Shown here: positions 1-64,000 of the stretch, in pieces
How the letters are laid out: each line of letters begins with the position of its first letter
Position numbering within the stretch: position 1 is the stretch's first letter
Assembly: GCA_036924855.1 (NCBI GenBank)
Contig: JBAGRP010000001.1
Coordinates: 1,302,001-1,366,000 of the forward strand
Direction: 5' to 3'
DNA: 64,000 nt
DNA from: Nitrobacteraceae bacterium AZCC 2146
Lineage (GTDB): Bacteria; Pseudomonadota; Alphaproteobacteria; Rhizobiales; Xanthobacteraceae
Program-made: the position numbers and the translations under genes
The notes under the pieces: generated by a model
Told to the model about the DNA's origin: nothing
The model's input: only the letters and a program-made list of their open reading frames with translations
Databases searched by the model: none

Positions 1-317
1 GCCGCGCGGTATTGACCGCCAGCATTGTTGACCAGGCCGTCGATACGCCCGTTAGAGGCAAGGACCGACTCGATCGCATTGATCACGGCGGTCTCGTCGC
101 GGATATCGCAGACGATGGCGGAAGCCCTGCCCCCATCTTCGATAATCTCCGCGCGGACTGTTGCCAATTTCTCTTCATTGCGACCAACGATCACGACATC
201 GGCGCCCAGCGCCGCCAGCTCGTGCGCCGTGCAGCGGCCGATGCCACTGCCGCCACCTGTGACGATCACGGTTTGACCATCAAAGAGTCCTGGTCTGAAT
301 ACAGATCGATATCTCAC
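1..317 (-). CDS. Short-chain dehydrogenase/reductase, 3' part outside window
   Basis: N-terminal 105 residues of an SDR that runs off the left edge. The start is GTG at 317, preceded by AAGGAG five bases upstream. The Rossmann motif TGGGSGIG begins near residue 20, the acidic DIRD turn near residue 76 and NNAG near residue 101. SDRs of this type reduce or oxidise beta-hydroxyacyl-CoA or similar alcohols with NAD(P). The start overlaps the restored stop of the upstream acyl-CoA dehydrogenase by four bases (GTGA), so the two are cotranscribed. The catalytic Tyr-Lys pair lies outside the window, so substrate and activity cannot be judged. Confidence 0.85.
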   Translation of the reverse strand, partial: MRYRSVFRPGLFDGQTVIVTGGGSGIGRCTAHELAALGADVVIVGRNEEKLATVRAEIIEDGGRASAIVCDIRDETAVINAIESVLASNGRIDGLVNNAGGQYRA

Positions 318-1478
318 ACTATCTCCTTACTCATTTTTGGATTCGCCGCACGTCCCGCCCGCGCGCGTGCGACGATCATCTTCATGATTCCGGCTGTGCC
401 ATCGCCGATTTCCAGACCCATCACGTCGCGCATCCGCTGTTGATGCGGCGTCCATCGACCAGCCATAATGTCCGAAGGTGAGAAGGCATTGGTGAATGAC
501 GTCGAAGGCCGTCCTGGGACCGAACCATTTCACCATGGCAGCTTCGACGGTGTGGGGCGCCCCGGCATCGCGCAGGGCCAATGCGTGGTATGCGAGTTGC
601 CTGCCGGCGGCGAGCAGGGTCTCGCCTTCGACGAGCGGAAAGGTCACCCCCTGAAATTGTGCGATCGGACCGCCAAAGGCCGCACGCTCCTTTGTATATG
701 CCAAGGCTTCATCCACGGAGGCCTGAGCTGCGCCGACGCATTGAAGTGCGATCAGCGCACGGCTGTAATCAAAGCCACTCATGACCTCCGAGAACCCCTG
801 GCCTTCGGCGCCCAGGCGATGATCGACGGGCACGCGGACTCCGTCGAAAAACACCGATCCCCGTCCGGACATGTGGCTGCCGACGTCCTTGAAGCGCGTG
901 CGTTGGATTCCACGCGCATCGCCAGGAACAAGAAATGCTGTGATGCCCTTTGCACCCTCGACCCTGTCCCCAATCCGCGCGAACACAACGAACGCGTCCG
1001 CGCAATCCGCGAAAGTAGTGGACGTTTTTTCACCGTCGAGCACGTAATGATCGCCATCGCGTCGCGCGCGCAAACGCAGGGCTCCGGCGTCCGAACCCGC
1101 ATGCGGTTCGGTGATCGAAAGCGCCAAAATAGCCTCACCAAGTGCGACACGGGGCAGCCAGCTCTCCTTCACCGACGCCGTGGCATTGCGCTCGATCACC
1201 GCGCCGCAAAGCGATTGGACCACTGCAAGCGCGCCAATATTGAAATCGCCATAAGAGAGCTCCTCGATAATCATCCCTGTCGTTACGGCGTCGACATCCA
1301 TCCCGCCGTAACGATCCGGCAGATCCATGCCCAGGAGCCCGAGCTTGCCCATCTCGCGCAGTAGCGACCGGTCAATCCGGCCTTCCCGCTCACGCTGCTG
1401 GTACATCGGCAAAAGACGCTCTCGCGAGAACCGCCGAGCTGCAGCCTGAAGCGCGCTTTGGTCTTCCGTAAAGATCAT
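314..1478 (-). pseudogene. Acyl-CoA dehydrogenase with C-terminal frameshift
   Basis: FAD-dependent acyl-CoA dehydrogenase, alpha,beta-oxidation of an acyl-CoA with electrons passed to ETF. ATG at 1478 has GGAGG upstream. Visible are the ITEPHAGSD flavin/substrate motif (about residues 122-130), GEKTSTTFA and the R-AFG segment near residue 265. Compared with the paralog at 4741-5898 the frame breaks near base 449, after TFGHYGWSMD. Read straight through, the protein ends in an unrelated tail at 327. Shifting frame restores HQQRMRDVMG and IGDGTAGIMK and ends at a TGA (314-316) that overlaps the SDR start. The break is either a real small indel or a sequence error. In the restored C-terminus the usual catalytic-region E of YEGT is D. 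Confidence 0.8.
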
Positions 1479-1515
1479 GCGCGATTCGCCTCCACGGCAT
1501 CCAAAGCGGCTCGTC

Positions 1516-2043
1516 TCACGCGTTTGCGCGCAGCGGCAGTGTGCTTTGGTCGAACGATTTGATCGCTTTTCGCAACAAGCCATCGAGTTGCACAAACTCT
1601 TCGGCGCTCAGTCCCGAGAAGGCCCGCCGCAACGGCTGCGTCAGCTGTGGCACAGCGTCCCGCGCCGCCCGCCGGCCTGCTGCGGTGATCTCGATCACAT
1701 AGCGACGGCCATCCCGCTCCTCGCTAGCACGCGACACGAGTCCATCTCTCTCCAACGAGTCCAGGATCCGGGTCATGTTGGCACGGCTAGTTCCTACCAT
1801 TTCACTAAGCGTGCTGGGCGATGCACGGTTCCGGTCGCTCGCCATCAGCAGGCAAAGCACATGAAAGGAATTCTCGGAGAGCCCGATCTCGCGAAACACC
1901 GGTTCGAAGAACTGGCCCAGGCCCACGACGCTGATCCGGATTAGCCGAACCATCACGGTCTCAGCCATTGGGAGGTTCGGCAAAGCCTCCGTCATTGGCG
2001 GGGTACTTCGCCGTACGGCGTCCAATCGTTCAATGCCGCGCAT
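1516..2043 (-). CDS. MarR family transcriptional regulator
   Basis: 175-residue winged-helix protein of the MarR family. The recognition segment SPSTLSEMVGTSRANMTRIL and the wing around RASEERDGRRYVIEIT are typical. It probably controls the neighbouring acyl-CoA genes in response to an aromatic or CoA ligand. A later in-frame Met (MTEALPN or MAETVMV) could be the true start because the first 16 residues are not family-like. An inverted repeat lies just upstream of the start (2059-2076) and would suit autoregulation. It is separated from the acyl-CoA dehydrogenase gene by 37 bases on the same strand. Confidence 0.85.
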   Translation of the reverse strand: MRGIERLDAVRRSTPPMTEALPNLPMAETVMVRLIRISVVGLGQFFEPVFREIGLSENSFHVLCLLMASDRNRASPSTLSEMVGTSRANMTRILDSLERDGLVSRASEERDGRRYVIEITAAGRRAARDAVPQLTQPLRRAFSGLSAEEFVQLDGLLRKAIKSFDQSTLPLRANA

Positions 2044-2058
2044 TCTATAATTCCCGTG

Positions 2059-2076
2059 TAGTTCACCAGTGAATTA
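2059..2076. promoter_or_regulatory. Candidate MarR operator
   Basis: Inverted repeat with core TTCAC-CA-GTGAA (2062-2073), extending to imperfect 8-base arms over 2059-2076. It lies 19 bases upstream of the first possible start of the MarR gene that ends at 1516. The position and dyad suit autoregulation, but no binding data exist. Confidence 0.45.
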
Positions 2077-2273
2077 TATTAAAACTATTATCTCCGGTGT
2101 GGCAAGGTTAAAGTCGGCATACGGTGTTTTCGGGCAAAGCTCGCTTCGGACGTCGTTGCTGCTCACGGCGAACCGTCGCCAAATCGATGTCGCTAATGAA
2201 GTCCCGTCCGGAATTGAGGTGTCCCGGCGTGATAGAAAGCTCCGGGTCTGCATTTGAATTCAATAATATGGAA

Positions 2274-2813
2274 CTACCCTTGGGATGATGTCTCCGGCTG
2301 AGCCGGATGGCGCTTTTCACACGTCGCGGGATCTTCGAACAGATTGCCTATGACGCTGGCGGATTCCTCCTTCGAGGCGCCAATCTTATAGATCGCATTG
2401 CACCGCAGAACTGAGGTTTCACCGGCACGAACGATCGATTGGGTAAAGAGCATCGTCCGGGTGCTTTTGACAAGTTGCGTATCCCCTCGAATCCATTGTC
2501 CCAACAAAGCAGGCGCAAGGAAATCGGTGCTTAGGCTGATGGTGGGCGTTAGCGTGTTGAGTAGACCTGCCTCCCATTGTGCGGCGTAGGCCATCATATC
2601 CGCAAACGTCGCAAGCACGCCCCCGTGACAGGTATTATGCGGGTTGAGGTGGCGCGGCGAGACGCGAAATCCCAGTACCAAACGGTTTTCGATGACGCAT
2701 CCATAGAGCGCACCAAACAAAATATTGAAGCCGCCACCGGCGGGAATCAGGCGGAATCCCTCCGGAGGATCGGCGGAAAGGTCAGCCTCTTGCAGAGATT
2801 TTATGGCGTCCAT
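2274..2813 (-). CDS. PaaI-family hotdog thioesterase
   Basis: 179-residue hotdog-fold protein. The signature HNTCHGGVLATFAD (about residues 58-71) is the active-site helix of PaaI/YbgC-type acyl-CoA thioesterases, followed by the usual beta strand SLSTDFLAPA. It probably hydrolyses a dead-end acyl-CoA to free CoA in the surrounding catabolic pathway. It lies 100 bases downstream of etfA on the same strand. The last 30 residues are beyond the hotdog domain and look unstructured. Confidence 0.85.
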   Translation of the reverse strand: MDAIKSLQEADLSADPPEGFRLIPAGGGFNILFGALYGCVIENRLVLGFRVSPRHLNPHNTCHGGVLATFADMMAYAAQWEAGLLNTLTPTISLSTDFLAPALLGQWIRGDTQLVKSTRTMLFTQSIVRAGETSVLRCNAIYKIGASKEESASVIGNLFEDPATCEKRHPAQPETSSQG

Positions 2814-2913
2814 CTATTTCAGATCCAGGTTTCTCGACTCACCGTGGTTGTGGTGTCCATGTCACTGAGCGGCCGTCGACGTCCCTTGCACAGTGCTCCT
2901 ATGCGGTGACACT

Positions 2914-3855
2914 CTAATTTCCGAGCGCTTCGATCAGTTCCGGCACCGCCTGGTAGAGGTCGGCGACCAGGCCGTAATCGGCAACCTGGAAGATCGGTGC
3001 GTCTTCATCCTTGTTGATGGCGACGATCACCTTGGAATCCTTCATACCAGCGAGATGCTGGATCGCACCGGAAATGCCGATCGCGATGTACAATTCCGGC
3101 GCCACCACCTTGCCGGTCTGGCCGACCTGCCAGTCGTTCGGCGCGTAGCCGGCATCCACCGCGGCGCGCGACGCGCCGACGCCGGCGCCGAGCTTGTCGG
3201 CCAGCGGCTCGATGTATTTGGTGAAGTTCTCGCGGCTCTGCATGGCGCGGCCACCGGAGACGATGATCTTCGCCGAGGTCAGTTCCGGACGGTTGCTCTT
3301 GGCGACTTCCTCGCCGACAAAGGTCGACAGGCCGGGATCGGCCGCCGCCGCGACGTTCTCCACCGAGGCGCTGCCGCCGTCACCGGCGGCGGCGAAGGTC
3401 GAGGTACGGACGGTAATGACCTTCTTGGCGTCCTTCGACTTCACGGTCTGGATCGCGTTGCCGGCATAGATCGGTCGCTCGAAGGTGTCCGGCGCAATCA
3501 CCTTGGTGATTTCCGAGACCTGCATCACGTCGAGCAAGGCGGCGACGCGCGGCATCACGTTCTTGAAGCGCGAGGTGGCGGGCGCCACGAAGGCGTCATA
3601 GCCCGGCGCCAGCGAGACGATCAGCGCAGCCAGGGGCTCGGCGAGATCGTGGGCATAGGCGGCGTTCTCGGCCAGCAGCACCTTGGTGACGCCGGCCAGT
3701 TTGGCGGCGGCTGCGGCCGCAGCTTTGGTGCCTTCGCCGCCACCGGCGACGAGGATATGGACCTCGGCGCCCAGCGCGGTCGCCGCGGTCAGCGCCTTGT
3801 TGGTGGAGTCCTTGAGGACTTCGTGTTCGTGTTCGGCAATCAGCAGCGTGGTCAT
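2914..3855 (-). CDS. etfA: Electron transfer flavoprotein subunit alpha
   Basis: 313 residues, normal length for EtfA/FixB. The C-terminal FAD domain contains the [50 protein letters not shown] and [12 protein letters not shown] blocks that bind FAD. It carries electrons from the acyl-CoA dehydrogenases of this cluster to ETF-ubiquinone oxidoreductase. Its ATG shares one base with the restored etfB stop (TGATG), showing translational coupling. The frame is intact. Confidence 0.95.
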
Positions 3856-4605
3856 CAGAGCACCCCGGCTTCGGTCTTGAGTTTCGAGATCAGCTCGGCG
3901 ACGTCCTTGACCTTGACGCCGGCCTTGCGGCCTCCGGGTTCCGTGGTCTTGATGATTTCAAGATGCGGGGTGAGATCGACGCCATAACCGTCGGCGGTCT
4001 TTCTCGTCGATCGGCTTCTTCTTCGCCTTCATGATGTTGGGCAGGCTGGCGTAGCGCGGCTCGTTGAGACGCAAGTCGGTCGTTACGATCGCGGGACCCT
4101 TAAGTTTCAGGGTCTGCAAGCCGCCATCGACTTCGCGCGTGACCTGGAAATCCGAACCATCGACTTCGAGCTTGGACGCAAACGTCGCCTGCGACCAGCC
4201 AAGCAAGGCTGCCAGCATCTGGCCGGTCTGGTTAGAGTCGTCGTCGATCGCCTGCTTGCCGAGGATGACCAGGCCGGGCTTCTCCTCATCGACGATGGCC
4301 TTGAGGATCTTCGCCACCGCGAGCGGCTCGACGATGCCATCGGCCTTCACCAGGATACCGCGATCGGCGCCCATGGCGAGGCCGGTGCGGATGGTTTCCG
4401 CAGCCTGCGCGGGACCGATCGACACCACCACCACCTCGGTCGCCTTGCCGGCCTCTTTCAGGCGCAGGGCTTCCTCGACGGCGATTTCGTCGAACGGATT
4501 CATCGACATCTTGACGTTGGAGAGTTCGACCCCGGTTCCGTCGCTCTTGACGCGAACCTTGACGTTGTAATCGACCACCCGCTTCACCGGCACCAGAACC
4601 TTCAT
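3855..4605 (-). pseudogene. etfB: Electron transfer flavoprotein subunit beta, frameshifted
   Basis: EtfB from ATG 4605 (GAGAGGATCG upstream). The sequence is canonical: [32 protein letters not shown], the AMP-site [15 protein letters not shown] and the recognition-loop region [20 protein letters not shown]. After PIDEK the frame breaks near base 4003 at a run of three A (minus strand). Removing one A restores the family C-terminus (TADGYGVDL ... LKTEAGVL) and a stop at 3855 coupled to etfA. Without the correction the protein ends in an unrelated tail at 3958. Either a recent mutation or a homopolymer sequencing error; the intact etfA favours error. Confidence 0.88.
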
Positions 4606-4740
4606 CGATCCTCTCTTTCTCGCATCTCCAATAATACGGCATGCTGGGAAGACTTGATTGCTCCAGGGAATATCGTATCCCCGCGTGTCGGCTGAATGAG
4701 CCGTCACGCATATGTCGCTGTGTCAAACTCTACCCTGTCG

Positions 4741-5898
4741 TCAGCGCTTCGAGTATTGCACCGCAGCCCGACCGACGCGTTCGCGTGCCACGATCAGCTT
4801 CATAATTCCGGCGGTCCCGTCGCCGATTTCGAGACCCATCACGTCGCGCATTCTTTGCTGATGCGGGAGGTCCTTGGACCACCCATAGTGCCCGAATGTC
4901 AGCAAGCACTGATGGATGACGTCGAACGCGGTCTTCGGACCGAGCCATTTGACCATTGCGGCTTCCGCAGTGTGCGGCTGCCCCGCGTCGCGCAGAGCAA
5001 GAGCGTGATAGGAAAGCTGCCGCACGGCGGCCAGCAGGCTTTCACCCTCGACCAAGGGAAACGTCACGCCCTGATATTGCGCGATCGGAGCACCGAATGC
5101 GGTGCGGGTCTTGGTGTACTCCCATGCTTCGTCCAGCGATGCCTGAGCGCAGCCAACGCATTGCAGCGCAATGAGGGCGCGGCTGTAGTCGAAGCCGCGC
5201 ATGACGTGCGTAAAACCCTGGTTCTCTGTCCCCAATCGATTTTCAATGGGCACGCGCACATCCTCGAAGAATACCGATCCCCGTCCGATGATCCGGCTAC
5301 CGACGTCGTCGAAACGCGTCCGCGCGATACCCGGCGTGTCGGCGGGCACAATCATGGCTGTGATTCCGGCCGCACCGCTATCCGGACTGCCCGTTCGCGC
5401 AAACACGATAAAGGCGTCGGCGCTGTCGGCGAAGGTAATTGAAGTTTTTTCACCGTTGAGGATGTAGAACGCTCCGTCGCGACGACAGCGCAGCTTGAGA
5501 TTGGCGGCATCCGAACCGCCGCTCGGTTCGGTCACGCAGATGCCGAGCAACGCCTCGCCGCTGACCATGCGGGGCACCCAATGCTCGGCTATCGCCGGCG
5601 TCGCGCTCCCCATCACGATTGCGCCAAGCAGCGAAACGCTGACGGGAACAGCGCTGATATTGAAATCGCCATAGGCAAGTTCCTCGGCGATCACGCCGGC
5701 TGTAACGCCGGGTACGCCGAGCCCGTCAAATTTTTCCGGAAGGTCGGCGCCCAGAAGTCCCAGACTGCCCATTTCTCGAACGAGCTGCCGATCCATGACG
5801 CCCGCCGTCTCCCGCGCTTGGTAGTACGGAGCTAGGCGCTCCCGCGTAAAACGGCGCGCGAGATCGCGGATGGCAAGTTGGTCTTCGTTGAGTAGCAT
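4741..5898 (-). CDS. Acyl-CoA dehydrogenase
   Basis: 385-residue acyl-CoA dehydrogenase, intact. It has the N-terminal helical domain, VTEPSGGSDAANLK (flavin/substrate loop), GEKTSITFADSADAF, GRGSVFFEDVRVP and the C-terminal TFGHYGW and GDGTAGIMKLIVAR. It is a close paralog of the gene at 314-1478 and probably acts on a related cyclic or branched acyl-CoA, delivering electrons to the nearby ETF. In the GDGT motif an Asp replaces the common catalytic Glu of YEGT enzymes. It lies 44 bases downstream of the periplasmic binding-protein gene on the same strand. Confidence 0.92.
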   Translation of the reverse strand: MLLNEDQLAIRDLARRFTRERLAPYYQARETAGVMDRQLVREMGSLGLLGADLPEKFDGLGVPGVTAGVIAEELAYGDFNISAVPVSVSLLGAIVMGSATPAIAEHWVPRMVSGEALLGICVTEPSGGSDAANLKLRCRRDGAFYILNGEKTSITFADSADAFIVFARTGSPDSGAAGITAMIVPADTPGIARTRFDDVGSRIIGRGSVFFEDVRVPIENRLGTENQGFTHVMRGFDYSRALIALQCVGCAQASLDEAWEYTKTRTAFGAPIAQYQGVTFPLVEGESLLAAVRQLSYHALALRDAGQPHTAEAAMVKWLGPKTAFDVIHQCLLTFGHYGWSKDLPHQQRMRDVMGLEIGDGTAGIMKLIVARERVGRAAVQYSKR

Positions 5899-5942
5899 GG
5901 GGGGTATCCTGCTTTAATGGGCGACTGCCGATGATCCGCGGG

Positions 5943-7166
5943 CTATTTTTTCAAAAGCGGGCACGCGCTCTCCGCCAGGGACTGGAAGATTTCATCGCCA
6001 GGAAGCTCCTGCACGATCGAAATGTAATCGCCCTTCTCCGTCGATTCGGACGGCTTCTTCACACGTACGAGGTAGAGGTCGTGAACCATCTGGCCGTCTT
6101 CCCGCAGACGTCCATTGGCGGCGAAGGCGTCATTCACCGGCAGTTCGCGCATCTTCGCCAGGACGGTCGCGGTATCCAGCGAACGTGCCGCGGCGACCGC
6201 TTTCAAATAGTGCTTGACCTCCGAATACGTCGCGGCCTGGTCCGCGGTCGGAATCTTGCCGGTGCGCGCGACAAAATTCTTGGTCCAGCGCCGTGACTCG
6301 TCTGTCCTGTTCCACTCAAAAGCCGACATCGTCATCAAGCCCTGGGCAATCGGCAAGCCAAGCGCTTCGATTTCACTCAGATTGATGGACGCCAGCACGA
6401 CCAGCGTCTGTTGCTTACCGATCCGAAACTCGTCCGCCTGCTTCAGGATGCCAACGAGATCGGCGCCGGAATCCGCCAGGGCGACTGCTTTGGCCTTCGA
6501 CGCCTGGGCCTGAAGGAGGAAGGAACTGAAATCCGCAGTATTGAGAGGATGCCAAGCCTCGCCGACGAGGGTGCTACCGGATTTCTCGACGAAGCGCTTG
6601 AAGTCGGCCCCGAGCATGCGACCGTACGCATAGTCGACGCCAATGGTGAAAATGCTGTCCAGTCCGGCGCGCTTCATCGCGGCCGAAAATGCGTTCCCGT
6701 TGGCATAGGTGTTGTAGCTCCATTGCACCGCCGTGGGAGAACACGCTTTCCCGGTGAAATCGGAGGAGGCGGAATTGTTCAGGACGATCTTGTTTCGCTC
6801 CTTGGCAAGGTTGACGACCGCAAACCCAACGCCGGAATTGGCGATATCGGCAACGACGTCGACGTTTTCAGTGTCGAACCATTTGCGCGTAATCAGCGCG
6901 CCGACGTCGACCTTCCCCATGTGGTCGCCGACCAGGATTTCCACCGGCGCGCCAAGTATGGCGTTGCCAAACTCTTCAGCCGCCATGCGCGCCGCCACCG
7001 CCGAGCCTTCCCCAGCCGCGTCCGCGTAAGGTCCCGATCGATCGTTGAGCACACCGATCTTGATGGAATGCGGTAAGGCTGGCGTGTCGGCGGCATGGAC
7101 GGGCGCCGCCCCGGAAGCGAACATCACTATAAACAACAGCGACTTGAACTTCGATATGACCTTCAT
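5943..7166 (-). CDS. ABC transporter substrate-binding protein, LivK-like
   Basis: Type I periplasmic binding protein of the branched-chain amino acid (LivJ/LivK) class, here probably binding an aromatic or alicyclic acid. The start chosen is ATG 7166 (AGGGGGA about 8 bases upstream), giving a signal peptide MKVISKFKSLLFIVMFASG...VHA cleaved before ADTP. Core features are IKIGVLNDRSGPYAD, the LVGDH-GKVD segment, and FTIGVDYAYGRMLG in the hinge region. No permease or ATPase genes adjoin it, so it is an orphan binding protein or works with a transporter elsewhere. It sits between an enoyl-CoA hydratase and an acyl-CoA dehydrogenase, which suggests uptake of the pathway substrate. Confidence 0.9.
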   Translation of the reverse strand: MKVISKFKSLLFIVMFASGAAPVHAADTPALPHSIKIGVLNDRSGPYADAAGEGSAVAARMAAEEFGNAILGAPVEILVGDHMGKVDVGALITRKWFDTENVDVVADIANSGVGFAVVNLAKERNKIVLNNSASSDFTGKACSPTAVQWSYNTYANGNAFSAAMKRAGLDSIFTIGVDYAYGRMLGADFKRFVEKSGSTLVGEAWHPLNTADFSSFLLQAQASKAKAVALADSGADLVGILKQADEFRIGKQQTLVVLASINLSEIEALGLPIAQGLMTMSAFEWNRTDESRRWTKNFVARTGKIPTADQAATYSEVKHYLKAVAAARSLDTATVLAKMRELPVNDAFAANGRLREDGQMVHDLYLVRVKKPSESTEKGDYISIVQELPGDEIFQSLAESACPLLKK

Positions 7167-7235
7167 TGGCTCGTCCCCCTGGCGCCCCGTCAAAGTAGCG
7201 GGGCTTTGATAATTTTCGTGCGCGATCGTGTGCGC

Positions 7236-8024
7236 TCAACGTCCCGCGAACGTCGGCTTTTGTTTTGCAAGGACTGCCCGCATGGCGTTCCATGCATCTT
7301 CCGTACGGGTGACGCGTGCCATGGCCCGCGCCTCATTCTCAAGCTGCGCTTCGAGAGTCTCGGTCTCGCCGGCGATCAGAAGATTCTTCAGTTCACCGAA
7401 TGCAAGCGTGGGGCCTTGCGCCAGACGTACAGCCAACGCCCGCCCCTCCTCTGCAAGAGTTTCCGGGGCAACAATCCGATTGACCAGTCCGGTCTCGGCG
7501 GCCTCTTGCGCTGTCAGAGTCTCGTTCAACATCAGAAACTGCGTGGCCCGCCTGGAGCCCATGCGTCGCGGCAGAAAGTACGAACCGCCGCTGTCACTGA
7601 TGATCCCAATGCCCGCGAAGGCCGCATAGAATTTCGCGGCCGGCGTGGCCAGCACGAAATCCGCCCCCGCCAACAAAGCGACCGCGCCGCCAGCCGCCAG
7701 CGCATGGACGGTGACGACCACAGGCGCATTCATGCGTGCAAAACGCGAAATAGCCATGTGCAGATCGGCGGTCGCGGCTGACACAAAATGGGCCAACTCA
7801 CCGCGATCCTTGGCAAGCGCGTTCAGGTCGCCCCCGACACTGAAAAATCGCCCGTTCGCATCGATGAGCACCGATCGAACATCCGGATTGATCGAACATT
7901 CGGTCGCAAGCTGGTTAAACTCAGCTGCGAACTGCCGATCGAACGGATTTCCGCGCTCAGCCTGATCAAGCGTAATATGCGCAACACCGTCCCTGATCTC
8001 GAAGGCAAATGCGGTCAGCTTCAT
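7236..8024 (-). CDS. Enoyl-CoA hydratase/isomerase family protein
   Basis: 262-residue crotonase from ATG 8024, which has GAGAAGGA at a good distance; another ATG at 8033 abuts the same site and is less likely. Oxyanion-hole segments are RFFSVGGDLNAL and VHALAAGGAVALLAGADF. The usual catalytic acidic positions around GIGIISDSGGSYFLPR carry Ile and Asp, so isomerase or hydratase activity cannot be told apart. It heads the leftward gene set with the binding protein and acyl-CoA dehydrogenase and fits a beta-oxidation hydration step. Confidence 0.88.
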   Translation of the reverse strand: MKLTAFAFEIRDGVAHITLDQAERGNPFDRQFAAEFNQLATECSINPDVRSVLIDANGRFFSVGGDLNALAKDRGELAHFVSAATADLHMAISRFARMNAPVVVTVHALAAGGAVALLAGADFVLATPAAKFYAAFAGIGIISDSGGSYFLPRRMGSRRATQFLMLNETLTAQEAAETGLVNRIVAPETLAEEGRALAVRLAQGPTLAFGELKNLLIAGETETLEAQLENEARAMARVTRTEDAWNAMRAVLAKQKPTFAGR

Positions 8025-8547
8025 CGACGTCATCCTTCTCATTTCACAGGACCGGCCAGGAAGGAATCGACGCGAACATAGGCCCAGGTTGCGCGGCTTC
8101 CGGCAGGACATGTCTGGGGATTGCCAGTCGTGGCACGACAGGGCGCCCCACAGGTCGCCGTGAACATCGAAGGGCGGTCTCTCGCCGCTCGATCCAAGTG
8201 CGAAGCCCTTTTTCGCATGGCCCTCATTCGCTCCCATCGCCGCGACGGCTATTGCCGCTTCTTGTTCGCGTCTTCGCGCTACGTCACCGCCCACCACCAA
8301 GGAGCATCCGCCGACCGACGATTGATCCGCGGCCCTTGACGATGATGGCGCCGAAATTTGTAAGCTACAGTACCATATTAAAATATACGACGTCTAGCTA
8401 TTTCTTCGCGAAGGTGGATTCGGCGTTACTCTCGAGATTCCGCCTATAGTAGCCGACTTTTCGTCACTTCCTGCCGGGCGTCGTTGCCTCAGTCAATTTG
8501 ATGTGCTAGTTTATCATTAACATCACCGGCGACAAACCGGGCGCCCA
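8025..8547. promoter_or_regulatory. Divergent intergenic region
   Basis: 523 bases between a leftward enoyl-CoA hydratase and a rightward kinase gene. No convincing protein is encoded. An AT-rich patch contains the inverted repeat ATATT-AA-AATAT (8375-8386), the best candidate for promoter or operator. The left half is high GC and may hold a long leader or a lost gene. No terminator or RNA gene was recognised. Confidence 0.4.
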
Positions 8548-9741
8548 ATGCTTCTTGAAATGGAGCGTGCCACGGGCCGCGAATTTGAGGGAACGACCAT
8601 TGGTATACGTCCGGGAGCGGCGAATAAGGAAATGATCAAAGTGGTAGGACACCGACAAGAACGGCGCGGCACAGCTAACGTCGAGTCTGGGACTGCCCCC
8701 GAACAACACACGAGAGACAGGGTTTTCGAGGACATCAGCGTCTTGCGATCCAGGCTCAGTGCCTATCTCAGCGCGCAAGCGGGATCCGCGGTCGTCGTTG
8801 AGAGCCTCACGAAATTTCCGGCAGGCTTTTCCTGGATCACCTATGGCGTGCGTGTCAGCGGCTATCCTCAGGCTCAGGACATCATCCTTCGGATTGGGCC
8901 CCCTTACGGCCTGTTTGCGCCGTATAGCGCAATGCCAGAATTCCAATCGCTTAGCGCGCTTAAAGCAAGTGCGGTGCCGGTCCCGCGTGCGTTCATGGCA
9001 AGCGACGACACTTCCATTCTCGGCGCGCCGTTCTTTCTCTGCGAACGCGTCGACGGCGATACGCCACTGCCGTGGGGCGGCGAGCAGAACGCCGCCCTGG
9101 ACGGCGCCCGCCGGGAAGCTCTTGCGCAGGATTTCGTCGATGCACTGGCGGCGCTTCATGCGTTCGACTGGCGCGAAACGTCGCTCGCCAACTGGGAAAG
9201 CGGCCTCACTACCGACAATGTTGCCGATCGCCAGATTGATTTCTGGTGGGAGCGGTTTCAACGCTGGGCGCTGCGACCGCATCCGATGGCGCATCGCGCC
9301 TTCGCCTGGCTGCGTCAGAACCAGCCCAAGGCGCCTCGCGTCGCGATCGTTCACGGCGACTACCGGCTGGGCAATTTTCTCGAGCGCGGCGATCGGATCA
9401 CTGCGATCCTTGACTGGGAACTGGTGCATTTGGGCGATCCCATCGAGGATTTGGGCTGGGCCTTCCTGCCGCAATACCGCGGCGGAACAGGACTGGTCTG
9501 CGGCCTGGCGAGCGAAGAGGCGTTTCTGGCGCGATACGAAGAACGCGCCGGCATTCGCGTCGATAGAGCGGCCCTGAATTTCTACATTGTGTTTTCGCTT
9601 TTGAAACTTGCGCTGACCCACATGGCAGCGGCGCGATGTTTTGAAGACGGCCTCTTCAACGACATGCGCATGCCGGCGATGGCCACGCAGATCGCGCCCG
9701 TGTTCCGGCAAATCGCCAAGGCATTGGAGCGCACGAAATGA
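8548..9741 (+). CDS. Phosphotransferase (APH/ACAD10-11 kinase-like)
   Basis: 397-residue aminoglycoside-phosphotransferase-fold kinase. The catalytic loop is IVHGDYRLGNFL (about residues 269-280) and the metal motif ILDWELVHLGDP (about residues 289-300), both intact. Family members linked to acyl-CoA dehydrogenases, such as LvaA of Pseudomonas and ACAD10/11 of animals, phosphorylate 4-hydroxyacyl-CoA so that the phosphate can be eliminated. The start is uncertain: homology begins after residue 55, and ATG 8632 is an alternative. The stop overlaps the next gene by four bases (ATGA), so the two are coupled. Confidence 0.85.
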   Translation: MLLEMERATGREFEGTTIGIRPGAANKEMIKVVGHRQERRGTANVESGTAPEQHTRDRVFEDISVLRSRLSAYLSAQAGSAVVVESLTKFPAGFSWITYGVRVSGYPQAQDIILRIGPPYGLFAPYSAMPEFQSLSALKASAVPVPRAFMASDDTSILGAPFFLCERVDGDTPLPWGGEQNAALDGARREALAQDFVDALAALHAFDWRETSLANWESGLTTDNVADRQIDFWWERFQRWALRPHPMAHRAFAWLRQNQPKAPRVAIVHGDYRLGNFLERGDRITAILDWELVHLGDPIEDLGWAFLPQYRGGTGLVCGLASEEAFLARYEERAGIRVDRAALNFYIVFSLLKLALTHMAAARCFEDGLFNDMRMPAMATQIAPVFRQIAKALERTK

Positions 9742-10229
9742 ACAATTCGCTGCCTCGCCTGATCGACGGTATGATCGCGACGCTGCGCCGCGAGATCATC
9801 CCTCATGTCGAGGGCGACTTTGCGCGCGGTCAGGCCTTTGGTCTGATCTATATGTTGAACAGCATCCGCCTGCGCGCCTCCTGGTCCAACGCGTTTCTGC
9901 TCGAACAGATCAGCGCCCTGGAAGAAGCTAGTCGGGAGCTCGAGGATGCGGTCGCCGATCTGCCGGGCGCACCTTTGCCGGCGATTCGCGCGCCCGCGGA
10001 TGTTCCCACCGCGCCAGAGCTCGAAACGGCGCGCGATCAAGGCGACGAGCGGCTGTGCGAATTGATCGACTGGTTGGCGATCCGGCGCGACACCCTCTCG
10101 CAACCTGCCGTCGCGCGCGCCGATGCCATTGTCGAGCGCTATCTCAATCGACAGCTGAAGTGGGACCTGGCGACGAGCGCAAAGCCTATGTTCGACGAGA
10201 TTTCCCGCGGAACCGAAAAGGGCGCCTGA
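9738..10229 (+). CDS. DUF6285-like small helical protein
   Basis: 163-residue, mostly alpha-helical protein with no catalytic motif. The opening NNSLPRLIDGMIATLRREIIPHVEGDFARGQA... and a conserved Trp-rich middle (RASWSNAFLL) resemble the DUF6285 family usually found beside acyl-CoA-linked kinases. By analogy with LvaB, the small partner needed for LvaA activity, it may be an accessory subunit of the kinase it overlaps. The family assignment is from memory of motifs and gene order, so the function is inference. Confidence 0.75.
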   Translation: MNNSLPRLIDGMIATLRREIIPHVEGDFARGQAFGLIYMLNSIRLRASWSNAFLLEQISALEEASRELEDAVADLPGAPLPAIRAPADVPTAPELETARDQGDERLCELIDWLAIRRDTLSQPAVARADAIVERYLNRQLKWDLATSAKPMFDEISRGTEKGA

Positions 10230-10243
10230 GAAGGCGAAACGAC

Positions 10244-11359
10244 ATGCTTTCAGAACAAGACGATTTCATCGGGCATCAACTGCCGACCACATTCGACCAT
10301 GTCATGAGCAGCGATCCAAGCTGGATGGAGCGGTTGTGGTATACGGGGCACCCGAGGCCCGACGGCGACATGATATTCGACATCGGCCTAGGCTGGCATC
10401 CCAACCGCAATGTGATGGATGGCTTTGCCGGCGTGACGATCGGCGGAATGCAATACAATTTCCGCGCGTCGCGACGCCTTCGACCCAATCCGCTGACAAC
10501 AGCCATCGGTCCGCTGCGCATCGAAATCCTTGAAGGCCTGCGACGTCACCGGCTTGTGCTGGAGACCAATGAATCCGGGTTGTCCTTTGATCTCGAATTC
10601 GTGGCGACGATGAACCCCCACGAGGAAGAGCCGCATTTTCGCCGTCGCAACGGCCGCGTGACCGAGCAAATGGCCCGCGCTCAACAATTGGGCGCCTATC
10701 GCGGCTGCATCGACGTCGCCGGCACCCGGCACCTGGTCACCGAAGAGACCTGGTTGGGACAGCGCGATCATTCCTGGGGAATTCGCGCGGAGATGCGGAC
10801 TGACGAATCCAATCCGCCGCTGACCTTCTATCCTCCGTTCTTCTATTGCTGGGCCACGGTGCAATTCGCCAACCGCGGCTTGCATCTGTTCTTTAAGGAG
10901 CGCGCGCCCGGCGACACGATCTATATTTCGGGCGAGGAGGTTCTCTCCGTCGGCACGCGCTCGAAAGAGCAGGTCCGGCTCCGCGACGTCTCCCATGACG
11001 TTGTCTGGGCGAAGGATCAGAACGGGCAGACTTTTGAGAGCGCCGCGTTCGACGCCCGTTTCAGCGACGGCTCGCAGCGACACCTCAAGATCCGCGCGCT
11101 GCCGGCAAGATACTTCTTGAAGGCCGGATTGTATGGCGGACTCAAGGGCTGGTCACAGGGTGACGACAAGGGAAAGCTCTACGTCGAACATGATGTGTGG
11201 GATCTGGCCGATCCGGCGATCCGCCGTCTTGCGCGCACGCTCGGCGACCACGTCATTGAGGTGACCGATGGCGACGAGGTCGGCTATGGGATCATCGAAT
11301 ACGGCGTCGGAAAGGACTACGCACGCTATTCCGAAGTGCAGGATCATCCACCAATCTGA
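10244..11359 (+). CDS. DUF7064/DUF7065-like (AttH/CrtC-fold) protein
   Basis: 371 residues from ATG 10244 (GAGAAGG upstream); a longer open frame begins at 10055 but overlaps the preceding gene. The motif GQRDHSWGIR (about residues 179-188) and the beta-rich make-up resemble the two-domain lipocalin-like DUF7064/DUF7065 or CrtC/AttH fold proteins. These are often encoded in lipid, terpenoid or steroid catabolic clusters. No signal peptide. It lies 14 bases after the DUF6285-like gene and completes a three-gene operon with the kinase. Its reaction is unknown. Confidence 0.75.
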   Translation: MLSEQDDFIGHQLPTTFDHVMSSDPSWMERLWYTGHPRPDGDMIFDIGLGWHPNRNVMDGFAGVTIGGMQYNFRASRRLRPNPLTTAIGPLRIEILEGLRRHRLVLETNESGLSFDLEFVATMNPHEEEPHFRRRNGRVTEQMARAQQLGAYRGCIDVAGTRHLVTEETWLGQRDHSWGIRAEMRTDESNPPLTFYPPFFYCWATVQFANRGLHLFFKERAPGDTIYISGEEVLSVGTRSKEQVRLRDVSHDVVWAKDQNGQTFESAAFDARFSDGSQRHLKIRALPARYFLKAGLYGGLKGWSQGDDKGKLYVEHDVWDLADPAIRRLARTLGDHVIEVTDGDEVGYGIIEYGVGKDYARYSEVQDHPPI

Positions 11360-11512
11360 GGTGACCGAGTCGCCGACGTGGATGCTAACTCACAAACGAA
11401 GTAAGCGACACCGGTAGCCTACGCCCTCGCCCCGCCGTTGTGCGCTGTCGCGTGGAAAGGTTTAGGCTTTGCTTGCGGCTCGCTCCGATTCCGAGGCTTG
11501 TGGAACAGCTTC

Positions 11513-12511
11513 TTAAAGCCGGATGAGCCGTTTGCCCTGGTTCTCGCCTCGATAGAGCCCGGCAAGGGCGTCGGGGCAGGATTCCAGGCCGTCGAGGATA
11601 TCCTCCTCATAGCGAAGCCGGCCTGCGCGGACCCAGTCAGCGAGAGTGGCTATCGATGCTTCGTAGCGCTCCATATGATCGAAAATCACGAACCCCTGCA
11701 TGCGAGCGCGTTTGACCAGCAGATGCCGTTCGACCCGCGGGCCCGTCGGCCATGGGTCCCACGAGGGAATCGACGCAGTGCCGCAAATGACGACGCGGGC
11801 GCCCACCGCAAGCTGGGGATAGACAAGATCGCTGATCGCACCTGCTGTGTTATCAAAATAGACCTGCACGCCGTCGGGGCAAGCCGCGACCAGCGCTTCA
11901 GCCATTCCCGGCGCTTTGTAGTCGATCGCCGCGTCGTAGCCGAAAAGACCCAGACATCGTGCCGTTTTTTCCGGCCCGCCAGCGATGCCGACCGTGCGGC
12001 AATCCATGATTTTCGCGATCTGGCCGACAGCCGACCCCACAGCTCCGGCGGCGGTGGACACCAGGACTGTATCACTGCCCCTTGGCTCACCGATCAGGGT
12101 CAGCGCCAGGAGCGCCGTTACCCCATTGATACCCAGTACTCCGAGCGCGAGCGAGCGTGGCAGATCGGTTTCGACGATCCTGCGTACGACGGCGCCCGCT
12201 TCGACGGTGGCCAGTTCCTGCCACCCAAACCATCCCGTGACGACATCGCCCGTGCGAAAATCCGGGTGGCGGGATTCGACGACTTCGCCAACCGCCAACG
12301 CCCGCATCACCGAACCAACTTCCACCGCTGCCGAATAATTGCCGATATCGGCGATCCAGCCACGCATCGCCGGTTCGACCGACAGGAAATTGTTTCGCAC
12401 CAGGATCTGGCCGTCTGCGGGAGGGCGAATCGGCGCTTCGCGAATGGCGAAGTGCTCAGATTGCGCGACGCCTGTGGGCCGCAAAACAAGAATGACCTGG
12501 CGGTTCATCAT
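11513..12511 (-). CDS. NADP-dependent MDR-family oxidoreductase
   Basis: 332-residue zinc-independent medium-chain reductase of the leukotriene-B4 dehydrogenase/curcumin reductase type. Present are LSVEPAMRGW (about residues 43-52), the AGAVGSAVGQIAK Rossmann loop (about residues 154-166), YFDNTAG and GTASIPSW. These enzymes reduce the alpha,beta double bond of enones or enoyl compounds with NADPH. Its ATG overlaps the stop of the nitronate monooxygenase gene by four bases. It ends the leftward operon starting near 20.4 kb and is convergent with the 10.2-11.4 kb gene. Confidence 0.9.
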   Translation of the reverse strand: MMNRQVILVLRPTGVAQSEHFAIREAPIRPPADGQILVRNNFLSVEPAMRGWIADIGNYSAAVEVGSVMRALAVGEVVESRHPDFRTGDVVTGWFGWQELATVEAGAVVRRIVETDLPRSLALGVLGINGVTALLALTLIGEPRGSDTVLVSTAAGAVGSAVGQIAKIMDCRTVGIAGGPEKTARCLGLFGYDAAIDYKAPGMAEALVAACPDGVQVYFDNTAGAISDLVYPQLAVGARVVICGTASIPSWDPWPTGPRVERHLLVKRARMQGFVIFDHMERYEASIATLADWVRAGRLRYEEDILDGLESCPDALAGLYRGENQGKRLIRL

Positions 12512-13464
12512 GATGGACCTATACCCATAGCGTTACGCGCGCGCGCATAGTCCGACACGAGCCAGTCGATATACTCCGCGGCCGGCCCCGCCTGCTTGAT
12601 TGCGCCGACGCCTTGACCGGCGCTCCAAATGTCGCGCCAGGCCTTGCTGTTCGATCCACCGCCAGAAATATTGACCCCAGCTCCTTCGCCGCGCATCAGC
12701 ATCTTCGGATCGAGGCCGTTGGCGAGTATCGATGGCAGCAGAAATGTTGCATTGGCGCCTGTAAAGCAATTCGCGATCACGATGTCTTTAGCACCGCAGT
12801 CGACGATCATCTGCTTGAACGCCGGTTGCGTATTCGCTTCGGTGGCGGCCAAAAACGGCGACCCTATATAAGCGAGATCGGCACCCAGCGTTTCAGCCGC
12901 AAGGACGGCACGCCCCGTGGCGATGCAGCCTGACAGGATCAGGAGCCCCTGCCACCATTCGCGGATTTCGGCGATTAGGGCGAAGGGCGAGACGTTGCCG
13001 GTATGTCCGCCCGCCCCTGCGGCCACCGCGATGATTCCGTCGACGCCGGTATCCGCACATTTGCGCGCATGGCGATCACTGATGACATCGTTGAAGACCA
13101 GGCCACCATAATCATGAATGGCATCGACGATCGCCGGGCTCGCCGCAAGCGCGAGCACGACAATGGGAACCTTATGCTCGACGATGATCGCAAGATCCGC
13201 TTCAAGCCGTTCGTTGGTCTTGTGGGCCACCAGATTGATTGCGAAGGGTACATCGCAGTCGTCAAGATCCTGCTTGATCCGAGTAATATCCGCGTCGAGC
13301 TGCGCGCTGGTCCTGGCATTGAGAGCCGGCATTGAGCCAATAATCCCGGACCTGCATTGCGCAACCACAAGCTCCGGGGTCGACGCGATGAACATCGGCC
13401 CCGCCATGACGGGAATTCTGACCTTTTCACCTAATCGTCTGGCTAAATCGGGACCATTCTTCAT
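12508..13464 (-). CDS. Nitronate monooxygenase family flavoprotein
   Basis: 318-residue FMN TIM-barrel of the nitronate monooxygenase/2-nitropropane dioxygenase family. Features are the N-terminal RIPVMAGPMFIAS, phosphate-binding GAGGHTGNVS (about residues 150-159) and LSGCIATGRAVLAAETLGAD, IGSPFLAATEA. In CoA catabolic clusters such proteins are often of unknown substrate, including enoyl reductase-like or propionate-3-nitronate detoxifying roles. The start overlaps the preceding MaoC stop (ATGA) and its end overlaps the next gene, so it sits inside a tightly coupled operon. Confidence 0.9.
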   Translation of the reverse strand: MKNGPDLARRLGEKVRIPVMAGPMFIASTPELVVAQCRSGIIGSMPALNARTSAQLDADITRIKQDLDDCDVPFAINLVAHKTNERLEADLAIIVEHKVPIVVLALAASPAIVDAIHDYGGLVFNDVISDRHARKCADTGVDGIIAVAAGAGGHTGNVSPFALIAEIREWWQGLLILSGCIATGRAVLAAETLGADLAYIGSPFLAATEANTQPAFKQMIVDCGAKDIVIANCFTGANATFLLPSILANGLDPKMLMRGEGAGVNISGGGSNSKAWRDIWSAGQGVGAIKQAGPAAEYIDWLVSDYARARNAMGIGPS

Positions 13465-14315
13465 TTAGCGCCTCCAAATGAAATCAGACCTTGATCGAGA
13501 ACTTTTCTTTCGCCGACGAAAGCCTGAAACATCGCCCGGTCGTCGTCGTGCCAGATGCAGAATTCGACTGCGTCTCCCGGAAATATCACGCCGGAAAAGC
13601 GGCACTGAAGCGCGCGGAAATGGGTGGGCGGATGACCGCACGCTCGCGCCACAGCGACGCCCGCCATGGCATAACTGGCAAGCCCATGAAGAATCGGCCG
13701 ATCGAATCCCGCCCGCCGCGCAATGTCAGGATCTGCGTGCAACGGGTTCTTGTCGCCTGACAGCCGATAGATGAGCGCAGCGCGCGGACTGACGGGCACG
13801 ACCACCCGGCTGTCCGGCTCACGATCGGGGATAACCGTGGGAACGGGTGTCGGCGACGGTCCGCCGAAGCCGCCATCACCGCGCAACAACAGTGTCTGCT
13901 CGAGCGTGCAGTAATGCATGCCACTGACCGCGTCATGAATGCTGCGCTCAAGAACCAGGACGGCGCCGCGTCCCGAACCGCGATCCACCAGCGAGACGAT
14001 ACGCGCCCGTCCGATGACCTCCGCCGCAGAAGGAAGCGGAGCATGAAACCAGGCGGCCTGCTCGGCGTGAACCAATTTTACGAAGTCGACACCGAATTCC
14101 GGCGCCGCAATCCACATGCCAGGTGATGCAAGCGTCACGGCAAACGCCGGAACAATCGCGAGGCTGTCTTCAAGAAGACAATTCAGATCGTCGCGATCGC
14201 AGGGGTTACGGCCGAGGCCGATTCCCAAGGCATAGATGATGGCGTCGCGTGGAGTGTAGCTTTGCGAGATCTCCTCGAAACAGTGATTGAGAAGACGGTC
14301 GGATTGCAACGGCAT
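13461..14315 (-). CDS. MaoC-like double-hotdog enoyl-CoA hydratase
   Basis: 284 residues from ATG 14315. The C-terminal half has the hydratase-2 motif SGDKNPLHADPDIARRAG followed by RPILHGLAS, with the catalytic Asp and His in place. The N-terminal half is a degenerate hotdog, as in peroxisomal multifunctional enzyme hydratase-2. It should hydrate a 2-enoyl-CoA to the (R)-3-hydroxyacyl-CoA, possibly a bulky side-chain substrate. It lies four bases after the restored end of the SDR and overlaps the nitronate monooxygenase gene. Confidence 0.88.
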   Translation of the reverse strand: MPLQSDRLLNHCFEEISQSYTPRDAIIYALGIGLGRNPCDRDDLNCLLEDSLAIVPAFAVTLASPGMWIAAPEFGVDFVKLVHAEQAAWFHAPLPSAAEVIGRARIVSLVDRGSGRGAVLVLERSIHDAVSGMHYCTLEQTLLLRGDGGFGGPSPTPVPTVIPDREPDSRVVVPVSPRAALIYRLSGDKNPLHADPDIARRAGFDRPILHGLASYAMAGVAVARACGHPPTHFRALQCRFSGVIFPGDAVEFCIWHDDDRAMFQAFVGERKVLDQGLISFGGAK

Positions 14316-14319
14316 GGTG

Positions 14320-15232
14320 TCAGACCGGGTCCCAGGTGAACACCTCAGCTGAGCGATGAAGTGGATAAAAATCATTGGCGAACATCGGAAACACCCGCTC
14401 GGCAATGGTCTCGGCGGTCCATCCGTCAGAACTGTGAGCGGTGCGGATCGGCCGCGGTTGCGAGAACAGATAAATCTCGTTGTTCCGGACGCCGAAGATT
14501 GTGTCCCGTAACGTGCGCGCCGGCATCGCTTGCCAACGCCGTCACAAACGGCGCGATCTTTTCTGGCACCAGCTTCTTCAGTCCATCGACCCGTCGTTGC
14601 TGCTCTGGCGTGTTGGTCGGAATCGAATCAATCATACGTGTCCAGGCGAACGGCGCCACGGCGTTTGATCGAACGTTAAAACGTTGCATATCCAACGCAA
14701 TGGATTTCGACAGACCGACAATGCCGAGTTTTGCCGCCGCATAGTTGGCTTGCCCGAAATTGCCGACAAGCCCGGAAGTCGATGTCATATGGATGTAGGC
14801 ACCCGAGGCCTGCGTCTTGAAGAACGGCGCCGCGGCCCGGCTCACGTTGAAGGAGCCCTTAAGATGCACCGCGATCACGGCGTCAAATTCCTCTTCGGTC
14901 ATTTTATGAAACAGACTGTCGCGCAAATTCCCGGCATTGTTCACGACCGCGTCGATGCGCCCGAATGCGTCGATGGCGGCCTGGATCATCGCCTGCGCGC
15001 CGTTCCAACTCGCCACGCTGTCAGCGTTCGCAACAGCGCGACCGCCCGACGCGATGATCTCGTTCGCGACATCCTGCGCCGGTGAGCTTTGTCCGACTTC
15101 GCCGGTCAACGTCACTCCGAGGTCATTCACAACGACCGCAGCGCCCGCCTTGGCGAGGTCTAGCGCGATGCCACGTCCGACGCCCCTCCCGCCGCCGGTT
15201 ACCAGCGCAACCTTTCCATTCATGACGCCCAT
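14320..15232 (-). pseudogene. SDR (MFE-type 3-hydroxyacyl-CoA dehydrogenase), frameshifted
   Basis: SDR from ATG 15232 (GAGG upstream). TGGGRGVGRGIALDLAKAGA, NDLG and NNAGNLRD mark the (3R)-hydroxyacyl-CoA dehydrogenase type found in multifunctional enzymes, with the YAAAK catalytic pair near residue 165. The frame breaks near base 14498 after GAHVTG. In the raw frame the protein ends at 14426 with an unrelated tail. One surplus base restores TIFGVRNNEIYLFSQPRP and a stop at 14320, four bases before the MaoC start. With the following MaoC hydratase this would mimic a split multifunctional enzyme. Mutation and sequencing error are both possible. Confidence 0.82.
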
Positions 15233-15242
15233 ATCGTTTGCC

Positions 15243-16421
15243 TCAATAGCTCTTGGGGAGATCGAGCACCTTCTCGGCGATGAAGCACAAGATCAGTTGC
15301 TCAGTAATCGGCGCTAGCCGCGTCAGCGAGACCTCGCGATAAAGCCGCTCGACGTGATATTCCTTGGCGTAGCCGAAACCGCCATGTGTCGCGACGGCTT
15401 GCCATGCCGCGTCATGGCCCGCACGGGCGCCAAGGAATTTAGCGCTATTGGCCTCCGCGCCACAGGGGCGGCCAGAGTCGTATAATTCGGCGGCCTTCAT
15501 CGCCATCAGCCACGCGGATTCCAGATACATCCATTTTTCCGCGAGTGGGTGCTGGATGCCTTGGTTCTGTCCGATCGGCCGATCGAACACGACACGCTCC
15601 TTGGCATACCGGGTCGCTCGACGTAATGCGTCCTGACCGATACCTATTGCTTCGGCCGCGATCAGCACACGCTCAGGGTTGAGACTGTGCAGGATGTAGG
15701 AGAACCCTTTGCCCTCTTCGCCGATGCGATCTTCCTCCGGGATGAAAAGCCCGTCGATGAAGATGGCGTTGGAGTCGACGGCCTTGCGCCCCATCTTCGG
15801 GATTTTTTTGACGTCGATTTTGCTGCGGTCGAGGTCGGTGTAAAAAATAGTTATGCCATCGGTTGGGCGCGCGCAGTCCTCAAACTTTGTCGTGCGCGTC
15901 AATAGCATGATCTTGTTCGCCACCAGCGCGGTCGACGTCCAGACCTTCTGCCCTCGCACGACATACCCCCCCTTCACCTTCTCGGCGAAAGTCTTGATCC
16001 GGGTGGTGTTGAGACCTGCGTCCGGTTCGGTGAAGCCGAAGCAGCATTGGTCCTTGCCCGAGATCAGTCGCGGAACCCAGCGCGCCTTTTGTTCCGGAGT
16101 GCCTTTGACGACGATGGGATGGGGGCCGAACAAATTGATATGAACCGTCGACGCGGCCGCCATGGCGCCGCCATGGCTCGCCACTTCATGCATCATGATC
16201 GCGGCTTCCGTGACGCCGAGGCCGGCGCCGCCATATTCCTCCGGCATGGTGATGCCGAGCCATCCCGCCTCGGCCATGGCGCGATGGAATTCCTGTGGAA
16301 ACCGTCCGTCCTCGTCGCGTTCGAGCCAGTAGTCATCGCCAAAGCGACTGACGACGGCGCGCACGCCTTCGCGAATAGCGTTGCGCTCGTCCTCGGTCGG
16401 CAGGTTTCTTGTTTTCGTCAT
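15243..16421 (-). CDS. Acyl-CoA dehydrogenase
   Basis: 392 residues from ATG 16421 (GGGAG upstream; a TTG at 16442 is a weaker alternative). Motifs are MPEEYGGAGLGVTEAAIMM, FTEPDAGLNTTRIKT, RGQKVWTSTALVANK and, near the C-terminus, THGGFGYAKEYHVERLYREV, then the family ending LAPITEQLILCFIAEKVLDLP. It oxidises an acyl-CoA with FAD and belongs to a different subfamily from the paralogous pair at the left end. It is 10 bases upstream of the SDR gene and belongs to the same leftward operon. Confidence 0.93.
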   Translation of the reverse strand: MTKTRNLPTEDERNAIREGVRAVVSRFGDDYWLERDEDGRFPQEFHRAMAEAGWLGITMPEEYGGAGLGVTEAAIMMHEVASHGGAMAAASTVHINLFGPHPIVVKGTPEQKARWVPRLISGKDQCCFGFTEPDAGLNTTRIKTFAEKVKGGYVVRGQKVWTSTALVANKIMLLTRTTKFEDCARPTDGITIFYTDLDRSKIDVKKIPKMGRKAVDSNAIFIDGLFIPEEDRIGEEGKGFSYILHSLNPERVLIAAEAIGIGQDALRRATRYAKERVVFDRPIGQNQGIQHPLAEKWMYLESAWLMAMKAAELYDSGRPCGAEANSAKFLGARAGHDAAWQAVATHGGFGYAKEYHVERLYREVSLTRLAPITEQLILCFIAEKVLDLPKSY

Positions 16422-16449
16422 GTCGCGATCACTCCCGAACAATTGTCCC

Positions 16450-17313
16450 TCAAACTGACGCCAGCGTCTTTCGCGCTGCTTTCAGGTGCGGAATGTCATA
16501 CATTTTGCCGTCGATACCGAGCGTGCCGACGCCCGGATTGGCTTCGAAGGCCTCGACGATCCTGCGCGCTTGTGCAATTTCCGCCTCGGAGGGCGCGTAA
16601 CAACGATTGATCGTGGCAACTTGATCCGGATGGATCGCAATACGCCCGCTAAATCCATCACGGCGCGATCGACGACAATCGCCCTCAAGGCCGTCGGTAT
16701 CCTTGAAATTTGCGAAAAGCGTATCGATCGGAGCGACTTCGGCGGCGGCGGCAGCGAAAAGGCATTGCACGCGCGCAACCTGGTACGGAGACGTCCAGGA
16801 TCCGTCAGGCTCCTTGTTGTCCGTCGCGCCGATCGCCGCACCAAGATCCTCCGCGCCCCAGGTCAGACCAACGAGCCGCGGATGGGCCGGCGCATAAGAG
16901 CCGAGGTTGAACATTGCTTTTGGCGTTTCCGTGCACACGACCGCAAGCTTGACCGAGCCAGGACTCATGCCCGATCGAACTTCCAATGCATCCAGATAGT
17001 AGGCAATGCGCGTCACATCGGCAGCGCTGTCGGCTTTCGGGATGAGTAACGCATCCAGGCCGGGTTTCACGACCGCCGCCATGTCATCGAGCGTCAGGCC
17101 GGTGTCGAGCGCATTCACGCGAACGAAAAACGCCCAATCGCGCTTCTTTTCCTGCTCGATCAGTTGGGCCACATGGGCACGCGCCGCAGCTTTTTGCGAA
17201 GGCGCGACCGCGTCTTCGAGATCGAGGATCAGGGCATCGGCGGCGGATTCACGGCCCCGCGCAAATTTCCGCTCGGAATCACCAGGTACGAACAACAGCG
17301 ATCGCAGTTTCAT
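16450..17313 (-). CDS. CitE/HpcH-family CoA ester lyase
   Basis: 287 residues from ATG 17313. LRSLLFVPGDSERKFARG, DALILDLEDAVAP and RVNALDTG are the opening signatures of the HpcH/HpaI-CitE TIM-barrel family (malyl-CoA, citramalyl-CoA or beta-methylmalyl-CoA lyases). GLTWGAEDLGAAIG and SGRIAIHPDQVATIN carry the Mg and CoA binding residues. It probably cleaves a 3-hydroxy-dicarboxylyl-CoA to acetyl- or propionyl-CoA and an oxoacid. The ATG overlaps the MaoC stop by four bases. MaoC plus CitE is the usual mesaconyl/methylmalyl-type pairing. Confidence 0.9.
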   Translation of the reverse strand: MKLRSLLFVPGDSERKFARGRESAADALILDLEDAVAPSQKAAARAHVAQLIEQEKKRDWAFFVRVNALDTGLTLDDMAAVVKPGLDALLIPKADSAADVTRIAYYLDALEVRSGMSPGSVKLAVVCTETPKAMFNLGSYAPAHPRLVGLTWGAEDLGAAIGATDNKEPDGSWTSPYQVARVQCLFAAAAAEVAPIDTLFANFKDTDGLEGDCRRSRRDGFSGRIAIHPDQVATINRCYAPSEAEIAQARRIVEAFEANPGVGTLGIDGKMYDIPHLKAARKTLASV

Positions 17314-17762
17314 GTCGGCTTCCGCAACATCAACGCAACACGTCGGCAAGTGACGATAACTTCATCACGCTGGTTAAATCCGCGATGTTCGAACGTTACG
17401 ATTCCCTGGCTCGGCCGCGATTTGCTGTCGCGCAAGGCGACGACTTTCGTTTCGGCGCGAATTGTGTCGCCAGCGAAGACAGGCTTTGGAAAGGCAACCT
17501 CCTCCCAGCCGAGATTGCCTATCGTTGTGCCCAAGGTGGTGTCTTGCACCGAAAGTCCCACCACCAACCCGAGCGTAAAGATCGAATTTATCAGCGGACG
17601 GCCGAACTCGGTGGTCTTGGCGTATTCATGGTCGATATGGATCGCGGCCGGATTGTAGGTCAGCGACGAAAAGAGGATATTGTCCATGTCCGTCACGGTT
17701 CGACGGATTTCATGAACAAAGGTCTGACCGATCTCGAATTGCTCAAAATATTTTCCCGCCAC
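17310..17762 (-). CDS. MaoC family dehydratase
   Basis: 150-residue single hotdog of the MaoC type, close to mesaconyl-CoA hydratase-like proteins. The catalytic segment is LTYNPAAIHIDHEYAKTTEFGRPLINS (hydratase-2 variant with Asn and His), followed by FPKPVFAGDTI. It probably adds water to an enoyl-CoA feeding the CitE-like lyase with which it overlaps by four bases. The two-gene arrangement supports a hydration plus retro-Claisen/aldol cleavage pair. Confidence 0.88.
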   Translation of the reverse strand: MAGKYFEQFEIGQTFVHEIRRTVTDMDNILFSSLTYNPAAIHIDHEYAKTTEFGRPLINSIFTLGLVVGLSVQDTTLGTTIGNLGWEEVAFPKPVFAGDTIRAETKVVALRDSKSRPSQGIVTFEHRGFNQRDEVIVTCRRVALMLRKPT

Positions 17763-17775
17763 GCCGTCGTCTCCT

Positions 17776-18975
17776 TCAGTTCATTCGTCCGAGAATAGAT
17801 ACGGCGGCGACGCTATTGAAGGGCGCTCCGCCGAGATTGTGGGTGAGGCCAAGATCGACCGTGCCGCGCTGACGATCGCCCGCGCGCCCAAGCAATTGAG
17901 CGTAGATTTCATAGGCCATGCGCAAACCCGAGGCGCCGACCGGATGGCCAAAACATTTCAGGCCCCCGTCAATTTGACAGGGCTGCGCACCGTCGCGGTC
18001 GAAGCGTCCATCCAGAATTTCAAAAGGTGCCCGCCCCTCATCCGCCAGACCGAGATCTTCCATCGTTACGAGCTCAGTAATGGAAAAACAGTCGTGCACC
18101 TCGGTCAGGGAAAGATCGGCGCGTGGATCCTTGACCCCCGCCTCCGCATAAGCGCGTTTAGCGGCCTGCCGCGTGTTGGCAACGTAGCTGCCGTCCCATT
18201 CCCCATATTGCATTTCCCAGCCGTGACTCGCGCAGAGCTGGATCGCTTTGACTGTGACAGGATTCGAAATTCCGAGTCCGCGCGCGATGTCCGGCGTCGT
18301 GACGATGGCACAGGCCGCTCCGTCGGAGACGCCGCAACAGTCGAATAAACCCAGAGGGTCGGCAATCATTGGGGCCTTGAGAATCGTCTCGATGTCGACG
18401 GCTTTGCGAAGATGGGCCTTTGGGTTAAGCACCGCATTCTGGTGGCTCTTCCAGCTCACATGCGCCATCGCGCGCTTCAGATCGGTCTTTGCGATTCCGT
18501 GGCGCGCAGCATAGGCGCCGGCGAGCTGCGCAAAGGAGCCAGGGGCGGACCCGTATGGCATCCACAGATCGTTGGCCAGCCCCTTCGTGCGAAGCGGCAG
18601 GCCACCGTATCCCGTATCCTTGAGCTTTTCGACGCCGAGCGCCAAAGCGAAATCGACGGCCCCCGCCGCGACGGCGTAAACGGCCGCGCGCAAGGCTTCC
18701 GAGCCGGTCGCACACATGTTTTCGACGCGCGAAACTGGAACGCCTTTCAATCGAAGTGCATGCGCAAGCGGCAGGGCGCTGTTGCCGACATTGATATCGT
18801 CGAGCGCATTGCCGATCCACGCCGCCTCGATTTGGCCACGCGCAATCCCCGCCTCAGTCAACGCGTCCCCGAACGCCTCGACCATCAAGTCGTCGGGACC
18901 CTTGCTCCAGTGCTCGCCGAACGTCGAGCACCCCATACCGATGATGGCAACTTTGTCTTTAATGCCGCTGGCCAT
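17776..18975 (-). CDS. Thiolase (SCP-x/lipid-transfer type acetyl-CoA acetyltransferase)
   Basis: 399 residues from ATG 18975. The nucleophile lies in VENMCATGSEALRAAV (about residues 84-99), and EVHDCFSITELVTMEDLG with CFGHPVGASG supplies the His loops. This is the SCP2-thiolase class that cleaves branched or sterol-side-chain 3-oxoacyl-CoA, or in some members acts as a retro-aldolase with a DUF35 partner. It is directly downstream of the synthase-DUF35 fusion gene, five bases after its stop, so the two products probably work together. Confidence 0.92.
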   Translation of the reverse strand: MASGIKDKVAIIGMGCSTFGEHWSKGPDDLMVEAFGDALTEAGIARGQIEAAWIGNALDDINVGNSALPLAHALRLKGVPVSRVENMCATGSEALRAAVYAVAAGAVDFALALGVEKLKDTGYGGLPLRTKGLANDLWMPYGSAPGSFAQLAGAYAARHGIAKTDLKRAMAHVSWKSHQNAVLNPKAHLRKAVDIETILKAPMIADPLGLFDCCGVSDGAACAIVTTPDIARGLGISNPVTVKAIQLCASHGWEMQYGEWDGSYVANTRQAAKRAYAEAGVKDPRADLSLTEVHDCFSITELVTMEDLGLADEGRAPFEILDGRFDRDGAQPCQIDGGLKCFGHPVGASGLRMAYEIYAQLLGRAGDRQRGTVDLGLTHNLGGAPFNSVAAVSILGRMN

Positions 18976-18979
18976 ATTC

Positions 18980-20425
18980 TCAGCTTTCAATTTGCTGGCG
19001 CTGCACCGGGGCAGCCTTCCAGAAATAAGTTCGGAACCCGCGGCGCGTATCGCGAGACTTGATCCGCAACCGCATCCGCACCTGATCGCCCACCGAGAAT
19101 CCCGTCCCGCCGGAATCGGTGAATTCCATCATCACCCGAGCCCCATTGTCGAACTGCACCAACCCGAACCAGAAGGGCGGATCGGGCGTAAAATTAAGAC
19201 GATCAGCGGTCACGGAAACAATCTTCGCGACATCATCTGCGAGCCTCACATCTTCCATGGGCTCGGGCCCGACAGCGTCAGGCCGCACTGGGATGCGACT
19301 CTTGGGAAACTGAACATTTCCGTTGGTATCCCGCCCGCCGATAAAGCCGATCATGTCGCGGCCATAGCGTTCGAGCACGGTAGCCTGGGCCTTCTGCTCG
19401 AACTCGGAACGCACGCCCCAATCGAGACCAATCGCGCCAGTCAGACTCGAGAAACGCACATAGTCGTCAAGCACGACGCCGCCGCGCAGCATCGCAGCGG
19501 CCTCAACTGCCCCCGGCATCGTGCCGGTGGCCTGGAAAATCATGGCGTCGCATCCGCTACCGAAGCCAGCAAGCAGCAGTAGATCCCCCGGCTTCGCCTC
19601 GGCGCAGGCCAGGGCAAATGCAAACAGCGCGTGCGCCGCGCCCAGATCGCCTGCGGCCTGGGCCAAATCGCTCGCCAGATTCGACGCCGTCACTCCCGAC
19701 GCGCGGGCGATGTCGCGCCAGCACCCGGCAAGAGGTTCGTGTACGGCCGCATAGGCAATGCTGCCAGGCTCGACATTGGCCATCGCGCACGCAGCTTTGA
19801 TGGCGGGGACGATAACGCGCTGGACAGACGTCTCACGAACGAACCGCTCTTCATAGGCGTACGGTTCAGGATGTTCGCGCGACGCATAGACATCGACCAG
19901 ATCATGCGACAGGCTGGCATAGCCAATGAGCTTCGCCGCACCTTGATCGGATACCAGCGCCGCTGCTCCGCCGTCACCTTCTGCAAGATGCTGGGGACTT
20001 CCTGCTTTCGCGGATCGCTTCTCCCCCACCGCGATGAGCGTGTCGTTGCTACCCAGGAGCGCGTCGAGCAGCGCCGAAACTGCGCAACGGCGCGAGCCCG
20101 AGACGTCGTTGGTGCGGATCTGCGGATCGAACGCTAGTGCATCAACCAACAACGCCGCTTGCGAGCGCTCGATGAAGGGCGCCGAGGTCGATGCAAAGAC
20201 AACGGATTGCGGGGCACCAACGATGGCGCGCGACGCCTCCGCCGCCAAGGTCAAGGCATCCTCGTCCCAGCCGGCAACGGCGCGATACCCGCTGGCCTTG
20301 CTGCTGAGGCCCGAGAATCTAAGCGCTTTGGTGGCTGCCGCGCGATCCATGCGAAGCAATGGCGCATAGGCGCCGACGCCCGCGATGAATCTGTGACGAA
20401 TTTCAAGCGCCTCATCTCTCCGCAA
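18980..20425 (-). CDS. HMG-CoA synthase-like / DUF35 OB-fold fusion
   Basis: 481 residues from TTG 20425, which has GAGGGAGAG four bases upstream; the open frame extends to another TTG at 20470. Residues about 10-330 resemble a thiolase-fold HMG-CoA synthase/KAS III protein (FIAGVGAYAPLLRMDR, ending at a GFGSGCDAMIF-like strand). A Cys in GSRRCAVSALLDAL fits the nucleophile position. The C-terminal ~130 residues carry the OB-fold typical of DUF35 (GLVQFDNGARVMMEFTD, GDQVRMRLRIK) but no obvious four-Cys zinc ribbon. Fusions of this kind sit beside SCP-type thiolases. Condensing versus C-C cleaving function is unresolved. Confidence 0.82.
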   Translation of the reverse strand: MRRDEALEIRHRFIAGVGAYAPLLRMDRAAATKALRFSGLSSKASGYRAVAGWDEDALTLAAEASRAIVGAPQSVVFASTSAPFIERSQAALLVDALAFDPQIRTNDVSGSRRCAVSALLDALLGSNDTLIAVGEKRSAKAGSPQHLAEGDGGAAALVSDQGAAKLIGYASLSHDLVDVYASREHPEPYAYEERFVRETSVQRVIVPAIKAACAMANVEPGSIAYAAVHEPLAGCWRDIARASGVTASNLASDLAQAAGDLGAAHALFAFALACAEAKPGDLLLLAGFGSGCDAMIFQATGTMPGAVEAAAMLRGGVVLDDYVRFSSLTGAIGLDWGVRSEFEQKAQATVLERYGRDMIGFIGGRDTNGNVQFPKSRIPVRPDAVGPEPMEDVRLADDVAKIVSVTADRLNFTPDPPFWFGLVQFDNGARVMMEFTDSGGTGFSVGDQVRMRLRIKSRDTRRGFRTYFWKAAPVQRQQIES

Positions 20426-20474
20426 ATTTCTCTCCCTCGACCGTTGCCCCAACTTGACAGTTTTTGGCAAAGTT

Positions 20475-20503
20475 GTAAATAGGTTTACGATACTCTAGGT
20501 TAC
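20475..20503. promoter_or_regulatory. Candidate operator in divergent promoter
   Basis: The region between the leftward synthase-DUF35 gene and the rightward SDR holds an inverted repeat GTAAA-TAGG-TTTAC (20475-20488). It also holds two near-direct copies, TAGGTTTAC (20480-20488) and TAGGTTAC (20496-20503), 16 bases apart. Their place between divergent operons suggests a regulator site; which regulator is unknown. Confidence 0.4.
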
Positions 20504-20542
20504 GGACTGGACAAGTGCCACTATGGAAGGGCTCACGCTATC

Positions 20543-21439
20543 ATGAGCACAGATATCTTTCGTGCGGACGCGTTGGTCGGAAAATCGATCCTCGTCACTG
20601 GCGGCGGCAGTGGTCTCGGCAAGGAGATTAGCAAGGCGCTCGTGGCTAAAGGAGCCGCAGTCCATATTTGCGGTCGCCGCTCCGAAGTGCTCGACGAGGC
20701 CGTACGTGAGATTTCGACGAGCGGCTCCGCGCCGGTGCGCGCCCATGTTTGCGACATTCGCGACGCCGAGCAGGTCGAGGCCATGATGGATGCGATCTGG
20801 GCGACGGGGCCCCTCACCGGCCTGCTTAACAACGCAGCGGCAAATTTCATCGCGCCGACCAAAGATCTCAGTCCCCGCGGCTTCCGCGCGGTGACGTCGA
20901 CCGTCATGGACGGCAGCTTTCATGTCACGCTCGCAGCGGGGAAGCGGTGGATCGCGGGCGGATTGAAGGGTTCAGTGGTCAGCAATCTCGTGACGTGGGT
21001 TTGGACAGGCTCGGCCTTCGTTGTGCCGTCGGCGATGGCCAAAACCGCGTTGCATGCGATGACGATGTCGCTGGCGGTGGAATGGGGTCGCTATGGCATT
21101 CGCCTCAACGCGACTGCACCAGGGCCGTTCCCGACTGAAAGCGCATGGGAAAAGCTCAATCCAATCGCTGACACAAAGTCGAGCGCAACGAGTGCGGACA
21201 CTGTGCCAATGGGTCGATTCGGGCAGATCCAGGAACTGCAAAGTCTTGTCGTCTTCCTGCTGTCTGACGCCTGCGATTACCTCACTGGGCAGACGATCGC
21301 GATCGACGGTGGCCAGCATCTGGCCGGCCCTGGCACTTTCGCGGATCTCGGCGTGTTGACGGACGAGCAATGGCACGCCGCGCGCGAAGCCATTCAGCAA
21401 TCGACCCAGCGTGAAAAACCGCAACGGGTGCAGGGATGA
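20543..21439 (+). CDS. SDR of the 2,4-dienoyl-CoA reductase type
   Basis: 298 residues. TGGGSGLGKEISKAL near residue 20, NNAAANF near 96 and AVEWGRYGIRLNATAPGP near 178 are strongly like DECR enzymes. The usual Tyr of YxxxK is Ser (S163-A-M-A-K167), which is the normal state in the dienoyl-CoA reductase family and not a defect. It would reduce 2,4-dienoyl-CoA with NADPH during oxidation of unsaturated or ring-derived acyl chains. It starts the rightward operon running to about 28.4 kb. Confidence 0.88.
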   Translation: MSTDIFRADALVGKSILVTGGGSGLGKEISKALVAKGAAVHICGRRSEVLDEAVREISTSGSAPVRAHVCDIRDAEQVEAMMDAIWATGPLTGLLNNAAANFIAPTKDLSPRGFRAVTSTVMDGSFHVTLAAGKRWIAGGLKGSVVSNLVTWVWTGSAFVVPSAMAKTALHAMTMSLAVEWGRYGIRLNATAPGPFPTESAWEKLNPIADTKSSATSADTVPMGRFGQIQELQSLVVFLLSDACDYLTGQTIAIDGGQHLAGPGTFADLGVLTDEQWHAAREAIQQSTQREKPQRVQG

Positions 21440-21467
21440 AGATGAATCCGCAAGGACAGGCAACGCA

Positions 21468-22640
21468 ATGATCCAACGCTCGTTATTTCGCGAAGAACAT
21501 GAGATTTGGCGCGCGACGGTTCGTCGTTTTGTCGAAAAGGAGATCGTGCCGTTTCATGCCCAGTGGGAGCATGACGGCATCGTACCGCGAGAGCTTTGGC
21601 TGAAGGCCGGCGCGCAGGGTATGCTGTGCTGCACAGTTCCGGAAGAATATGGCGGTCTCGGACTGGACTATTTGTTTGACGTCGTTGTGTTCGAAGAGCT
21701 CTGGCGCGTCGGCGCCAGCGGTCCCGGCTTCCTGATTCATACAGATCTGGTCGCGACCTATATTCGCTCTTTCGGAACCGAGGAACAGAAGCTGCACTGG
21801 CTCCCCAAAATGGTCCGCGGCGAGGCGATCGGGTCGCTCGGCATGACCGAGCCCCACGCCGGCAGCGACTTGAAAGCGGTTCGTACACAGGCGGTTCGCG
21901 ATGGCAACGAATTCGTTATCAATGGACAAAAGGTTTTCATTTCCAACGGGCAGCTTTGTGACGTGGTCGTGCTGGCGACCAAAACCAACAACGCCGCCGG
22001 GGCTAATGGCATCACGTTATTTCTGGTCGAATCCGACCGGGAGGGCTTTAACCGCGGCCGCAATCTCGAAAAGCTCGGAATGAAGGCGCAAGACACGTCA
22101 GAGCTTTTCTTCGAGAATGTCCGTGTACCTCCGAGTAACATGCTGGGCGCAGAGGGTCGCGGGTTCCCCCAGATGATGACGAAGCTGGCGCAGGAGCGCC
22201 TAGCTCAGGCGATCAGGTCGGCCACCGTTACCGAGACCGTCATTGAATGGACAGTGGACTACACCTCGGAACGCAAAGCATTTGGCCAGACCATTGCCGA
22301 CTTCCAAAATACACAATTCGTGCTTGCAGATCTCAAGGCGCGAGCGACGATGGCACGCGTATTCACCGACAAGTGCATCGACCTTTTCATGCAAGGCCGA
22401 CTCGACGCCGTTGACGCCGCCATGGCGAAACTGGTCACTTCGGAACTGCATTGCGAAACAGTCGACAAGTGTCTGCAGCTCTTTGGTGGCTGGGGCTACA
22501 TGTGGGAATACCCGATCTGCCGCGCATATGCTGACGCACGCGTGGTGAAGATCGCAGGCGGTTCGGTCGAAGTGATGAAGACCATCATTGCACGAGACAT
22601 GTTCAAGAACCGCCCGCAGATGAAAGGGAGACGCGAATAA
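21468..22640 (+). CDS. Acyl-CoA dehydrogenase (long-chain/isovaleryl subgroup-like)
   Basis: 390 residues from ATG 21468 (AAGGACAGG upstream). Motifs are VPEEYGGLGLDYLFDVVVFEEL, LGMTEPHAGSDLKAVRT, NGQKVFISNGQLCDVVVLATKT and LFGGWGYMWEYPICRAYADARVVKIAGGSVEVMKTIIARDM. The IAGGS replaces YEGTN, as in long-chain and isovaleryl-CoA dehydrogenases, where the catalytic Glu comes from another helix. Next to the BadH/BadI-like genes it is a candidate cyclohexanecarboxyl-CoA dehydrogenase, although this is inference from neighbours. Confidence 0.92.
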   Translation: MIQRSLFREEHEIWRATVRRFVEKEIVPFHAQWEHDGIVPRELWLKAGAQGMLCCTVPEEYGGLGLDYLFDVVVFEELWRVGASGPGFLIHTDLVATYIRSFGTEEQKLHWLPKMVRGEAIGSLGMTEPHAGSDLKAVRTQAVRDGNEFVINGQKVFISNGQLCDVVVLATKTNNAAGANGITLFLVESDREGFNRGRNLEKLGMKAQDTSELFFENVRVPPSNMLGAEGRGFPQMMTKLAQERLAQAIRSATVTETVIEWTVDYTSERKAFGQTIADFQNTQFVLADLKARATMARVFTDKCIDLFMQGRLDAVDAAMAKLVTSELHCETVDKCLQLFGGWGYMWEYPICRAYADARVVKIAGGSVEVMKTIIARDMFKNRPQMKGRRE

Positions 22641-22715
22641 CCTATCAACGGTCAGCGAAATTCAAAGGCGCGACTTCGACACGCGAGTTCGCGCATCGCG
22701 CTTCGAGGAAGACCC

Positions 22716-23204
22716 GTGGCTAGAGATCTCAACACCAGCCTTCGCTTCGGTTTTCTCATCCACGACGTTTCGCGACTGCGCCGCGTCGTGGTGGACCGTG
22801 CCCTCAAGCCGATGGGCATCACCCGATCGCAATGGTGGGTGCTTGCGTTTCTCTCGCGCCGGGACGGGATGACGCAGACGGCGCTCGCCGCCGACCTTGA
22901 TCTCACCAAGGTTGCCATTGGCGGCTTGCTCGACCGCATGGAGGCGGCAGGATTTGTTGAGCGCCGCGCCGACCAGAACGACGGTCGGGCGCGTCGCGTC
23001 TACCTCACACGCGCTGGCGCGAAGATAGTCAGCGCCATTCGCGAGAGCGTCGAAACCATCGAACTGGAGATTCTGAGCCGCGTTCCGGAAAACGCGCTTG
23101 CTCAAGCCGCCGAAACACTAAGGACACTCAAAGACACGTTGCTCGAAATGACTGGCGCGGAGGCCGAAGACGCCGACAACGCTGAAACCGATCTACTCGA
23201 ATAA
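22716..23204 (+). CDS. MarR family transcriptional regulator (paralog 1)
   Basis: 162-residue MarR protein starting at GTG 22716. The core IHDVSRLRRVVVDRALKPMGITRSQWWVLAFLSRRDG, TALAADLDLTKVAIGGLLDRMEAAGFVERR and the wing DQNDGRARRVYLT match the regulator at 34504 almost throughout. It sits inside the rightward operon between an acyl-CoA dehydrogenase and the BadH-like gene. This recalls BadR, the MarR-type regulator of cyclohexanecarboxylate genes. The acidic tail (AEAEDADNAETDLLE) is unusual. Confidence 0.9.
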   Translation: MARDLNTSLRFGFLIHDVSRLRRVVVDRALKPMGITRSQWWVLAFLSRRDGMTQTALAADLDLTKVAIGGLLDRMEAAGFVERRADQNDGRARRVYLTRAGAKIVSAIRESVETIELEILSRVPENALAQAAETLRTLKDTLLEMTGAEAEDADNAETDLLE

Positions 23205-23223
23205 AATACAGGGAGGCATCAAG

Positions 23224-23982
23224 ATGCGTGGACTGAAGGACAAGATAGCTATTGTGACCGGCGGCGGACAGGGCATCGGACGCGCCCTGAGCCTGAGGCT
23301 GGCCCAGGAGGGATGCAAGGTCGCGATTTTTGACCTGAATCCGGATGCCGGCAAGGAAACCGCGGGATTGGCCGGCGACGCCGTCGTCAAAACGTACGAG
23401 GTCGATGTCGGCGACTATGCGGCCGTACAGCGCGCGGTTACGCAGGTCGAAGCGGAGCTCGGTCCGATCTGGGCGCTCGTGAACAACGCCGGCTGGGATC
23501 GGCCAATGCCGTTCCTCGCGACCGATCAAGCGTTATGGGACAAGATTATCCGAATCAATCTTTACGGGCCGCTCAACACTCATCACGTGGTGGCACCTCT
23601 CATGGTCGAACGGCGCGCGGGGCGGATCATCAATATTGCCTCCGACGCCGCACGGGTGGGCACGAGCAGCGAAGCCGTCTACTCCGCCTGCAAGGGGGGA
23701 CTGATCAGTTTCACTAAATCGGTGGCGCGCGAACTCGCGAGTAAAGGCGTGCTGCTCAACGTCGTGTGCCCCGGACCGACCAACACGCCGATGATGGCGT
23801 CGGTTCTGGGAGAGGGTGAGCAGGCAATAAAATGGAAGGACGCGATGGTGCGCGGCATTCCTCTCAAACGCATGGGGGAGCCGGACGACTACGCAGGCAT
23901 CGTCGCTTTCCTTGCGTCCGACGACGCCGGCTTCATGACGGGGCAGACCATCTCGGTGGCCGGCGGCATGAACATGATCTGA
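23224..23982 (+). CDS. badH: 2-hydroxycyclohexanecarboxyl-CoA dehydrogenase-like SDR
   Basis: 252-residue classical SDR with GGAGG-type ribosome site before ATG 23224. TGGGQGIG (12-19), NNAG (87-90), and Ser140-Tyr153-Lys157 are intact. The stretches NNAGWDRPMPF, HHVVAPLMVERRAGRIINIA and VCPGPTNTPMM closely resemble BadH of Rhodopseudomonas palustris, which oxidises 2-hydroxycyclohexanecarboxyl-CoA to the 2-keto form with NAD. The next gene is a BadI-like ring hydrolase, the same order of reactions as in the known pathway. Assignment is by remembered family similarity; substrate may differ in ring substituents. Confidence 0.85.
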   Translation: MRGLKDKIAIVTGGGQGIGRALSLRLAQEGCKVAIFDLNPDAGKETAGLAGDAVVKTYEVDVGDYAAVQRAVTQVEAELGPIWALVNNAGWDRPMPFLATDQALWDKIIRINLYGPLNTHHVVAPLMVERRAGRIINIASDAARVGTSSEAVYSACKGGLISFTKSVARELASKGVLLNVVCPGPTNTPMMASVLGEGEQAIKWKDAMVRGIPLKRMGEPDDYAGIVAFLASDDAGFMTGQTISVAGGMNMI

Positions 23983-24049
23983 TCGTAAGCCAAGTATCGA
24001 AATCGAACCAAACACGCGCCGGGCCACGGCGCTCCGGGGAGCATCAACT

Positions 24050-24844
24050 ATGAGCAATTCAGTCACCTTCGAAGACATCATCTATGAAGTGCGCGACCGC
24101 GCCGCATGGATCATCATCAACCGCCCCAAACTCTACAATGCGTTCCGCGCCAAGACGATGGAGGAATTGATCAAGGCATTTCAGCTAGCGGCCGACGACA
24201 AGGGTGTGTCGAGCATCGTCCTTACCGGGGCCGGCGACAAGGCCTTTTGCACCGGCGGCGATCAGAGCGCGCACGAGGGCCAGTACGATGGGCGTGGCAT
24301 CGTCGGCCTTCCCATCGACGAATTCCAATCGATCATTCGCGACGTACCCAAGCCGGTAATCGCCCGCGTCAACGGCTTCGCCATCGGCGGTGGCAACGTG
24401 TTTGCAACCTTGTGCGACCTCACCATCGCCGCGGACACCGCGAAATTTGGCCAGGTCGGCCCGAAAGTCGGATCGGTCGACGCAGGCTGGGGCACCGCAC
24501 TGCTCGCGCGGCACATCGGAGACAAGCGTGCGCGAGAAATGTGGTTCCTGAACGAAACCTACACCGCTCAGGAGGCCCACGAGATGGGGCTTGTCAACAA
24601 GGTGGTACCCGCCGCGGAATTGGACGCCGCCGTCAAGGCATGGACCGATATCCTGGGCGAACGATCACCGACGGCGTTGGCATTGGCGAAGCGATCCTTC
24701 AATGCCGACAGTGAGAACATCCGTGGCATCAGTCTGGCGTCATTGAGCGCGGTCAAATTGTTCTACGAAACCGAAGAATCCAAGGAGGGCGTGCGGGCCT
24801 TCATGGAGAAGCGCAAGCCTGACTTCCACAAATACGTGAAGTAA
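24050..24844 (+). CDS. badI: 2-ketocyclohexanecarboxyl-CoA hydrolase-like crotonase
   Basis: 264-residue crotonase with oxyanion-hole loops FCTGGDQSAHEGQYDGRG (67-82) and FAIGGGNVFAT (110-120). The GGDQS-H-G-YDGRG and GQVGPKVGSVDAGWGTA blocks are those of BadI and the related naphthoyl-CoA synthase MenB/BadI branch. BadI cleaves the ring of 2-ketocyclohexanecarboxyl-CoA hydrolytically to pimelyl-CoA. Placed directly after a BadH-like dehydrogenase it is the ring-opening candidate of this cluster. A ribosome site GGGGAG lies before ATG 24050. Confidence 0.87.
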   Translation: MSNSVTFEDIIYEVRDRAAWIIINRPKLYNAFRAKTMEELIKAFQLAADDKGVSSIVLTGAGDKAFCTGGDQSAHEGQYDGRGIVGLPIDEFQSIIRDVPKPVIARVNGFAIGGGNVFATLCDLTIAADTAKFGQVGPKVGSVDAGWGTALLARHIGDKRAREMWFLNETYTAQEAHEMGLVNKVVPAAELDAAVKAWTDILGERSPTALALAKRSFNADSENIRGISLASLSAVKLFYETEESKEGVRAFMEKRKPDFHKYVK

Positions 24845-24862
24845 CGACATCGATCGCCGGCC

Positions 24863-26104
24863 ATGACTCCGCGGCGCCTTGACCCGGCCAAGCTTGCTTC
24901 CGCACTGCCTCCGGGCGGGCGCACATTGGTGCTCGCCTGCTCCGGCGAATCGCTGCTGCTCGCCGACGCGGTCATGCGCGCCGGCGACGCTTTGGGCGCG
25001 ATGACATTCACTGGCATCTTTGTTCCTGGCCTTAACACCCACACCTATCTCGCCAATCCACTTTGCCGCGTCGAGACCTTTTTCGTTACGCCTGAGTTGA
25101 AGGCGGCGCGTGACGCGGTGACCTTTCTGCCGCTCTGCTACGGCGACATATTGGCCAGGTTGCAGACCGTGCGCATCGACGCGGCCTTGTTCATGGCGAC
25201 GCAGCCGGACAGCGGCGGGTGGTGCAGCTTTGGGCCTGTCGTCGATTTCCTTGCCGAGCTCTGGACCAGGATTCCCGTGCGGATCGCGCATCTCAATCCT
25301 CTGATGCCCCGCACGCAGGGGCATCCGGGCATTCCCTATTCCGAGCTGACCGCCGTCGTCGAACAAGAACAAGTCCTATTGGGTTTTCCAGATGCGACGG
25401 ATGATCCGATCGCCAACGCGATCGCCCGGCATGTTGCACGATGGATTCCAGACGGGGCGACAATTCAAACCGGGCTTGGTAAGATTCCGGCCGCCGCTCT
25501 TCGCGCTCTCAAAGGGCGCCGCAATCTGCGGGTTCACTCGGGCTTGATCGGAGACGCGGTTGCGGAACTCGAGGAGGCCGGCGCGCTCGCCGGGGGACGC
25601 GCGGTAACCGGGGGCGTCGCAATTGGATCGCAGCGCCTCTACGACGCGGTTGGCGGGTCGACCTATCGCTTTGAGCCCGTTTCCCACACGCACGCTCCGC
25701 GTATCGTGGGCGCCATCGAGAACTTCATTGCGATCAATTCGGCGATGGAAGTCGATTTGCTCGGCCAAGCCTATGCCGAGATGGGACCAGGCGGCTTGAT
25801 GTCCGGCCCCGGTGGCGCTTCCGATTTTGCGCGCGCGGCGTGGTGCGGAGGCGGTCTCCGGATTGTCGCCCTGCCCGCCTCCGCGGCCAGAAGCGTCGTC
25901 AGCCGCATCGTTGCACCCAGCTGCGGCGCGGGACCGGTTTCCCTCGGCCGAATGGACACCGACATCGTCATCACGGAGTTCGGCGCGGCGGACCTTCGCG
26001 GACTTAATCACAACGATCGCGCCGCAGCGCTGATCGCAATCGCCCCTACCGCTCATCGCGAGGCGCTTGAACGCGCCTGGACAGAGTTCGCAGCGAAGTT
26101 TTAA
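24863..26104 (+). CDS. Acetyl-CoA hydrolase/CoA-transferase family protein
   Basis: 413 residues. The family signs are IQTGLGKIPAAALRALKGRRNL, the substrate/CoA Glu segment NSAMEVDLLGQAYAE, GGASDFARAAW and the C-terminal TEFGAADLRGLNHNDRAAALI. It resembles 4-hydroxybutyrate/acetate CoA-transferases that move CoA between acyl-CoA and a free acid through a glutamyl-CoA intermediate. Located 18 bases after badI-like gene, it could activate the incoming acid or recycle CoA from the ring-opened product; the neighbouring BKACE releases acetoacetate, a plausible acceptor. Confidence 0.88.
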   Translation: MTPRRLDPAKLASALPPGGRTLVLACSGESLLLADAVMRAGDALGAMTFTGIFVPGLNTHTYLANPLCRVETFFVTPELKAARDAVTFLPLCYGDILARLQTVRIDAALFMATQPDSGGWCSFGPVVDFLAELWTRIPVRIAHLNPLMPRTQGHPGIPYSELTAVVEQEQVLLGFPDATDDPIANAIARHVARWIPDGATIQTGLGKIPAAALRALKGRRNLRVHSGLIGDAVAELEEAGALAGGRAVTGGVAIGSQRLYDAVGGSTYRFEPVSHTHAPRIVGAIENFIAINSAMEVDLLGQAYAEMGPGGLMSGPGGASDFARAAWCGGGLRIVALPASAARSVVSRIVAPSCGAGPVSLGRMDTDIVITEFGAADLRGLNHNDRAAALIAIAPTAHREALERAWTEFAAKF

Positions 26105-26121
26105 AAAAAGGGAGAAACGAA

Positions 26122-27051
26122 ATGGCTAAACATAAAGTCATCATCAGTTGCGCGATCACCGGATCAATTCACACGCCCTCGATGTCGCCTCATCTACCAG
26201 TGACACCGGAGGAAATCGCCGCGTCAGCACTGGAGGCGGCAGAAGCAGGCGCGGCGATTGTTCATCTGCATGCGCGAAATCCGCAGGACGGCCGGCCCGA
26301 TCAGAGTCCTGAGGCGTTCGAGCCATTCCTGAAGGTGATCAAACAATCCTCGAATGTCGTCGTCAATCTGACGACTGGCGGTTCCCCCTATATGACCGTC
26401 GAGGAAAGAGTTCGGCCGGCGGCGAGGTGGCGTCCGGAGGTCGCTTCGCTCAATATGGGCTCGATGAATTTCGGCCTGTTTCCGATGCTTAAGCGCTACA
26501 AGGCGTTCAGGCACGACTGGGAGCCAGCCATGCTTGAAGGTTCGCACGATCTCGTCTTCCGCAACAGCTTCAAGGACATCCGTTACGCACTTGAAACGCT
26601 AAACGCGACCGGCGCGCGTTACGAGTTCGAGTGCTACGACACAAGCCATCTTTATAATCTGCACTATTTCCTCAGCGAAGGGCTCGTCCAGGCGCCGTTG
26701 TTCATCCAGACCTGCTTCGGTCTACTCGGCGGCATTGGCGCCCACGGCGAGGACGTAATGCATATGAAGCGCACGGCTGATCGGTTGTTCGGCGATTCCT
26801 ACCGCTGGTCCGTTCTGGGCGCCGGGCGCAACCAAATGCCCGTAGCAGCCATGGCCGCGTCTATGGGCGGCAACGTCCGCGTCGGGTTGGAGGACAGCCT
26901 GTGGCTCGGTGCCGGTGAGCTTGCACCATCGAATGCATCCCAGGTTCGCCGGGTACGTCAGATTATCGAAGGGCTGGGGCTGGAAATCGCGTCGCCGGAC
27001 GAAGCTCGCGAAAGTCTGGCGCTCAAAGGCGGCGACCGGGTCGGGTTCTGA
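26122..27051 (+). CDS. Beta-keto acid cleavage enzyme (BKACE, former DUF849)
   Basis: 309-residue TIM-barrel. HLHAR with His48 and His50, preceded by AAEAGAAIVH, and VRVGLEDSLW supply the Zn ligands typical of BKACE/Kce proteins. These enzymes transfer the acetyl part of a beta-keto acid onto acetyl-CoA, giving acetoacetate and a new acyl-CoA. Here it follows a CoA-transferase and the BadHI-like pair, so a beta-keto acid formed from the ring or side chain may be its substrate. Ribosome site AAAGGGAGAAA is before ATG 26122. The substrate specificity cannot be read from the sequence. Confidence 0.9.
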   Translation: MAKHKVIISCAITGSIHTPSMSPHLPVTPEEIAASALEAAEAGAAIVHLHARNPQDGRPDQSPEAFEPFLKVIKQSSNVVVNLTTGGSPYMTVEERVRPAARWRPEVASLNMGSMNFGLFPMLKRYKAFRHDWEPAMLEGSHDLVFRNSFKDIRYALETLNATGARYEFECYDTSHLYNLHYFLSEGLVQAPLFIQTCFGLLGGIGAHGEDVMHMKRTADRLFGDSYRWSVLGAGRNQMPVAAMAASMGGNVRVGLEDSLWLGAGELAPSNASQVRRVRQIIEGLGLEIASPDEARESLALKGGDRVGF

Positions 27052-27141
27052 CGTTGCCGCGCTCGGATCTCACAGGCTTGCGGCAAGGCGAGATTCACAA
27101 GCCCGAGCGACTATCAGGACCTATTCAAAGAAGGCGCGATC

Positions 27142-28452
27142 ATGACGCATATGCCACCGAAACTTGAGCAATTTCGCCTGGAGATCAAGGGCAACGGTCT
27201 TGTCCACCTGATCTTCGATGCACCTGGTCGAACCATGAATGTCTTCTCCGAAGCAGCCATCGTCGAGCTCGGAGCGTTCGCGCGGTGGCTCGCCGCGAGC
27301 GACGTGCGCGGCGCTGTGATTCGCTCCGGCAAGGACACCGCGTTCTGCGTCGGCGCGGACCTCGGCGAGCTTGGCGTCGCTTACGAAATGATCATGAAGA
27401 CGCCACCCCATGCACGCTTCAATACCGCTTTCGATCACTTCTTTCGATTGAGCCTCGCAATCCGCGCGCTGGAAACATCGGGCAAGCCGGTCGCTGCCGC
27501 CATCGCCGGACTCGCTCTGGGCGGAGGCTGCGAACTCGCGCTTGGCGCCCACTATCGGGTACTAAGTAAGGATCCCCAAGCGGCTCTCGGCCTGCCGGAA
27601 TCGCTGGTGGGCTTGTTACCGGGGGGCGGCGGCACGCAAAGGCTGCCACGGCTGATCGGCATCGAAAACGCTCTGCCTGTCCTGCTCGAAGGAGCACGAC
27701 TGTCTGGCGAGGCAGCGCTAAAGACCGGGATTGTCGACGCACTTGTCTCACCCGGCGACGAAGTCGCGGCAGCGGAAAGCTGGCTTTTATCGACGACATC
27801 GCCCCGGCAACCGTGGGATCGCCCGGAGTGGACGGCACCGTCGCCGATTGACGTGAGCACGGCCCTTGCCCCCGCTCGGCAAAAGATCCTTGCGACAACG
27901 TTGGGACACTATCCGGCGCCGCTGGCAATCCTGGACTGCGTGGAATTCGGCCTGGTCCAGTGCTTCGACGGGGCGATCCGCAGCGAGATGGCGATCTTCT
28001 CTCACCTGATTCAGCGGGCCGAGGCCCGCAATATGATTCAGACACTCTTCCTTGGCAAAACCGACTACGAGCGCCTCAGCAGGAAGGGCCAGATGCCGGG
28101 ATTTGTCGCGGAAGTTGTCTCGGCGGCACGGTCGATTGTCGAAGAGGCGAACATTGGCACCGACGCGCTGGCGGCAGTCGGATTCACGCGTGCCGACCTC
28201 GCTCGCGCGGCACCCGTCCGCCAACGCGCGCAGCTGGGATATTGGGTGGACGACGAAGACGGCGATCCGCGCCGGACCGCAGCGCTGGCGATCCTGAGGA
28301 GGATCGGCGACGCGGTGGCGCCCTGGGCCGCTAACCGCTCACCCGACGAGTTACGGATCGCCGACTATGCCGTGGTCCGCGAACTCGGCTATCCCGCATA
28401 TCTGGGCGGTCCCTTCATATTCGGCATGGCCCGGAGAGAGATGGACGTCTGA
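27142..28452 (+). CDS. FadJ/FadB-like crotonase lacking the dehydrogenase domain
   Basis: 436 residues from ATG 27142. The N-terminal 190 residues are a full crotonase (FCVGADLGEL, LALGGGCELALGAHYRV, LGLPESLVGLLPGGGGTQRLPRL) with the Glu positions of a hydratase. Residues about 190-310 resemble the FadJ linker (RSEMAIFSHLIQRAEARNMIQTLFL). After this, the expected NAD-binding Rossmann motif GAGxMG is missing. The C-terminal 100 residues (ADYAVVRELGYPAYLGGPF) look like the last helical domain of FadB/FadJ. It thus seems to be a hydratase that kept the FadJ scaffold but lost 3-hydroxyacyl-CoA dehydrogenase activity, which the nearby SDRs could supply. Confidence 0.82.
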   Translation: MTHMPPKLEQFRLEIKGNGLVHLIFDAPGRTMNVFSEAAIVELGAFARWLAASDVRGAVIRSGKDTAFCVGADLGELGVAYEMIMKTPPHARFNTAFDHFFRLSLAIRALETSGKPVAAAIAGLALGGGCELALGAHYRVLSKDPQAALGLPESLVGLLPGGGGTQRLPRLIGIENALPVLLEGARLSGEAALKTGIVDALVSPGDEVAAAESWLLSTTSPRQPWDRPEWTAPSPIDVSTALAPARQKILATTLGHYPAPLAILDCVEFGLVQCFDGAIRSEMAIFSHLIQRAEARNMIQTLFLGKTDYERLSRKGQMPGFVAEVVSAARSIVEEANIGTDALAAVGFTRADLARAAPVRQRAQLGYWVDDEDGDPRRTAALAILRRIGDAVAPWAANRSPDELRIADYAVVRELGYPAYLGGPFIFGMARREMDV

Positions 28453-28818
28453 TCGTCGCCAAGATTGCCGCGCCTCCCGCGGCACGAGTAGCAGTTCACT
28501 AGCATACTATATACGTGAATTCGAACCTTTGATGAGACGCAATCGAAATTCGCGCTTGATTTGCTGCGCCGCGAACAGCACAACGGCGGCGGCGCGTCTG
28601 GACCGCCCGCACCTTCGCGGGCGCTCATTTATACCTCCAGCCGGGCTCGCAGCAGCCTTGGCTCCATGCGGCAACACATCTGTCGCTCCGAGTTTGCGCC
28701 GAGGTGGTTCGGATATTGACTCCGGGTCTCGAACATCGTCATAATCAAGATAGTACAGTAGCTAACGACATTCACGATAGCGGCCTCAAGAGCCGCTGCG
28801 CCAGAGGGAGGACGTTTG
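28453..28818. promoter_or_regulatory. Intergenic region with candidate operator
   Basis: 366 bases before the CoA ligase gene with no supported protein. An inverted repeat TTCAC ... GTGAA spans 28495-28519. Within it CACTAGCATACT (28497-28508) differs at one base from CACTAGTATACT (34250-34261) upstream of a MarR gene. The stretch 28735-28775 is AT-richer and may hold the promoter. No terminator was recognised after the preceding gene. Confidence 0.45.
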
Positions 28819-30477
28819 ATGGCGGATCGAAGATTCAATCCTGTCGCTCATGCTCAAGCGGCACGCGCCAGTGGTTTCTGGCTTGACAAGACCTTTGACG
28901 AATTCTTGACCGCGACAATCGCTGCCACGCCCGACAAGCTGGCGATCGTCGCCGATCGCGCTGACCGAGATCAGCCACGGCGCATCACCTTCTCTGAATT
29001 CGGCGACTTTATCACGCGCGCGGCTGGGGCGCTGCGTCACATGGGCGTGGTCCATGGAGACGTAGTGGCCGTGCAGTTGCCCAATTGGTGGGAGTTCGCT
29101 GTGATCGCGCTCGCTTGCGGACGGATCGGAGCGATCGTCAATCCATTGATGCCGATTTTCCGGGAGCGTGAATTGAGCTACATGCTCGATTTCGCGGAAG
29201 CCAAGGTTTTAGTCACGCCAAAAACGTTTCGCGGCTTTGACCACGAAGCGATGGCGGCGGGACTGAAAGTCGGATTGCCGAAGCTGAAGCACGTGATCGT
29301 CGTCGACGGCGAAGGCTCCAACTCCTTCGAGAATTGTCTTCTCGGCACAAGCGAACGATTCGCGCCGCCGCCAAGCAGCGCGTCCGGAGAACTTCGGCCG
29401 GACGAGCTCGCCGTGGTCATGTTTACATCAGGCACGACCGGTTCGCCCAAAGGGGTGATGCACACGATGAATACGCTCATGGCTTGCAATGAGGGGCTGG
29501 CGAAGCGCTTCGGGTTGAATTCAGACGACATTCTTCTCGTCTGTTCGCCGCTGGGTCACATGACCGGCTATGCCGCCGGAATGATGCTGGGCATTCGCCT
29601 CGGCTCAACGATCGTACTCCAGGATATCTGGGAGGCGCGCCGCGGCGTGAAGTTGATGGCTGCGGAAGAAGTGACTTTCACAGCAGGTGCCTCGCCGTTC
29701 CTTTCGGACATCTGCGAGGCCGTGGCGGCGGATGCGCCCCGCCCCGAGCGATTGCGCTCGTTCCTATGCGCCGGAGCCCCCATCCCCCCGGCGTTGATCG
29801 AGCGCGCAGCACGAGAACTCGAGCTGAAAGTGTGCTCCCTCTGGGGCATGACCGAATCCTTGGCAAGCACGCTAACGGAGCCGTCCCGGGCAGCCGAAAA
29901 ATCTTCAAAAACCGATGGTCGGGCGCTCGAAGGCGTCGAAGTGCGCGTTGTTAATTCCGACGGCGAGCCGGCAGCGCTCGGCGTAACAGGCCGCCTTCTG
30001 GTACGCGGCGCACAGATGTTCCAGGGCTACTACAAGCGTCCGGACATCCAGACGTTTGACGCAGATGGTTGGTTCGATACCGGCGATCTCGCCTATATGG
30101 ACGACGAGGGATACATTCGCATTAACGGCCGGGTCAAAGACGTATTGATCCGGGGCGGCGAAAATGTGCCCGTGATCGAGATCGAAAATTTGCTCCTCAA
30201 GCATCCGGCGGTGCTGGCAGTAGCGCTGGTCGGATTTCCCGACACGCGATTGGGCGAACGTGGTTGCGCATTCGTGGTGCTGCGTCCTGGCCAGACCTTT
30301 GATCTGGCGACCGTCCAAGCCTACATGGCCGAAAACAAAGTCGCTAAGCAGTACTGGCCTGAACGCGTCGAGATCCTGAACGATCTGCCGCGCACACCGT
30401 CCGGGAAGATCCAGAAATTTTCGCTACGGGAACAGGCCAAACAGTTCGGGGACGTCCCGCGAAGTGGCGCCGCATGA
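28819..30477 (+). CDS. Acyl-CoA synthetase, cyclohexanecarboxylate-CoA ligase-like
   Basis: 552 residues from ATG 28819 (GGGAGGACG upstream). AMP-forming ligase motifs are MFTSGTTGSPKGVMHT, WGMTESLAST, DGWFDTGDLAYMDDEGYIRI, GRVKDVLIRGGENV and the C-terminal catalytic Lys in PSGKIQKFSL. The N-terminal block LPNWWEFAVIALACGRIGAIVNPLMP is like AliA of Rhodopseudomonas, which makes cyclohexanecarboxyl-CoA from acid, ATP and CoA. This is the probable entry step of the BadH/BadI-type route. It overlaps the start of the SDR remnant by four bases (ATGA). Promoter region upstream carries a candidate operator. Confidence 0.9.
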   Translation: MADRRFNPVAHAQAARASGFWLDKTFDEFLTATIAATPDKLAIVADRADRDQPRRITFSEFGDFITRAAGALRHMGVVHGDVVAVQLPNWWEFAVIALACGRIGAIVNPLMPIFRERELSYMLDFAEAKVLVTPKTFRGFDHEAMAAGLKVGLPKLKHVIVVDGEGSNSFENCLLGTSERFAPPPSSASGELRPDELAVVMFTSGTTGSPKGVMHTMNTLMACNEGLAKRFGLNSDDILLVCSPLGHMTGYAAGMMLGIRLGSTIVLQDIWEARRGVKLMAAEEVTFTAGASPFLSDICEAVAADAPRPERLRSFLCAGAPIPPALIERAARELELKVCSLWGMTESLASTLTEPSRAAEKSSKTDGRALEGVEVRVVNSDGEPAALGVTGRLLVRGAQMFQGYYKRPDIQTFDADGWFDTGDLAYMDDEGYIRINGRVKDVLIRGGENVPVIEIENLLLKHPAVLAVALVGFPDTRLGERGCAFVVLRPGQTFDLATVQAYMAENKVAKQYWPERVEILNDLPRTPSGKIQKFSLREQAKQFGDVPRSGAA

Positions 30478-30884
30478 GCGATCGGCTTTCGGGCACCGTC
30501 TGTATAGTGACCGGTGCCGCGCGAGGTATCGGTCTTGCCATCTGCGAAAAATTTGTCAGCGAGGGGCCCGGCTCGCTTGTCTGGATATCAGCGAACGCCG
30601 GCTGGAGCCCGCGGTTGCCTCGTTGAAAAGCGGCGGTTTTAAGACTCGGGGGCTATAGCATCGACGTCGGCCGACGGCGGCTGGACGATCGTGGCGACGT
30701 GAGTTGCAGGCCGCTCATGCTGGGATGGCGGCCTTGCTTGCGCAGCGACGACGCACCCTACGTGGATGGTCAATGTATTTCAGTCGATGGCAGCGCGCGC
30801 AGCACCCATCCCGGGCGGTTTTCGATGTGGTCGAAACTGCTCTACACAATCCGCAAAAAGCAAACGGCCCCTCCGCCGACTTGA
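30474..30884 (+). pseudogene. SDR remnant, frameshifted and internally deleted
   Basis: ATG 30474 opens a normal SDR (LSGTVCIVTGAARGIGLAICEKFVSEG). The frame then breaks near 30570, continues as RLACLDISERRLEPAVASLKSGGFKTRG in another frame, and breaks again near 30652 before YSIDVG. The catalytic middle is absent. A C-terminal SDR piece, SDDAPYVDGQCISVDGSARS, follows near 30735-30795. So about 150 central residues and the YxxxK site are lost. It overlaps the CoA ligase stop, so it was once the next gene of that operon and is now dead. Confidence 0.75.
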
Positions 30885-30915
30885 GTGGCAGCGGTCATAT
30901 GCGGACGATTGGAAA

Positions 30916-31719
30916 CTATCGGTCCTGATAGCTGGGATGCCGTTTTTCCCGGAAGGCCGAAACGGCCTCTCGGTGATCGCTTGTTTCAAGCAGTATAACC
31001 TGCTGCCGGTCTTCCATCATCAGGGCGGTATCGAGACTCGGAGCATCGATCAAGGCATTTAGCGCTTGTTTGGTCAGACGAAGTCCCATTGGCGAGGCCC
31101 GGGTCATTTCGGCGGCAAAAGCGAGGCCGGTTTCAAGCAACCGCTCAGCCGGAACAACGTCGCTGACCAACCCCACGGCTTTCGCTCGCTCCGCATCGAG
31201 GAAGCGTCCGGTCAGCAACAGCTCCGACGCCACGGAAAGTCCGATCAGCCGCGGCAGGAGATATCCGGACCCCATATCGCAGCCGCCGACGCCGACACGT
31301 ATGTAGGCCGCGTTCATTCGTGCCTCAGGCGTGGCGAAGCGGACGTCCGAAGCGAGCAGCAATGAAAAGCCGGCTCCACAAGCAGCCCCGTGAACCAATG
31401 CGATGATCGGTTGCGGGCAGCTTCGCATCAGACGGATAACCCGCGAGTAGCGTTGCTGCATATGAAGCTGGCGCTGCGGACGTCCGTCGCCGGGCGCCGA
31501 GAATGCATCGGAACCAAGCTCTGCTCCCGCGCAGAAGGCGCGCCCATTACCTCTCAAGACTACAACGCGGGTGGTTAGACGATCCTGGAGTCCTGAAAGA
31601 TACTCCGTCAGTTCGTCGATCATCGCGGGCGTCACCGAATTGAGAGCATCGGGACGGTTGAGCGAGACAATATCGATCGCATCACGTTCTTCGATCGATA
31701 TCGTTTTGAATTGATCCAT
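30916..31719 (-). CDS. Enoyl-CoA hydratase/isomerase family protein
   Basis: 267 residues from ATG 31719, which has GGGAGGAAA upstream (the open frame runs to 31761). Oxyanion-hole loops are AFCAGAELGSDAF and VHGAACGAGFSLLLASDVRF; the substrate loop is RVGVGGCDMGSGYLLPRL. The first catalytic Glu position carries Gly, so it may be a CoA isomerase or hydrolase more than a hydratase. It is convergent with the SDR remnant and divergent from nothing; a LysR gene lies upstream on the same strand. Confidence 0.88.
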   Translation of the reverse strand: MDQFKTISIEERDAIDIVSLNRPDALNSVTPAMIDELTEYLSGLQDRLTTRVVVLRGNGRAFCAGAELGSDAFSAPGDGRPQRQLHMQQRYSRVIRLMRSCPQPIIALVHGAACGAGFSLLLASDVRFATPEARMNAAYIRVGVGGCDMGSGYLLPRLIGLSVASELLLTGRFLDAERAKAVGLVSDVVPAERLLETGLAFAAEMTRASPMGLRLTKQALNALIDAPSLDTALMMEDRQQVILLETSDHREAVSAFREKRHPSYQDR

Positions 31720-31845
31720 AATTTCCTCCCGATGTATTTGCAGTGGCATCGTTGTGGTCATGATGAAGCGCCGCAGTCCGCATTGCCACCAGAATTGGCT
31801 GAACGACGTCCGATTGATATCTCGTTCGCGCTACGAAGCGTGACC

Positions 31846-32733
31846 TCACTCAGCCCGGAAAATGGATCGCTGCGCCGCAACCTCTTCAGAGATGAAGTCC
31901 GCGACCGCCCGAACTCGGCTGATTCGACTCATATCCAGGTGAGTGATAATCCAGTAACTGCGCTCAAACACCTTATCTGGAAGAACGATCTGCAATTGCT
32001 TGTCGCGATGAGCCGCATAGTCGTGCAAAATTCCGATACCAACGTGGCCGCGAACCGCTTCCAACTGCCCCACAGCTGACCAGCATTCAAGGCGGTTATG
32101 GCTTGAACTATAGAGTTCCGGCATAAAATTGAGATGATCTGCAAACAGCAAGTCCTCGACATACGTTATCAGACAGCGATGTTCGAGATCTTCAAGACGA
32201 TTGGGTGCGCCGTGCTCAGCCAGATAAGTCTTGGATGCATAGAAATGCAACGAATAGTCGACCAGTTTGCGCACGGCAAGCCGACCTTCTTCCGGTCTCT
32301 CAATGGTGATCGCAAGATCTGCCTCGCGCTTCGACAGTGAAAACGTTCGAGACATGGGCACGAGCTGAACCGTAAGGGCGGGATATCTTGCTTTGAACTT
32401 GCCAAGACGCGAACATAGGAAAAGCGCTGTAAAGCCATCTGGCGCAGCAACTCTTACAGTCCCTGAAAGCTCGACGTCCGACTGGGAAAGATCCCCCTGC
32501 GCTCGCAACAGCAGCGCTTCAACCTCCTCGGCGGCCGCGTACAACCGATCACCTGCGGCTGTAAGCCCGCAGCCGGTTGTTTGACGATCAAGAAGACGTA
32601 CGCCGATCGATTTCTCAAGTGCGCTTATCCTGCGGCTGACTGTGCCGAGATCGACCCGCAAATGTCGCCCTGCCGCCGAAAACTGGCCGACACGAGCGAC
32701 GCTTAGAAAAACGCGTATATTATCCCAGTCCAT
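31846..32733 (-). CDS. LysR family transcriptional regulator
   Basis: 295 residues from ATG 32733. The N-terminal winged helix is DWDNIRVFLSVARVGQFSAAGRHLRVDLGTVSRRISALEKSIGVRLL, followed by a LysR substrate domain (LSGTVRVAAPDGFTALFL ... GIGILHDYAAH). It resembles the CrgA/DmlR-like group that often controls neighbouring catabolic genes. It lies between an enoyl-CoA hydratase gene and a CoA-transferase gene on the same strand, and probably regulates one of them. No clear T-N11-A operator was identified. Confidence 0.9.
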   Translation of the reverse strand: MDWDNIRVFLSVARVGQFSAAGRHLRVDLGTVSRRISALEKSIGVRLLDRQTTGCGLTAAGDRLYAAAEEVEALLLRAQGDLSQSDVELSGTVRVAAPDGFTALFLCSRLGKFKARYPALTVQLVPMSRTFSLSKREADLAITIERPEEGRLAVRKLVDYSLHFYASKTYLAEHGAPNRLEDLEHRCLITYVEDLLFADHLNFMPELYSSSHNRLECWSAVGQLEAVRGHVGIGILHDYAAHRDKQLQIVLPDKVFERSYWIITHLDMSRISRVRAVADFISEEVAAQRSIFRAE

Positions 32734-32850
32734 TTGAATATCGGCGTCCCCGCACAGGAATGAAGCGACTGTCGCAGTCAATGTGCACCAAAGCCATACT
32801 GGTCACCCTTATATCGAATCACAAATGGAAAAGGTGGACGGGATCATGCA

Positions 32851-34041
32851 TCAGCCGACGACACCGGCACGCCGCAATTCCTCGATGCCCTCAGCGGACA
32901 CGCCAAGTTCGCTCAAGACATCGTCGGTGTGCTGTCCGAGCATTGGCGGCGGCGAGCCAGCGCGACGCTGTTCGCCATTTATCAGGACGGGGTGCGCCAC
33001 GGCTTTCAGCCGGCCCGCGGTTTCGTGATCATACTCAACGATAACACCGCTGGCCTGTGTATGGGGGTGTTCCAGCAATTGAGCCACTGAATTGATGGGC
33101 GAGCACGGGACGCCGACACCGGCTAGCGCATCGTTCCAGTATCGCACGGAATGCTGCGCTAATGCTGACTGAACATAGCCAAGGGTTTCGGCGCGATGTC
33201 TCACTCGATCTGCATTCGTCCTGAACTTCGGATCATCGACGATGGTGTGCAGCCCGGCCACACCACAGAACTTGCGCCAGAGATTATCGTTGGCGACGCC
33301 AATCATGATCGGCCCGTCGGCGGCCTCGAAGGCCTGGTAAGGACAGAGCGACTCATGGCTCGAACCGCATTTGAGCGGTTGAACGCCACGCTCCCAGTAG
33401 GTTTGCAAGTTATAGCCAAGCAGACCCATGGCTGTCTCGAAAAGCGAAACCTGAATCGTGCCGCCCTGCCCGGTTTTCTCGCGGGCGTACAGCAGTGCCA
33501 TAATGCCGCTGAATGCATGCACACCGGTCATCTGATCAATCGGCGATATGGGGCTGCGGACATAGCCGCCCTGCTCATCGCCCGTCATCGACATAATACC
33601 GCTGAATGCCTGCAAGATCACGTCGTAACCTGGCGAATTCTTCAGTGGCCCAGACCGGCCAAATCCAGAAATGCTGCAGTGGATCAACCTGTCGTTCAAA
33701 GGCCGAAGCGTAGCCGCATCGATGCCGAGTCGCTCCGCAACGCCCGTTCCAAAGCTTTCGATCGCAACATCAGCGGATTTAGCCAGGGTATGAACGATCT
33801 CACGCCCCTTCTCGGTCTTTAGATCGACAGCGATGCTCCGCTTGTTACGATTGGCGCTGAGAAATACAGTTCCAAAACCTGGCGCTGGAAAAGGCGGCCA
33901 GCCGCGCGTTTCGTCGCCAAGACCAATCGTCTCAACCTTGATGATGTCGGCTCCGAGATCGCCGAGGTATTGTGCGCACAGAGGACCTGCCAAGACCTTC
34001 GAAAGGTCAAGCACGCGAATTCCATTCAGGTGTTTTGTCAC
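32851..34041 (-). CDS. CaiB/BaiF (type III) CoA-transferase
   Basis: 396 residues. LNGIRVLDLSKVLAGPLCAQYLGDLGADIIKVE is the family N-terminus, and NKRSIAVDLKTEKG, SISGFGRSGP and the catalytic Asp in SPIDQMTGVHA (about residues 166-176) follow, with PCSPINSV near the C-terminus. It moves CoA from a donor such as succinyl-CoA to a carboxylic acid. In this island it is a second possible way of activating the growth substrate. A 462-base gap with a candidate operator separates it from a divergent MarR gene. Confidence 0.93.
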   Translation of the reverse strand: MTKHLNGIRVLDLSKVLAGPLCAQYLGDLGADIIKVETIGLGDETRGWPPFPAPGFGTVFLSANRNKRSIAVDLKTEKGREIVHTLAKSADVAIESFGTGVAERLGIDAATLRPLNDRLIHCSISGFGRSGPLKNSPGYDVILQAFSGIMSMTGDEQGGYVRSPISPIDQMTGVHAFSGIMALLYAREKTGQGGTIQVSLFETAMGLLGYNLQTYWERGVQPLKCGSSHESLCPYQAFEAADGPIMIGVANDNLWRKFCGVAGLHTIVDDPKFRTNADRVRHRAETLGYVQSALAQHSVRYWNDALAGVGVPCSPINSVAQLLEHPHTQASGVIVEYDHETAGRLKAVAHPVLINGEQRRAGSPPPMLGQHTDDVLSELGVSAEGIEELRRAGVVG

Positions 34042-34503
34042 GATTGTTTCTTTCGACCGGGGGCATTCCTCGACACACGATGTAGCAGTCGTTGAAGTTC
34101 GTCAGGGGTCGCTCCTGCGGCAAAACCACTACCTGGACGGGCGGAAGCCCTATTCAGGCTGGGCATCGGACAGCATTAGCGACATCGCCATACGTTGTGC
34201 CCCGCGCGCTTTCGAGTTCTGAATCGAACCACCAACGCAGAAATTAATACACTAGTATACTTAATTTGCCAACAGCGATTCTTTTTCTCCTAATCCTCGC
34301 GCCAAATGTTGGTGCATCTCCCGAATAAGGCTGCAAAAAGTGCTATGGCTAACGATTACGCATCATTCTGGGAGATATTTTGACCATAACAGAGGCAATT
34401 TTTCTCCTCCGGACAAGGTATGCTTGTGTATGGTATAGTCGTTTGATTCTCCTGTATTTAAACCAATTTGCGGTATTGCCCCTTCGCGAAGGAATAGTCT
34501 GAT
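34042..34503. promoter_or_regulatory. Divergent intergenic region with candidate operator
   Basis: 462 bases between the leftward CoA-transferase and the rightward MarR gene. It contains CACTAGTATACT (34250-34261), centred on the palindrome ACTAGT and nearly identical to a site at 28497-28508. AT-rich segments at 34235-34275 and 34410-34470 are likely promoter areas. Nothing protein-like or RNA-like was seen. Confidence 0.45.
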
Positions 34504-35025
34504 ATGTCGGATCGGCCCGAATGGGATCTCCGCCTAGGATACCTGATACACGACGTCTCGCGACTGCGGCGAATGATGTTCGATCGGGCCCTGGCGCCTC
34601 TTGGAATTACCCGTTCTCAGTGGTGGGTCCTGGCATTCATCTCGCGCAAGGATGGTCTTCCCCAAACCCAACTCGCCAACGAACTGGACGTCGGTAAGGT
34701 GGCGGTCGGAGCGCTAATCGACCGCCTTGAATCGTCTGGTTTCGTCCTTCGACAGGCAGATCCGGTGGATCGCAGGGTCAAACGCGTATACGTAACCAAG
34801 CAAGCGCGCGGCTTCCTGAGTAGGATCCGCAAGGAAACCGACAAGTTTAATGCCCAAATTGTGGATGGGATCGATCGGACGAAATTGGAGACGACCTCGG
34901 ATTCTCTTCTTGCAATGAAGCGCAACTTGCTTGCCCTCTCCGATGGGATCTTGCCCGCCGAGATTTCCGATGCCGAGGAACTCGCCGGAAAATCAAGGCC
35001 TCGCAAACGAAGTGGGGCTGCCTAG
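34504..35025 (+). CDS. MarR family transcriptional regulator (paralog 2)
   Basis: 173 residues. LGYLIHDVSRLRRMMFDRALAPLGITRSQWWVLAFISRKDG and LANELDVGKVAVGALIDRLESSGFVLRQADPVDRRVKRVYVT form the winged helix. It is a close paralog of the regulator at 22716-23204, and both lack a recognisable Cys or metal switch. A basic C-terminal tail (GKSRPRKRSGAA) contrasts with the acidic tail of the paralog. It stands at the right boundary of the acyl-CoA island and probably acts on the CACTAG-YATACT sites. Confidence 0.92.
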   Translation: MSDRPEWDLRLGYLIHDVSRLRRMMFDRALAPLGITRSQWWVLAFISRKDGLPQTQLANELDVGKVAVGALIDRLESSGFVLRQADPVDRRVKRVYVTKQARGFLSRIRKETDKFNAQIVDGIDRTKLETTSDSLLAMKRNLLALSDGILPAEISDAEELAGKSRPRKRSGAA

Positions 35026-35245
35026 GCCGCCCTCTCCGCCGTCATTGTCGAAACCCCTACCCATGAACGACCGTCACCTCCTCCACGAATTTATGACCGG
35101 GAAAACGCACGCGGAATTCGCAAAGAGTGACCGTCGAATAAGCGCATTCATCCAGGTCGCCATCGGCGCCCTGTTGCTCTTCGCGATCGGCTTGCCTGCG
35201 CCTCCCCGTTGGGCGCCGGCGTCTGTGCTTGGCGGAAGACGCGAG

Positions 35246-35878
35246 GCTGAATGCGGGCGTTGCCTTTGGGGCCGGAGCAGCGGATTGTTCTTGAGATGAA
35301 GCATCCGGCCGCGAAAGCATCCATGGCCATGCTCATCGAATCGGCTGGCCGATCTGGAGGTCGGAGCGAAGCCCCCCCGAACTGGGGCGTAGACGATGCG
35401 CTCGCGGCCGATGCGCGGAGCCTTCGCGCAGGACAGCTCCCAGGCGGTCGCCCCAGATCGTCTCGACGACGACATCCGCCGTCCGCGGCGCCGCATGTCC
35501 AGGGCCGAGTCCGATCGTCAACGCGGCCAGACCGCAGTGGGATTCCGGCGGGATGCGTTTGCGCATCCGCGCGTCGATCAGCACGGTCCACGGCGATGTG
35601 TCCAGCCAGTGCTTCAGATTGCCGACGACGACGGGGATCGACGTGCGATCGCGGAGTTCGACGACCATCTCCGCCGCTGTTGCGCATCGCCGAGCCGTGA
35701 CGCCGGCCAGAACGGCCGACCCGTCGAAGTACGCGTCGGCAAATCCCATTTTTCGACGGTGAGTTTTTGGCGGTTCGTGTTCATGCTGGATCGATACGGC
35801 GTATCCAGCCTGAAACAGCCTGTAGGCGGTCGCCGAGGCCACATCATTCAGGCCCCTGACCAGCACTCGGATTTTCAT
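35246..35878 (-). pseudogene. YqeB-like molybdenum hydroxylase maturation protein, degenerate
   Basis: From ATG 35878 the frame reads KIRVLVRGLNDVASATAYRLFQAGYAVSI, HRRKMGFADAYFDGSAVLAGV and IDARMRKRIPPE, then GLGPG and ADVVVETIWGDRLGAVL. This matches the EF2563/YqeB family (selenium-dependent molybdenum hydroxylase system proteins). Near 35430 the conserved ERIVYAPVRGGF appears only in another frame, the first frame stops at 35333, and later C-terminal pieces are scattered over frames. At least two frame changes make it nonfunctional. The exact 3' limit is uncertain. Confidence 0.6.
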
Positions 35879-36000
35879 GTGGTCCGCGGCGCGACCGCGA
35901 TCGGCCAGGCGAGCGCTATTGTCTGGATCGTGCGTCACCAGGAAACTCCCGATATAGCGGCGAGGCTATATCGGAAACCATATTCCGGTGGGGCGGCGGG

Positions 36001-36247
36001 TTAACGGGGGTTTTTGACGGCGAGAATCGCGAGTTTCGCGAAATCGCCGGCGATCGCCGTGCGGGTCTTCTTCTCCATCCGCCGGTAGGATTCCAGCACC
36101 TTGCGGCCGGTGGCCGTCAGTTGCGCGCCGCCCCGCGAGTTGCCGCCTTTGGCGGACACGACCACCGGTTCGCTGAAGTAGGCGTTCATCGTGTCGATCG
36201 TTCATCGTGTCGATGAGGTACCAGGCGCGCTTGTAGCTCATCCCCAT
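36001..36247 (-). pseudogene. ModE N-terminal-domain regulator, broken by 16-bp duplication
   Basis: The winged-helix of ModE-type molybdate regulators is visible: GMSYKRAWYLIDTMN, then in another frame NAYFSEPVVVSAKGGNSRGGAQLTATGRKVLESYRRMEKKT. The frame change coincides with a perfect tandem duplication of the 16-mer CGTTCATCGTGTCGAT (36183-36198 and 36199-36214, + strand). Deleting one copy joins both halves into one family-like protein. The N-terminus is also truncated by an upstream in-frame stop. It neighbours the YqeB-like remnant; both relate to molybdenum. Confidence 0.7.
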
Positions 36248-36566
36248 TCGCCGACCGGCCGCCGCTCAAGGACGTAGCCGGGCAATGTGCCGACGGCACC
36301 CTGCCCGCATGTCGTTTGATGCAAACGCTGCTCGGGAGACCCGACTCACGAATGAGAGTACGAGCCCGCCGATTTCTACGCTGGGCTGCTTTTCAAGCCG
36401 GTATCAAAGCTGAACCAACGTCGGCGCTTCGGGAGAGAGGCACGCAGTGAAGCAGCGCGGTTCAGTGCCTACGGTAAGAAGCCGAAAAATATATTTGATA
36501 TCTATACGCTTTTGTCACCGATCGCCAATCAGGGAGAGTGGAACCCCAAAGCACCCGCAATGCGCG
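36248..36566. other. Intergenic region containing left copy of a direct repeat
   Basis: About 320 bases without a supported gene between two remnants. It holds the left copy (36358-36387) of the 30-base direct repeat that recurs at 42170-42199. No promoter or RNA gene was identified. Confidence 0.4.
36358..36387 (+). repeat. 30-bp direct repeat, left copy
   Basis: Begins GTACGAGCCC and ends CGCTGGGCT. It is identical over 30 bases to 42170-42199 and extends to about 36 bases with two mismatches. The two copies bracket the mer region and may be recombination or element-end scars. Confidence 0.8.
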
Positions 36567-36966
36567 ATGTTGAGCGAGAAACGTCGCGGGCGGCATTCAA
36601 AGTTTGGCACGATCTATTTCTGGTGTCTGCTGGCGCTCTTCGGGTCGGCGACGTTCCTGTCGCTTATGCGCTGGGACGAAAATTATCACTTGTTTATTCT
36701 CGGAGCGTTGTCGTTCGCGGCTGGTTCGGGCGCTCAGCGCTCCGGCATCGCTGGCGCTATTGGATCAGGCTTCATATCGCCGGGATGGGGCTGTCGTACA
36801 TTCTGATGCTGGTTGCTTTTTACGTCGGCAATGGAAAGCAGCTTCCGCTTTGGAAGGACCTGCCTCATTTCATGTACTGGCTAATACCCATGGCCGCGGG
36901 ATACCGCTCATCGTTCGCGCGCTTCTGTTGCCGCCGTTAGCCCGAGCGCGCGCCGGGAATTCCTGA
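36567..36966 (+). pseudogene. DUF2306-like membrane protein remnant
   Basis: From ATG 36567 one frame reads KRRGRHSKFGTIYFWCLLAL, FLSLMRWDENYHLFILGALSFAAG. Near 36725 one missing base moves the continuation HRWRYWIRLHIAGMGLSYIL, LVAFYVGNGKQLPLW to another frame, and near 36900 the ending PLIVRALLLPPLARA is in a third. The hydrophobic helices and HIAGMG are those of small DUF2306-type membrane proteins. The N-terminal helices are also missing. It overlaps the 3' end of merR. Confidence 0.6.
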
Positions 36967-37389
36967 CCGGCCCGCATCCAGAATATCGAGCACTGGGCAG
37001 TCGGGGGTAGCTCCGTCTGAGCATTGCGCAACCGTTCCCGCCAGGATGGCCTCAAGCTTGACGAGGTCGGAGAGCTTTTTACGGACGTTGGCCAGATGCG
37101 CGCCCGCGATCTTGTGCACGTCGGCACAAGGAGCGCGCTCCGGTCCTCCCAGGACCAGCAAGGCGCGAATCTCCTCAAGCGTGAACCCGAGGTCGCGGGA
37201 ACGCCTGATGAAAGCCAACGTGCGTTTTTCGGCTGGTCCGTAGACCCGTCGACCGCTCGCCGTTCGGGACGGCGCAGGCAGCATTTTGATCCGCTCATAG
37301 TAGCAGATGGTCTCGATGTTCACGCCGCTGTGCTTGGACAACTCGCCGATCGAGATGTTTTCGGCTCCCGAAGACGTGATGGCGCGCAT
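36937..37389 (-). CDS. merR: MerR family regulator, Hg(II)-type
   Basis: 150 residues from ATG 37389 (the open frame extends to 37485 across the operator). The winged helix is ISIGELSKHSGVNIETICYYERIKMLP, followed by the coiled-coil HLANVRKKLSDLVKLEAIL. Cys88, Cys123 and Cys131 fall at the three mercury-ligand positions of MerR. It should repress and activate the divergent merTP promoter by twisting a dyad with a long spacer. The gene is intact, unlike most of its regulon. ZntR/CueR types are less likely because of the three Cys. Confidence 0.88.
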   Translation of the reverse strand: MRAITSSGAENISIGELSKHSGVNIETICYYERIKMLPAPSRTASGRRVYGPAEKRTLAFIRRSRDLGFTLEEIRALLVLGGPERAPCADVHKIAGAHLANVRKKLSDLVKLEAILAGTVAQCSDGATPDCPVLDILDAGRSGIPGARSG

Positions 37390-37397
37390 GAAATAGT

Positions 37398-37430
37398 CCT
37401 TGATCCTGTAGTCGCTACAGGATGCATGGT
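37398..37430 (+). promoter_or_regulatory. mer promoter/operator
   Basis: Perfect 9-3-9 dyad ATCCTGTAG-TCG-CTACAGGAT at 37403-37423. It lies between -35-like TTGATC (37400-37405) and -10-like CATGGT (37425-37430) with a 19-base spacer, the layout of MerR-activated promoters. The merT ATG at 37438 is only 7 bases beyond the -10 box, so the transcript would be nearly leaderless. Confidence 0.8.
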
Positions 37431-37437
37431 TTAGCGC

Positions 37438-37823
37438 ATGACAATCAATCAAGCTGATCACATTGCCGACAGCGGGCGGCGGCAAAGTCTGATAGCGGCA
37501 GGTGGCCTCCTTGGCGCGCTCGCGGCGTCGTCTTGTTGCATTTTGCCCCTCGCCCTGTTTGGCCTCGGGGTCAGTGGAGCATGGATCGGGAACTTCACCC
37601 GGCTTGCCCCTATCAGCCGTATTTCATCGCTGCGACGCTCGCCTTCCTCGGATACGGCTATTGGCTGGTCCACCGATCCACAACGTGCGCCTGCGCCGAT
37701 GGCGAGGCCTGCGCGCACCCACTGCCGAATCGGATTGTCAAAACAAGCCTCGTCCTCGCAACGATCCTCGTCGTGGCCGCACTCGGGCTCGACTTCATCG
37801 CACCGCTCTTTCTCAATTCATGA
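37438..37823 (+). pseudogene. merT: Mercuric transport protein MerT, frameshifted
   Basis: Inner-membrane Hg(II) importer. The first frame has RRQSLIAAGGLLGALAASSCCILPLALFGLGVSGAWIGNFTRLAP with the Cys-Cys pair in helix 1. One base is missing near 37606. The continuation YQPYFIAATLAFLGYGYWLVHRS, the cytoplasmic Cys pair CACADGEAC and the last helix ILVVAALGLDFIAPLF lie in the second frame and stop at 37823. If real, the break abolishes Hg uptake; a sequence error is also possible because merP downstream is intact. Confidence 0.85.
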
Positions 37824-37838
37824 CCCCGGAGAGTTCCC

Positions 37839-38123
37839 ATGAATAAGCTTGTCACCCACGCAGCGTTTGCGGTTGCCATGGTCGCCTCGTCGGCAGCGAT
37901 GGCCGCGGATAGAACGCTCACCTTGGCCGTCTCCAATATGGATTGCGCGGCCTGCCCCTCCATCGTCAAAGGCAGCCTGGAAGCCGTTCCCGGCGTTGCC
38001 AAGGTTGCGGTGTCCTTCAAGGACAAGACGGCAACGGTCATCTATGACGACGCCAAAGCCAATGTGAACCAACTGACATCGGCGACCACCAAGGCGGGTT
38101 ATCCGTCGGCACCCAAGAGTTAA
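37839..38123 (+). CDS. merP: Periplasmic mercury-binding protein MerP
   Basis: 94 residues: a signal peptide of about 22 residues (MNKLVTHAAFAVAMVASSAAMA) and one heavy-metal-associated domain with NMDCAACPSIVKGSL, Cys36 and Cys39 as Hg ligands. It binds Hg(II) in the periplasm and passes it to MerT. It lies 15 bases after the merT stop in the same operon. Length and fold are normal. Confidence 0.93.
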   Translation: MNKLVTHAAFAVAMVASSAAMAADRTLTLAVSNMDCAACPSIVKGSLEAVPGVAKVAVSFKDKTATVIYDDAKANVNQLTSATTKAGYPSAPKS

Positions 38124-38127
38124 TCCG

Positions 38128-38352
38128 ATGCTTCTTCAATCGACCATCACTTGTCCACACTGCGCCGTTGCGAAAGCCGAGATCATGCCGACCGATGCCT
38201 GTCAGTTTTTTTATGAATGCACAGGCTGCGGGACAAAGCTAAAGCCGAAGGCGGGCGATTGCTGCGTGTTCTGCTCCTACGGCTCGGTGCCGTGTCCACC
38301 GATTCAGGCCCAGCGCGCCGGCGAGCCTGGCGCGGCGTCGTGTTGTGCCTAG
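38128..38352 (+). CDS. GDCCVxC-domain mer-associated protein
   Basis: 74 residues with Cys-rich architecture: TCPHC at the N-terminus, ECTGCGTKLKPKAGDCCVFCSYGSVPCPPIQ in the middle, and a final CC. GDCCVFC is the signature of a small protein often encoded in mer operons. It lies four bases after merP. Its role, perhaps Hg(II) transfer or buffering, is not established. Confidence 0.88.
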   Translation: MLLQSTITCPHCAVAKAEIMPTDACQFFYECTGCGTKLKPKAGDCCVFCSYGSVPCPPIQAQRAGEPGAASCCA

Positions 38353-38441
38353 TTGGCGATGAGAAGCCCGTTATCGCCTTTATTCGTACGAGGACAACAT
38401 CGTCGGGATCGGCAGAGCGCGCATCAACCAACGCCGATGAA

Positions 38442-38792
38442 GGATCGCAATCTTATCCAGTCACGCGACCGACATTCATGCCGCATTCATCGACTATCTT
38501 GAACGAGGGCTCTTGGCCGTAAACACGCCCGAGCTACAGAGGCTCAGTGTCACGTTGTATCGACTGCTCGCTCGGGGCGCGCCGCTCGCGCGGGCTGAAC
38601 TTGCGCTTGCATGCGAACTGCCAGAGGAACGGCTGGAGCGGCAACTCAGCCAACTGCTACCGACGTCGCTCGAGACGGATGACCGAGGCGCGGTCGTTGC
38701 GTTCGGCGGGCTCAGTCTCCGACCAACGCGCCACCAATTCGTCGCCGCGGAAACCAAGCTCTACACTTGGTGCGTCTTCGACGCGCTGTTCT
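38442..38792 (+). pseudogene. merB: Organomercurial lyase MerB, 5' fragment
   Basis: The frame HAAFIDYLERGLLAVNTPELQRLSVTLYRLLARGAPL, LPEERLERQLSQLL and HQFVAAETKLYTWCVFDALF matches the N-terminal winged helix and core entry of MerB (alkylmercury lyase). It ends exactly where IS66 begins. Joining 38792 to 41699 restores DALFLPQILNKPATLV in frame. A start codon for this fragment is unclear: a TTG at 38513 is in frame, and no ATG follows the upstream TGA near 38439. Confidence 0.85.
38785..38792 (+). repeat. IS66 target-site duplication, left copy
   Basis: GCTGTTCT directly before the element; same 8 bases at 41691-41698 directly after it. Eight bases is the usual duplication length for IS66. 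Confidence 0.9.
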
Positions 38793-38850
38793 GTATCGCT
38801 CCGGCGAGGGCCGCCTTGCGCGGAGCGATGGAGGGTGAAGACATAGGCGT

Positions 38851-39276
38851 ATGACTGACCATACGCCTAATTCGAAGGTCTCCCGACTGGAAGTTGTCTC
38901 GACGGGCGCTCGACGCCGTTGGACATTGGAGGAAAAGCAGCGGATCGTTGCCGAGAGCTATGGCGGGCCACGATTGGTGTCAGTGACGGCTCGGCGCAAT
39001 GGGTTGTCTGCGAGCCAATTGTTCACGTGGCGCCGGTTGGCGCGCGAAGACCAGCTGAGCGGGGATGCCGTGCCGGCGCTTGTTCCTGTGGAGATCGCCT
39101 TTACGCCGGCTCCGGCCTCGACGTGCACACCACAGCCGCCGTCGTCGCCTCCTGCGCAGCGTGCAAGAGTCGGAATAATCGAGATTGAGCTTAGCGGCGG
39201 CTGTCGCGTTCGCGTTGACCGGGATGTTGACGCCGAGGCACTGCAGCGGGTGCTTGAGCTTCTGAGGCGGCGATGA
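38851..39276 (+). CDS. tnpA: IS66 accessory protein TnpA
   Basis: 141 residues. TGARRRWTLEEKQRIVAESYGGPRLVSVTARRNGLSASQLFTWRRLAREDQL is the HTH of the IS66 Orf1/TnpA family (transposase_8-like), and the C-terminal GCRVRVDRDVDAEALQRVLELLRRR is also typical. It helps transposition, probably by binding DNA. It overlaps tnpB by four bases (ATGA). Confidence 0.93.
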   Translation: MTDHTPNSKVSRLEVVSTGARRRWTLEEKQRIVAESYGGPRLVSVTARRNGLSASQLFTWRRLAREDQLSGDAVPALVPVEIAFTPAPASTCTPQPPSSPPAQRARVGIIEIELSGGCRVRVDRDVDAEALQRVLELLRRR

Positions 39277-39620
39277 TCCCGATCCCGAGCGGCGTCAGGG
39301 TCTGGATCGCCACCGGCCACACCGACATGCGCCGCGGCATGCAAAGTCTGGCCCTGACGGTTCAGGAGGGCTTGAAGCGCGATCCTCATGCCGGCGATCT
39401 CTATATCTTCCGGGGTCGCCGCGGCGATCTGGTCAAGATTTTATGGCATGACGGGTTAGGCATGTCGCTCTATGCCAAACGCCTGGACCGCGGCAAGTTC
39501 ATCTGGCCCTCAGCATCCGCTGGTGCGGTGTCGGTCTCAGCGGCCCAGATGGCTTATATGCTGGAAGGGATCGACTGGAGAAATCCGCAACTAACATGGC
39601 GACCGCAGAGCGCCGGCTGA
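39273..39620 (+). CDS. tnpB: IS66 accessory protein TnpB
   Basis: 115 residues of the IS66 Orf2 family: MIPIPSGVRVWIATGHTDMRRGMQSLALTVQEGLKRDPHAGDLYIFRGRRGDLVKILWHDGLGMSLYAKRLDRG. Required with TnpA and TnpC for IS66 transposition; no catalytic site of its own is known. Start overlaps tnpA. The frame is complete. Confidence 0.95.
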   Translation: MIPIPSGVRVWIATGHTDMRRGMQSLALTVQEGLKRDPHAGDLYIFRGRRGDLVKILWHDGLGMSLYAKRLDRGKFIWPSASAGAVSVSAAQMAYMLEGIDWRNPQLTWRPQSAG

Positions 39621-39692
39621 GCCAAATAAAATATTGGATCACGTGGATTTTAGGGCGTCACAAATCACTGAATTTATGATTCTCTCGTTTGC

Positions 39693-41348
39693 ATGGACAC
39701 GGCTCCCGACGCCCCTCCCGACGACATAGCCGCTCTGAAAGAGGCGTTGGCGACCGAGCGCGCGAAGACGCTGGATATTGCGGCGGAGCTCGCGGTCGCC
39801 CATGCGAAGGCATCGGAAGACAGCGCGCTGATTGCCCAGCAAAAATTACGGATCGCCAAGCTCGAGCGCCAGATCTACGGACAGCGGTCAGAGCGTTCGT
39901 CTCGGCTGATCGACCAGTTGGCGCTGACGTTCGAAGAGCTGGAAGCCAACGCCACCGAAGACGAGCTTGCGGCCGAGAGAGCCGTCGCCAGGACGACAAT
40001 TGTACGCGGATTTACGCGCACGCGCCCCGAACGCAATACGTTCCCCGATCATCTTCCCCGCCAGCGCGTGGTGATCGATCCGCCAACGGCGTGTGAATGC
40101 TGCGGCGGCAATCGCTTGCGCAAGCTCGGCGAAGACGTGACCCGGACGCTGGAATCGGTGCCGCGCCAGTGGAAAGTGGTCGAGACGGTGCGCGAAAAGT
40201 TCACCTGCCGGGATTGCGAGAAAATCAGCCAAGCGCCGGCGCCGTTCCATGTGATTGCGCGGGGCTGGGCGGGACCGAGCCTGCTCGCGATGGTTCTGTA
40301 CGAGAAGTTCGGCCAGCATCAGCCGTTGAACCGTCAGGCCGAGCGCTATGCCCTTGAAGGCGTGCCGATCAGCCTCTCGACCATGGCCGACGCCGTAGGG
40401 GCGTGCTGCACGGTGTTAGAGCCGCTGTCGCGGCTCTTGGAAGCCCACGTCATGGCAGCCGAACGCCTCCATGGCGACGACACCACCGTGCCCGTGCTCG
40501 CCTTGGGCAAGTGCGATGTCGCTCGATGCTGGGTCTATGTGAAGGACGACCGCCCCTTCGGCGGCTCAGATCCGCCGGCGGCGATGTTTTATTACTCGCG
40601 CGATCGAAGTGGTGAGCATCCGCAGGCGCATCTGGCCAAATACACCGGGATCCTCCAGGCCGACGCCTTCGGCGGATACATCAAGCTCTACGAGCCCGAG
40701 CGAAGTCCTGGGCTTATCAGGGAAGCGGCCTGTTGGGTCCATGCCCGGCGCCCGTTCTTCGCCATGGCGGATCTTGAGGAGAACGCGCGGCGCAAAGCGG
40801 CCGGAAAGAAGGAGATCGTCATCTCGCCCGTCGCCATGGAGATCGTGCGCCGCATCGACGCTCTGTTCGAGATCGAGCGCTCCATCAAAGGCCAAAACGC
40901 CGACCAACGAAAGGTTGTTCGCCAGGCGCAGAGCGCGCCGCTCGTCGCCGATCTGGAAGCCTATATGCGCGAGCAATGCGCCAAGCTCTCCCGCGGTCAC
41001 GATCTGGCCAAGGCCATGAACTACATGTTCAAGCGCTGGGCCTCCTTCACACGCTTCCTCGACGATGGCCGCGTCTGCCTCTCGAACAATGCCGCCGAAA
41101 GAGCGCTGCGCGGCATCGCATTGGGCAGAAAGTCGTGGTTATTCTGTGGGTCCGACCGCGGAGGGCGCCGAGCCGCCGCCATGTATAGCCTCATCGTCTC
41201 TGCCAAGATGAACGACGTCGACCCTCAGGCCTGGCTCGCCGATGTACTCGCTCGCATCGCCACCCACCCCGCCCACAGGCTCGATGAGCTGCTGCCCTGG
41301 AACTGGAAGACTGCGCAACAGCAAGGCCTTGCGGCGCAGGCGGCTTGA
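39693..41348 (+). CDS. tnpC: IS66 transposase TnpC
   Basis: 551 residues. An N-terminal coiled-coil (KEALATERAKTLDIAAELAVAHAKASEDS) is followed by the zinc-finger CECCGG...CRDCEK, then the DDE core: LHGDDTTVPVL, LQADAFGGYIKLY and the Glu in SNNAAERALRGIALGRKSWLFCGSDRGG. The conserved C-terminal ADVLARI helix completes it. Cuts and joins the element ends. All catalytic residues are present, so the element may be active. Confidence 0.96.
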   Translation: MDTAPDAPPDDIAALKEALATERAKTLDIAAELAVAHAKASEDSALIAQQKLRIAKLERQIYGQRSERSSRLIDQLALTFEELEANATEDELAAERAVARTTIVRGFTRTRPERNTFPDHLPRQRVVIDPPTACECCGGNRLRKLGEDVTRTLESVPRQWKVVETVREKFTCRDCEKISQAPAPFHVIARGWAGPSLLAMVLYEKFGQHQPLNRQAERYALEGVPISLSTMADAVGACCTVLEPLSRLLEAHVMAAERLHGDDTTVPVLALGKCDVARCWVYVKDDRPFGGSDPPAAMFYYSRDRSGEHPQAHLAKYTGILQADAFGGYIKLYEPERSPGLIREAACWVHARRPFFAMADLEENARRKAAGKKEIVISPVAMEIVRRIDALFEIERSIKGQNADQRKVVRQAQSAPLVADLEAYMREQCAKLSRGHDLAKAMNYMFKRWASFTRFLDDGRVCLSNNAAERALRGIALGRKSWLFCGSDRGGRRAAAMYSLIVSAKMNDVDPQAWLADVLARIATHPAHRLDELLPWNWKTAQQQGLAAQAA

Positions 41349-41641
41349 TGGGGCACGTCAACAAAGTCAGCCACGTGTTCACTCTCAGCCATGTCGCTGA
41401 GATGTTCGGTGAAGACGAGGAATGGCTGTTCGAGGTCGCCGAAGAAATGGACACCGAGGATGGCCAGCTATGGGTCGTCGGCGTCGGTGAAGACGGGGTG
41501 ATGGCGTTCACCGATGACGGGATCGAGAACCTCAAAGAGCTGATCGCAATCCACAAGGACACCCCCAGCATCATCGAAAAACGCCGCCAAGCGCTCGCCG
41601 CGATGATGAAGCCGAAGACCGAAGAGCCCGACGAGATCTAA
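41348..41641 (+). CDS. Small fourth ORF of the IS66 element
   Basis: 97 residues from ATG 41348, whose A is the last base of the tnpC stop (TGATG). The acidic sequence HVFTLSHVAEMFGEDEEWLFEVAEEMDTEDGQLWVVG contains a helix-turn-helix-like start and a compact core. Such passenger ORFs occur at the 3' end of some rhizobial IS66 members. Function unknown; translational coupling suggests it is made with the transposase. Confidence 0.8.
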   Translation: MGHVNKVSHVFTLSHVAEMFGEDEEWLFEVAEEMDTEDGQLWVVGVGEDGVMAFTDDGIENLKELIAIHKDTPSIIEKRRQALAAMMKPKTEEPDEI

Positions 41642-41690
41642 CCGCTAACCGGATAGATCAGCGCGCTTGCGGCCTACAGCGCATGGTTAC

Positions 41691-41698
41691 GCTGTTCT
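41691..41698 (+). repeat. IS66 target-site duplication, right copy
   Basis: GCTGTTCT, the same as 38785-38792, immediately after the IS66 right end GGTTAC. Confidence 0.9.
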
Positions 41699-42027
41699 TG
41701 CCGCAAATACTCAACAAGCCCGCGACCTTGGTTACGCGCTGTCCCATTTCGCAGAAGGAACTCTTGGTTGAGCTAACGCCTGGCGAATTGCGAGTGGCTG
41801 AGCCGTCCGACTGCGTCATGTCGATCGTGGCGCCGGATCACGAAGAGTGCTGCAGCGACCTCCGCAAAGCATTCTGCGATCGAGTCAATCTGTTCGCGGA
41901 TCGCGCGGCGGTCGCGCAGTGGTCGTTCGGCCGGGATGGCACCGACTGGATTCCACTTGCTGAGGCCCAGTTGCTGGCCCGACGCAGGAATGAACTGCGA
42001 TATCCCGCTGTTGCGCTGGCCGCCTGA
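41691..42027 (+). pseudogene. merB: Organomercurial lyase MerB, 3' fragment
   Basis: Starts with the right duplication. The frame LFLPQILNKPATLVTRCPISQKELLVELTPGELRVAEPSDCVMSIVAPDHEECCSDLRKAFCDRVNLFADRAAVAQW is the MerB catalytic core, with the two Cys that attack the C-Hg bond (RCPIS and FCDRVNLF regions) preserved. It ends at 42027. A GTG/ATG at about 41683 lies in the IS66 end, so a short product could be made but would lack the N-terminal domain. Confidence 0.87.
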
Positions 42028-42669
42028 CCGGGCGCCAATTCATTCAGTTCCAAAGCTTCTAGAGACTCTGCGTCTCGGCTCTTGGTCGTTTTGGCGCCCT
42101 TGTCACGCAGCCAGCTGACCAACGTGTCCCCGCGAGTATCAAGACTACCGGCCGCGTCGAGGGCTGAGCGTACGAGCCCGCCGATTTCTACGCTGGGCTA
42201 CGCTACTGCCCTCTCGTGAGCAGTTGGTGGTTTTCCTTGGCGGAGCCTTGGTTCAAATAAAGATGCGACGACCACAAGAGCAACCCTCGGCCACGGGATC
42301 AACACGGAGATTAGCGGCACAACATTCTAGCATTCACTGCGGGTAACAACGTGGGAATAGTAGGATTGCGAAAACATTTTTCGTATCAATGGCTTATTGT
42401 GCTTGGTGCGCTCGGAGCGCCCGGAACCACTCTCCAGTACATTGAAATTACTAATCTTTTTAGGCCAATCTCAAGGCAATGTATCACAATTTGTATCGCA
42501 AACTGTATCCCAGAATTTTGGTCGACCGAGCACGCGGAATCTGTGACGCCAATCGCATGCAGGTATCGACGGGATAGAGCGTTCATCATCAAAATTGAGA
42601 CGGGCGTCCACTGCCGGAGCATATGAAGCGGCAGATCCTGCGCGAGATCCGAGTGCCTCGAGCAGCTTC
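42028..42669. other. Intergenic/degenerate region
   Basis: About 640 bases with no supported gene. On the minus strand a frame around 42190-42030 reads plausibly (SVEIGGLVRSALDAAGSLDT, DTLVSWLRDKGAKTTKS) and may be the end of a lost gene. It includes the right copy of the 30-base direct repeat. Open frames around 42350-42620 on both strands have no recognisable family. Confidence 0.4.
42170..42199 (+). repeat. 30-bp direct repeat, right copy
   Basis: Identical to 36358-36387 and in the same orientation, 5.8 kb away; flanking TGAG is also shared. Together with the left copy it frames the mer genes, the DUF2306 remnant and IS66. Confidence 0.8.
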
Positions 42670-42756
42670 TCAAACAGTTCGCGGCAGACGGCTGACCACA
42701 TCGCGAACGGTTTCGGTCGCGGTGAAATGCTTTTCCAGATGCGGAATGGTGGGCAT
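42670..42756 (-). pseudogene. VIT1/CCC1 transporter 5' stub
   Basis: From ATG 42756 (AGGAATTTAGT upstream) the frame reads MPTIPHLEKHFTATETVRDV, the N-terminus of a VIT1/CCC1-family iron/manganese transporter. After this the expected first membrane helix (IGMSDGLTVPFAL) is absent and a TGA comes nine codons later. The rest of the gene has been lost, with a break near 42691. The Irr-like box 42867-42881 lies 110 bases upstream, the place expected for iron control. Confidence 0.55.
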
Positions 42757-42866
42757 ACTAAATTCCTGAACAATTTTAGATGGTTGGTCCCCGGCGGGGC
42801 ATGAAACAAAATCGTGAGGGAGGGGCGGGCGCGCGGTTGACGGGTCAACGACACGCTCCTATACAA

Positions 42867-42881
42867 TTAGAATAATTCTAA
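42867..42881. promoter_or_regulatory. Irr/ICE-like iron control box
   Basis: Perfect palindrome TTAGAAT-A-ATTCTAA. It resembles the iron control element bound by Irr in rhizobia (TTAGAA-N3-TTCTAA). It stands between the VIT1 stub (leftward) and an outer-membrane protein plus cytochrome b561 (rightward), so it could control either side. Confidence 0.6.
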
Positions 42882-42952
42882 AAAAGGCGGGAGGGCTCCT
42901 CTATCAAGCCCGAGCGAGATTGTTCGCTCCGAACCCGTTGGATCACCGCGCC

Positions 42953-43810
42953 ATGAAGCTTTTACGACGCCACCTGGGCATACTCGCCTGCGCCAGCGGT
43001 TTGGCCTTTGCACAGCCCGCTTGGGCCGTCGATGAGATCCAAGTTTACAACGCTGGCATTGCGGCGCCCGGCCAGTTCACCATCCAGCAGCACCTCAATT
43101 ATGTCGGCCAGGGCCAGAAGCAGCCGGCCTATCCCGGCGGCCTCGTTTCCAACGGCAGCATCAACGGCACCCCGGAATTCGCCTATGGCGTCACCGACTG
43201 GTGGGAAGTCGGCCTCTATTTACCGTTCGCCATCCAGGATCGGCAGTTCATGTCGGACTCCTTCAAGTTACGTACCCTGTTCGTGTCGCCGCACGCTGAG
43301 CAGCGCAACTTTTTCTACGGGATGAATTTCGAGATCAGCAACTCGACCCCCAAATTTGCCCAGACCCGGTGGGGCCTCGAAATCCGCCCGATCATCGGCG
43401 TGCGCAATGCCGAGTGGGAATTCATCGTCAACCCGATCGTCGACATCGGATTCGGCAAGTATGGCGAGGCCAATTTCGCGCCGGCGGCGCGTGTGGCCCG
43501 CAAGCTCGACGCGGACCTGTTCGTCGGCCTCGAATACTACGCCGACTTCGGCAAGATCGGGAGCTTCAGTCCGCTGGCCGAACAGCAGCACACGTTGTTC
43601 GCCGTGACCGACTTCAAGCTCGGCGAGTTCGACGTGAACCTCGGCTTCGGCTACGGGCTGACCGCGTCGTCGGATCGTTTCGTGGTCAAGACGATCGTCG
43701 GCTATGCCTTCCCGGTGCCCGGCGCAAAGCCCGGCGCCAGCGAGCGGGCAACGGTGGCCGGGCCGGTCAATCCAATGTCTCGCTCCGCCGCTCGCACGGC
43801 CGTCTACTGA
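42953..43810 (+). CDS. Putative outer-membrane beta-barrel protein
   Basis: 285 residues from ATG 42953 with a signal peptide MKLLRRHLGILACASGLAFAQPAWA. The mature part alternates polar and apolar residues with many aromatic strand ends (WWEVGLYLPFAIQ, WEFIVNPIVDIGFGKY, FDVNLGFGYGL), as in small outer-membrane channels. A Pro/Ala/Ser tail follows. No close family name is recognised. An upstream in-frame start at 42920 is less likely. The Irr-like box 72 bases upstream and the cytochrome b561 gene downstream suggest a link with iron or heme. Confidence 0.75.
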   Translation: MKLLRRHLGILACASGLAFAQPAWAVDEIQVYNAGIAAPGQFTIQQHLNYVGQGQKQPAYPGGLVSNGSINGTPEFAYGVTDWWEVGLYLPFAIQDRQFMSDSFKLRTLFVSPHAEQRNFFYGMNFEISNSTPKFAQTRWGLEIRPIIGVRNAEWEFIVNPIVDIGFGKYGEANFAPAARVARKLDADLFVGLEYYADFGKIGSFSPLAEQQHTLFAVTDFKLGEFDVNLGFGYGLTASSDRFVVKTIVGYAFPVPGAKPGASERATVAGPVNPMSRSAARTAVY

Positions 43811-43866
43811 CGAACTGGCTGGACCGCAGACCTGTTGTTCGCCTCGCGCTGGTTGCAAGGAATAAT

Positions 43867-44406
43867 ATGACCGATCGCCTGCACTACGGCACCCCTGCCA
43901 AGGTCTTTCACTGGCTCGTCGTGGCCCTGCTGCTGGTCCAGTTTCCGATCGGCTGGCTGATGCCCGACGTCCATGCCGGCCCACCCGGTGCCGCGATGAC
44001 GTTTCACGTCTCGTTCGGCATCCTCATCCTCGCGGTGATCGCCTTGCGTCTGGTATGGCGAATCACCCATCCGGTTGCGCCGGAAAGTTCGTTGCCGCCG
44101 TGGCAGCGCGTAAGTTCGGAGGCCGTCCATTGGCTGCTCTACGTGCTGGTGCTCGCCGCCACCATCAGCGGCTGGCTGCTCGCCTCAGCCCGCGGCTGGT
44201 CGCTGTCGTTGTTCTATGCAGTACCGCTGCCAATGCTGGCGTCGAAGAGCGCTGCGGCCGTGAAGACCATGGACGGCTGGCATCAGGCCGCGGAATGGGG
44301 CCTGATAATCGTCATCGGGTTCCACGTCGCGGCGGCGCTGATCCACATCTTCATCTACCGCGACCGCATCATGCAGCGGATGCTGCCCGATAGAACGGTC
44401 GGCTGA
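43867..44406 (+). CDS. Cytochrome b561
   Basis: 179-residue membrane diheme cytochrome. Four hydrophobic helices carry His ligands in KVFHWLVVALLL, MTFHVSFGILIL, EAVHWLLYVLVLA and GFHVAAALIHIF. It transfers electrons from quinol or a periplasmic donor across the inner membrane and is often tied to oxidative or iron stress. AAGGAA precedes ATG 43867. It lies 56 bases after the outer-membrane gene and probably shares its promoter. Confidence 0.92.
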   Translation: MTDRLHYGTPAKVFHWLVVALLLVQFPIGWLMPDVHAGPPGAAMTFHVSFGILILAVIALRLVWRITHPVAPESSLPPWQRVSSEAVHWLLYVLVLAATISGWLLASARGWSLSLFYAVPLPMLASKSAAAVKTMDGWHQAAEWGLIIVIGFHVAAALIHIFIYRDRIMQRMLPDRTVG

Positions 44407-44435
44407 CGCCGCTGCCGTAAACGCCCAAATCACCT

Positions 44436-44630
44436 CTACTGAGCCAACCACAAAAAGGACACCATATAGCCACCGACCGGTACCACGAACCCGCATCGGA
44501 ATTGTCCGCAGAAATCTGCCAGAGCGTCCCAAAACTCTACAGACTGCTGATTAATCGTACCTGCTGGCTGGCCTGGCCAAAGAATCCACGAGATCAGAAG
44601 GTTCAAAATCAGCATAAATAGACCGCTCAT
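44436..44630 (-). CDS. Small hydrophobic ORF downstream of IS1182 transposase
   Basis: 64 codons starting ATG 44630, overlapping the transposase stop by four bases (ATGA). The N-terminal 20 residues (MSGLFMLILNLLISWILWPG) form a membrane helix. It may be a passenger ORF of the insertion sequence or chance. No homolog is recognised; confidence is low. Confidence 0.35.
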   Translation of the reverse strand: MSGLFMLILNLLISWILWPGQPAGTINQQSVEFWDALADFCGQFRCGFVVPVGGYMVSFLWLAQ

Positions 44631-46072
44631 GCGCGAACGGCGACGATGAGGCTGGGGACGCCGACGAGAGTGATGGCTCTTCGAATATTGTAGACGAGCG
44701 CCGTCAGGCTGAACTCGCCTCGCACGTTTTCGAGCCTGCGCATCAGGAACGCGCCCTGGTACATCCACTGTTTGATCGTCCCGAATGGACGCTCGACGCT
44801 TTCGCGCCTCCGATCGAGAACGTCAGGCCGCGCCGCCAACCGTGCTGCCATGCGATCGAGCACCGCCTCGTTCTCCAGACGCGAGATACGGCGGAATCGA
44901 TTGTGAGTGCAGCGTGATTTGAGGGCGCACCCCTTGCAGGCGTCCTTGTTGCAGTAGTCGAATTTGACGTTGTCGCGTGATTTTCCCTCGTAGCGTGGCG
45001 AGAGAACCTGTCCGGCTGGGCAGATGTAGACGTTCTTGTCCGGATCGTAGCGGAACTCTTCCTTGGTGAAGAAGCCCTCGCGTGCTGCCGGTCCCCGGAT
45101 CGGCTTGGGAACATAGGCGCTGATGCCGGCCTTCTCTCAGGCCTCGATGTCCTCGATCTTGAAGTAGCCGCGATCGGCGACCGCCTCTATTTTGTCAACG
45201 CCAAGCGTTTCCATGGCGGCTTCGACCATCGTGGCTAACAGACCCATGTCGAGGACCTGGTTGCAGACCGCCTGCTCGGCGATCAGCTTGTGCTTCACAT
45301 CCACGGCGAGCTGGATGTTGTAGCCAACGCCCACCTTCGTCATGCGCGACATGGCACGGGCATCCGGATCGGTCAGCGAGATTTGGTCCTCGCCGGTCTT
45401 GTCCAGCTCATCCAGCAGCGCCTTGTGGCGATCGCGCTTGCCTTTAATGGCCGCGATCTTCTCCGCAAGTTTGCCATCGCCGCGACCAGAGCCATTGCCG
45501 TTAACCAGCTTCTCGTCGTCGGCGTCACTTTCATCGAGCCGCTTGATGTAATCGGCGAGCTTTTCGTCGGCCTCGCTAATGAACTTGGTCAGTGCGCCAC
45601 GGGTGAAGTTGCGATCCTTGTTGTTGACTGCTTTGATCCGCGTACCATCGACCGCCAGAAGCTCTTTCCCGAACAGATCGAGCTGGCGGCATAGGATCAC
45701 GAACTCCCGGAACACCTGCCGGAATGCAGACCGGTTGATCCTGCGGAAGGCGGCGATGGTGCGAAAATCTGGCTTCAGGTGGCGCAGAAGCCAGATCACC
45801 TCGATGTTGCGATGGGCCTCGGCTTCCAGCCTCCGGCTCGACCGCACCCGGTTGAGGTAGCCGTAGATATAAATTTTAAGCAAATCAGCCGGATCGTATC
45901 CAGGACGGCCGTTGTCCTTAGACGTCACGCGCGTGAAGCCCCCCGCCTCTAAATCGATCCCGTCAACGAATGCCTCGATGAAGCGAACCGGATTGTCCGG
46001 GCCAACATAATCCTCAACCGCTTCCGGCAGAAGCAGCATCTGGGATGCGATCAATCCTGGTAAATGTGCCAT
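44627..46072 (-). pseudogene. IS1182-family transposase with in-frame stop
   Basis: From ATG 46072 the frame is a typical IS1182 (DDE) transposase: LLLPEAVEDYVGPDNPVRFIEAFVD, GRPGYDPADLLKIYIYGYLNRVRSSRRLE, FRTIAAFRRIN, LLAVDGTRIKAVNNKDRNFT. A TGA at 45137-45139 interrupts it after KIEDIEA. The same frame then continues without stops (EKAGISAYVPKPIRGPAAR, CPAGQVLSPRY, CKGCALKSRC, GTIKQWMYQGAFLMRRLENVRGEF) to 44627. A single-codon nonsense change is the simplest reading. Element ends were not identified. The open frame extends upstream to 46171. Confidence 0.85.
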
Positions 46073-46214
46073 GGCCAACTCTAGCACGAACGGCCAATCG
46101 GGGGAATCGGTCATCTCTAAAGCGGAAGCAATATAGATAAAGGGTGCGACGTTTTTACTGGCGACGAACATACATCGTCATATAACACCGACCTACGAAT
46201 GGTGAGGATAGTCG

Positions 46215-46985
46215 ATGCGTGTAGGATTTGTTGAGTGGCCAGAAAACTTGATTGCCGACAGCGACCAATGGCTTAGTTTGGGGGAGGATCTCTCCAAGGC
46301 CAATGTCGATATATTGGTAACGAATGAATTGCCTTTCGGCCCTTGGATTGCATCAACTCCGGATTTTGATCCCAAAATGGCTGAATACAGTATTGAGTGT
46401 CATCGGGCCGGCGCCGCGGCACTCGAAAGGCTAAATATCCCCGCGATCATTTCTTCTCGGCCAGTTTGGGAGGGGGAGCGGCTTGCTAATGAAGCTTTCT
46501 GCCTTGAAGGGGGACTAATAAAACACCTCCATACAAAGCAATATTTTCCCGCAGAGTTGGGCTGGTATGAGTCGAATTGGTACGCGACACAATCACGCGA
46601 ATTCGAGCCGGTCGCAGTTTGCGGTGTATCCGTAGGAGTGCTTCTCTGCACGGAGGTGATGTTCAACGAACATGCTCGCCACTATCGTAAACAAGGCGCG
46701 GAGCTGATCGTTGTCCCGAGAGCCACGGGAAGAGCCGTGGAGGTTTTTCAAACTGCAGGCGCGATGGCCTCGATTGTTTCAGGCTGTTATGTCGTAAGTT
46801 CCAACCGCGTGGGACAAGGATCAAAGGGGCCGACGTTTGGAGGTAAAGGGTTTGCCTGCGGACCTAATGGAGACTTGATCGAAATGACCTCCCCGGAGAA
46901 ACCGCTCGCGGTAGTCGAGCTTGATATCGCCTCGGTCAAAGAGAAGCAGAAAAGCTATCCCTGTTATGTGAAGGAACTCGCTTGA
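46215..46985 (+). CDS. Nitrilase-superfamily carbon-nitrogen hydrolase
   Basis: 256 residues with the Glu-Lys-Cys triad: Glu in TNELPFGPW (about residue 39), Lys in HLHTKQYFPAELGWYE (about 109) and Cys in GVLLCTEVMFNEHAR (about 141). It cleaves an amide or nitrile C-N bond in the cytoplasm; the substrate is unknown. It is slightly AT-richer than the neighbouring catabolic genes and is flanked by insertion elements on both sides, signs of transfer. No partner gene adjoins it. Confidence 0.88.
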   Translation: MRVGFVEWPENLIADSDQWLSLGEDLSKANVDILVTNELPFGPWIASTPDFDPKMAEYSIECHRAGAAALERLNIPAIISSRPVWEGERLANEAFCLEGGLIKHLHTKQYFPAELGWYESNWYATQSREFEPVAVCGVSVGVLLCTEVMFNEHARHYRKQGAELIVVPRATGRAVEVFQTAGAMASIVSGCYVVSSNRVGQGSKGPTFGGKGFACGPNGDLIEMTSPEKPLAVVELDIASVKEKQKSYPCYVKELA

Positions 46986-47100
46986 TATCGCGATAGCTCT
47001 GGTTTTAGGACACTCTGCTGCACATTTGCGCGAATGATCACCAGCCTAACCGAAGAAGCCGAGGGCATCGGATGGTACGAACAGCGTCTTTCTCTCGAGC

Positions 47101-47447
47101 TGACCTGCCCGGGCTTTTTTGGACCAAGCTTTGAGAGAAACTGAGCTTGGAAAGGAGCTTTGGTGATGCCGAAGAAAAGGTTCGAGGCAGAGCAGATCGT
47201 GGTGCTGCTGCGCCAGATCGAAGTGTTGATGTCGCAGGGCAAAGCGGCGCCGCTTGCCTGTCGCGAAGCGAGCATTTCGCAGCAGAGTTACTATCGCTGG
47301 CGTAAAGAGTACGGCGGCCTCGATCTCGATCAGGCGAAGCGGATGAAGGATCTGGAGCGGGAGAACGCCCGCCTCAAACGCCTGGTCGCGGATCTGTCGC
47401 TTGAAAAACAGGTGCTCAAGGACGTTGCCTCGGGAAACTTGTTTTGA
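47101..47447 (+). mobile_element. IS3-family element, left end with truncated body
   Basis: A terminal sequence TGACCTGCCCGGGC followed by a GGACC block is typical for IS407-group IS3 ends, then orfA. The orfB and right end are missing; unrelated IS debris follows from about 47450. Confidence 0.65.
47166..47447 (+). CDS. IS3-family transposase OrfA
   Basis: 93 residues from ATG 47166 with AAAGGAG eight bases upstream. KKRFEAEQIVVLLRQIEVLMSQGK, CREASISQQSYYRWRKEYGGL and the leucine-zipper LERENARLKRLVADLSLEKQVLKD are canonical OrfA. Normally it frameshifts into OrfB; here OrfB is absent, so no active transposase can be made. Confidence 0.88.
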   Translation: MPKKRFEAEQIVVLLRQIEVLMSQGKAAPLACREASISQQSYYRWRKEYGGLDLDQAKRMKDLERENARLKRLVADLSLEKQVLKDVASGNLF

Positions 47448-47662
47448 TCAAGTTGCTATCGCACTCGTCCTCACGGTCTTCTGCGCATATGCGCAGGCCG
47501 TACGTTACCGATTGGTGCCTGGAATTTGGTGATGATCTACACCTTCGGCAGTTGCTCGCCGCCCAAGAGTGCTGTGACGACATCGGCTGGCGTGTCAAGA
47601 TCCATAATAGCTACCGACGCGGCGGACAATATCTTCGAGGGGGCGATGCGCCAATTCGTCTG

Positions 47663-47835
47663 GAGGCCTTGCCAGGATCTTCCCTCGAAGTGATCAAGCC
47701 CGAGCTCCTCTTTCAAGTGCTGATGGGCCTGTTCGCAAATCCATCGGGCTTTGATCGTGGCAGCTAACGTGCGCAGCTTCGTCTTGGCCGGCAGATTGGC
47801 GAGATAATATTTCTTCTCTCCCGCTACCAGACCGG
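47663..47835 (-). pseudogene. IS701-family transposase fragment
   Basis: The frame [47 protein letters not shown] is the C-terminal catalytic part of IS701 transposases, including the Glu of the DDE triad in [11 protein letters not shown]. It is cut on both sides: after GRSWQGL the family sequence stops and upstream it abuts another transposase fragment on the + strand. Confidence 0.7.
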
Positions 47836-48060
47836 TGGACCTGAAGCCCTGGCAGACAGGCCATCGACACCCCGGCAGGTCTGGAGCCGGATTTCGGACG
47901 ATGTCCGCGAGCGGATCGTCGATCTGGCCTTGGATGTGCCGGAGCTGTCGCCTCGAGAATTGGCGACGCGCTTCACCGACACGGAAAGCTATTTTGTGTC
48001 GGAAGCGTCGGTCTATCGTCTGCTCTAGTCGCACAGTCTGATCACCAGCCCTGCCTTCGT
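47817..48060 (+). pseudogene. IS3-type transposase OrfB fragment
   Basis: The + frame reads [62 protein letters not shown], then a TAG, then [15 protein letters not shown]. This is the N-terminal HTH part of an IS3-group OrfB. A Lys-to-stop change follows SVYRLL and the DDE core is lost. It is fused end to end with the IS701 fragment. Confidence 0.7.
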
Positions 48061-48250
48061 CGTGATAAAGCAATTGGACCAACTGGTGGCACAAGGCCTT
48101 TGAGGCAAATCACAAGCAGCTTTAGACGTTGATTTGGGCAGGAAAGACGGACGGCGGACCATCGGAAAATCGACGTCCAATTCCTCGCTTGTCAGAATTG
48201 GCGTCAACCTCAACGAAGAAAGTTCGGCTTCATGAAGCCGGAGGTGGGTC

Positions 48251-48292
48251 ATGCGGAGACGAAGGTTCAGTCGCGAGTTCAAAGTTGGGGTC
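48251..48292 (+). pseudogene. Transposase OrfA N-terminal stub
   Basis: MRRRRFSREFKVG is a typical IS3 OrfA beginning (RRFSREFKVEAVKL). The frame diverges directly after it. This is the last piece of IS debris before the RidA gene. Confidence 0.5.
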
Positions 48293-48366
48293 ACTTATTT
48301 AGGCGACGTTCATCCGTGTTGGTACGATGCATATTGCAACGCGCCGGATCTGAACCTTTCGGACCA

Positions 48367-48828
48367 TCACTTCAATTCGAACGTAGCCTCGATCTCTACC
48401 GGAACATTTCTTGGCAGAGAGGACGATCCAACGGCTACGCGGACATGGCGGCCGGCATCGCCGAACACCGCGACCATCAAGTCCGACGCTCCGTTGATGA
48501 CTGCCGGATGGTCACGGAATTCAGGCACCGCGTTGACGAAGCCACCGAGCCGAACCACCGAAACCACGCGTTCAAGATCGCCGTCGAGGATCGCGGAAAC
48601 CTGAGCCAACACGTTGATCGCGCAAAGTCGCGCCGCCGCCTGGCCTTCCTCGATTGATACCGTGTCGCCGAGCTTCCCCGTGAAGCGGTCTTTTCCTTCC
48701 CAGCTCGGCACCTGGCCGGCGATGAAGACCAGCGAGCCGATGCGGCGAGCGGGCACATAGTTGGCAGAAGGTATCGACGGCTTCGGCAGTTCGATGCCCA
48801 GGAACAGCAGCCTCTCTTGTATTTTCAT
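48367..48828 (-). CDS. RidA family protein
   Basis: 153 residues from ATG 48828. PARRIGSLVFIAGQVP, KLGDTVSIEEGQAAARLCAINVLAQV, LGGFVNAVPEFRDHPAVINGASDLM and the ending HVRVAVGSSSLPRNVPVEIEATFE keep the Arg and Glu used by RidA deaminases to hydrolyse reactive imines. Its place beside an opine-dehydrogenase-type gene suggests clearing of an enamine/imine intermediate in a nitrogen-compound pathway. The IS debris begins right after its 3' end. Confidence 0.88.
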   Translation of the reverse strand: MKIQERLLFLGIELPKPSIPSANYVPARRIGSLVFIAGQVPSWEGKDRFTGKLGDTVSIEEGQAAARLCAINVLAQVSAILDGDLERVVSVVRLGGFVNAVPEFRDHPAVINGASDLMVAVFGDAGRHVRVAVGSSSLPRNVPVEIEATFELK

Positions 48829-48841
48829 ATCGATTTTTCTT

Positions 48842-49087
48842 TCATTCTCTTTGCAGGCTCTTGAGGCTCGCAAGCGCGTTCACTTCCTGGACCGAACTGG
48901 TCGAGACCTCTGTCAGGGCGCTCCCTATCAAAGCGTGGGTTTGAAAAGCAGCGGAGTTCCAAAAAGCGGTCGCCTCGTCACCAGCGGCGCCATCGACGAA
49001 GTCAAATAGCGTCCGCGGCAGCGTCCGGCGCGCCAGCGCGAGCATGTCATCGATCGTCAGAAGATCCGCAAGTTTCTTGGAGCGCAT
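48842..49087 (-). pseudogene. FMN alpha-hydroxy acid dehydrogenase, N-terminal fragment
   Basis: 81 residues: LLTIDDMLALARRTLPRTLFDFVDGAAGDEATAFWNSAAFQTHALIGSALTEVSTSSVQ matches the first 60-70 residues of lactate/mandelate-dehydrogenase-type FMN enzymes (about 380 residues). The barrel with its FMN and His-Asp catalytic sites is absent, replaced by the RidA gene 14 bases on. It starts three bases after the opine-dehydrogenase gene stop, so it was part of this operon and was cut by deletion. Confidence 0.65.
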
Positions 49088-49090
49088 CGT

Positions 49091-50161
49091 CTATCCCCTC
49101 ACCGCTCCGAGAAGACTCGCCCGTGTCATCCCACCGATGCCCATGCTTTGAGCTGTGCGTCCTTCGCCTGGCACAGCGCCGCAGGCGATGTCGCCGAGGC
49201 GCGATAGCGATGCAGCGACCGGCACCTCGACACCCGCGATATCGGCCAGCGCAAGAAACGGCGTTAATCCGAAGCCAAAATCTTCCATGAAATAGCGGTG
49301 CCGCAACGTGTCCGGACCCTTGATCCGCCGGTTGGCTTCGCCGGCGGATATCGCCGCAGCAAAGTCGTCGGCCGGCGCGTTAGGAGAAACCGTGCCGATC
49401 GCCCGCATCTCCTCGATGACGGAGGGTAACTCGATGCCGAAGGCGGCAGCGACTGCGCGCCGTTCGTCATCGAGGCCTTTCATCACCCGAGTCACGCCCG
49501 GCGTCATCGCGTCGACATAGAAAGTGAAGTCCCCGGCACGCGCCTCGACCCACGCGGCGGCGAGCACCGCTCCGGGCGGATGCAGCACCATGTTGACGTT
49601 CGACAGATCGCAAACCAGCACGTTGTCGGCCTCGACTACACCGGGAAACAGCGTGCGGCCAGCGGCGACCGCCGCCTGGCCGCCTGGCAGACCGGCGCAC
49701 CTAACCCGCTTGGCGCGCCCGGTGATGTTGACCAAATGCGGATGGGATTTCCGGGCGACATAGGTCAGGGTCGACAGTTCAGCAATCGGCGGCGGGCTGG
49801 CAACTTCGGCAAAGGCATGGCGAAACGCCAGCGCTCCCCCGGTATGACCAGGATTGAGCACGATAGGCCGTGTCGATCCCCACCCCACCTGCGCCAGGAG
49901 CGTGGCGACCGGGCCGTGGGACAATGTCGGCAACACGACCACCGCGACTTCCGCGCCGGCAATAGCGCGGCCAAGATCGGCAGTAATGGCCGGGCGAAAA
50001 ACGCCTTCGCCCAGCACGCCCTGATAGGCCACCCCCATCGTCTCGAACGGCGCCAGCGTCTTTGCGGTTCGATTCCATAGCGTCACCTCGTGGCCCGCGA
50101 GCGAAAGCTCCGCCACCGCCGCCGCGCCGCCTGCGCCTGCTCCGATAATAACGACCTTCAT
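49091..50161 (-). CDS. NAD(P)-dependent octopine/nopaline dehydrogenase family protein
   Basis: 356 residues. Rossmann GAGAGGAAAVAELSLAGHEVTLWNR (residues 7-31), then LPTLSHGPVATLLAQ and LNPGHTGGALAF, and the C-terminal opine domain with the catalytic His in NMVLHPPGAVLAAAW. Opine dehydrogenases join or split an amino acid and an alpha-keto acid. In this cluster the reaction may be the oxidative split of an N-carboxyalkyl compound. Strong ribosome site GGAG precedes the ATG. Confidence 0.88.
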   Translation of the reverse strand: MKVVIIGAGAGGAAAVAELSLAGHEVTLWNRTAKTLAPFETMGVAYQGVLGEGVFRPAITADLGRAIAGAEVAVVVLPTLSHGPVATLLAQVGWGSTRPIVLNPGHTGGALAFRHAFAEVASPPPIAELSTLTYVARKSHPHLVNITGRAKRVRCAGLPGGQAAVAAGRTLFPGVVEADNVLVCDLSNVNMVLHPPGAVLAAAWVEARAGDFTFYVDAMTPGVTRVMKGLDDERRAVAAAFGIELPSVIEEMRAIGTVSPNAPADDFAAAISAGEANRRIKGPDTLRHRYFMEDFGFGLTPFLALADIAGVEVPVAASLSRLGDIACGAVPGEGRTAQSMGIGGMTRASLLGAVRG

Positions 50162-50273
50162 CTTTCTCCTGCCTCCACGTCTCGCCCGTCGCGAAGGGCT
50201 GTGTTGTTATCCTGCGCAAGCAGCTGGCGCCGGTTCGGTGATATGCACCCCATCCAAGGTTTCGGCTGGATGC

Positions 50274-51050
50274 TCACTGCGCTGTCCATCCGCCATCGAC
50301 CAGCAACGATGCACCTGTCACCAGGGCCGACGCGTCGGAAGCGAGATAGATGATGGCTCCCATCAAATCCTCAACTGCCCCGATACGCCCGAGACTGATT
50401 TTAGACGTGATAGACTGAAGGGCCGTCTCGTCCAGCCCATAGGACCTGGTCAGCGGCGTATCGATAAAAGTCGGCGCAATGGCGTTCACCCGTATGCCTG
50501 CAGGGCCGAGTTCGATAGCAAGCGCCTTGGTAAGACCCTCTATCGCGAACTTCGATGCGACATAGAGCGAGCGGTTCATAGCTCCTACGTGGCCCAGCTG
50601 CGACGACATGTTGATCAAAGAACCGGGGCGCCCAAGCTCCATCAGGCGGCTCGCCACGTGCTTGGACAGGAAGAATGCCGCGCGCACGTTGAGGTCGAAG
50701 ACCGCATCGAAATCTGCCACTTCGACCAAATGGAGCGGTTTCGGACGGTTAGTGCCTGCATTATTGACGAGAATATCGTAGGGCTCTTCAGCGTCGAGCG
50801 TTTGCTGAACCAGATCCAAATCGGTGATGTCCATAAAGAGTGTGCTTGCGAGGAAGCCTGCAGCTCTGATGGATCCGGCGATTTCCCCGACTTCGTCGGC
50901 CGATCGCGCGCACAGCGTGACGTCCGCGCCCGCCTCTGCCAGCGCAGCCGCGGCGGCGAGTCCGATGCCGCGGCCGGCGCCCGTGACAAGCGCGCGGCGG
51001 CCATCGAGCCTGAAAGACGGCGTTCGAGGCAACACAGAGCCGCTCATCAT
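50274..51050 (-). CDS. SDR family oxidoreductase
   Basis: 258 residues. TGAGRGIGLAAAAALAEAGAD, NNAGTNRPKP, Ser in NMSSQLGHVG and YVASK are all present, so it is a complete classical SDR close to gluconate/2-deoxygluconate dehydrogenases. ATG 51050 overlaps the stop of the preceding Rossmann gene by four bases (ATGA). Substrate unknown; it may oxidise a hydroxyl produced in the molybdenum-hydroxylase pathway. Confidence 0.9.
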   Translation of the reverse strand: MMSGSVLPRTPSFRLDGRRALVTGAGRGIGLAAAAALAEAGADVTLCARSADEVGEIAGSIRAAGFLASTLFMDITDLDLVQQTLDAEEPYDILVNNAGTNRPKPLHLVEVADFDAVFDLNVRAAFFLSKHVASRLMELGRPGSLINMSSQLGHVGAMNRSLYVASKFAIEGLTKALAIELGPAGIRVNAIAPTFIDTPLTRSYGLDETALQSITSKISLGRIGAVEDLMGAIIYLASDASALVTGASLLVDGGWTAQ

Positions 51051-52120
51051 CCGCCCAGACGCGCCCGTAACTCACCCAGCGCTTTCGCGGCGGGTTCAAT
51101 GTCGCGGACGTGAAATCCCGCGGCGAGTTCCTTGCTGTGGGCAGCGATTGCACGTTGAGCGACTTCTGAATAGACAACGCGACCATCCGTGGAGACGCTG
51201 ACGCCATCCGCCGCCTCGAAGCTCTTGTTCCATGTGACAGCGTCCTGCTCCGAGATGCCTTTCGGGAGATTGAGCGACGTTTTGCCCTTCTCCACGGTCA
51301 CAGGATAGCCGCCGGGCAGTCCACCTGGACCGGGAACGTGCGCATTGATCTTGCCATGTCCCGCAAGTGCCAGAAGCACCGGAACGGCCGAAGCACCGGA
51401 AATCACGTTGAGATCTCGGTACGGCAGCTGCACATGACGGGTCATGGCATCGACGTCGGCGATTTCATCATCCCCGATCCAGGCGCGCACTGGCGCCCCT
51501 GTCCGCTCGGTTCCAGGCTTGCGCCATTGCACGAGATGCTGGTGGTGACCAAGCACACGGATATTCTCGCGCTGCGGCTGACTCACAAGACCGGTGATGA
51601 TCGACGAAAAGATGCCGATGTTGCCGACGCCGCACGCGATCGGCAGACCAGCGGCACGTAGCACCTGATTGACGCCGTCGGGATAGCAGGTATTGACGAA
51701 CGTAGCGCCGGCGCCGTCCCGAAGGGCCCGCGAAGTCCTGGACGGAAGAACCGCATGGAAAGCGAGTGTCATGCCGAAGCCGGCGTCGGCCACCAGCTTC
51801 GACCACGCCGAGTCCATGCGATCGACCTTCCACGGGGATTGCATCGAAGCGGACTGCACGACGACAGAGGGCGACACCGCCGCAATGCCCTCGCCCATAA
51901 TCGCCGGCGTAGACGAATCCAGCAGAACTGTCTCGAAGATTGCTTCCGTGCCGAAGTTGGCGGCGCGTGCATTACCCGCTTCCTTCAGCCAGGAAAGTCG
52001 CTCCTTGTTGCGCCCTCCGATGACGACACGAACAGGCCGCTTGGCATGAACAGCGATGTCGCAGATCATGATCTCCGCGAAGTAGCCGGTGCCGATAACA
52101 AGAATATCGCTGTGCTGCAT
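51047..52120 (-). CDS. Rossmann-fold oxidoreductase of unknown specificity
   Basis: 357 residues from ATG 52120, which has GAGGAG seven bases upstream (ATG 52126 is too close). ILVIGTGYFAEIMICDIA is a dinucleotide-binding motif and VVIGGRNKERL the second strand. The rest (FVNTCYPDGVNQVL, GVGNIGIFSSIITGL) recalls saccharopine-dehydrogenase-like or homoserine-dehydrogenase-like folds, but no family can be named with certainty. It is coupled to the SDR and lies 25 bases downstream of the ABC binding-protein gene. Confidence 0.75.
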   Translation of the reverse strand: MQHSDILVIGTGYFAEIMICDIAVHAKRPVRVVIGGRNKERLSWLKEAGNARAANFGTEAIFETVLLDSSTPAIMGEGIAAVSPSVVVQSASMQSPWKVDRMDSAWSKLVADAGFGMTLAFHAVLPSRTSRALRDGAGATFVNTCYPDGVNQVLRAAGLPIACGVGNIGIFSSIITGLVSQPQRENIRVLGHHQHLVQWRKPGTERTGAPVRAWIGDDEIADVDAMTRHVQLPYRDLNVISGASAVPVLLALAGHGKINAHVPGPGGLPGGYPVTVEKGKTSLNLPKGISEQDAVTWNKSFEAADGVSVSTDGRVVYSEVAQRAIAAHSKELAAGFHVRDIEPAAKALGELRARLGG

Positions 52121-52145
52121 GTCCATACTCCTCGTTAAGCTCTCA

Positions 52146-53126
52146 TCACTTCAGGAAGTCGTTCGTGAAGACCTTCGACACGTCCGTCTTCTCCTTCATC
52201 ATTTCCATGCCGACCAGCTGTGTCTGCAGTTCTTCCCATGCCGCTTTGGTCGAATGGCCGAGGCCATTGGCCTTGGCGTCGCTCGATGCAGTGAGCTTCA
52301 AGACCTCCGGCAGCTTCATTTCGGCATACACCTTGTCGGTCGATGGATTGGCCTTGATGAAGGCTTCATAGGCATCCTTCGGATTGGCAATCGCGCTGCT
52401 CCAGCCCCTCATGAAGGCGCGGGTGAAACGCTTCACCAGATCGGGCTTCTCCTTAATCAGCTCCGCATTCGTCACCAGCGAGGTGGAATACATCTTCATG
52501 CCGAGATCCTCGAGAAGGATCCAGTCTACCTTCTCGCCAGTGGCGCGAAGCTTGAGCGCATCGTTAAAGTAGAAGCCGACGCCTACATCGATCCGGTCGG
52601 ACGCCATCAATGGTACCAGCGCGCCGTCAGCGGGAACTTCCTTGAACTTGCCGGCGTCAAGCTTGAGGTCCTTCTTCAGGGCTTCCCACTGTTTGCCGGT
52701 GCTGCTCTTGAGCTGCACGCCGATGGTCTTGCCATAGAGGTCCGTCTTGGCATCCTTGATATTCTGGGTCGTCTTGAAGATCAGCGCCGTCGGGTTTTGC
52801 TGCAGCACCACCGCAGTCGAGACCAGCGGCAGCCCGCGCGCTGCAGCGATCAACACCTGGTCAGCCGTCGCATAGCCAAAATCGGTATCGCGGTTTCCCA
52901 CCAGCTTGACGGTGACGGAAGATCCTTCGCCCGGCATCAGTTCGATCTCGATGTTTTCGTCCTTGAAATACCCCTTCTCTATGGCGAGGAAGATTGGGGA
53001 ATGCTCCGAACCGTAGACCCAATCGAGACGGAGCTTGACCTTGTCGGCCGCCTGCACGGCGCCGGTCGACAGTATGATGCCGTGGAAAAGTGCGGCGCCC
53101 AGGACCAACTTCTTGAAAGTGTTCAC
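52146..53126 (-). CDS. NMT1/THI5-like ABC substrate-binding protein
   Basis: 326 residues from GTG 53126, with GGAGGAG six bases upstream (TTG 53132 is an alternative). The signal peptide NTFKKLVLGAALFHGIILSTGAVQA precedes VKLRLDWVYGSEHSPIFLAIEKGYFKDENIEIELMPGEGSS, the pyrimidine/riboflavin precursor-type NMT1 fold. The LDW-aromatic binding pocket suits a heterocyclic ligand such as a pyrimidine or riboflavin-like ring. It is the binding component for the permease and ATPase encoded upstream. Confidence 0.92.
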   Translation of the reverse strand: MNTFKKLVLGAALFHGIILSTGAVQAADKVKLRLDWVYGSEHSPIFLAIEKGYFKDENIEIELMPGEGSSVTVKLVGNRDTDFGYATADQVLIAAARGLPLVSTAVVLQQNPTALIFKTTQNIKDAKTDLYGKTIGVQLKSSTGKQWEALKKDLKLDAGKFKEVPADGALVPLMASDRIDVGVGFYFNDALKLRATGEKVDWILLEDLGMKMYSTSLVTNAELIKEKPDLVKRFTRAFMRGWSSAIANPKDAYEAFIKANPSTDKVYAEMKLPEVLKLTASSDAKANGLGHSTKAAWEELQTQLVGMEMMKEKTDVSKVFTNDFLK

Positions 53127-53177
53127 GATCAACTCCTCCGATTGAGGCCAATTTGCCCATTGCTGCGAAAAACCTGG

Positions 53178-53951
53178 TCACATCGTCGCCTGAACGCCCG
53201 ATTCATCTGACCCCTGCGGAAGAAACAGCCGCTCCAGCAGTAGGATGACGAGATAGAGGGCGATGCCGAGAATGCTCATACAGATGATGGCGGCGAACAT
53301 CAGCTCGGTGTCGAGTGAAATGTTCGATGCGTTGATGACGTAACCCAGGCCTTCGCCGGCCGCGACGAATTCACCGACGACAGCGCCGACGATCGCCAGC
53401 GTGATCGATATCTTCAGGGCAGCGAAGAAATACGGCATCGCCCACGGCAGGCTGATCTTGGAAAACTTCTCCCAACCATTGGCGCCGAGAGAGTCCATAT
53501 ACTGCAGCAGTTCGGAATCGACCGATGTCAGGCCCTTTGCCGTGTTGATCACGATCGGAAAGAACGCGATCAGCGCGGCGATCACCACCTTCGGCGTGAG
53601 GCCAAACCCGAACCAGATCAGGAACAATGGCGCGAAAGCGATCTTCGGGAGAATCTGCGCTGCGACCAGGAACGGATAGGTCAGATCACGTACGATCTTC
53701 GAATAGGCGATGGCCACCGCGATGAAGAAGCCGGTAACGACCGCACTGAGGAAACCCAGCGAGATCGCGACGAATGTCGGCCAGGTGTTCTTCAGCAGCA
53801 ACGCACGATTTTCATAGGCGACTTCCGCGACGCGCGTTGGCGGGGGAAGGATCACCGGCTTGATGTGCAACACGTGAACCAGTACTTCCCAAATCGCGAA
53901 GAAGACGACGAACACCATGATCTGGCCGACAATGACGGATGCGCGATACAT
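53178..53951 (-). CDS. ABC transporter permease (SsuC/TauC type)
   Basis: 257 residues with six membrane helices. The EAA loop is DSLGANGWEKFSKISLPWAMPYFFAALKISITLAIVGAVVGEF (about residues 150-192), typical for nitrate/sulfonate/taurine/NMT1 transporters. It forms the channel with the ATPase at 53954. The C-terminal tail is short. The stop of the ATPase gene lies two bases upstream, so they are coupled. Confidence 0.94.
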   Translation of the reverse strand: MYRASVIVGQIMVFVVFFAIWEVLVHVLHIKPVILPPPTRVAEVAYENRALLLKNTWPTFVAISLGFLSAVVTGFFIAVAIAYSKIVRDLTYPFLVAAQILPKIAFAPLFLIWFGFGLTPKVVIAALIAFFPIVINTAKGLTSVDSELLQYMDSLGANGWEKFSKISLPWAMPYFFAALKISITLAIVGAVVGEFVAAGEGLGYVINASNISLDTELMFAAIICMSILGIALYLVILLLERLFLPQGSDESGVQATM

Positions 53952-53953
53952 GT

Positions 53954-54760
53954 TCAGGCGCCTTCCATCTCGGGCCGCTTGGCGACTGGCTGTCTGAGCA
54001 GGCTACGGACGTGACCGGCCAGCTCCGTAAACTTCGGCAGTTCGCGCATCTCCTCGCGGCGCGGTCGCGCAAACGGCACGTCGATCCGCTCGAGTACCCT
54101 TCCGGGGCGTGCGGACATGACAATGATTTGCTCGGACAACAGGATCGCCTCGGGAATCGAATGGGTGATGAAGACGACGGTCGTTTCGGTCTGCGCCCAG
54201 AGTTGCAGCAGTTCGCCCTGCAGCGTCTCGCGGGTGATTTCGTCAAGCGCCGCAAACGGTTCATCCATCAGCAGGATCTTGGGCTGGAAGGCCAGCGCGC
54301 GGCAGATCGAGACGCGCTGCTGCATGCCGCCGGACAATTCGTGCGGCATGCGATGTTCGAAGCCTTCGAGGCCGGCAATCCTTAGCCAGCGCCGCGCCTG
54401 TTCCTCGCGCTCGGCCTTGCCCATGCCGCGCCGTGCCACTTCGAGCGTCAGCATTACATTGTCTAGTGCCGACCGCCACGGCAGCAACAGCGCGCGCTGG
54501 AAGACGTAGCCCACCTGGCCCTGCACCTTGCCTTTGTTGATCGCCTCGCCGTCGAACAGCACCCGCCCGCCGGACGGCTGCAGAACGCCGGACAGGACCT
54601 TGAGCAACGTCGTCTTGCCGCAGCCGGACGGCCCGACGACGCTGAGGAAGGAGCGCGACGGAATCTTGAACGAGACATTGTCCAGCGCCGTGACAATGCC
54701 GGTCTTGCTCTTGAAGCTGACCGAAAGGTCCTCGATGCTGATGGCAGGCGCGCTGGACAT
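53954..54760 (-). CDS. ABC transporter ATP-binding protein (SsuB/TauB type)
   Basis: 268 residues. Walker A GPSGCGKTTLLKVLSG (about residues 39-54), Q-loop FQRALLLPW, signature LSGGMQQRVSICRAL, Walker B ILLMDEPFAALDEITR and H-loop FITHSIPEAI are complete. It powers the NMT1-type importer. It follows the M24 gene by four bases and precedes the permease by two, in one operon starting at 57.1 kb. Confidence 0.96.
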   Translation of the reverse strand: MSSAPAISIEDLSVSFKSKTGIVTALDNVSFKIPSRSFLSVVGPSGCGKTTLLKVLSGVLQPSGGRVLFDGEAINKGKVQGQVGYVFQRALLLPWRSALDNVMLTLEVARRGMGKAEREEQARRWLRIAGLEGFEHRMPHELSGGMQQRVSICRALAFQPKILLMDEPFAALDEITRETLQGELLQLWAQTETTVVFITHSIPEAILLSEQIIVMSARPGRVLERIDVPFARPRREEMRELPKFTELAGHVRSLLRQPVAKRPEMEGA

Positions 54761-54764
54761 GGGC

Positions 54765-55928
54765 TCAGCCGATCCGGATCAGTTTGTCGGTATCGGTCAC
54801 GTCCGACAGCAGCTCCGATCCCATCGCGGTGATCAGCATCATGTCCTTGTTCTGCACACCGAAGCCGTAGCCGGTGCGGTAGCAGAGCGGTTCGAAGCCA
54901 AGCACCATGTTCTCCTCGAGCACAGCCGACTTGCCCGGCTGTCCCAGCAGCGGCGTTGCGCCGATATAGGGGTCTTCGTGCAGATGAAGCCCGATGCCGT
55001 GACCGACAAAAGAGATCGGCGGCAGGTTCCTGGCGATCAGCCGATCGACAAAATCCTGATAGATGGCAAGGCAGTCGGCGCCGGGCTTGGCCAGCTCCAG
55101 AATCCGGTACTTGCAGTCCACCATGAGCTGCCAGATTTCTTCCGCCATTGCGGGCGGTTCCTCGACATAGGCGGTCCGACAGACGCCGGCTTGGTAGCCC
55201 CCGATCACCGAGAAGATTTCCACGCGACAGATGTCGCCGCGTTCAAGGCGACGGTCGGTGGGGCCGACATTGGGAAGCTGGCTGCGCGGGCCTGTCGCGG
55301 TGATTAGTAGCTTGAAATTCTCGGCGCCCAGTTCATAGACGTTCTTGGTCAGATGAGCCGCAATCTCCAGCTCCGTGCTACCAACCTTGACGCTCGCCAG
55401 CGCGTCCCCGATCGCCTGATCGGCGATCCGGGAAAGCCGCCGCAGCAGGGCAATCTCATCACGCGTCTTCAACTGGCGAAGACGGGACAGAATCTTGTCG
55501 GCGGCAACGAATGTTGCCTTCGGCATCGACGCCGTCAGACGCGCAAAGTCGCCGGCCGGCAGATATTCCAGCTCGATGCCGATGCGGCCGGACGTCAGTC
55601 CGGCATGGCCGAGTGCATCTGCTAGCACTGTCATCGGATCCTCGGAAAATTCTTTCCAGATCGCCAGCGGCACGCCCGGTGCCTCGCGCGCGACCGTGGT
55701 CTCCTCCATATCCACCGCAAACAGCGAAAGGCTCGCATCGGTCTTGACAATGGCCATCGCATGCCGATGCCGCAGCAATGGCTGCGAGGGGATTACAAAG
55801 CCTGCGGCATAGGCGAAATTTTCGGGCGAGCACGACACGATGGCGTCAAGGCCCTGCTCCAGCATCGCACGTGCCTGGCGCATCAGGATTTCCGCGCGCA
55901 AGCCTTTCACTTTAGGCTCCATGTTCAT
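54765..55928 (-). CDS. M24 (creatinase/prolidase-fold) protein lacking metal ligands
   Basis: 387 residues with the creatinase N-terminal domain and pita-bread C-terminal domain. The metalloprotease ligand set is changed: first Asp is Glu237 (RVEIFS), second Asp is Gly248 (QAGVCRT), and the last Glu is Lys361 (QNKDMML); His310 (GHGIGLHLHEDP) and Glu346 (GFEPL) remain. Loss of three of five ligands is the state seen in creatinase-like metal-free hydrolases. It probably hydrolyses a C-N bond of a guanidino, ureido or cyclic amide compound, not a peptide. ATG overlaps the enolase-family stop by four bases. Confidence 0.9.
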   Translation of the reverse strand: MNMEPKVKGLRAEILMRQARAMLEQGLDAIVSCSPENFAYAAGFVIPSQPLLRHRHAMAIVKTDASLSLFAVDMEETTVAREAPGVPLAIWKEFSEDPMTVLADALGHAGLTSGRIGIELEYLPAGDFARLTASMPKATFVAADKILSRLRQLKTRDEIALLRRLSRIADQAIGDALASVKVGSTELEIAAHLTKNVYELGAENFKLLITATGPRSQLPNVGPTDRRLERGDICRVEIFSVIGGYQAGVCRTAYVEEPPAMAEEIWQLMVDCKYRILELAKPGADCLAIYQDFVDRLIARNLPPISFVGHGIGLHLHEDPYIGATPLLGQPGKSAVLEENMVLGFEPLCYRTGYGFGVQNKDMMLITAMGSELLSDVTDTDKLIRIG

Positions 55929-57085
55929 AGCGTCACCTTGTACTTTTCGAGCTTCGCTTCATCGACGGCGATCCCCATGCCGGGCTCCGTAGGCACCATG
56001 ATTGCGCCATCGACAAGCGAAAGACCTTCCGAGAGCAGATCGTCGCGATAGTAGATGCCTCCGATCTTGCCGTTCTGCTGTTCGGCCGGTGTCGATACCG
56101 GCACCACATTGGACAGCGTCACGGCTGCGGCGGCCGCGGCGAGATGAATGTTGGCGAGATTGCCCACTCCGGTCTCGACGGACCCGTTTACGTTGCAGAT
56201 GATCCCGGCCGCGCGGCATACGGCAGCGACCTCCATTGCCCTGTACAACCCGCCCGGCTTCGTCGAGTAAATCGAGACGATCTGGGCGGCCTTCTTCTCA
56301 ATGATCTGGATGACGTCGTGCGAATTCCACGCCGACTCGTCGGCCATCACGGGCGCATCAATGGCTCGGGCGACCTCGGCGATCCGCTCGATTCCCATAA
56401 CCGGCTGCTCGACATATTTCAGGCCGAACTTTTCCATCCGGCGGATCACCTGGATCGCCTCGCCTGGCGTCTTGTAACCTTCGTTGGCATCGACGCAGAT
56501 TTCGACGCCGGCGCCTGCAGCCGCACGCACTTCACCAACAATCTTCACGTCACGATCCGGATCAACCCCGATCTTGACCTTGATGGTTTTGACGCCCTCG
56601 CTGGCCACCTTGGCAGACTCGGTCGCGGCTTCCTCAACGGAGATCAGGCCGATGGAGTGCGTGACCAGCACGCGGTCACGAACCTTGCCTCCAAGAAGGG
56701 TGTGCACGGGAACGCCCAGCCATTTGCCACTCAGATCGAGATAGGCAAATTCGACAGCGGCCTTCGAATACGGATAGCCCTTCATGCACGCATCCATTCG
56801 CGCATGCAGATCGGCCACGTTGCCCAACTCCATCCCGGTCACGGTGGGCGCCATGTAATTGGAAATGATGAGCTGTGCGATCGAAACGCTTTCGCCGAAG
56901 TAGCGGCCGAACTCGCCGCCCCAATCCTTCAAGGCTGGCGCTTCACCCCAGCCAACGTGACCTTCATCGTCGGTCATTTTGATAATCAGATAGCGACCGA
57001 TCGGCTCCGTTAGCCCCGTCCATTGATGGACACGACGGGTCGGCAGCTGAACGGCGAAGGTCTCGATAAGTCGGATAACGGGCAA
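55925..57085 (-). CDS. Mandelate racemase/muconate lactonizing enzyme family protein
   Basis: 386 residues from TTG 57085 (GGAG eight bases upstream); the open frame extends to GTG 57109 but that lies inside the operator. The capping domain is followed by the barrel with KTIKVKIGVDPDRD (catalytic Lys pair), metal ligands in ICVDANEGY, YVEQPVMG and MADESAW, and the second Lys in YSTKPGG, as in the MLE/dipeptide epimerase subgroup. It abstracts a proton alpha to a carboxylate to racemise or cycloisomerise the substrate. First gene of the leftward operon. Confidence 0.9.
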   Translation of the reverse strand: MPVIRLIETFAVQLPTRRVHQWTGLTEPIGRYLIIKMTDDEGHVGWGEAPALKDWGGEFGRYFGESVSIAQLIISNYMAPTVTGMELGNVADLHARMDACMKGYPYSKAAVEFAYLDLSGKWLGVPVHTLLGGKVRDRVLVTHSIGLISVEEAATESAKVASEGVKTIKVKIGVDPDRDVKIVGEVRAAAGAGVEICVDANEGYKTPGEAIQVIRRMEKFGLKYVEQPVMGIERIAEVARAIDAPVMADESAWNSHDVIQIIEKKAAQIVSIYSTKPGGLYRAMEVAAVCRAAGIICNVNGSVETGVGNLANIHLAAAAAAVTLSNVVPVSTPAEQQNGKIGGIYYRDDLLSEGLSLVDGAIMVPTEPGMGIAVDEAKLEKYKVTL

Positions 57086-57102
57086 GACGGATACTCCAAT
57101 CG

Positions 57103-57121
57103 TGACCACACTTTGTGATCA
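57103..57121. promoter_or_regulatory. Operator site 1 (TGACCACA-N3-TGTGATCA)
   Basis: 8-3-8 dyad with one mismatch, just upstream of the TTG start of the leftward enolase-family gene, in position to repress it. Same pattern as 57270-57288 and 61189-61207. Likely bound by a GntR-type or similar regulator not encoded in the window. Confidence 0.75.
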
Positions 57122-57270
57122 CACTCGTCGCCCGTCAATGCTCCGCCGTCGCGCGTTTGCAGAAAATAGTCGCATTGACGGCAATTGAATTGGGCATCGG
57201 CAATCAATTTAGGCAGGCTCGGCCACCACTCTTCAACGGTTGCGTTGCGGGTTGACACTTCAACGAATAG

Positions 57271-57287
57271 GATCACAATATGTGATC
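57271..57287. promoter_or_regulatory. Operator site 2 (GATCACA-N3-TGTGATC)
   Basis: Perfect 7-3-7 dyad upstream of the rightward molybdenum-hydroxylase genes. Its centre is 167 bases from the centre of site 1, close to 16 helical turns, so looping between the two is conceivable. Confidence 0.75.
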
Positions 57288-57366
57288 ACACTCTTCATAG
57301 TTTGCTTGGCTTGATCATGACGAACGCCCCCGCGATGAGCCGCGCACCCCCGGAAATTCTTTGCTC

Positions 57367-58239
57367 ATGAAGCTTGCACCTATCACTTACCATCGAGCCG
57401 ACAGCCTGGCGGATGCGGTCTCGCTGCTCGTCAACTACAAGGGCGACGCAAAACTAATAGCCGGCGGGCAAAGCCTCATGCCGATGCTCGCGTATCGTCT
57501 TCTTGCGCCCGACGCGCTGATCGATATTGGCCGCATCGATGAGTTGAAAACGATTCGAATTGATGCAGCAGGTATTCGAATAGGCGCCTGTGTGCGGTGG
57601 TGCGACATTGAGCGACATTCCGATATTGCGAACGGCTATCCCCTTCTCCACTACGCTATCCGTCACATCGCCCATTACCAAGTGCGAAACCGCGGCACGA
57701 TCGGCGGCAGCCTGGCGCATGCCGATCCGGCGGCGGAATTTGCAGCAGTTGTGCTGGCCTGCAGCGGCATCATGGAGATTCGCGGCAGAGATGGCACACG
57801 TTTCATTGAAGCTGACCATTTCTTCCGCGGCCTGCTAACCACCGACCTGCAGGACGACGAGGTTATTGTCGCCGTGAGGCTGCCGCCATGGGACCCGTCC
57901 TATCGTTGGGGCTTTAAGGAGTTCGCCCGCAGAAGCGGTGACTTCGCACTTGCAGGTGTGTCCCTGCAGTTCAGCCTTGAGTACGGACGCGCTGTTCGGT
58001 CCCGTATCGTCGGCTTTGGCGTCGCGGACCGGCCCGTTATCCTTTCGCAAGCGCAGGCGGTTCTCGACGGCGCAGAGCCCGATGCTCAAGCGATTGCTCG
58101 GGTTGCGGCCGCCGCGCAACGAGAAGTGGATCCCCCGGACGATCCGCACGCGCCATCTGAATATCGCCGGGCGTTGCTGGGGACGTTGCTGGAAAGAGCC
58201 TTGGTTGAGGCCCTTGCACGTGCGCGAGAACCCTCGTGA
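57367..58239 (+). CDS. Molybdenum hydroxylase FAD-binding subunit (CoxM type)
   Basis: 290 residues from ATG 57367. The FAD pyrophosphate loop AGGQSLMPMLAYRL (about residues 33-46) and the flavin loop TIGGSLAHADPAAEF (about 112-126) are intact, with the usual C-terminal CO-dehydrogenase-flavoprotein domain. It takes electrons from the Fe-S subunit to FAD. It is first in a three-gene operon and overlaps the next gene by four bases (GTGA). Operator site 2 lies about 80 bases upstream. Confidence 0.93.
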   Translation: MKLAPITYHRADSLADAVSLLVNYKGDAKLIAGGQSLMPMLAYRLLAPDALIDIGRIDELKTIRIDAAGIRIGACVRWCDIERHSDIANGYPLLHYAIRHIAHYQVRNRGTIGGSLAHADPAAEFAAVVLACSGIMEIRGRDGTRFIEADHFFRGLLTTDLQDDEVIVAVRLPPWDPSYRWGFKEFARRSGDFALAGVSLQFSLEYGRAVRSRIVGFGVADRPVILSQAQAVLDGAEPDAQAIARVAAAAQREVDPPDDPHAPSEYRRALLGTLLERALVEALARAREPS

Positions 58240-58742
58240 CAAACCCGACAAGAGTGAATTTTACCGTGAATGGTGTTCCATCAAAGGTTCTTGTCGAACC
58301 CCGCAGGACGCTGGCTGATTGCCTACGGCACGATTTGAACCTGACCGGAACACACGTCGGTTGTGAGCACGGAGTGTGTGGCGCCTGCACCGTCATCGTG
58401 GATGGCGACGCCGTTCGATCTTGTCTGATGCTGGCCGTGCAGGCTGAGGGCGGCAATCTTGCCACTGTCGAGAGTTTAGGGTCTGCAGAATCGATGTCTG
58501 TCCTTCAGCAGGCATTCCAGGACAATCATGCCCTACAATGCGGCTTTTGCACTCCCGGCATCCTCATGACGGCTCATGCCCTCCTTGGTCGCGAGCCGCG
58601 GGCAAGCGACGAACGCATTACGGAGGTCCTCTCGGGCAACATATGTCGCTGCACCGGCTATATTCCCATTGTCAAAGCGATCGCGCAGGCGCGGAATATT
58701 CTCGCGGATGCATCACGAGGACCGCACAGTGAAGACGTCTAA
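58236..58742 (+). CDS. Molybdenum hydroxylase [2Fe-2S] subunit (CoxS type)
   Basis: 168 residues from GTG 58236. The plant-type cluster is HVGCEHGVCGACTVIVDG ... CLML and the second cluster LQCGFCTPGILMTAH ... GNICRCTGY, all eight Cys present. It relays electrons between the molybdopterin site and FAD. Overlaps the large-subunit start by 14 bases. Confidence 0.96.
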   Translation: MTNPTRVNFTVNGVPSKVLVEPRRTLADCLRHDLNLTGTHVGCEHGVCGACTVIVDGDAVRSCLMLAVQAEGGNLATVESLGSAESMSVLQQAFQDNHALQCGFCTPGILMTAHALLGREPRASDERITEVLSGNICRCTGYIPIVKAIAQARNILADASRGPHSEDV

Positions 58743-61083
58743 CAGCAATACGTATGTCGGGAGCCCGCTTCTCCGGACGGAAGACCCGCGCCTCTTGACG
58801 GGAGGCGGCTGCTTTCTGGACGACCTGCACAGGCCCGGGACGCTTCACGCGGTCGTGGTGCGCAGCCAAGTCGCCCACGGCATGCTGCGCGGCATCGATT
58901 CAACCGCGGCACGAGCCCTCAGAGGTGTCCATGCAATTTTCTGCGCTTCTGATATCGAGGGCGAGCTCGGAAGGATCCCTATCCGCATCGCGCCACTGGC
59001 GGGTACCGAGCCCTATTGCCAGCCGATTATAGCATCCGGCAAGGTCCGCTACGTGGGCGAACCCGTTGCGATTGTCATCGCGGAGAGCCAGGCGATCGCC
59101 GAGGACGCCGCCGGTCTCATCGACATTGACATTGATCCATGCGCTCCGATTGCGACAGCAGCTGCCGGCGAGCAGGATAAGTCCATTCTGTTCGAAGAAA
59201 CCGGCACCAACATTGCTTCGCAATACCGCATAGGTCGTGGTGACATCGAAACGGCTTTCGCCCAAGCGTCCTATATCCGCCGCGAGCGGTTTTCTGTCCA
59301 GCGCCACACGGCGATGCCCATGGAAATGCGAGGCCTGCTCGCCGAATGGGATCCCGAGCGCGGCCACATGACGGTATGGGGCGCTGCAAAGGTGCCGTTT
59401 TTCAATCGAAAAACCCTCGCCGGAATGCTGTCGCTGCCTCATGAAAAAGTGGACCTGATCGAGCTCGATGTCGGCGGTGGTTTCGGAGTTCGGGGCGAGT
59501 TCTACCCGGAAGATTTCCTTGTGCCATTCGCGTCGCGCCGACTCGGCCGCCCGGTCAAGTGGCAGGAAGACCGGCGCGAACACATGATGGCCACGGTCCA
59601 TTCGCGGGAGGTCTGCTGCGATCTGGAGATCGCATGTTCGGCCACAGGGCTGGTGCTCGGGCTGCGCGCCCGGGTCATTGCGGATCTCGGTGCCTATATG
59701 AGCACCACCGGCGGCATTCTGGCCTCGCGGACCGGCCAGTTTCTCCCAGGTCCCTACCGCATCCCCCACGTCGGGCTCGAAGTGCTGTCCGTGGTCACCA
59801 ACAAGACCCCTGCCGGCAGCTACCGTGGGCCGGGCCGCTTTGAATCGAGTTTTTTCCGCGAGCGCCTGTTTGACATCGCCGCCCGCGAGCTCGGCATCGA
59901 CCCGGTCGAGTTCCGACGGCGCAACCTGGTCACCAGCGCCGAACTTCCCTACGCGATCGGCCAGCTCGTGCCCTATGAGGGCGAGACCAGCTATGATTGC
60001 GGCGACTATCCCGCCGTGATGGAACGGTGCACCAGTGAAATCGGCTGGACCGAAAAATTATCCTTGCGCGGTCAGCTGATCGATGGCCGCTACCATGGCC
60101 TCGGTATCGGCTGCTTCGTGGACAGCAGCGGCGCCGGCCCCAAGGAAAATGCCCGATTGCGGATGGAAGCGGCGGGGCGAATTTCGGTATTCGTGGGATC
60201 CTCCGCGCTGGGTCAGGGAATCGAGACGGCATTCGCCCAGATCTGCGCCGACGCCCTGCAGATTCCGATGGACCGCATCTCTATCTTTCACGGATCGACG
60301 ACCCTGCTTGCGGAGGGCTTCGGATCCTTTCATTCGCGTTCGATGATCATGGGTGGCAATGCGATTGTCGATGCCGCCAACCGTCTGATCGAAATATGCC
60401 GCGGAATTGCTGCAGAAAAATGGGCCTGCGCAGTCGAAACGATCGCCTATGCCGACGGTACGTTTCGCGCCGGACAGCGACGCCCCCTGGGACTCGCGGA
60501 CCTGACGACGGCTGATGGCGCAGCCATCGAATCGCACGGCTCTTTCGGTACCAAGGCGAAGCCCTTCAGCTACGGCACCCACGCCGCGCACGTCGCCGTG
60601 GATATTGCAACGGGACATGTGGCACTGCTGGACTACGTCGCGGTGGAGGATGTCGGCCGCATGATCAATCCCATGATCGTGCAAGGTCAGAAGATCGGAT
60701 CGATCGTCCAGGGACTGGGCGGCGTATTTCTGGAAAATCTGCTCTATGACGATCAGGCGCAACTGCTGACCGGCTCGCTCGCGGACTATCTGCTGCCGAC
60801 CTCGACGGATTTCCCAAGAATCCGCGCGATCACGCTCGACCTAACTCGCACCACGCGCAATCCGCTCGGCGTAAAGGGAGCGGGCGAGGATGGAATCTCG
60901 CCGGTGGCGGGCGTCATCGGCAATGCGATCGCCGATGCGCTGTCGGCATTTCACGTTGAGCCGTGCGAGCTGCCCATTACGCCGGCGGCGCTCTGGAAAC
61001 TGATTCAGAAGAGCCAAGGTGCATCCACGGCGCTTGCAGATGAAGGTCCCAGTCTCAATCGATCTGCCGCCCCACACGTCTGA
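58729..61083 (+). CDS. Molybdenum hydroxylase large subunit (CoxL/XdhB type)
   Basis: 784 residues from GTG 58729 (GAGGA seven bases upstream; ATG 58708 is an alternative). Molybdopterin-binding segments are GGGFGVRGEFYPED, KTPAGSYRGPGRFESSFFRERL and GQGIETAFAQI. The catalytic Glu is in KGAGEDGISPV near the C-terminus. The GSYRGPG replaces the AYRCSFR loop of true CO dehydrogenase, so this enzyme hydroxylates an organic substrate, likely a nitrogen heterocycle or aldehyde. Frame complete. Confidence 0.94.
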   Translation: MKTSNSNTYVGSPLLRTEDPRLLTGGGCFLDDLHRPGTLHAVVVRSQVAHGMLRGIDSTAARALRGVHAIFCASDIEGELGRIPIRIAPLAGTEPYCQPIIASGKVRYVGEPVAIVIAESQAIAEDAAGLIDIDIDPCAPIATAAAGEQDKSILFEETGTNIASQYRIGRGDIETAFAQASYIRRERFSVQRHTAMPMEMRGLLAEWDPERGHMTVWGAAKVPFFNRKTLAGMLSLPHEKVDLIELDVGGGFGVRGEFYPEDFLVPFASRRLGRPVKWQEDRREHMMATVHSREVCCDLEIACSATGLVLGLRARVIADLGAYMSTTGGILASRTGQFLPGPYRIPHVGLEVLSVVTNKTPAGSYRGPGRFESSFFRERLFDIAARELGIDPVEFRRRNLVTSAELPYAIGQLVPYEGETSYDCGDYPAVMERCTSEIGWTEKLSLRGQLIDGRYHGLGIGCFVDSSGAGPKENARLRMEAAGRISVFVGSSALGQGIETAFAQICADALQIPMDRISIFHGSTTLLAEGFGSFHSRSMIMGGNAIVDAANRLIEICRGIAAEKWACAVETIAYADGTFRAGQRRPLGLADLTTADGAAIESHGSFGTKAKPFSYGTHAAHVAVDIATGHVALLDYVAVEDVGRMINPMIVQGQKIGSIVQGLGGVFLENLLYDDQAQLLTGSLADYLLPTSTDFPRIRAITLDLTRTTRNPLGVKGAGEDGISPVAGVIGNAIADALSAFHVEPCELPITPAALWKLIQKSQGASTALADEGPSLNRSAAPHV

Positions 61084-61188
61084 CCGCGATCAACTTTAGC
61101 GACGGCGCCGCAATAACGAGGCCTGCCCCGTTTCGCGCCAAATGCCTGCAGTTTCTGCCGATCATTTCACCTTGACCCTCACTAGCTG

Positions 61189-61207
61189 TGATCACACACT
61201 GTGATCA
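61189..61207. promoter_or_regulatory. Operator site 3 (TGATCACA-N3-TGTGATCA)
   Basis: Perfect 8-3-8 dyad 25 bases upstream of the binding-protein ATG 61233, overlapping the likely promoter. It shows that the second importer belongs to the same regulon as the molybdenum hydroxylase and the enolase/M24/importer operon. Confidence 0.8.
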
Positions 61208-61232
61208 GTATTCTTCGTGAGGAGAGAACTTC

Positions 61233-62306
61233 ATGGCTGACAGACTCAAAGACACTCATGCGATATCGCTAAGAATGTCCCGCCGGCGAGCCATTGCGGG
61301 CGGAGCGGCGTTGGCGTTCACGCTACCGTTTGCGCACTCCAGCCTCGCGCAGGCGCGCAAATCCATCACCAGCACGGTAGTCGGCGGCACTTTCCAAAAA
61401 GTCTACGACGAGACCCTAGTGAAGCCTTTCGAGGCGGCCAACAATGTAGATGTCGCCCTGAAGATCGGCTCTCCGAACGAGTGGCTTGCCAGCGCCATTA
61501 TGAACCGCTTCGCCCCGGAGCTTGACGTCCTATTGTTGCCGTATCCGGATTCGATCCGCGCCGTGAAGGCTGGTATCTGCGAAGAATTGACAGTGGCCGA
61601 ATTGCCGAACTTGGCCGACGTTTATCCCCAGTTCATCGATGGCTATGCAAAGCAAGGCGTCGGCATCGACTTTATCAGTTTCGGACTGATCCATCGCACC
61701 GACTCCAAGCTGGCAAAGCCCGTCTCCTGGATGGATTTATTCAAACCGGAGTACAAAGGCAAAATCGCCATTCCCACCCTGTCGATTTCCGGCGGAGTGC
61801 AGTTCCTGCTGACCATGGCCCAACTGCATGGTGGCAGCGTAGATAACATCGAGCCAGGCTTCGAAGCCGTGAAGCGCATGAAGCCGAACATCATGCGCTT
61901 CTATACGAGCAAATCCGAAGGACAGCAGATCATGGAACGGGGCACCGCCGCGCTTATCATGGGCGAGCACAATGTCGCCGCCGCCCTGATCGATAATGCC
62001 GTGCCAATCGAATTCCTGACGCCCGCGGAAGGCGTGATGGTTGGCATGATTTCGCTTCACGTCGTGAAAAACTCGAAGAACACCCAGGCTGCCAAGAACT
62101 TTGTGAATTTCACCATCTCGAGTGAGGCGAACGGTGCTTTCAACAGCCGGCTGATCGCGGGCCCCACCAACAAGAAGGTCGTCCTCAAACCCGAAATCGC
62201 GGCGCGCATACCAACCTATGAGCATCTGCTGTTTCCCGACTGGAACAAGATTGTCGACAGGTTGCCGACCTGGTTGGAACGCTGGAATCGGGAAATCGTC
62301 GGCTGA
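61233..62306 (+). CDS. Polyamine-type ABC substrate-binding protein with Tat signal
   Basis: 357 residues. A twin-arginine signal SRRRAIAGGAALAFTLPFAHS (about residues 16-36) precedes a PotD/PotF-like fold: VVGGTFQKVYDETLVKPFEAANN, FKPEYKGKIAIPTLSISGG, MGEHNVAAALID. Such proteins bind small organic cations or related nitrogen compounds. GAGGAGAG is before ATG 61233. It shares one base with the permease start (TGATGG). The Tat route suggests folding before export. Confidence 0.93.
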   Translation: MADRLKDTHAISLRMSRRRAIAGGAALAFTLPFAHSSLAQARKSITSTVVGGTFQKVYDETLVKPFEAANNVDVALKIGSPNEWLASAIMNRFAPELDVLLLPYPDSIRAVKAGICEELTVAELPNLADVYPQFIDGYAKQGVGIDFISFGLIHRTDSKLAKPVSWMDLFKPEYKGKIAIPTLSISGGVQFLLTMAQLHGGSVDNIEPGFEAVKRMKPNIMRFYTSKSEGQQIMERGTAALIMGEHNVAAALIDNAVPIEFLTPAEGVMVGMISLHVVKNSKNTQAAKNFVNFTISSEANGAFNSRLIAGPTNKKVVLKPEIAARIPTYEHLLFPDWNKIVDRLPTWLERWNREIVG

Positions 62307-63181
62307 TGGAAGACCGATTGGCCCCTTGGATGCGAGCAACTCTACTACTGACGCCGGCGGCGTTGCTCGTTGCGCTTTTTATGCTGGCGCCAATTGGCTT
62401 ACTGCTGGCCTACAGCTTGCTGCCGGCCAATACGATGGCGCTGACCGCCGCCGGCGGCGTAACCTTGCACAACTATGGGCGCCTGCTGCTGGACTGGTAT
62501 TACCTGCGGATCATCGGATCGACGATGATCATGAGCCTGATCGTCACCCTGGCTTCCGTCGTGATCGCTTGGCCGCTGGCTTATTTTCTGTGGCGATCAT
62601 CGAAGCGCTGGCGCCCGATTCTGACGATGGGACTTCTTGCGCCGCTGCTGGTCAGCATTCCCATTCGCAACTATGGCTGGGTCGTGCTTCTCGACCAGCA
62701 GGGCATCATCAACCAGACACTCATATGGTTGGGGATCACCGCAAGCCCGATCGAACTGGTTCATTCGGATTTCGGAATGGTACTGGGCCTGACCCATGTG
62801 CTGATGCCGTTTGTCGTGCTGTCGGCACTGGCGACACTCGACCGGGTCAATTTCAACATTGTCGATGCGGCGCGGACGCTCGGCGCCGGGCGTCTTCGCG
62901 TAGCGATGGAAATCGTTTTTCCTCTCGCTGTGCCGGGCATCGTTAGTGGGGCGATCTTGGTGTTCTGCATCGCGATCTCGTCGTACGTGACGCCCGCGCT
63001 TATGGGACGCGGTGGCACCTCGGTGGCAACGCTGCTGATCTATGAGCAATTCATGAAAAACTTCGACTGGCCATTTGGTGCGGCGATTGCAATTTTCTTG
63101 GTCGCTGTGTCGGGATTGGTGCTGATGACATCGCTGTGGGGTGCCAACCGCTATTTCGGTCGTCTGGTGCGGGGCATTTGA
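62306..63181 (+). CDS. ABC transporter permease (PotB type)
   Basis: 291 residues with six predicted helices. The EAA loop is DAARTLGAGRLRVAMEIVFPLAVPGIVSGAILVF (about residues 190-223), as in spermidine/putrescine permeases. ATG 62306 shares its A with the stop of the binding-protein gene. Forms a heterodimeric channel with the next permease. Confidence 0.94.
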   Translation: MEDRLAPWMRATLLLTPAALLVALFMLAPIGLLLAYSLLPANTMALTAAGGVTLHNYGRLLLDWYYLRIIGSTMIMSLIVTLASVVIAWPLAYFLWRSSKRWRPILTMGLLAPLLVSIPIRNYGWVVLLDQQGIINQTLIWLGITASPIELVHSDFGMVLGLTHVLMPFVVLSALATLDRVNFNIVDAARTLGAGRLRVAMEIVFPLAVPGIVSGAILVFCIAISSYVTPALMGRGGTSVATLLIYEQFMKNFDWPFGAAIAIFLVAVSGLVLMTSLWGANRYFGRLVRGI

Positions 63182-63182
63182 C

Positions 63183-63968
63183 GTGAGAGTGGCTTACAAA
63201 ATCCTCATCGCGTGCCTCTATGCATTCGTGTTCGCTCCAATTGTCATTATTTTGATCCTTTCCTTCAACAGCGGAAAAGGCATCTCGCTGCCTATCAGCG
63301 GTCTGTCGTTGCGCTGGTACGCCGCTGCGCTGACTGATCGCACCTTCACCGGTCCCCTGATCACCAGCCTGTGGTTGGCGGCCGGCGCGACTGCGATGGC
63401 CCTGCCGCCGGCGATCCTCGCTGCGCTGGCCTTGTCGCGGAAGAATTTTCGCGGTGCGGCCGCCGTCGAGGTGCTCCTGATGGCTCCCCTCCTGGTGCCG
63501 ACCATCGTCATCGGCATGGGCCTGCTGATCTACTTTTCGCTGATTGGGCTGCAAAACGCCCCGCTGCGGCTGCTGCTCGCGCACTGGCTGATCGTATTTC
63601 CTTACTGCACACGCACCGTCCTGGCGAGCCTGGCGCGCATGGACCGAACCCTGATCGAAGGCGCGCGCAGTCTAGGTGCCACGCCGCTCCGGGCTTTCCT
63701 GTATGTGACTCTCCCGATGATCTCGCCGGGCATCATCGCCGGCGCCCTGTTCGGCTTCATCATCTCGTTCGGTGACGTGCCTGTCTCGCTGTTCCTCGCG
63801 AACGCCCGGACCACCACGCTGCCACTCACCATCATGTCTTCGCTGGAGTACCAAATGGATCCCAGCGTCATCGCCATGTCGGCTCTGGTAATATTCGGAA
63901 GCTTCGCGCTGGCGCTGGTCGGAGAACGTCTGGTCGGTCTTCATTCCTTGCTCGGAGCCAAATCGTGA
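63183..63968 (+). CDS. ABC transporter permease (PotC type)
   Basis: 261 residues from GTG 63183, one base after the preceding stop. Helix 1 is AYKILIACLYAFVFAPIVIILILSF and the EAA loop is EGARSLGATPLRAFLYVTLPMISPGIIAGALFGF. PotC-type partner of the first permease. Its TGA overlaps the ATPase start by four bases (GTGA). Confidence 0.94.
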   Translation: MRVAYKILIACLYAFVFAPIVIILILSFNSGKGISLPISGLSLRWYAAALTDRTFTGPLITSLWLAAGATAMALPPAILAALALSRKNFRGAAAVEVLLMAPLLVPTIVIGMGLLIYFSLIGLQNAPLRLLLAHWLIVFPYCTRTVLASLARMDRTLIEGARSLGATPLRAFLYVTLPMISPGIIAGALFGFIISFGDVPVSLFLANARTTTLPLTIMSSLEYQMDPSVIAMSALVIFGSFALALVGERLVGLHSLLGAKS

Positions 63969-64000
63969 AAGAACTTTCGATCGACCAGGCGACCAAGCGT
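63965..64000 (+). CDS. ABC transporter ATP-binding protein, 5' end only
   Basis: GTG 63965 opens the frame KELSIDQATKR, the usual beginning of a PotA-like ATPase before its first beta strand. Only 12 codons are in the window. Identity rests on operon position after two PotBC-type permeases, so it is inference. Confidence 0.65.
   Translation, partial: MKELSIDQATKR

Follow-up and report, generated by a model that had tools for sequence, protein, structure and literature searches.

What does the gene block at positions 48,367-64,000 of the window do, and is it the machinery of a single pathway? The window, by which we mean the whole stretch of DNA analysed, is 64,000 nt long and comes from Nitrobacteraceae bacterium AZCC 2146 (GCA_036924855.1, contig JBAGRP010000001.1, positions 1,302,001-1,366,000, forward). 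A sequence-only reading had proposed a co-regulated block for the catabolism of a nitrogen compound, with ring hydroxylation as its defining first step, and every gene that it named was indeed found at 48367-63968 by profile and family matches. As argued below, the block is probably a self-contained, switch-controlled set by which this soil-type bacterium would take up and degrade an unusual nitrogen-containing, amino-acid-like compound. The reality of the switch and of the gene set is well supported, and no described pathway with the same gene set was found in the open-access literature searched, in keeping with what had been claimed.

The switch is a tandem palindrome, TGTGATCACA-N3-TGTGATCACA, which lies upstream of the MLE-type enolase gene (57101..57123, CGTGACCACACTTTGTGATCACA), of CoxM (57268..57290, TAGGATCACAATATGTGATCACA) and of PotD (61187..61209, TGTGATCACACACTGTGATCAGT), with no strand assigned to any of these sites, and, beyond the window, upstream of a GntR/FCD regulator gene (operator at 69803-69825, gene at 69965-70702, both in extrapolated window coordinates). 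In the 7.64 Mb genome, the tandem operator occurs at five places at no more than 3 mismatches, four in the block and one in a second copy of the cluster at 6.80 Mb, which is 83-89% identical; the control gave 0, and one more genomic place, which matches with 4 mismatches, is inside an ORF. This genome-wide search thus places the same operator before each unit and finds it rare elsewhere, such that co-regulation, previously an inference, is now strongly supported, as is the notion of a single regulon for the catabolism of a nitrogen compound. The regulator carries both a GntR helix-turn-helix domain (PF00392, 39.3 bits) and an FCD domain (PF07729, 80.1 bits), each above its gathering score, and in relatives other than the second copy the former is conserved at 61-70% versus 41-56% for the latter. 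Given this difference and the co-occurrence of regulator and operator, we consider this one regulator to be the putative binder of the tandem palindrome, probably acting as a repressor; the regulon itself is well supported. What is more, related clusters in Xanthobacter, Aminobacter, Shinella, Nitratireductor, Chelativorans, Variovorax and others carry the same operator sites, and the regulon would appear to be mobile.

The conserved core of these related clusters consists of the MLE-type enolase, a metal-free M24 hydrolase and an opine-dehydrogenase-family enzyme (OpDH), usually accompanied by the GntR gene. The MLE-type enolase-superfamily racemase/cycloisomerase (55925..57109, minus strand, PF13378/PF02746), whose true start is probably slightly downstream of the listed GTG, retains the KxK motif and the second lysine in all 22 aligned rows, that is, in 21 distinct genes, with one gene appearing twice. 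The D/E/D positions are conserved as well, and we take the lysines to be the acid-base pair and the D/E/D residues to be the metal ligands of the MR/MLE type. Next to it, the M24 protein (54765..55928, minus strand), with a creatinase N-domain and an ectoine hydrolase/creatinase-like fold, has lost the five-ligand dinuclear metal site, in line with creatinase and ectoine hydrolase. Namely, three of the five usual ligand positions are altered (Asp to E237, a mild change, Asp to G248 and Glu to K361), bearing out its earlier description as metal-free, and the changes are identical in 120/120 homologs among the matches listed; the subfamily also has an invariant cysteine. Finally, the OpDH (49091..50161, minus strand) belongs to the octopine/nopaline dehydrogenase family with a full-length match (PF02317, 120 bits against a cut-off of 30), its best PDB match is 1bg6 (CENDH, E 2.3e-45, aligned over 4-354), and one histidine, presumably the catalytic one, is invariant in 20 loci.

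Altogether, 21 loci carry the MLE-M24 pair. Around it, the transporter type varies between NMT1, Pot and Tct, and accessory genes swap, with some relatives encoding one or another of the following: hydantoinase, N-carbamoyl-hydrolase-like isochorismatase, hydantoin-racemase-family protein, D-amino-acid dehydrogenase and malate synthase. Two candidate loci were too distant to be counted, L052 (ORF4 30%, MLE 24%, M24 27%) and L067, which has no more than an MLE at 46% and an M24 at 32%. A distant clade of ORF4 (39-44% identity; L037-L044 and L049-L051), which mostly neighbours AMP-ligase, enoyl-CoA hydratase and Pot-type genes, was likewise not counted; MLE, M24 and OpDH are all missing from the stretches covered there.

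The remaining minus-strand genes begin with a RidA-family, imine deaminase-like protein (YjgF_endoribonc; 48367..48828, PF14588, 88.8 bits), 62-77% identical to counterparts in related clusters of other genomes, whose start is more likely at 48828 than at the listed TTG at 48873. It is followed by the remnant of an LldD-like FMN 2-hydroxy-acid oxidase (48842..49087), of which 81 codons are left and which is a full-length ORF (384-408 aa) in 10 of 14 ORF4 loci, an SDR oxidoreductase (50274..51050, PF13561), ORF4 (51047..52126), and an importer with an NMT1/THI5-type binding protein (52146..53132, PF09084, 164 bits), a permease (53178..53951, PF00528) and an ATPase (53954..54760, PF00005). ORF4, which went unnamed earlier and matches no Pfam or NCBIfam family, probably encodes a dehydrogenase of the NAD(P) type that has the malate/lactate-dehydrogenase fold. 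UniRef gives its homologs the name saccharopine dehydrogenase, still a possible identity; in a structural-model comparison malate/lactate dehydrogenases lead, with no saccharopine dehydrogenase among the matches listed. On the plus strand, the predicted polyamine-type importer with a Tat signal is borne out by a PotD-type binding protein (61233..62306) whose twin-arginine signal was judged by eye, together with PotB-type (62306..63181) and PotC-type (63186..63968) permeases and a PotA-type ATPase (63965 to 65068), which leaves the window at 64000. While the genes named earlier all belong to the block, the list was incomplete: it lacked ORF4 and what lies past the window end. The plus-strand operon runs about 4 kb further, with an amidohydrolase (65122-66552), a DpaA-like dehydrogenase (66619-67506), a 4-OT (67521-67715) and a VOC protein (67715-68098), all coordinates past 64000 being extrapolated, and the regulator gene lies beyond the window end as well.

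If the block is one regulon, is ring hydroxylation its defining first step? The molybdenum hydroxylase comprises a CoxM-type FAD subunit (57361..58239), a CoxS-type 2Fe-2S subunit (58236..58742) and a CoxL-type molybdopterin subunit (58729..61083), all on the plus strand. The CoxL-type subunit does not reach the curated CoxL cut-offs for aerobic CO dehydrogenase (360 vs 991 and 558 vs 950); its nearest PDB entries are enzymes acting on N-heterocycles, 6-hydroxypseudooxynicotine dehydrogenase and quinoline 2-oxidoreductase (7dqx, E 7e-148; 1t3q, E 2e-121). One could therefore suppose that the regulon serves an N-heteroaromatic acid, with the hydroxylase acting on a pyridine- or pyrimidine-like ring, the amidohydrolase or M24 enzyme opening it, and MLE, 4-OT and RidA processing the products, a supposition with which the operators at both the CoxM and PotD promoters and the presence of a 4-OT agree. 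However, the block has no recognisable ring-cleavage dioxygenase, and an operator-adjoining CoxL-type gene was seen in just one of the 21 MLE-M24 loci, the window itself, in stretches of about 10 kb on each side, from which a hydroxylase lying farther away would escape. Three other loci have a distant CoxL (32-34% identical) with no operator site, and the context of a 47% identical CoxL in Variovorax SRS16 consists of IclR regulators and oxoprolinase-type genes, with no core gene annotated. Because an operator-bearing copy was seen at one locus only in these stretches, the conserved pathway does not rest on the hydroxylase, and this part of the sequence-only reading is not supported as it stands; the hydroxylase is probably a local add-on widening the range to an N-heteroaromatic precursor, and we regard N-heteroaromatic catabolism as rather unlikely for the regulon as a whole.

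The closest parallels are found in creatinine and ectoine degradation. The metal-free M24 hydrolase and the deaminase-type amidohydrolase, along with hydantoinase-like and N-carbamoyl-hydrolase-like families in relatives, recall the creatininase, creatinase and N-methylhydantoin route. That said, homology to the enzymes of creatinine degradation is not close (the matches are at family level, with no equivalog, and hydantoinase and amidase were not seen at the window locus), and the block has, in addition, a dedicated GntR operator, a racemase and dehydrogenases of three kinds (opine-family, DpaA-like and ORF4). Unlike DoeA/EutD of ectoine utilisation, the M24 protein scores 74.2 bits against the curated DoeA cut-off of 613 (TIGR02993), and no other Doe/Eut family is above cut-off among the genes scanned. 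The OpDH resembles CENDH, an N-(1-D-carboxylethyl)-L-norvaline dehydrogenase, in its full-length match and invariant histidine, but its gene shares a catabolic operon with those of hydrolases and a racemase, while the MLE protein shares its lysines, metal ligands and top PDB matches with N-acylamino-acid racemases, dipeptide epimerases and muconate cycloisomerases, but stays under every NCBIfam cut-off listed (mucon_cyclo, 215.7 vs 334.95). Similarly, the isochorismatase domain near RutB and the hydantoinase-type enzyme, both in relatives, recall pyrimidine (Rut) and ergothioneine hydantoin steps, but score much lower than the cut-offs for RutB (81 vs 378) and ErtD (207 vs 600).

Weighing these likenesses, we give about even chances to a mobile, GntR/FCD-controlled regulon for importing a small, nitrogen-containing organic acid, which would be degraded by creatinine/ectoine-like logic. 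On our best reading of the enzyme families, the substrate would be a chiral cyclic amidine, a hydantoin-like compound or an N-substituted amino acid, with an opine-type C-N oxidation as the end step. Following uptake, the amidohydrolase and the M24 enzyme would hydrate and open cyclic amidine- or hydantoin-type rings, the MLE enzyme would racemise or epimerise the alpha-carbon of an N-substituted amino acid, and the OpDH, possibly assisted by the ORF4 and DpaA-like enzymes, would oxidise the C-N bond to an imine, from which RidA would produce an amine and a 2-oxo acid by hydrolysis. An order of racemisation, C-N hydrolysis, opine splitting and RidA clean-up would likewise fit the enzyme families. 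A uric-acid-like substrate is speculation, and so is a very unlikely variant in which the core is a dedicated, undescribed pathway for glycation-type or opine-like N-carboxyalkyl or hydroimidazolone amino acids: amidohydrolases would open creatinine-like rings, e.g. of arginine glycation products, the M24 enzyme would cleave the amidine, MLE would handle the racemic carboxyalkyl centre, and OpDH would free pyruvate or glyoxylate and an amino acid. Among the matches listed, neither catabolic genes for glycation products nor aspergillomarasmine catabolism were evident in the open-access literature.

Could the substrate instead be an opine metallophore or another secondary-amine polycarboxylate (opine-, EDDS-, NTA- or aspergillomarasmine-like), from whose nitrogen carboxyalkyl groups are stripped? 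The family of the OpDH would suit this, as would NtaA-type monooxygenases in L018, L020 and L023, a diaminopropionate ammonia-lyase gene immediately following ORF4 in Variovorax L021 (499.5 vs a cut-off of 276), hosts that include the chelator degraders Chelativorans and Chelatococcus, and the D-amino-acid dehydrogenase and malate synthase G, which hint that glyoxylate is formed. L022 encodes two argininosuccinate-lyase-family proteins that are nearest EDDS lyase, but at just 218 and 237 bits they are relatives and not EDDS lyase itself. Only a minority of the loci has such supporting genes, and the block itself yielded none of them; nor would there be an obvious role for the hydantoinase, the amidohydrolase or the metal-free M24 enzyme, which makes aminopolycarboxylate catabolism unlikely. 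The differing transporters and swapping accessory genes might even suggest that there is no single pathway, but a scavenging regulon, its one regulator governing a loose assortment of importers and enzymes that handle mixed amino-acid derivatives; we deem this highly improbable, as MLE, M24 and OpDH are kept together under a dedicated operator.

The regulon with creatinine/ectoine-like logic is thus the reading that we prefer, and by means of its operator, sequence alone suffices to define the exact extent of a catabolic regulon in alpha- as well as beta-proteobacteria. In this way, generic annotations such as Xaa-Pro peptidase, enolase and opine dehydrogenase become a testable pathway, which also brings with it the metal-free M24 hydrolase subfamily that has an invariant cysteine and, in ORF4, an MDH-fold dehydrogenase family lacking a Pfam or NCBIfam name. 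The ligand of the regulator would reveal the substrate and, should this be an opine, a chelator or a glycation product, a gap in the recycling of such nitrogen by soil bacteria would be filled.

The block lies in a genome of a single 7.64 Mb contig, of which the window covers 1302001-1366000, and is read from both strands. Its minus-strand part runs from 57109 to 48367 and starts with the MLE-type enolase (MLE) and the metal-free M24 hydrolase (M24); the ATPase, permease and binding protein of an NMT1-type importer come next, then the probable NAD(P)-type dehydrogenase ORF4 (51047-52126), SDR, the octopine-dehydrogenase-family enzyme (OpDH), an LldD remnant and RidA. The plus-strand part opens at 57361 with CoxM, CoxS, CoxL, PotD, PotB and PotC and extends past the window end, where PotA is followed by genes for a deaminase/TrzA-type amidohydrolase, a DpaA-like protein, a 4-OT tautomerase and a VOC protein. 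Next come a frame-disrupted GMC oxidoreductase gene on the opposite strand (L009:5626-6719, between VOC and GntR), the GntR/FCD regulator gene and transposase-like genes, the last recognised by eye, as were the transposase-like ORFs ahead of the block (45137-46171 and 47160-48094). These ORFs flank a nitrilase-family carbon-nitrogen hydrolase gene (46215-46985), near which the operator is absent. Farther off, 327-34041 holds many ORFs recognised, by eye only, as acyl-CoA dehydrogenase-, enoyl-CoA hydratase-, CoA-transferase-, thiolase- and CoA-ligase-like, and would seem to be a CoA-ester catabolic region of its own.

Perfect copies of the motif TGTGATCACA stand at 57114, 57281 and 61187, the only copies in the window even when one mismatch is allowed. 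This count alone is not significant, the shuffled window giving 1.40 matches on average and at least three in 20 of 100 shuffles. Genome-wide there are seven perfect copies: the three in the block, two in a second, related cluster, one within a regulator-like ORF (tandem partner pattern at 4 mismatches) and one that neighbours another GntR gene and falls within the upstream portion of a listed ORF. In related loci the operator is mostly two palindromes 13 bp apart, a partner being found at 74 of 85 sites (about 0.4 expected) and at none of the other 11. Searched at up to 3 mismatches through all 7.64 Mb, the tandem pattern occurs in five places, namely before MLE, CoxM, PotD and GntR and in the second cluster, and the reversed tandem control gives zero matches. 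Across 24 stretches, some from closely related strains, all 85 sites (at most one mismatch) fall outside and none inside reference-set genes, a set comprising the genes of these clusters only, so that sites in any other gene score as outside; four control palindromes gave outside/inside counts of 1/0, 13/4, 0/1 and 8/12. Three of the 85 fall within ORFs that were not recognised; for two, in L016 and L048, this ORF is the same ferredoxin-reductase-like gene. The stretch L013 has no site; it begins inside the cluster, which probably puts the MLE promoter beyond the contig end. This distribution strongly supports a co-regulated block, molybdenum hydroxylase and both importers included, as the sequence-only reading had proposed.

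The second copy, at 6.80 Mb, has GntR (90% identical) divergent from MLE (89%), together with M24 (94%), ATPase (99%), permease (95%), binding protein (93%), SDR (84%), OpDH (90%) and RidA (93%), and is without ORF4. LldD is disrupted in both copies, differently in each, here by a frameshift. Adjoining this copy (G000:C1:6786001-6824000; L062, L063) are an ErtD equivalog (hydantoin-5-propionate amidohydrolase, 789 against a cut-off of 600 bits), an NtaA-type monooxygenase, two fumarase-superfamily lyases and a DctA-type transporter.

Among named genomes, ORF4 relatives occupy 14 loci, with MLE and M24 in 12, OpDH in 11 and GntR in 10. The two without MLE are L013 and L021 (Variovorax), the latter cut on its left by the contig end and missing OpDH too; L015 and L016 stop short of where a related plasmid carries OpDH. 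Of 21 loci with the MLE-M24 pair, 19 have OpDH and 16 GntR within the stretches available. ORF4-family genes (E ≤1e-40) occur in 8/397 genomes of the order, 3/385 of the class sample and 2/398 of the phylum sample, each count including the window's own genome, which is also the only one of 18 in the genus sample. Six of the eight order matches, 40-41% identical, belong to a distant clade and lack the core in their stretches (L037-L042). This clade (L037-L043, L049-L051; hosts include Bosea, Chelatococcus and Sagittula) adjoins AMP-ligase and mostly also enoyl-CoA hydratase and Pot-type transporter genes, and belongs to a different cluster. MLE at at least 68% identity occurs in 5/397 genomes of the order, with one more at 46%, and at 60-80% in 13 plasmid records.

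We examined four of the 13 plasmid clusters (Shinella HZN7, Phyllobacterium zundukense, Aminobacter aminovorans and Aminobacter MSH1). Their order is MLE, M24, amidohydrolase, a variable trio, OpDH, DpaA-like protein, hydantoinase-like amidohydrolase, a 227-residue protein without family, 4-OT and an isochorismatase fused to a VOC domain. The trio (D-amino-acid dehydrogenase, malate synthase G, HbpS/GlcG-like) is present in both Aminobacter; Phyllobacterium has it in pieces, with no HbpS seen, and the Shinella cluster has none of the three. The 227-residue protein (L047:25922-26605 and relatives), annotated as 'resolvase' or hypothetical, is kept in plasmid-type clusters and has no Pfam or NCBIfam match. 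Further on, Shinella and A. aminovorans carry a cytosine-deaminase-family enzyme (PRK07583), GntR, RidA, CobW and an NMT1-type importer; in MSH1 the next gene encodes a binding protein. Window proteins are identical to their plasmid counterparts at 73% (MLE), 67% (M24), 77% (amidohydrolase), 58% (OpDH), 67% (DpaA), 70% (VOC), 53% (GntR), 68% (RidA) and 71% (SDR). The nearest entries to the isochorismatase part are cysteine hydrolase, RutB, N-carbamoylsarcosine-amidase-related and biuret-hydrolase; the fusion thereby joins the VOC domain with a partner that resembles ureido hydrolases.

The gene content, the operator, the conserved core and the altered metal site of M24 are computed features. 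As to mechanism, we infer that the substrate would be imported, that amidohydrolase and M24 would hydrate and open a cyclic amidine or hydantoin-like ring, that MLE would epimerise the product, and that OpDH, perhaps with the DpaA-like protein and ORF4, would oxidise a secondary amine or amino acid to an imine hydrolysed with RidA. An analogy is offered by the creatinine route, for which PMC8864220 describes a branch with hydantoinase and N-carbamoylsarcosine amidase and another with creatinase. A chiral, N-substituted relative of creatine would suit as substrate, fitting a racemase together with an opine-type dehydrogenase. Other relatives speak against this reading: they carry NtaA-type monooxygenase, argininosuccinate-lyase-family and diaminopropionate-lyase genes, which would fit aminopolycarboxylates.

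In a library of open-access papers, searches for the gene set, its motif or the candidate substrates turned up no account of such a system, a negative that extends to open-access papers only and is no proof of absence. The cluster is a real, well-delimited catabolic regulon, and apparently one undescribed so far.
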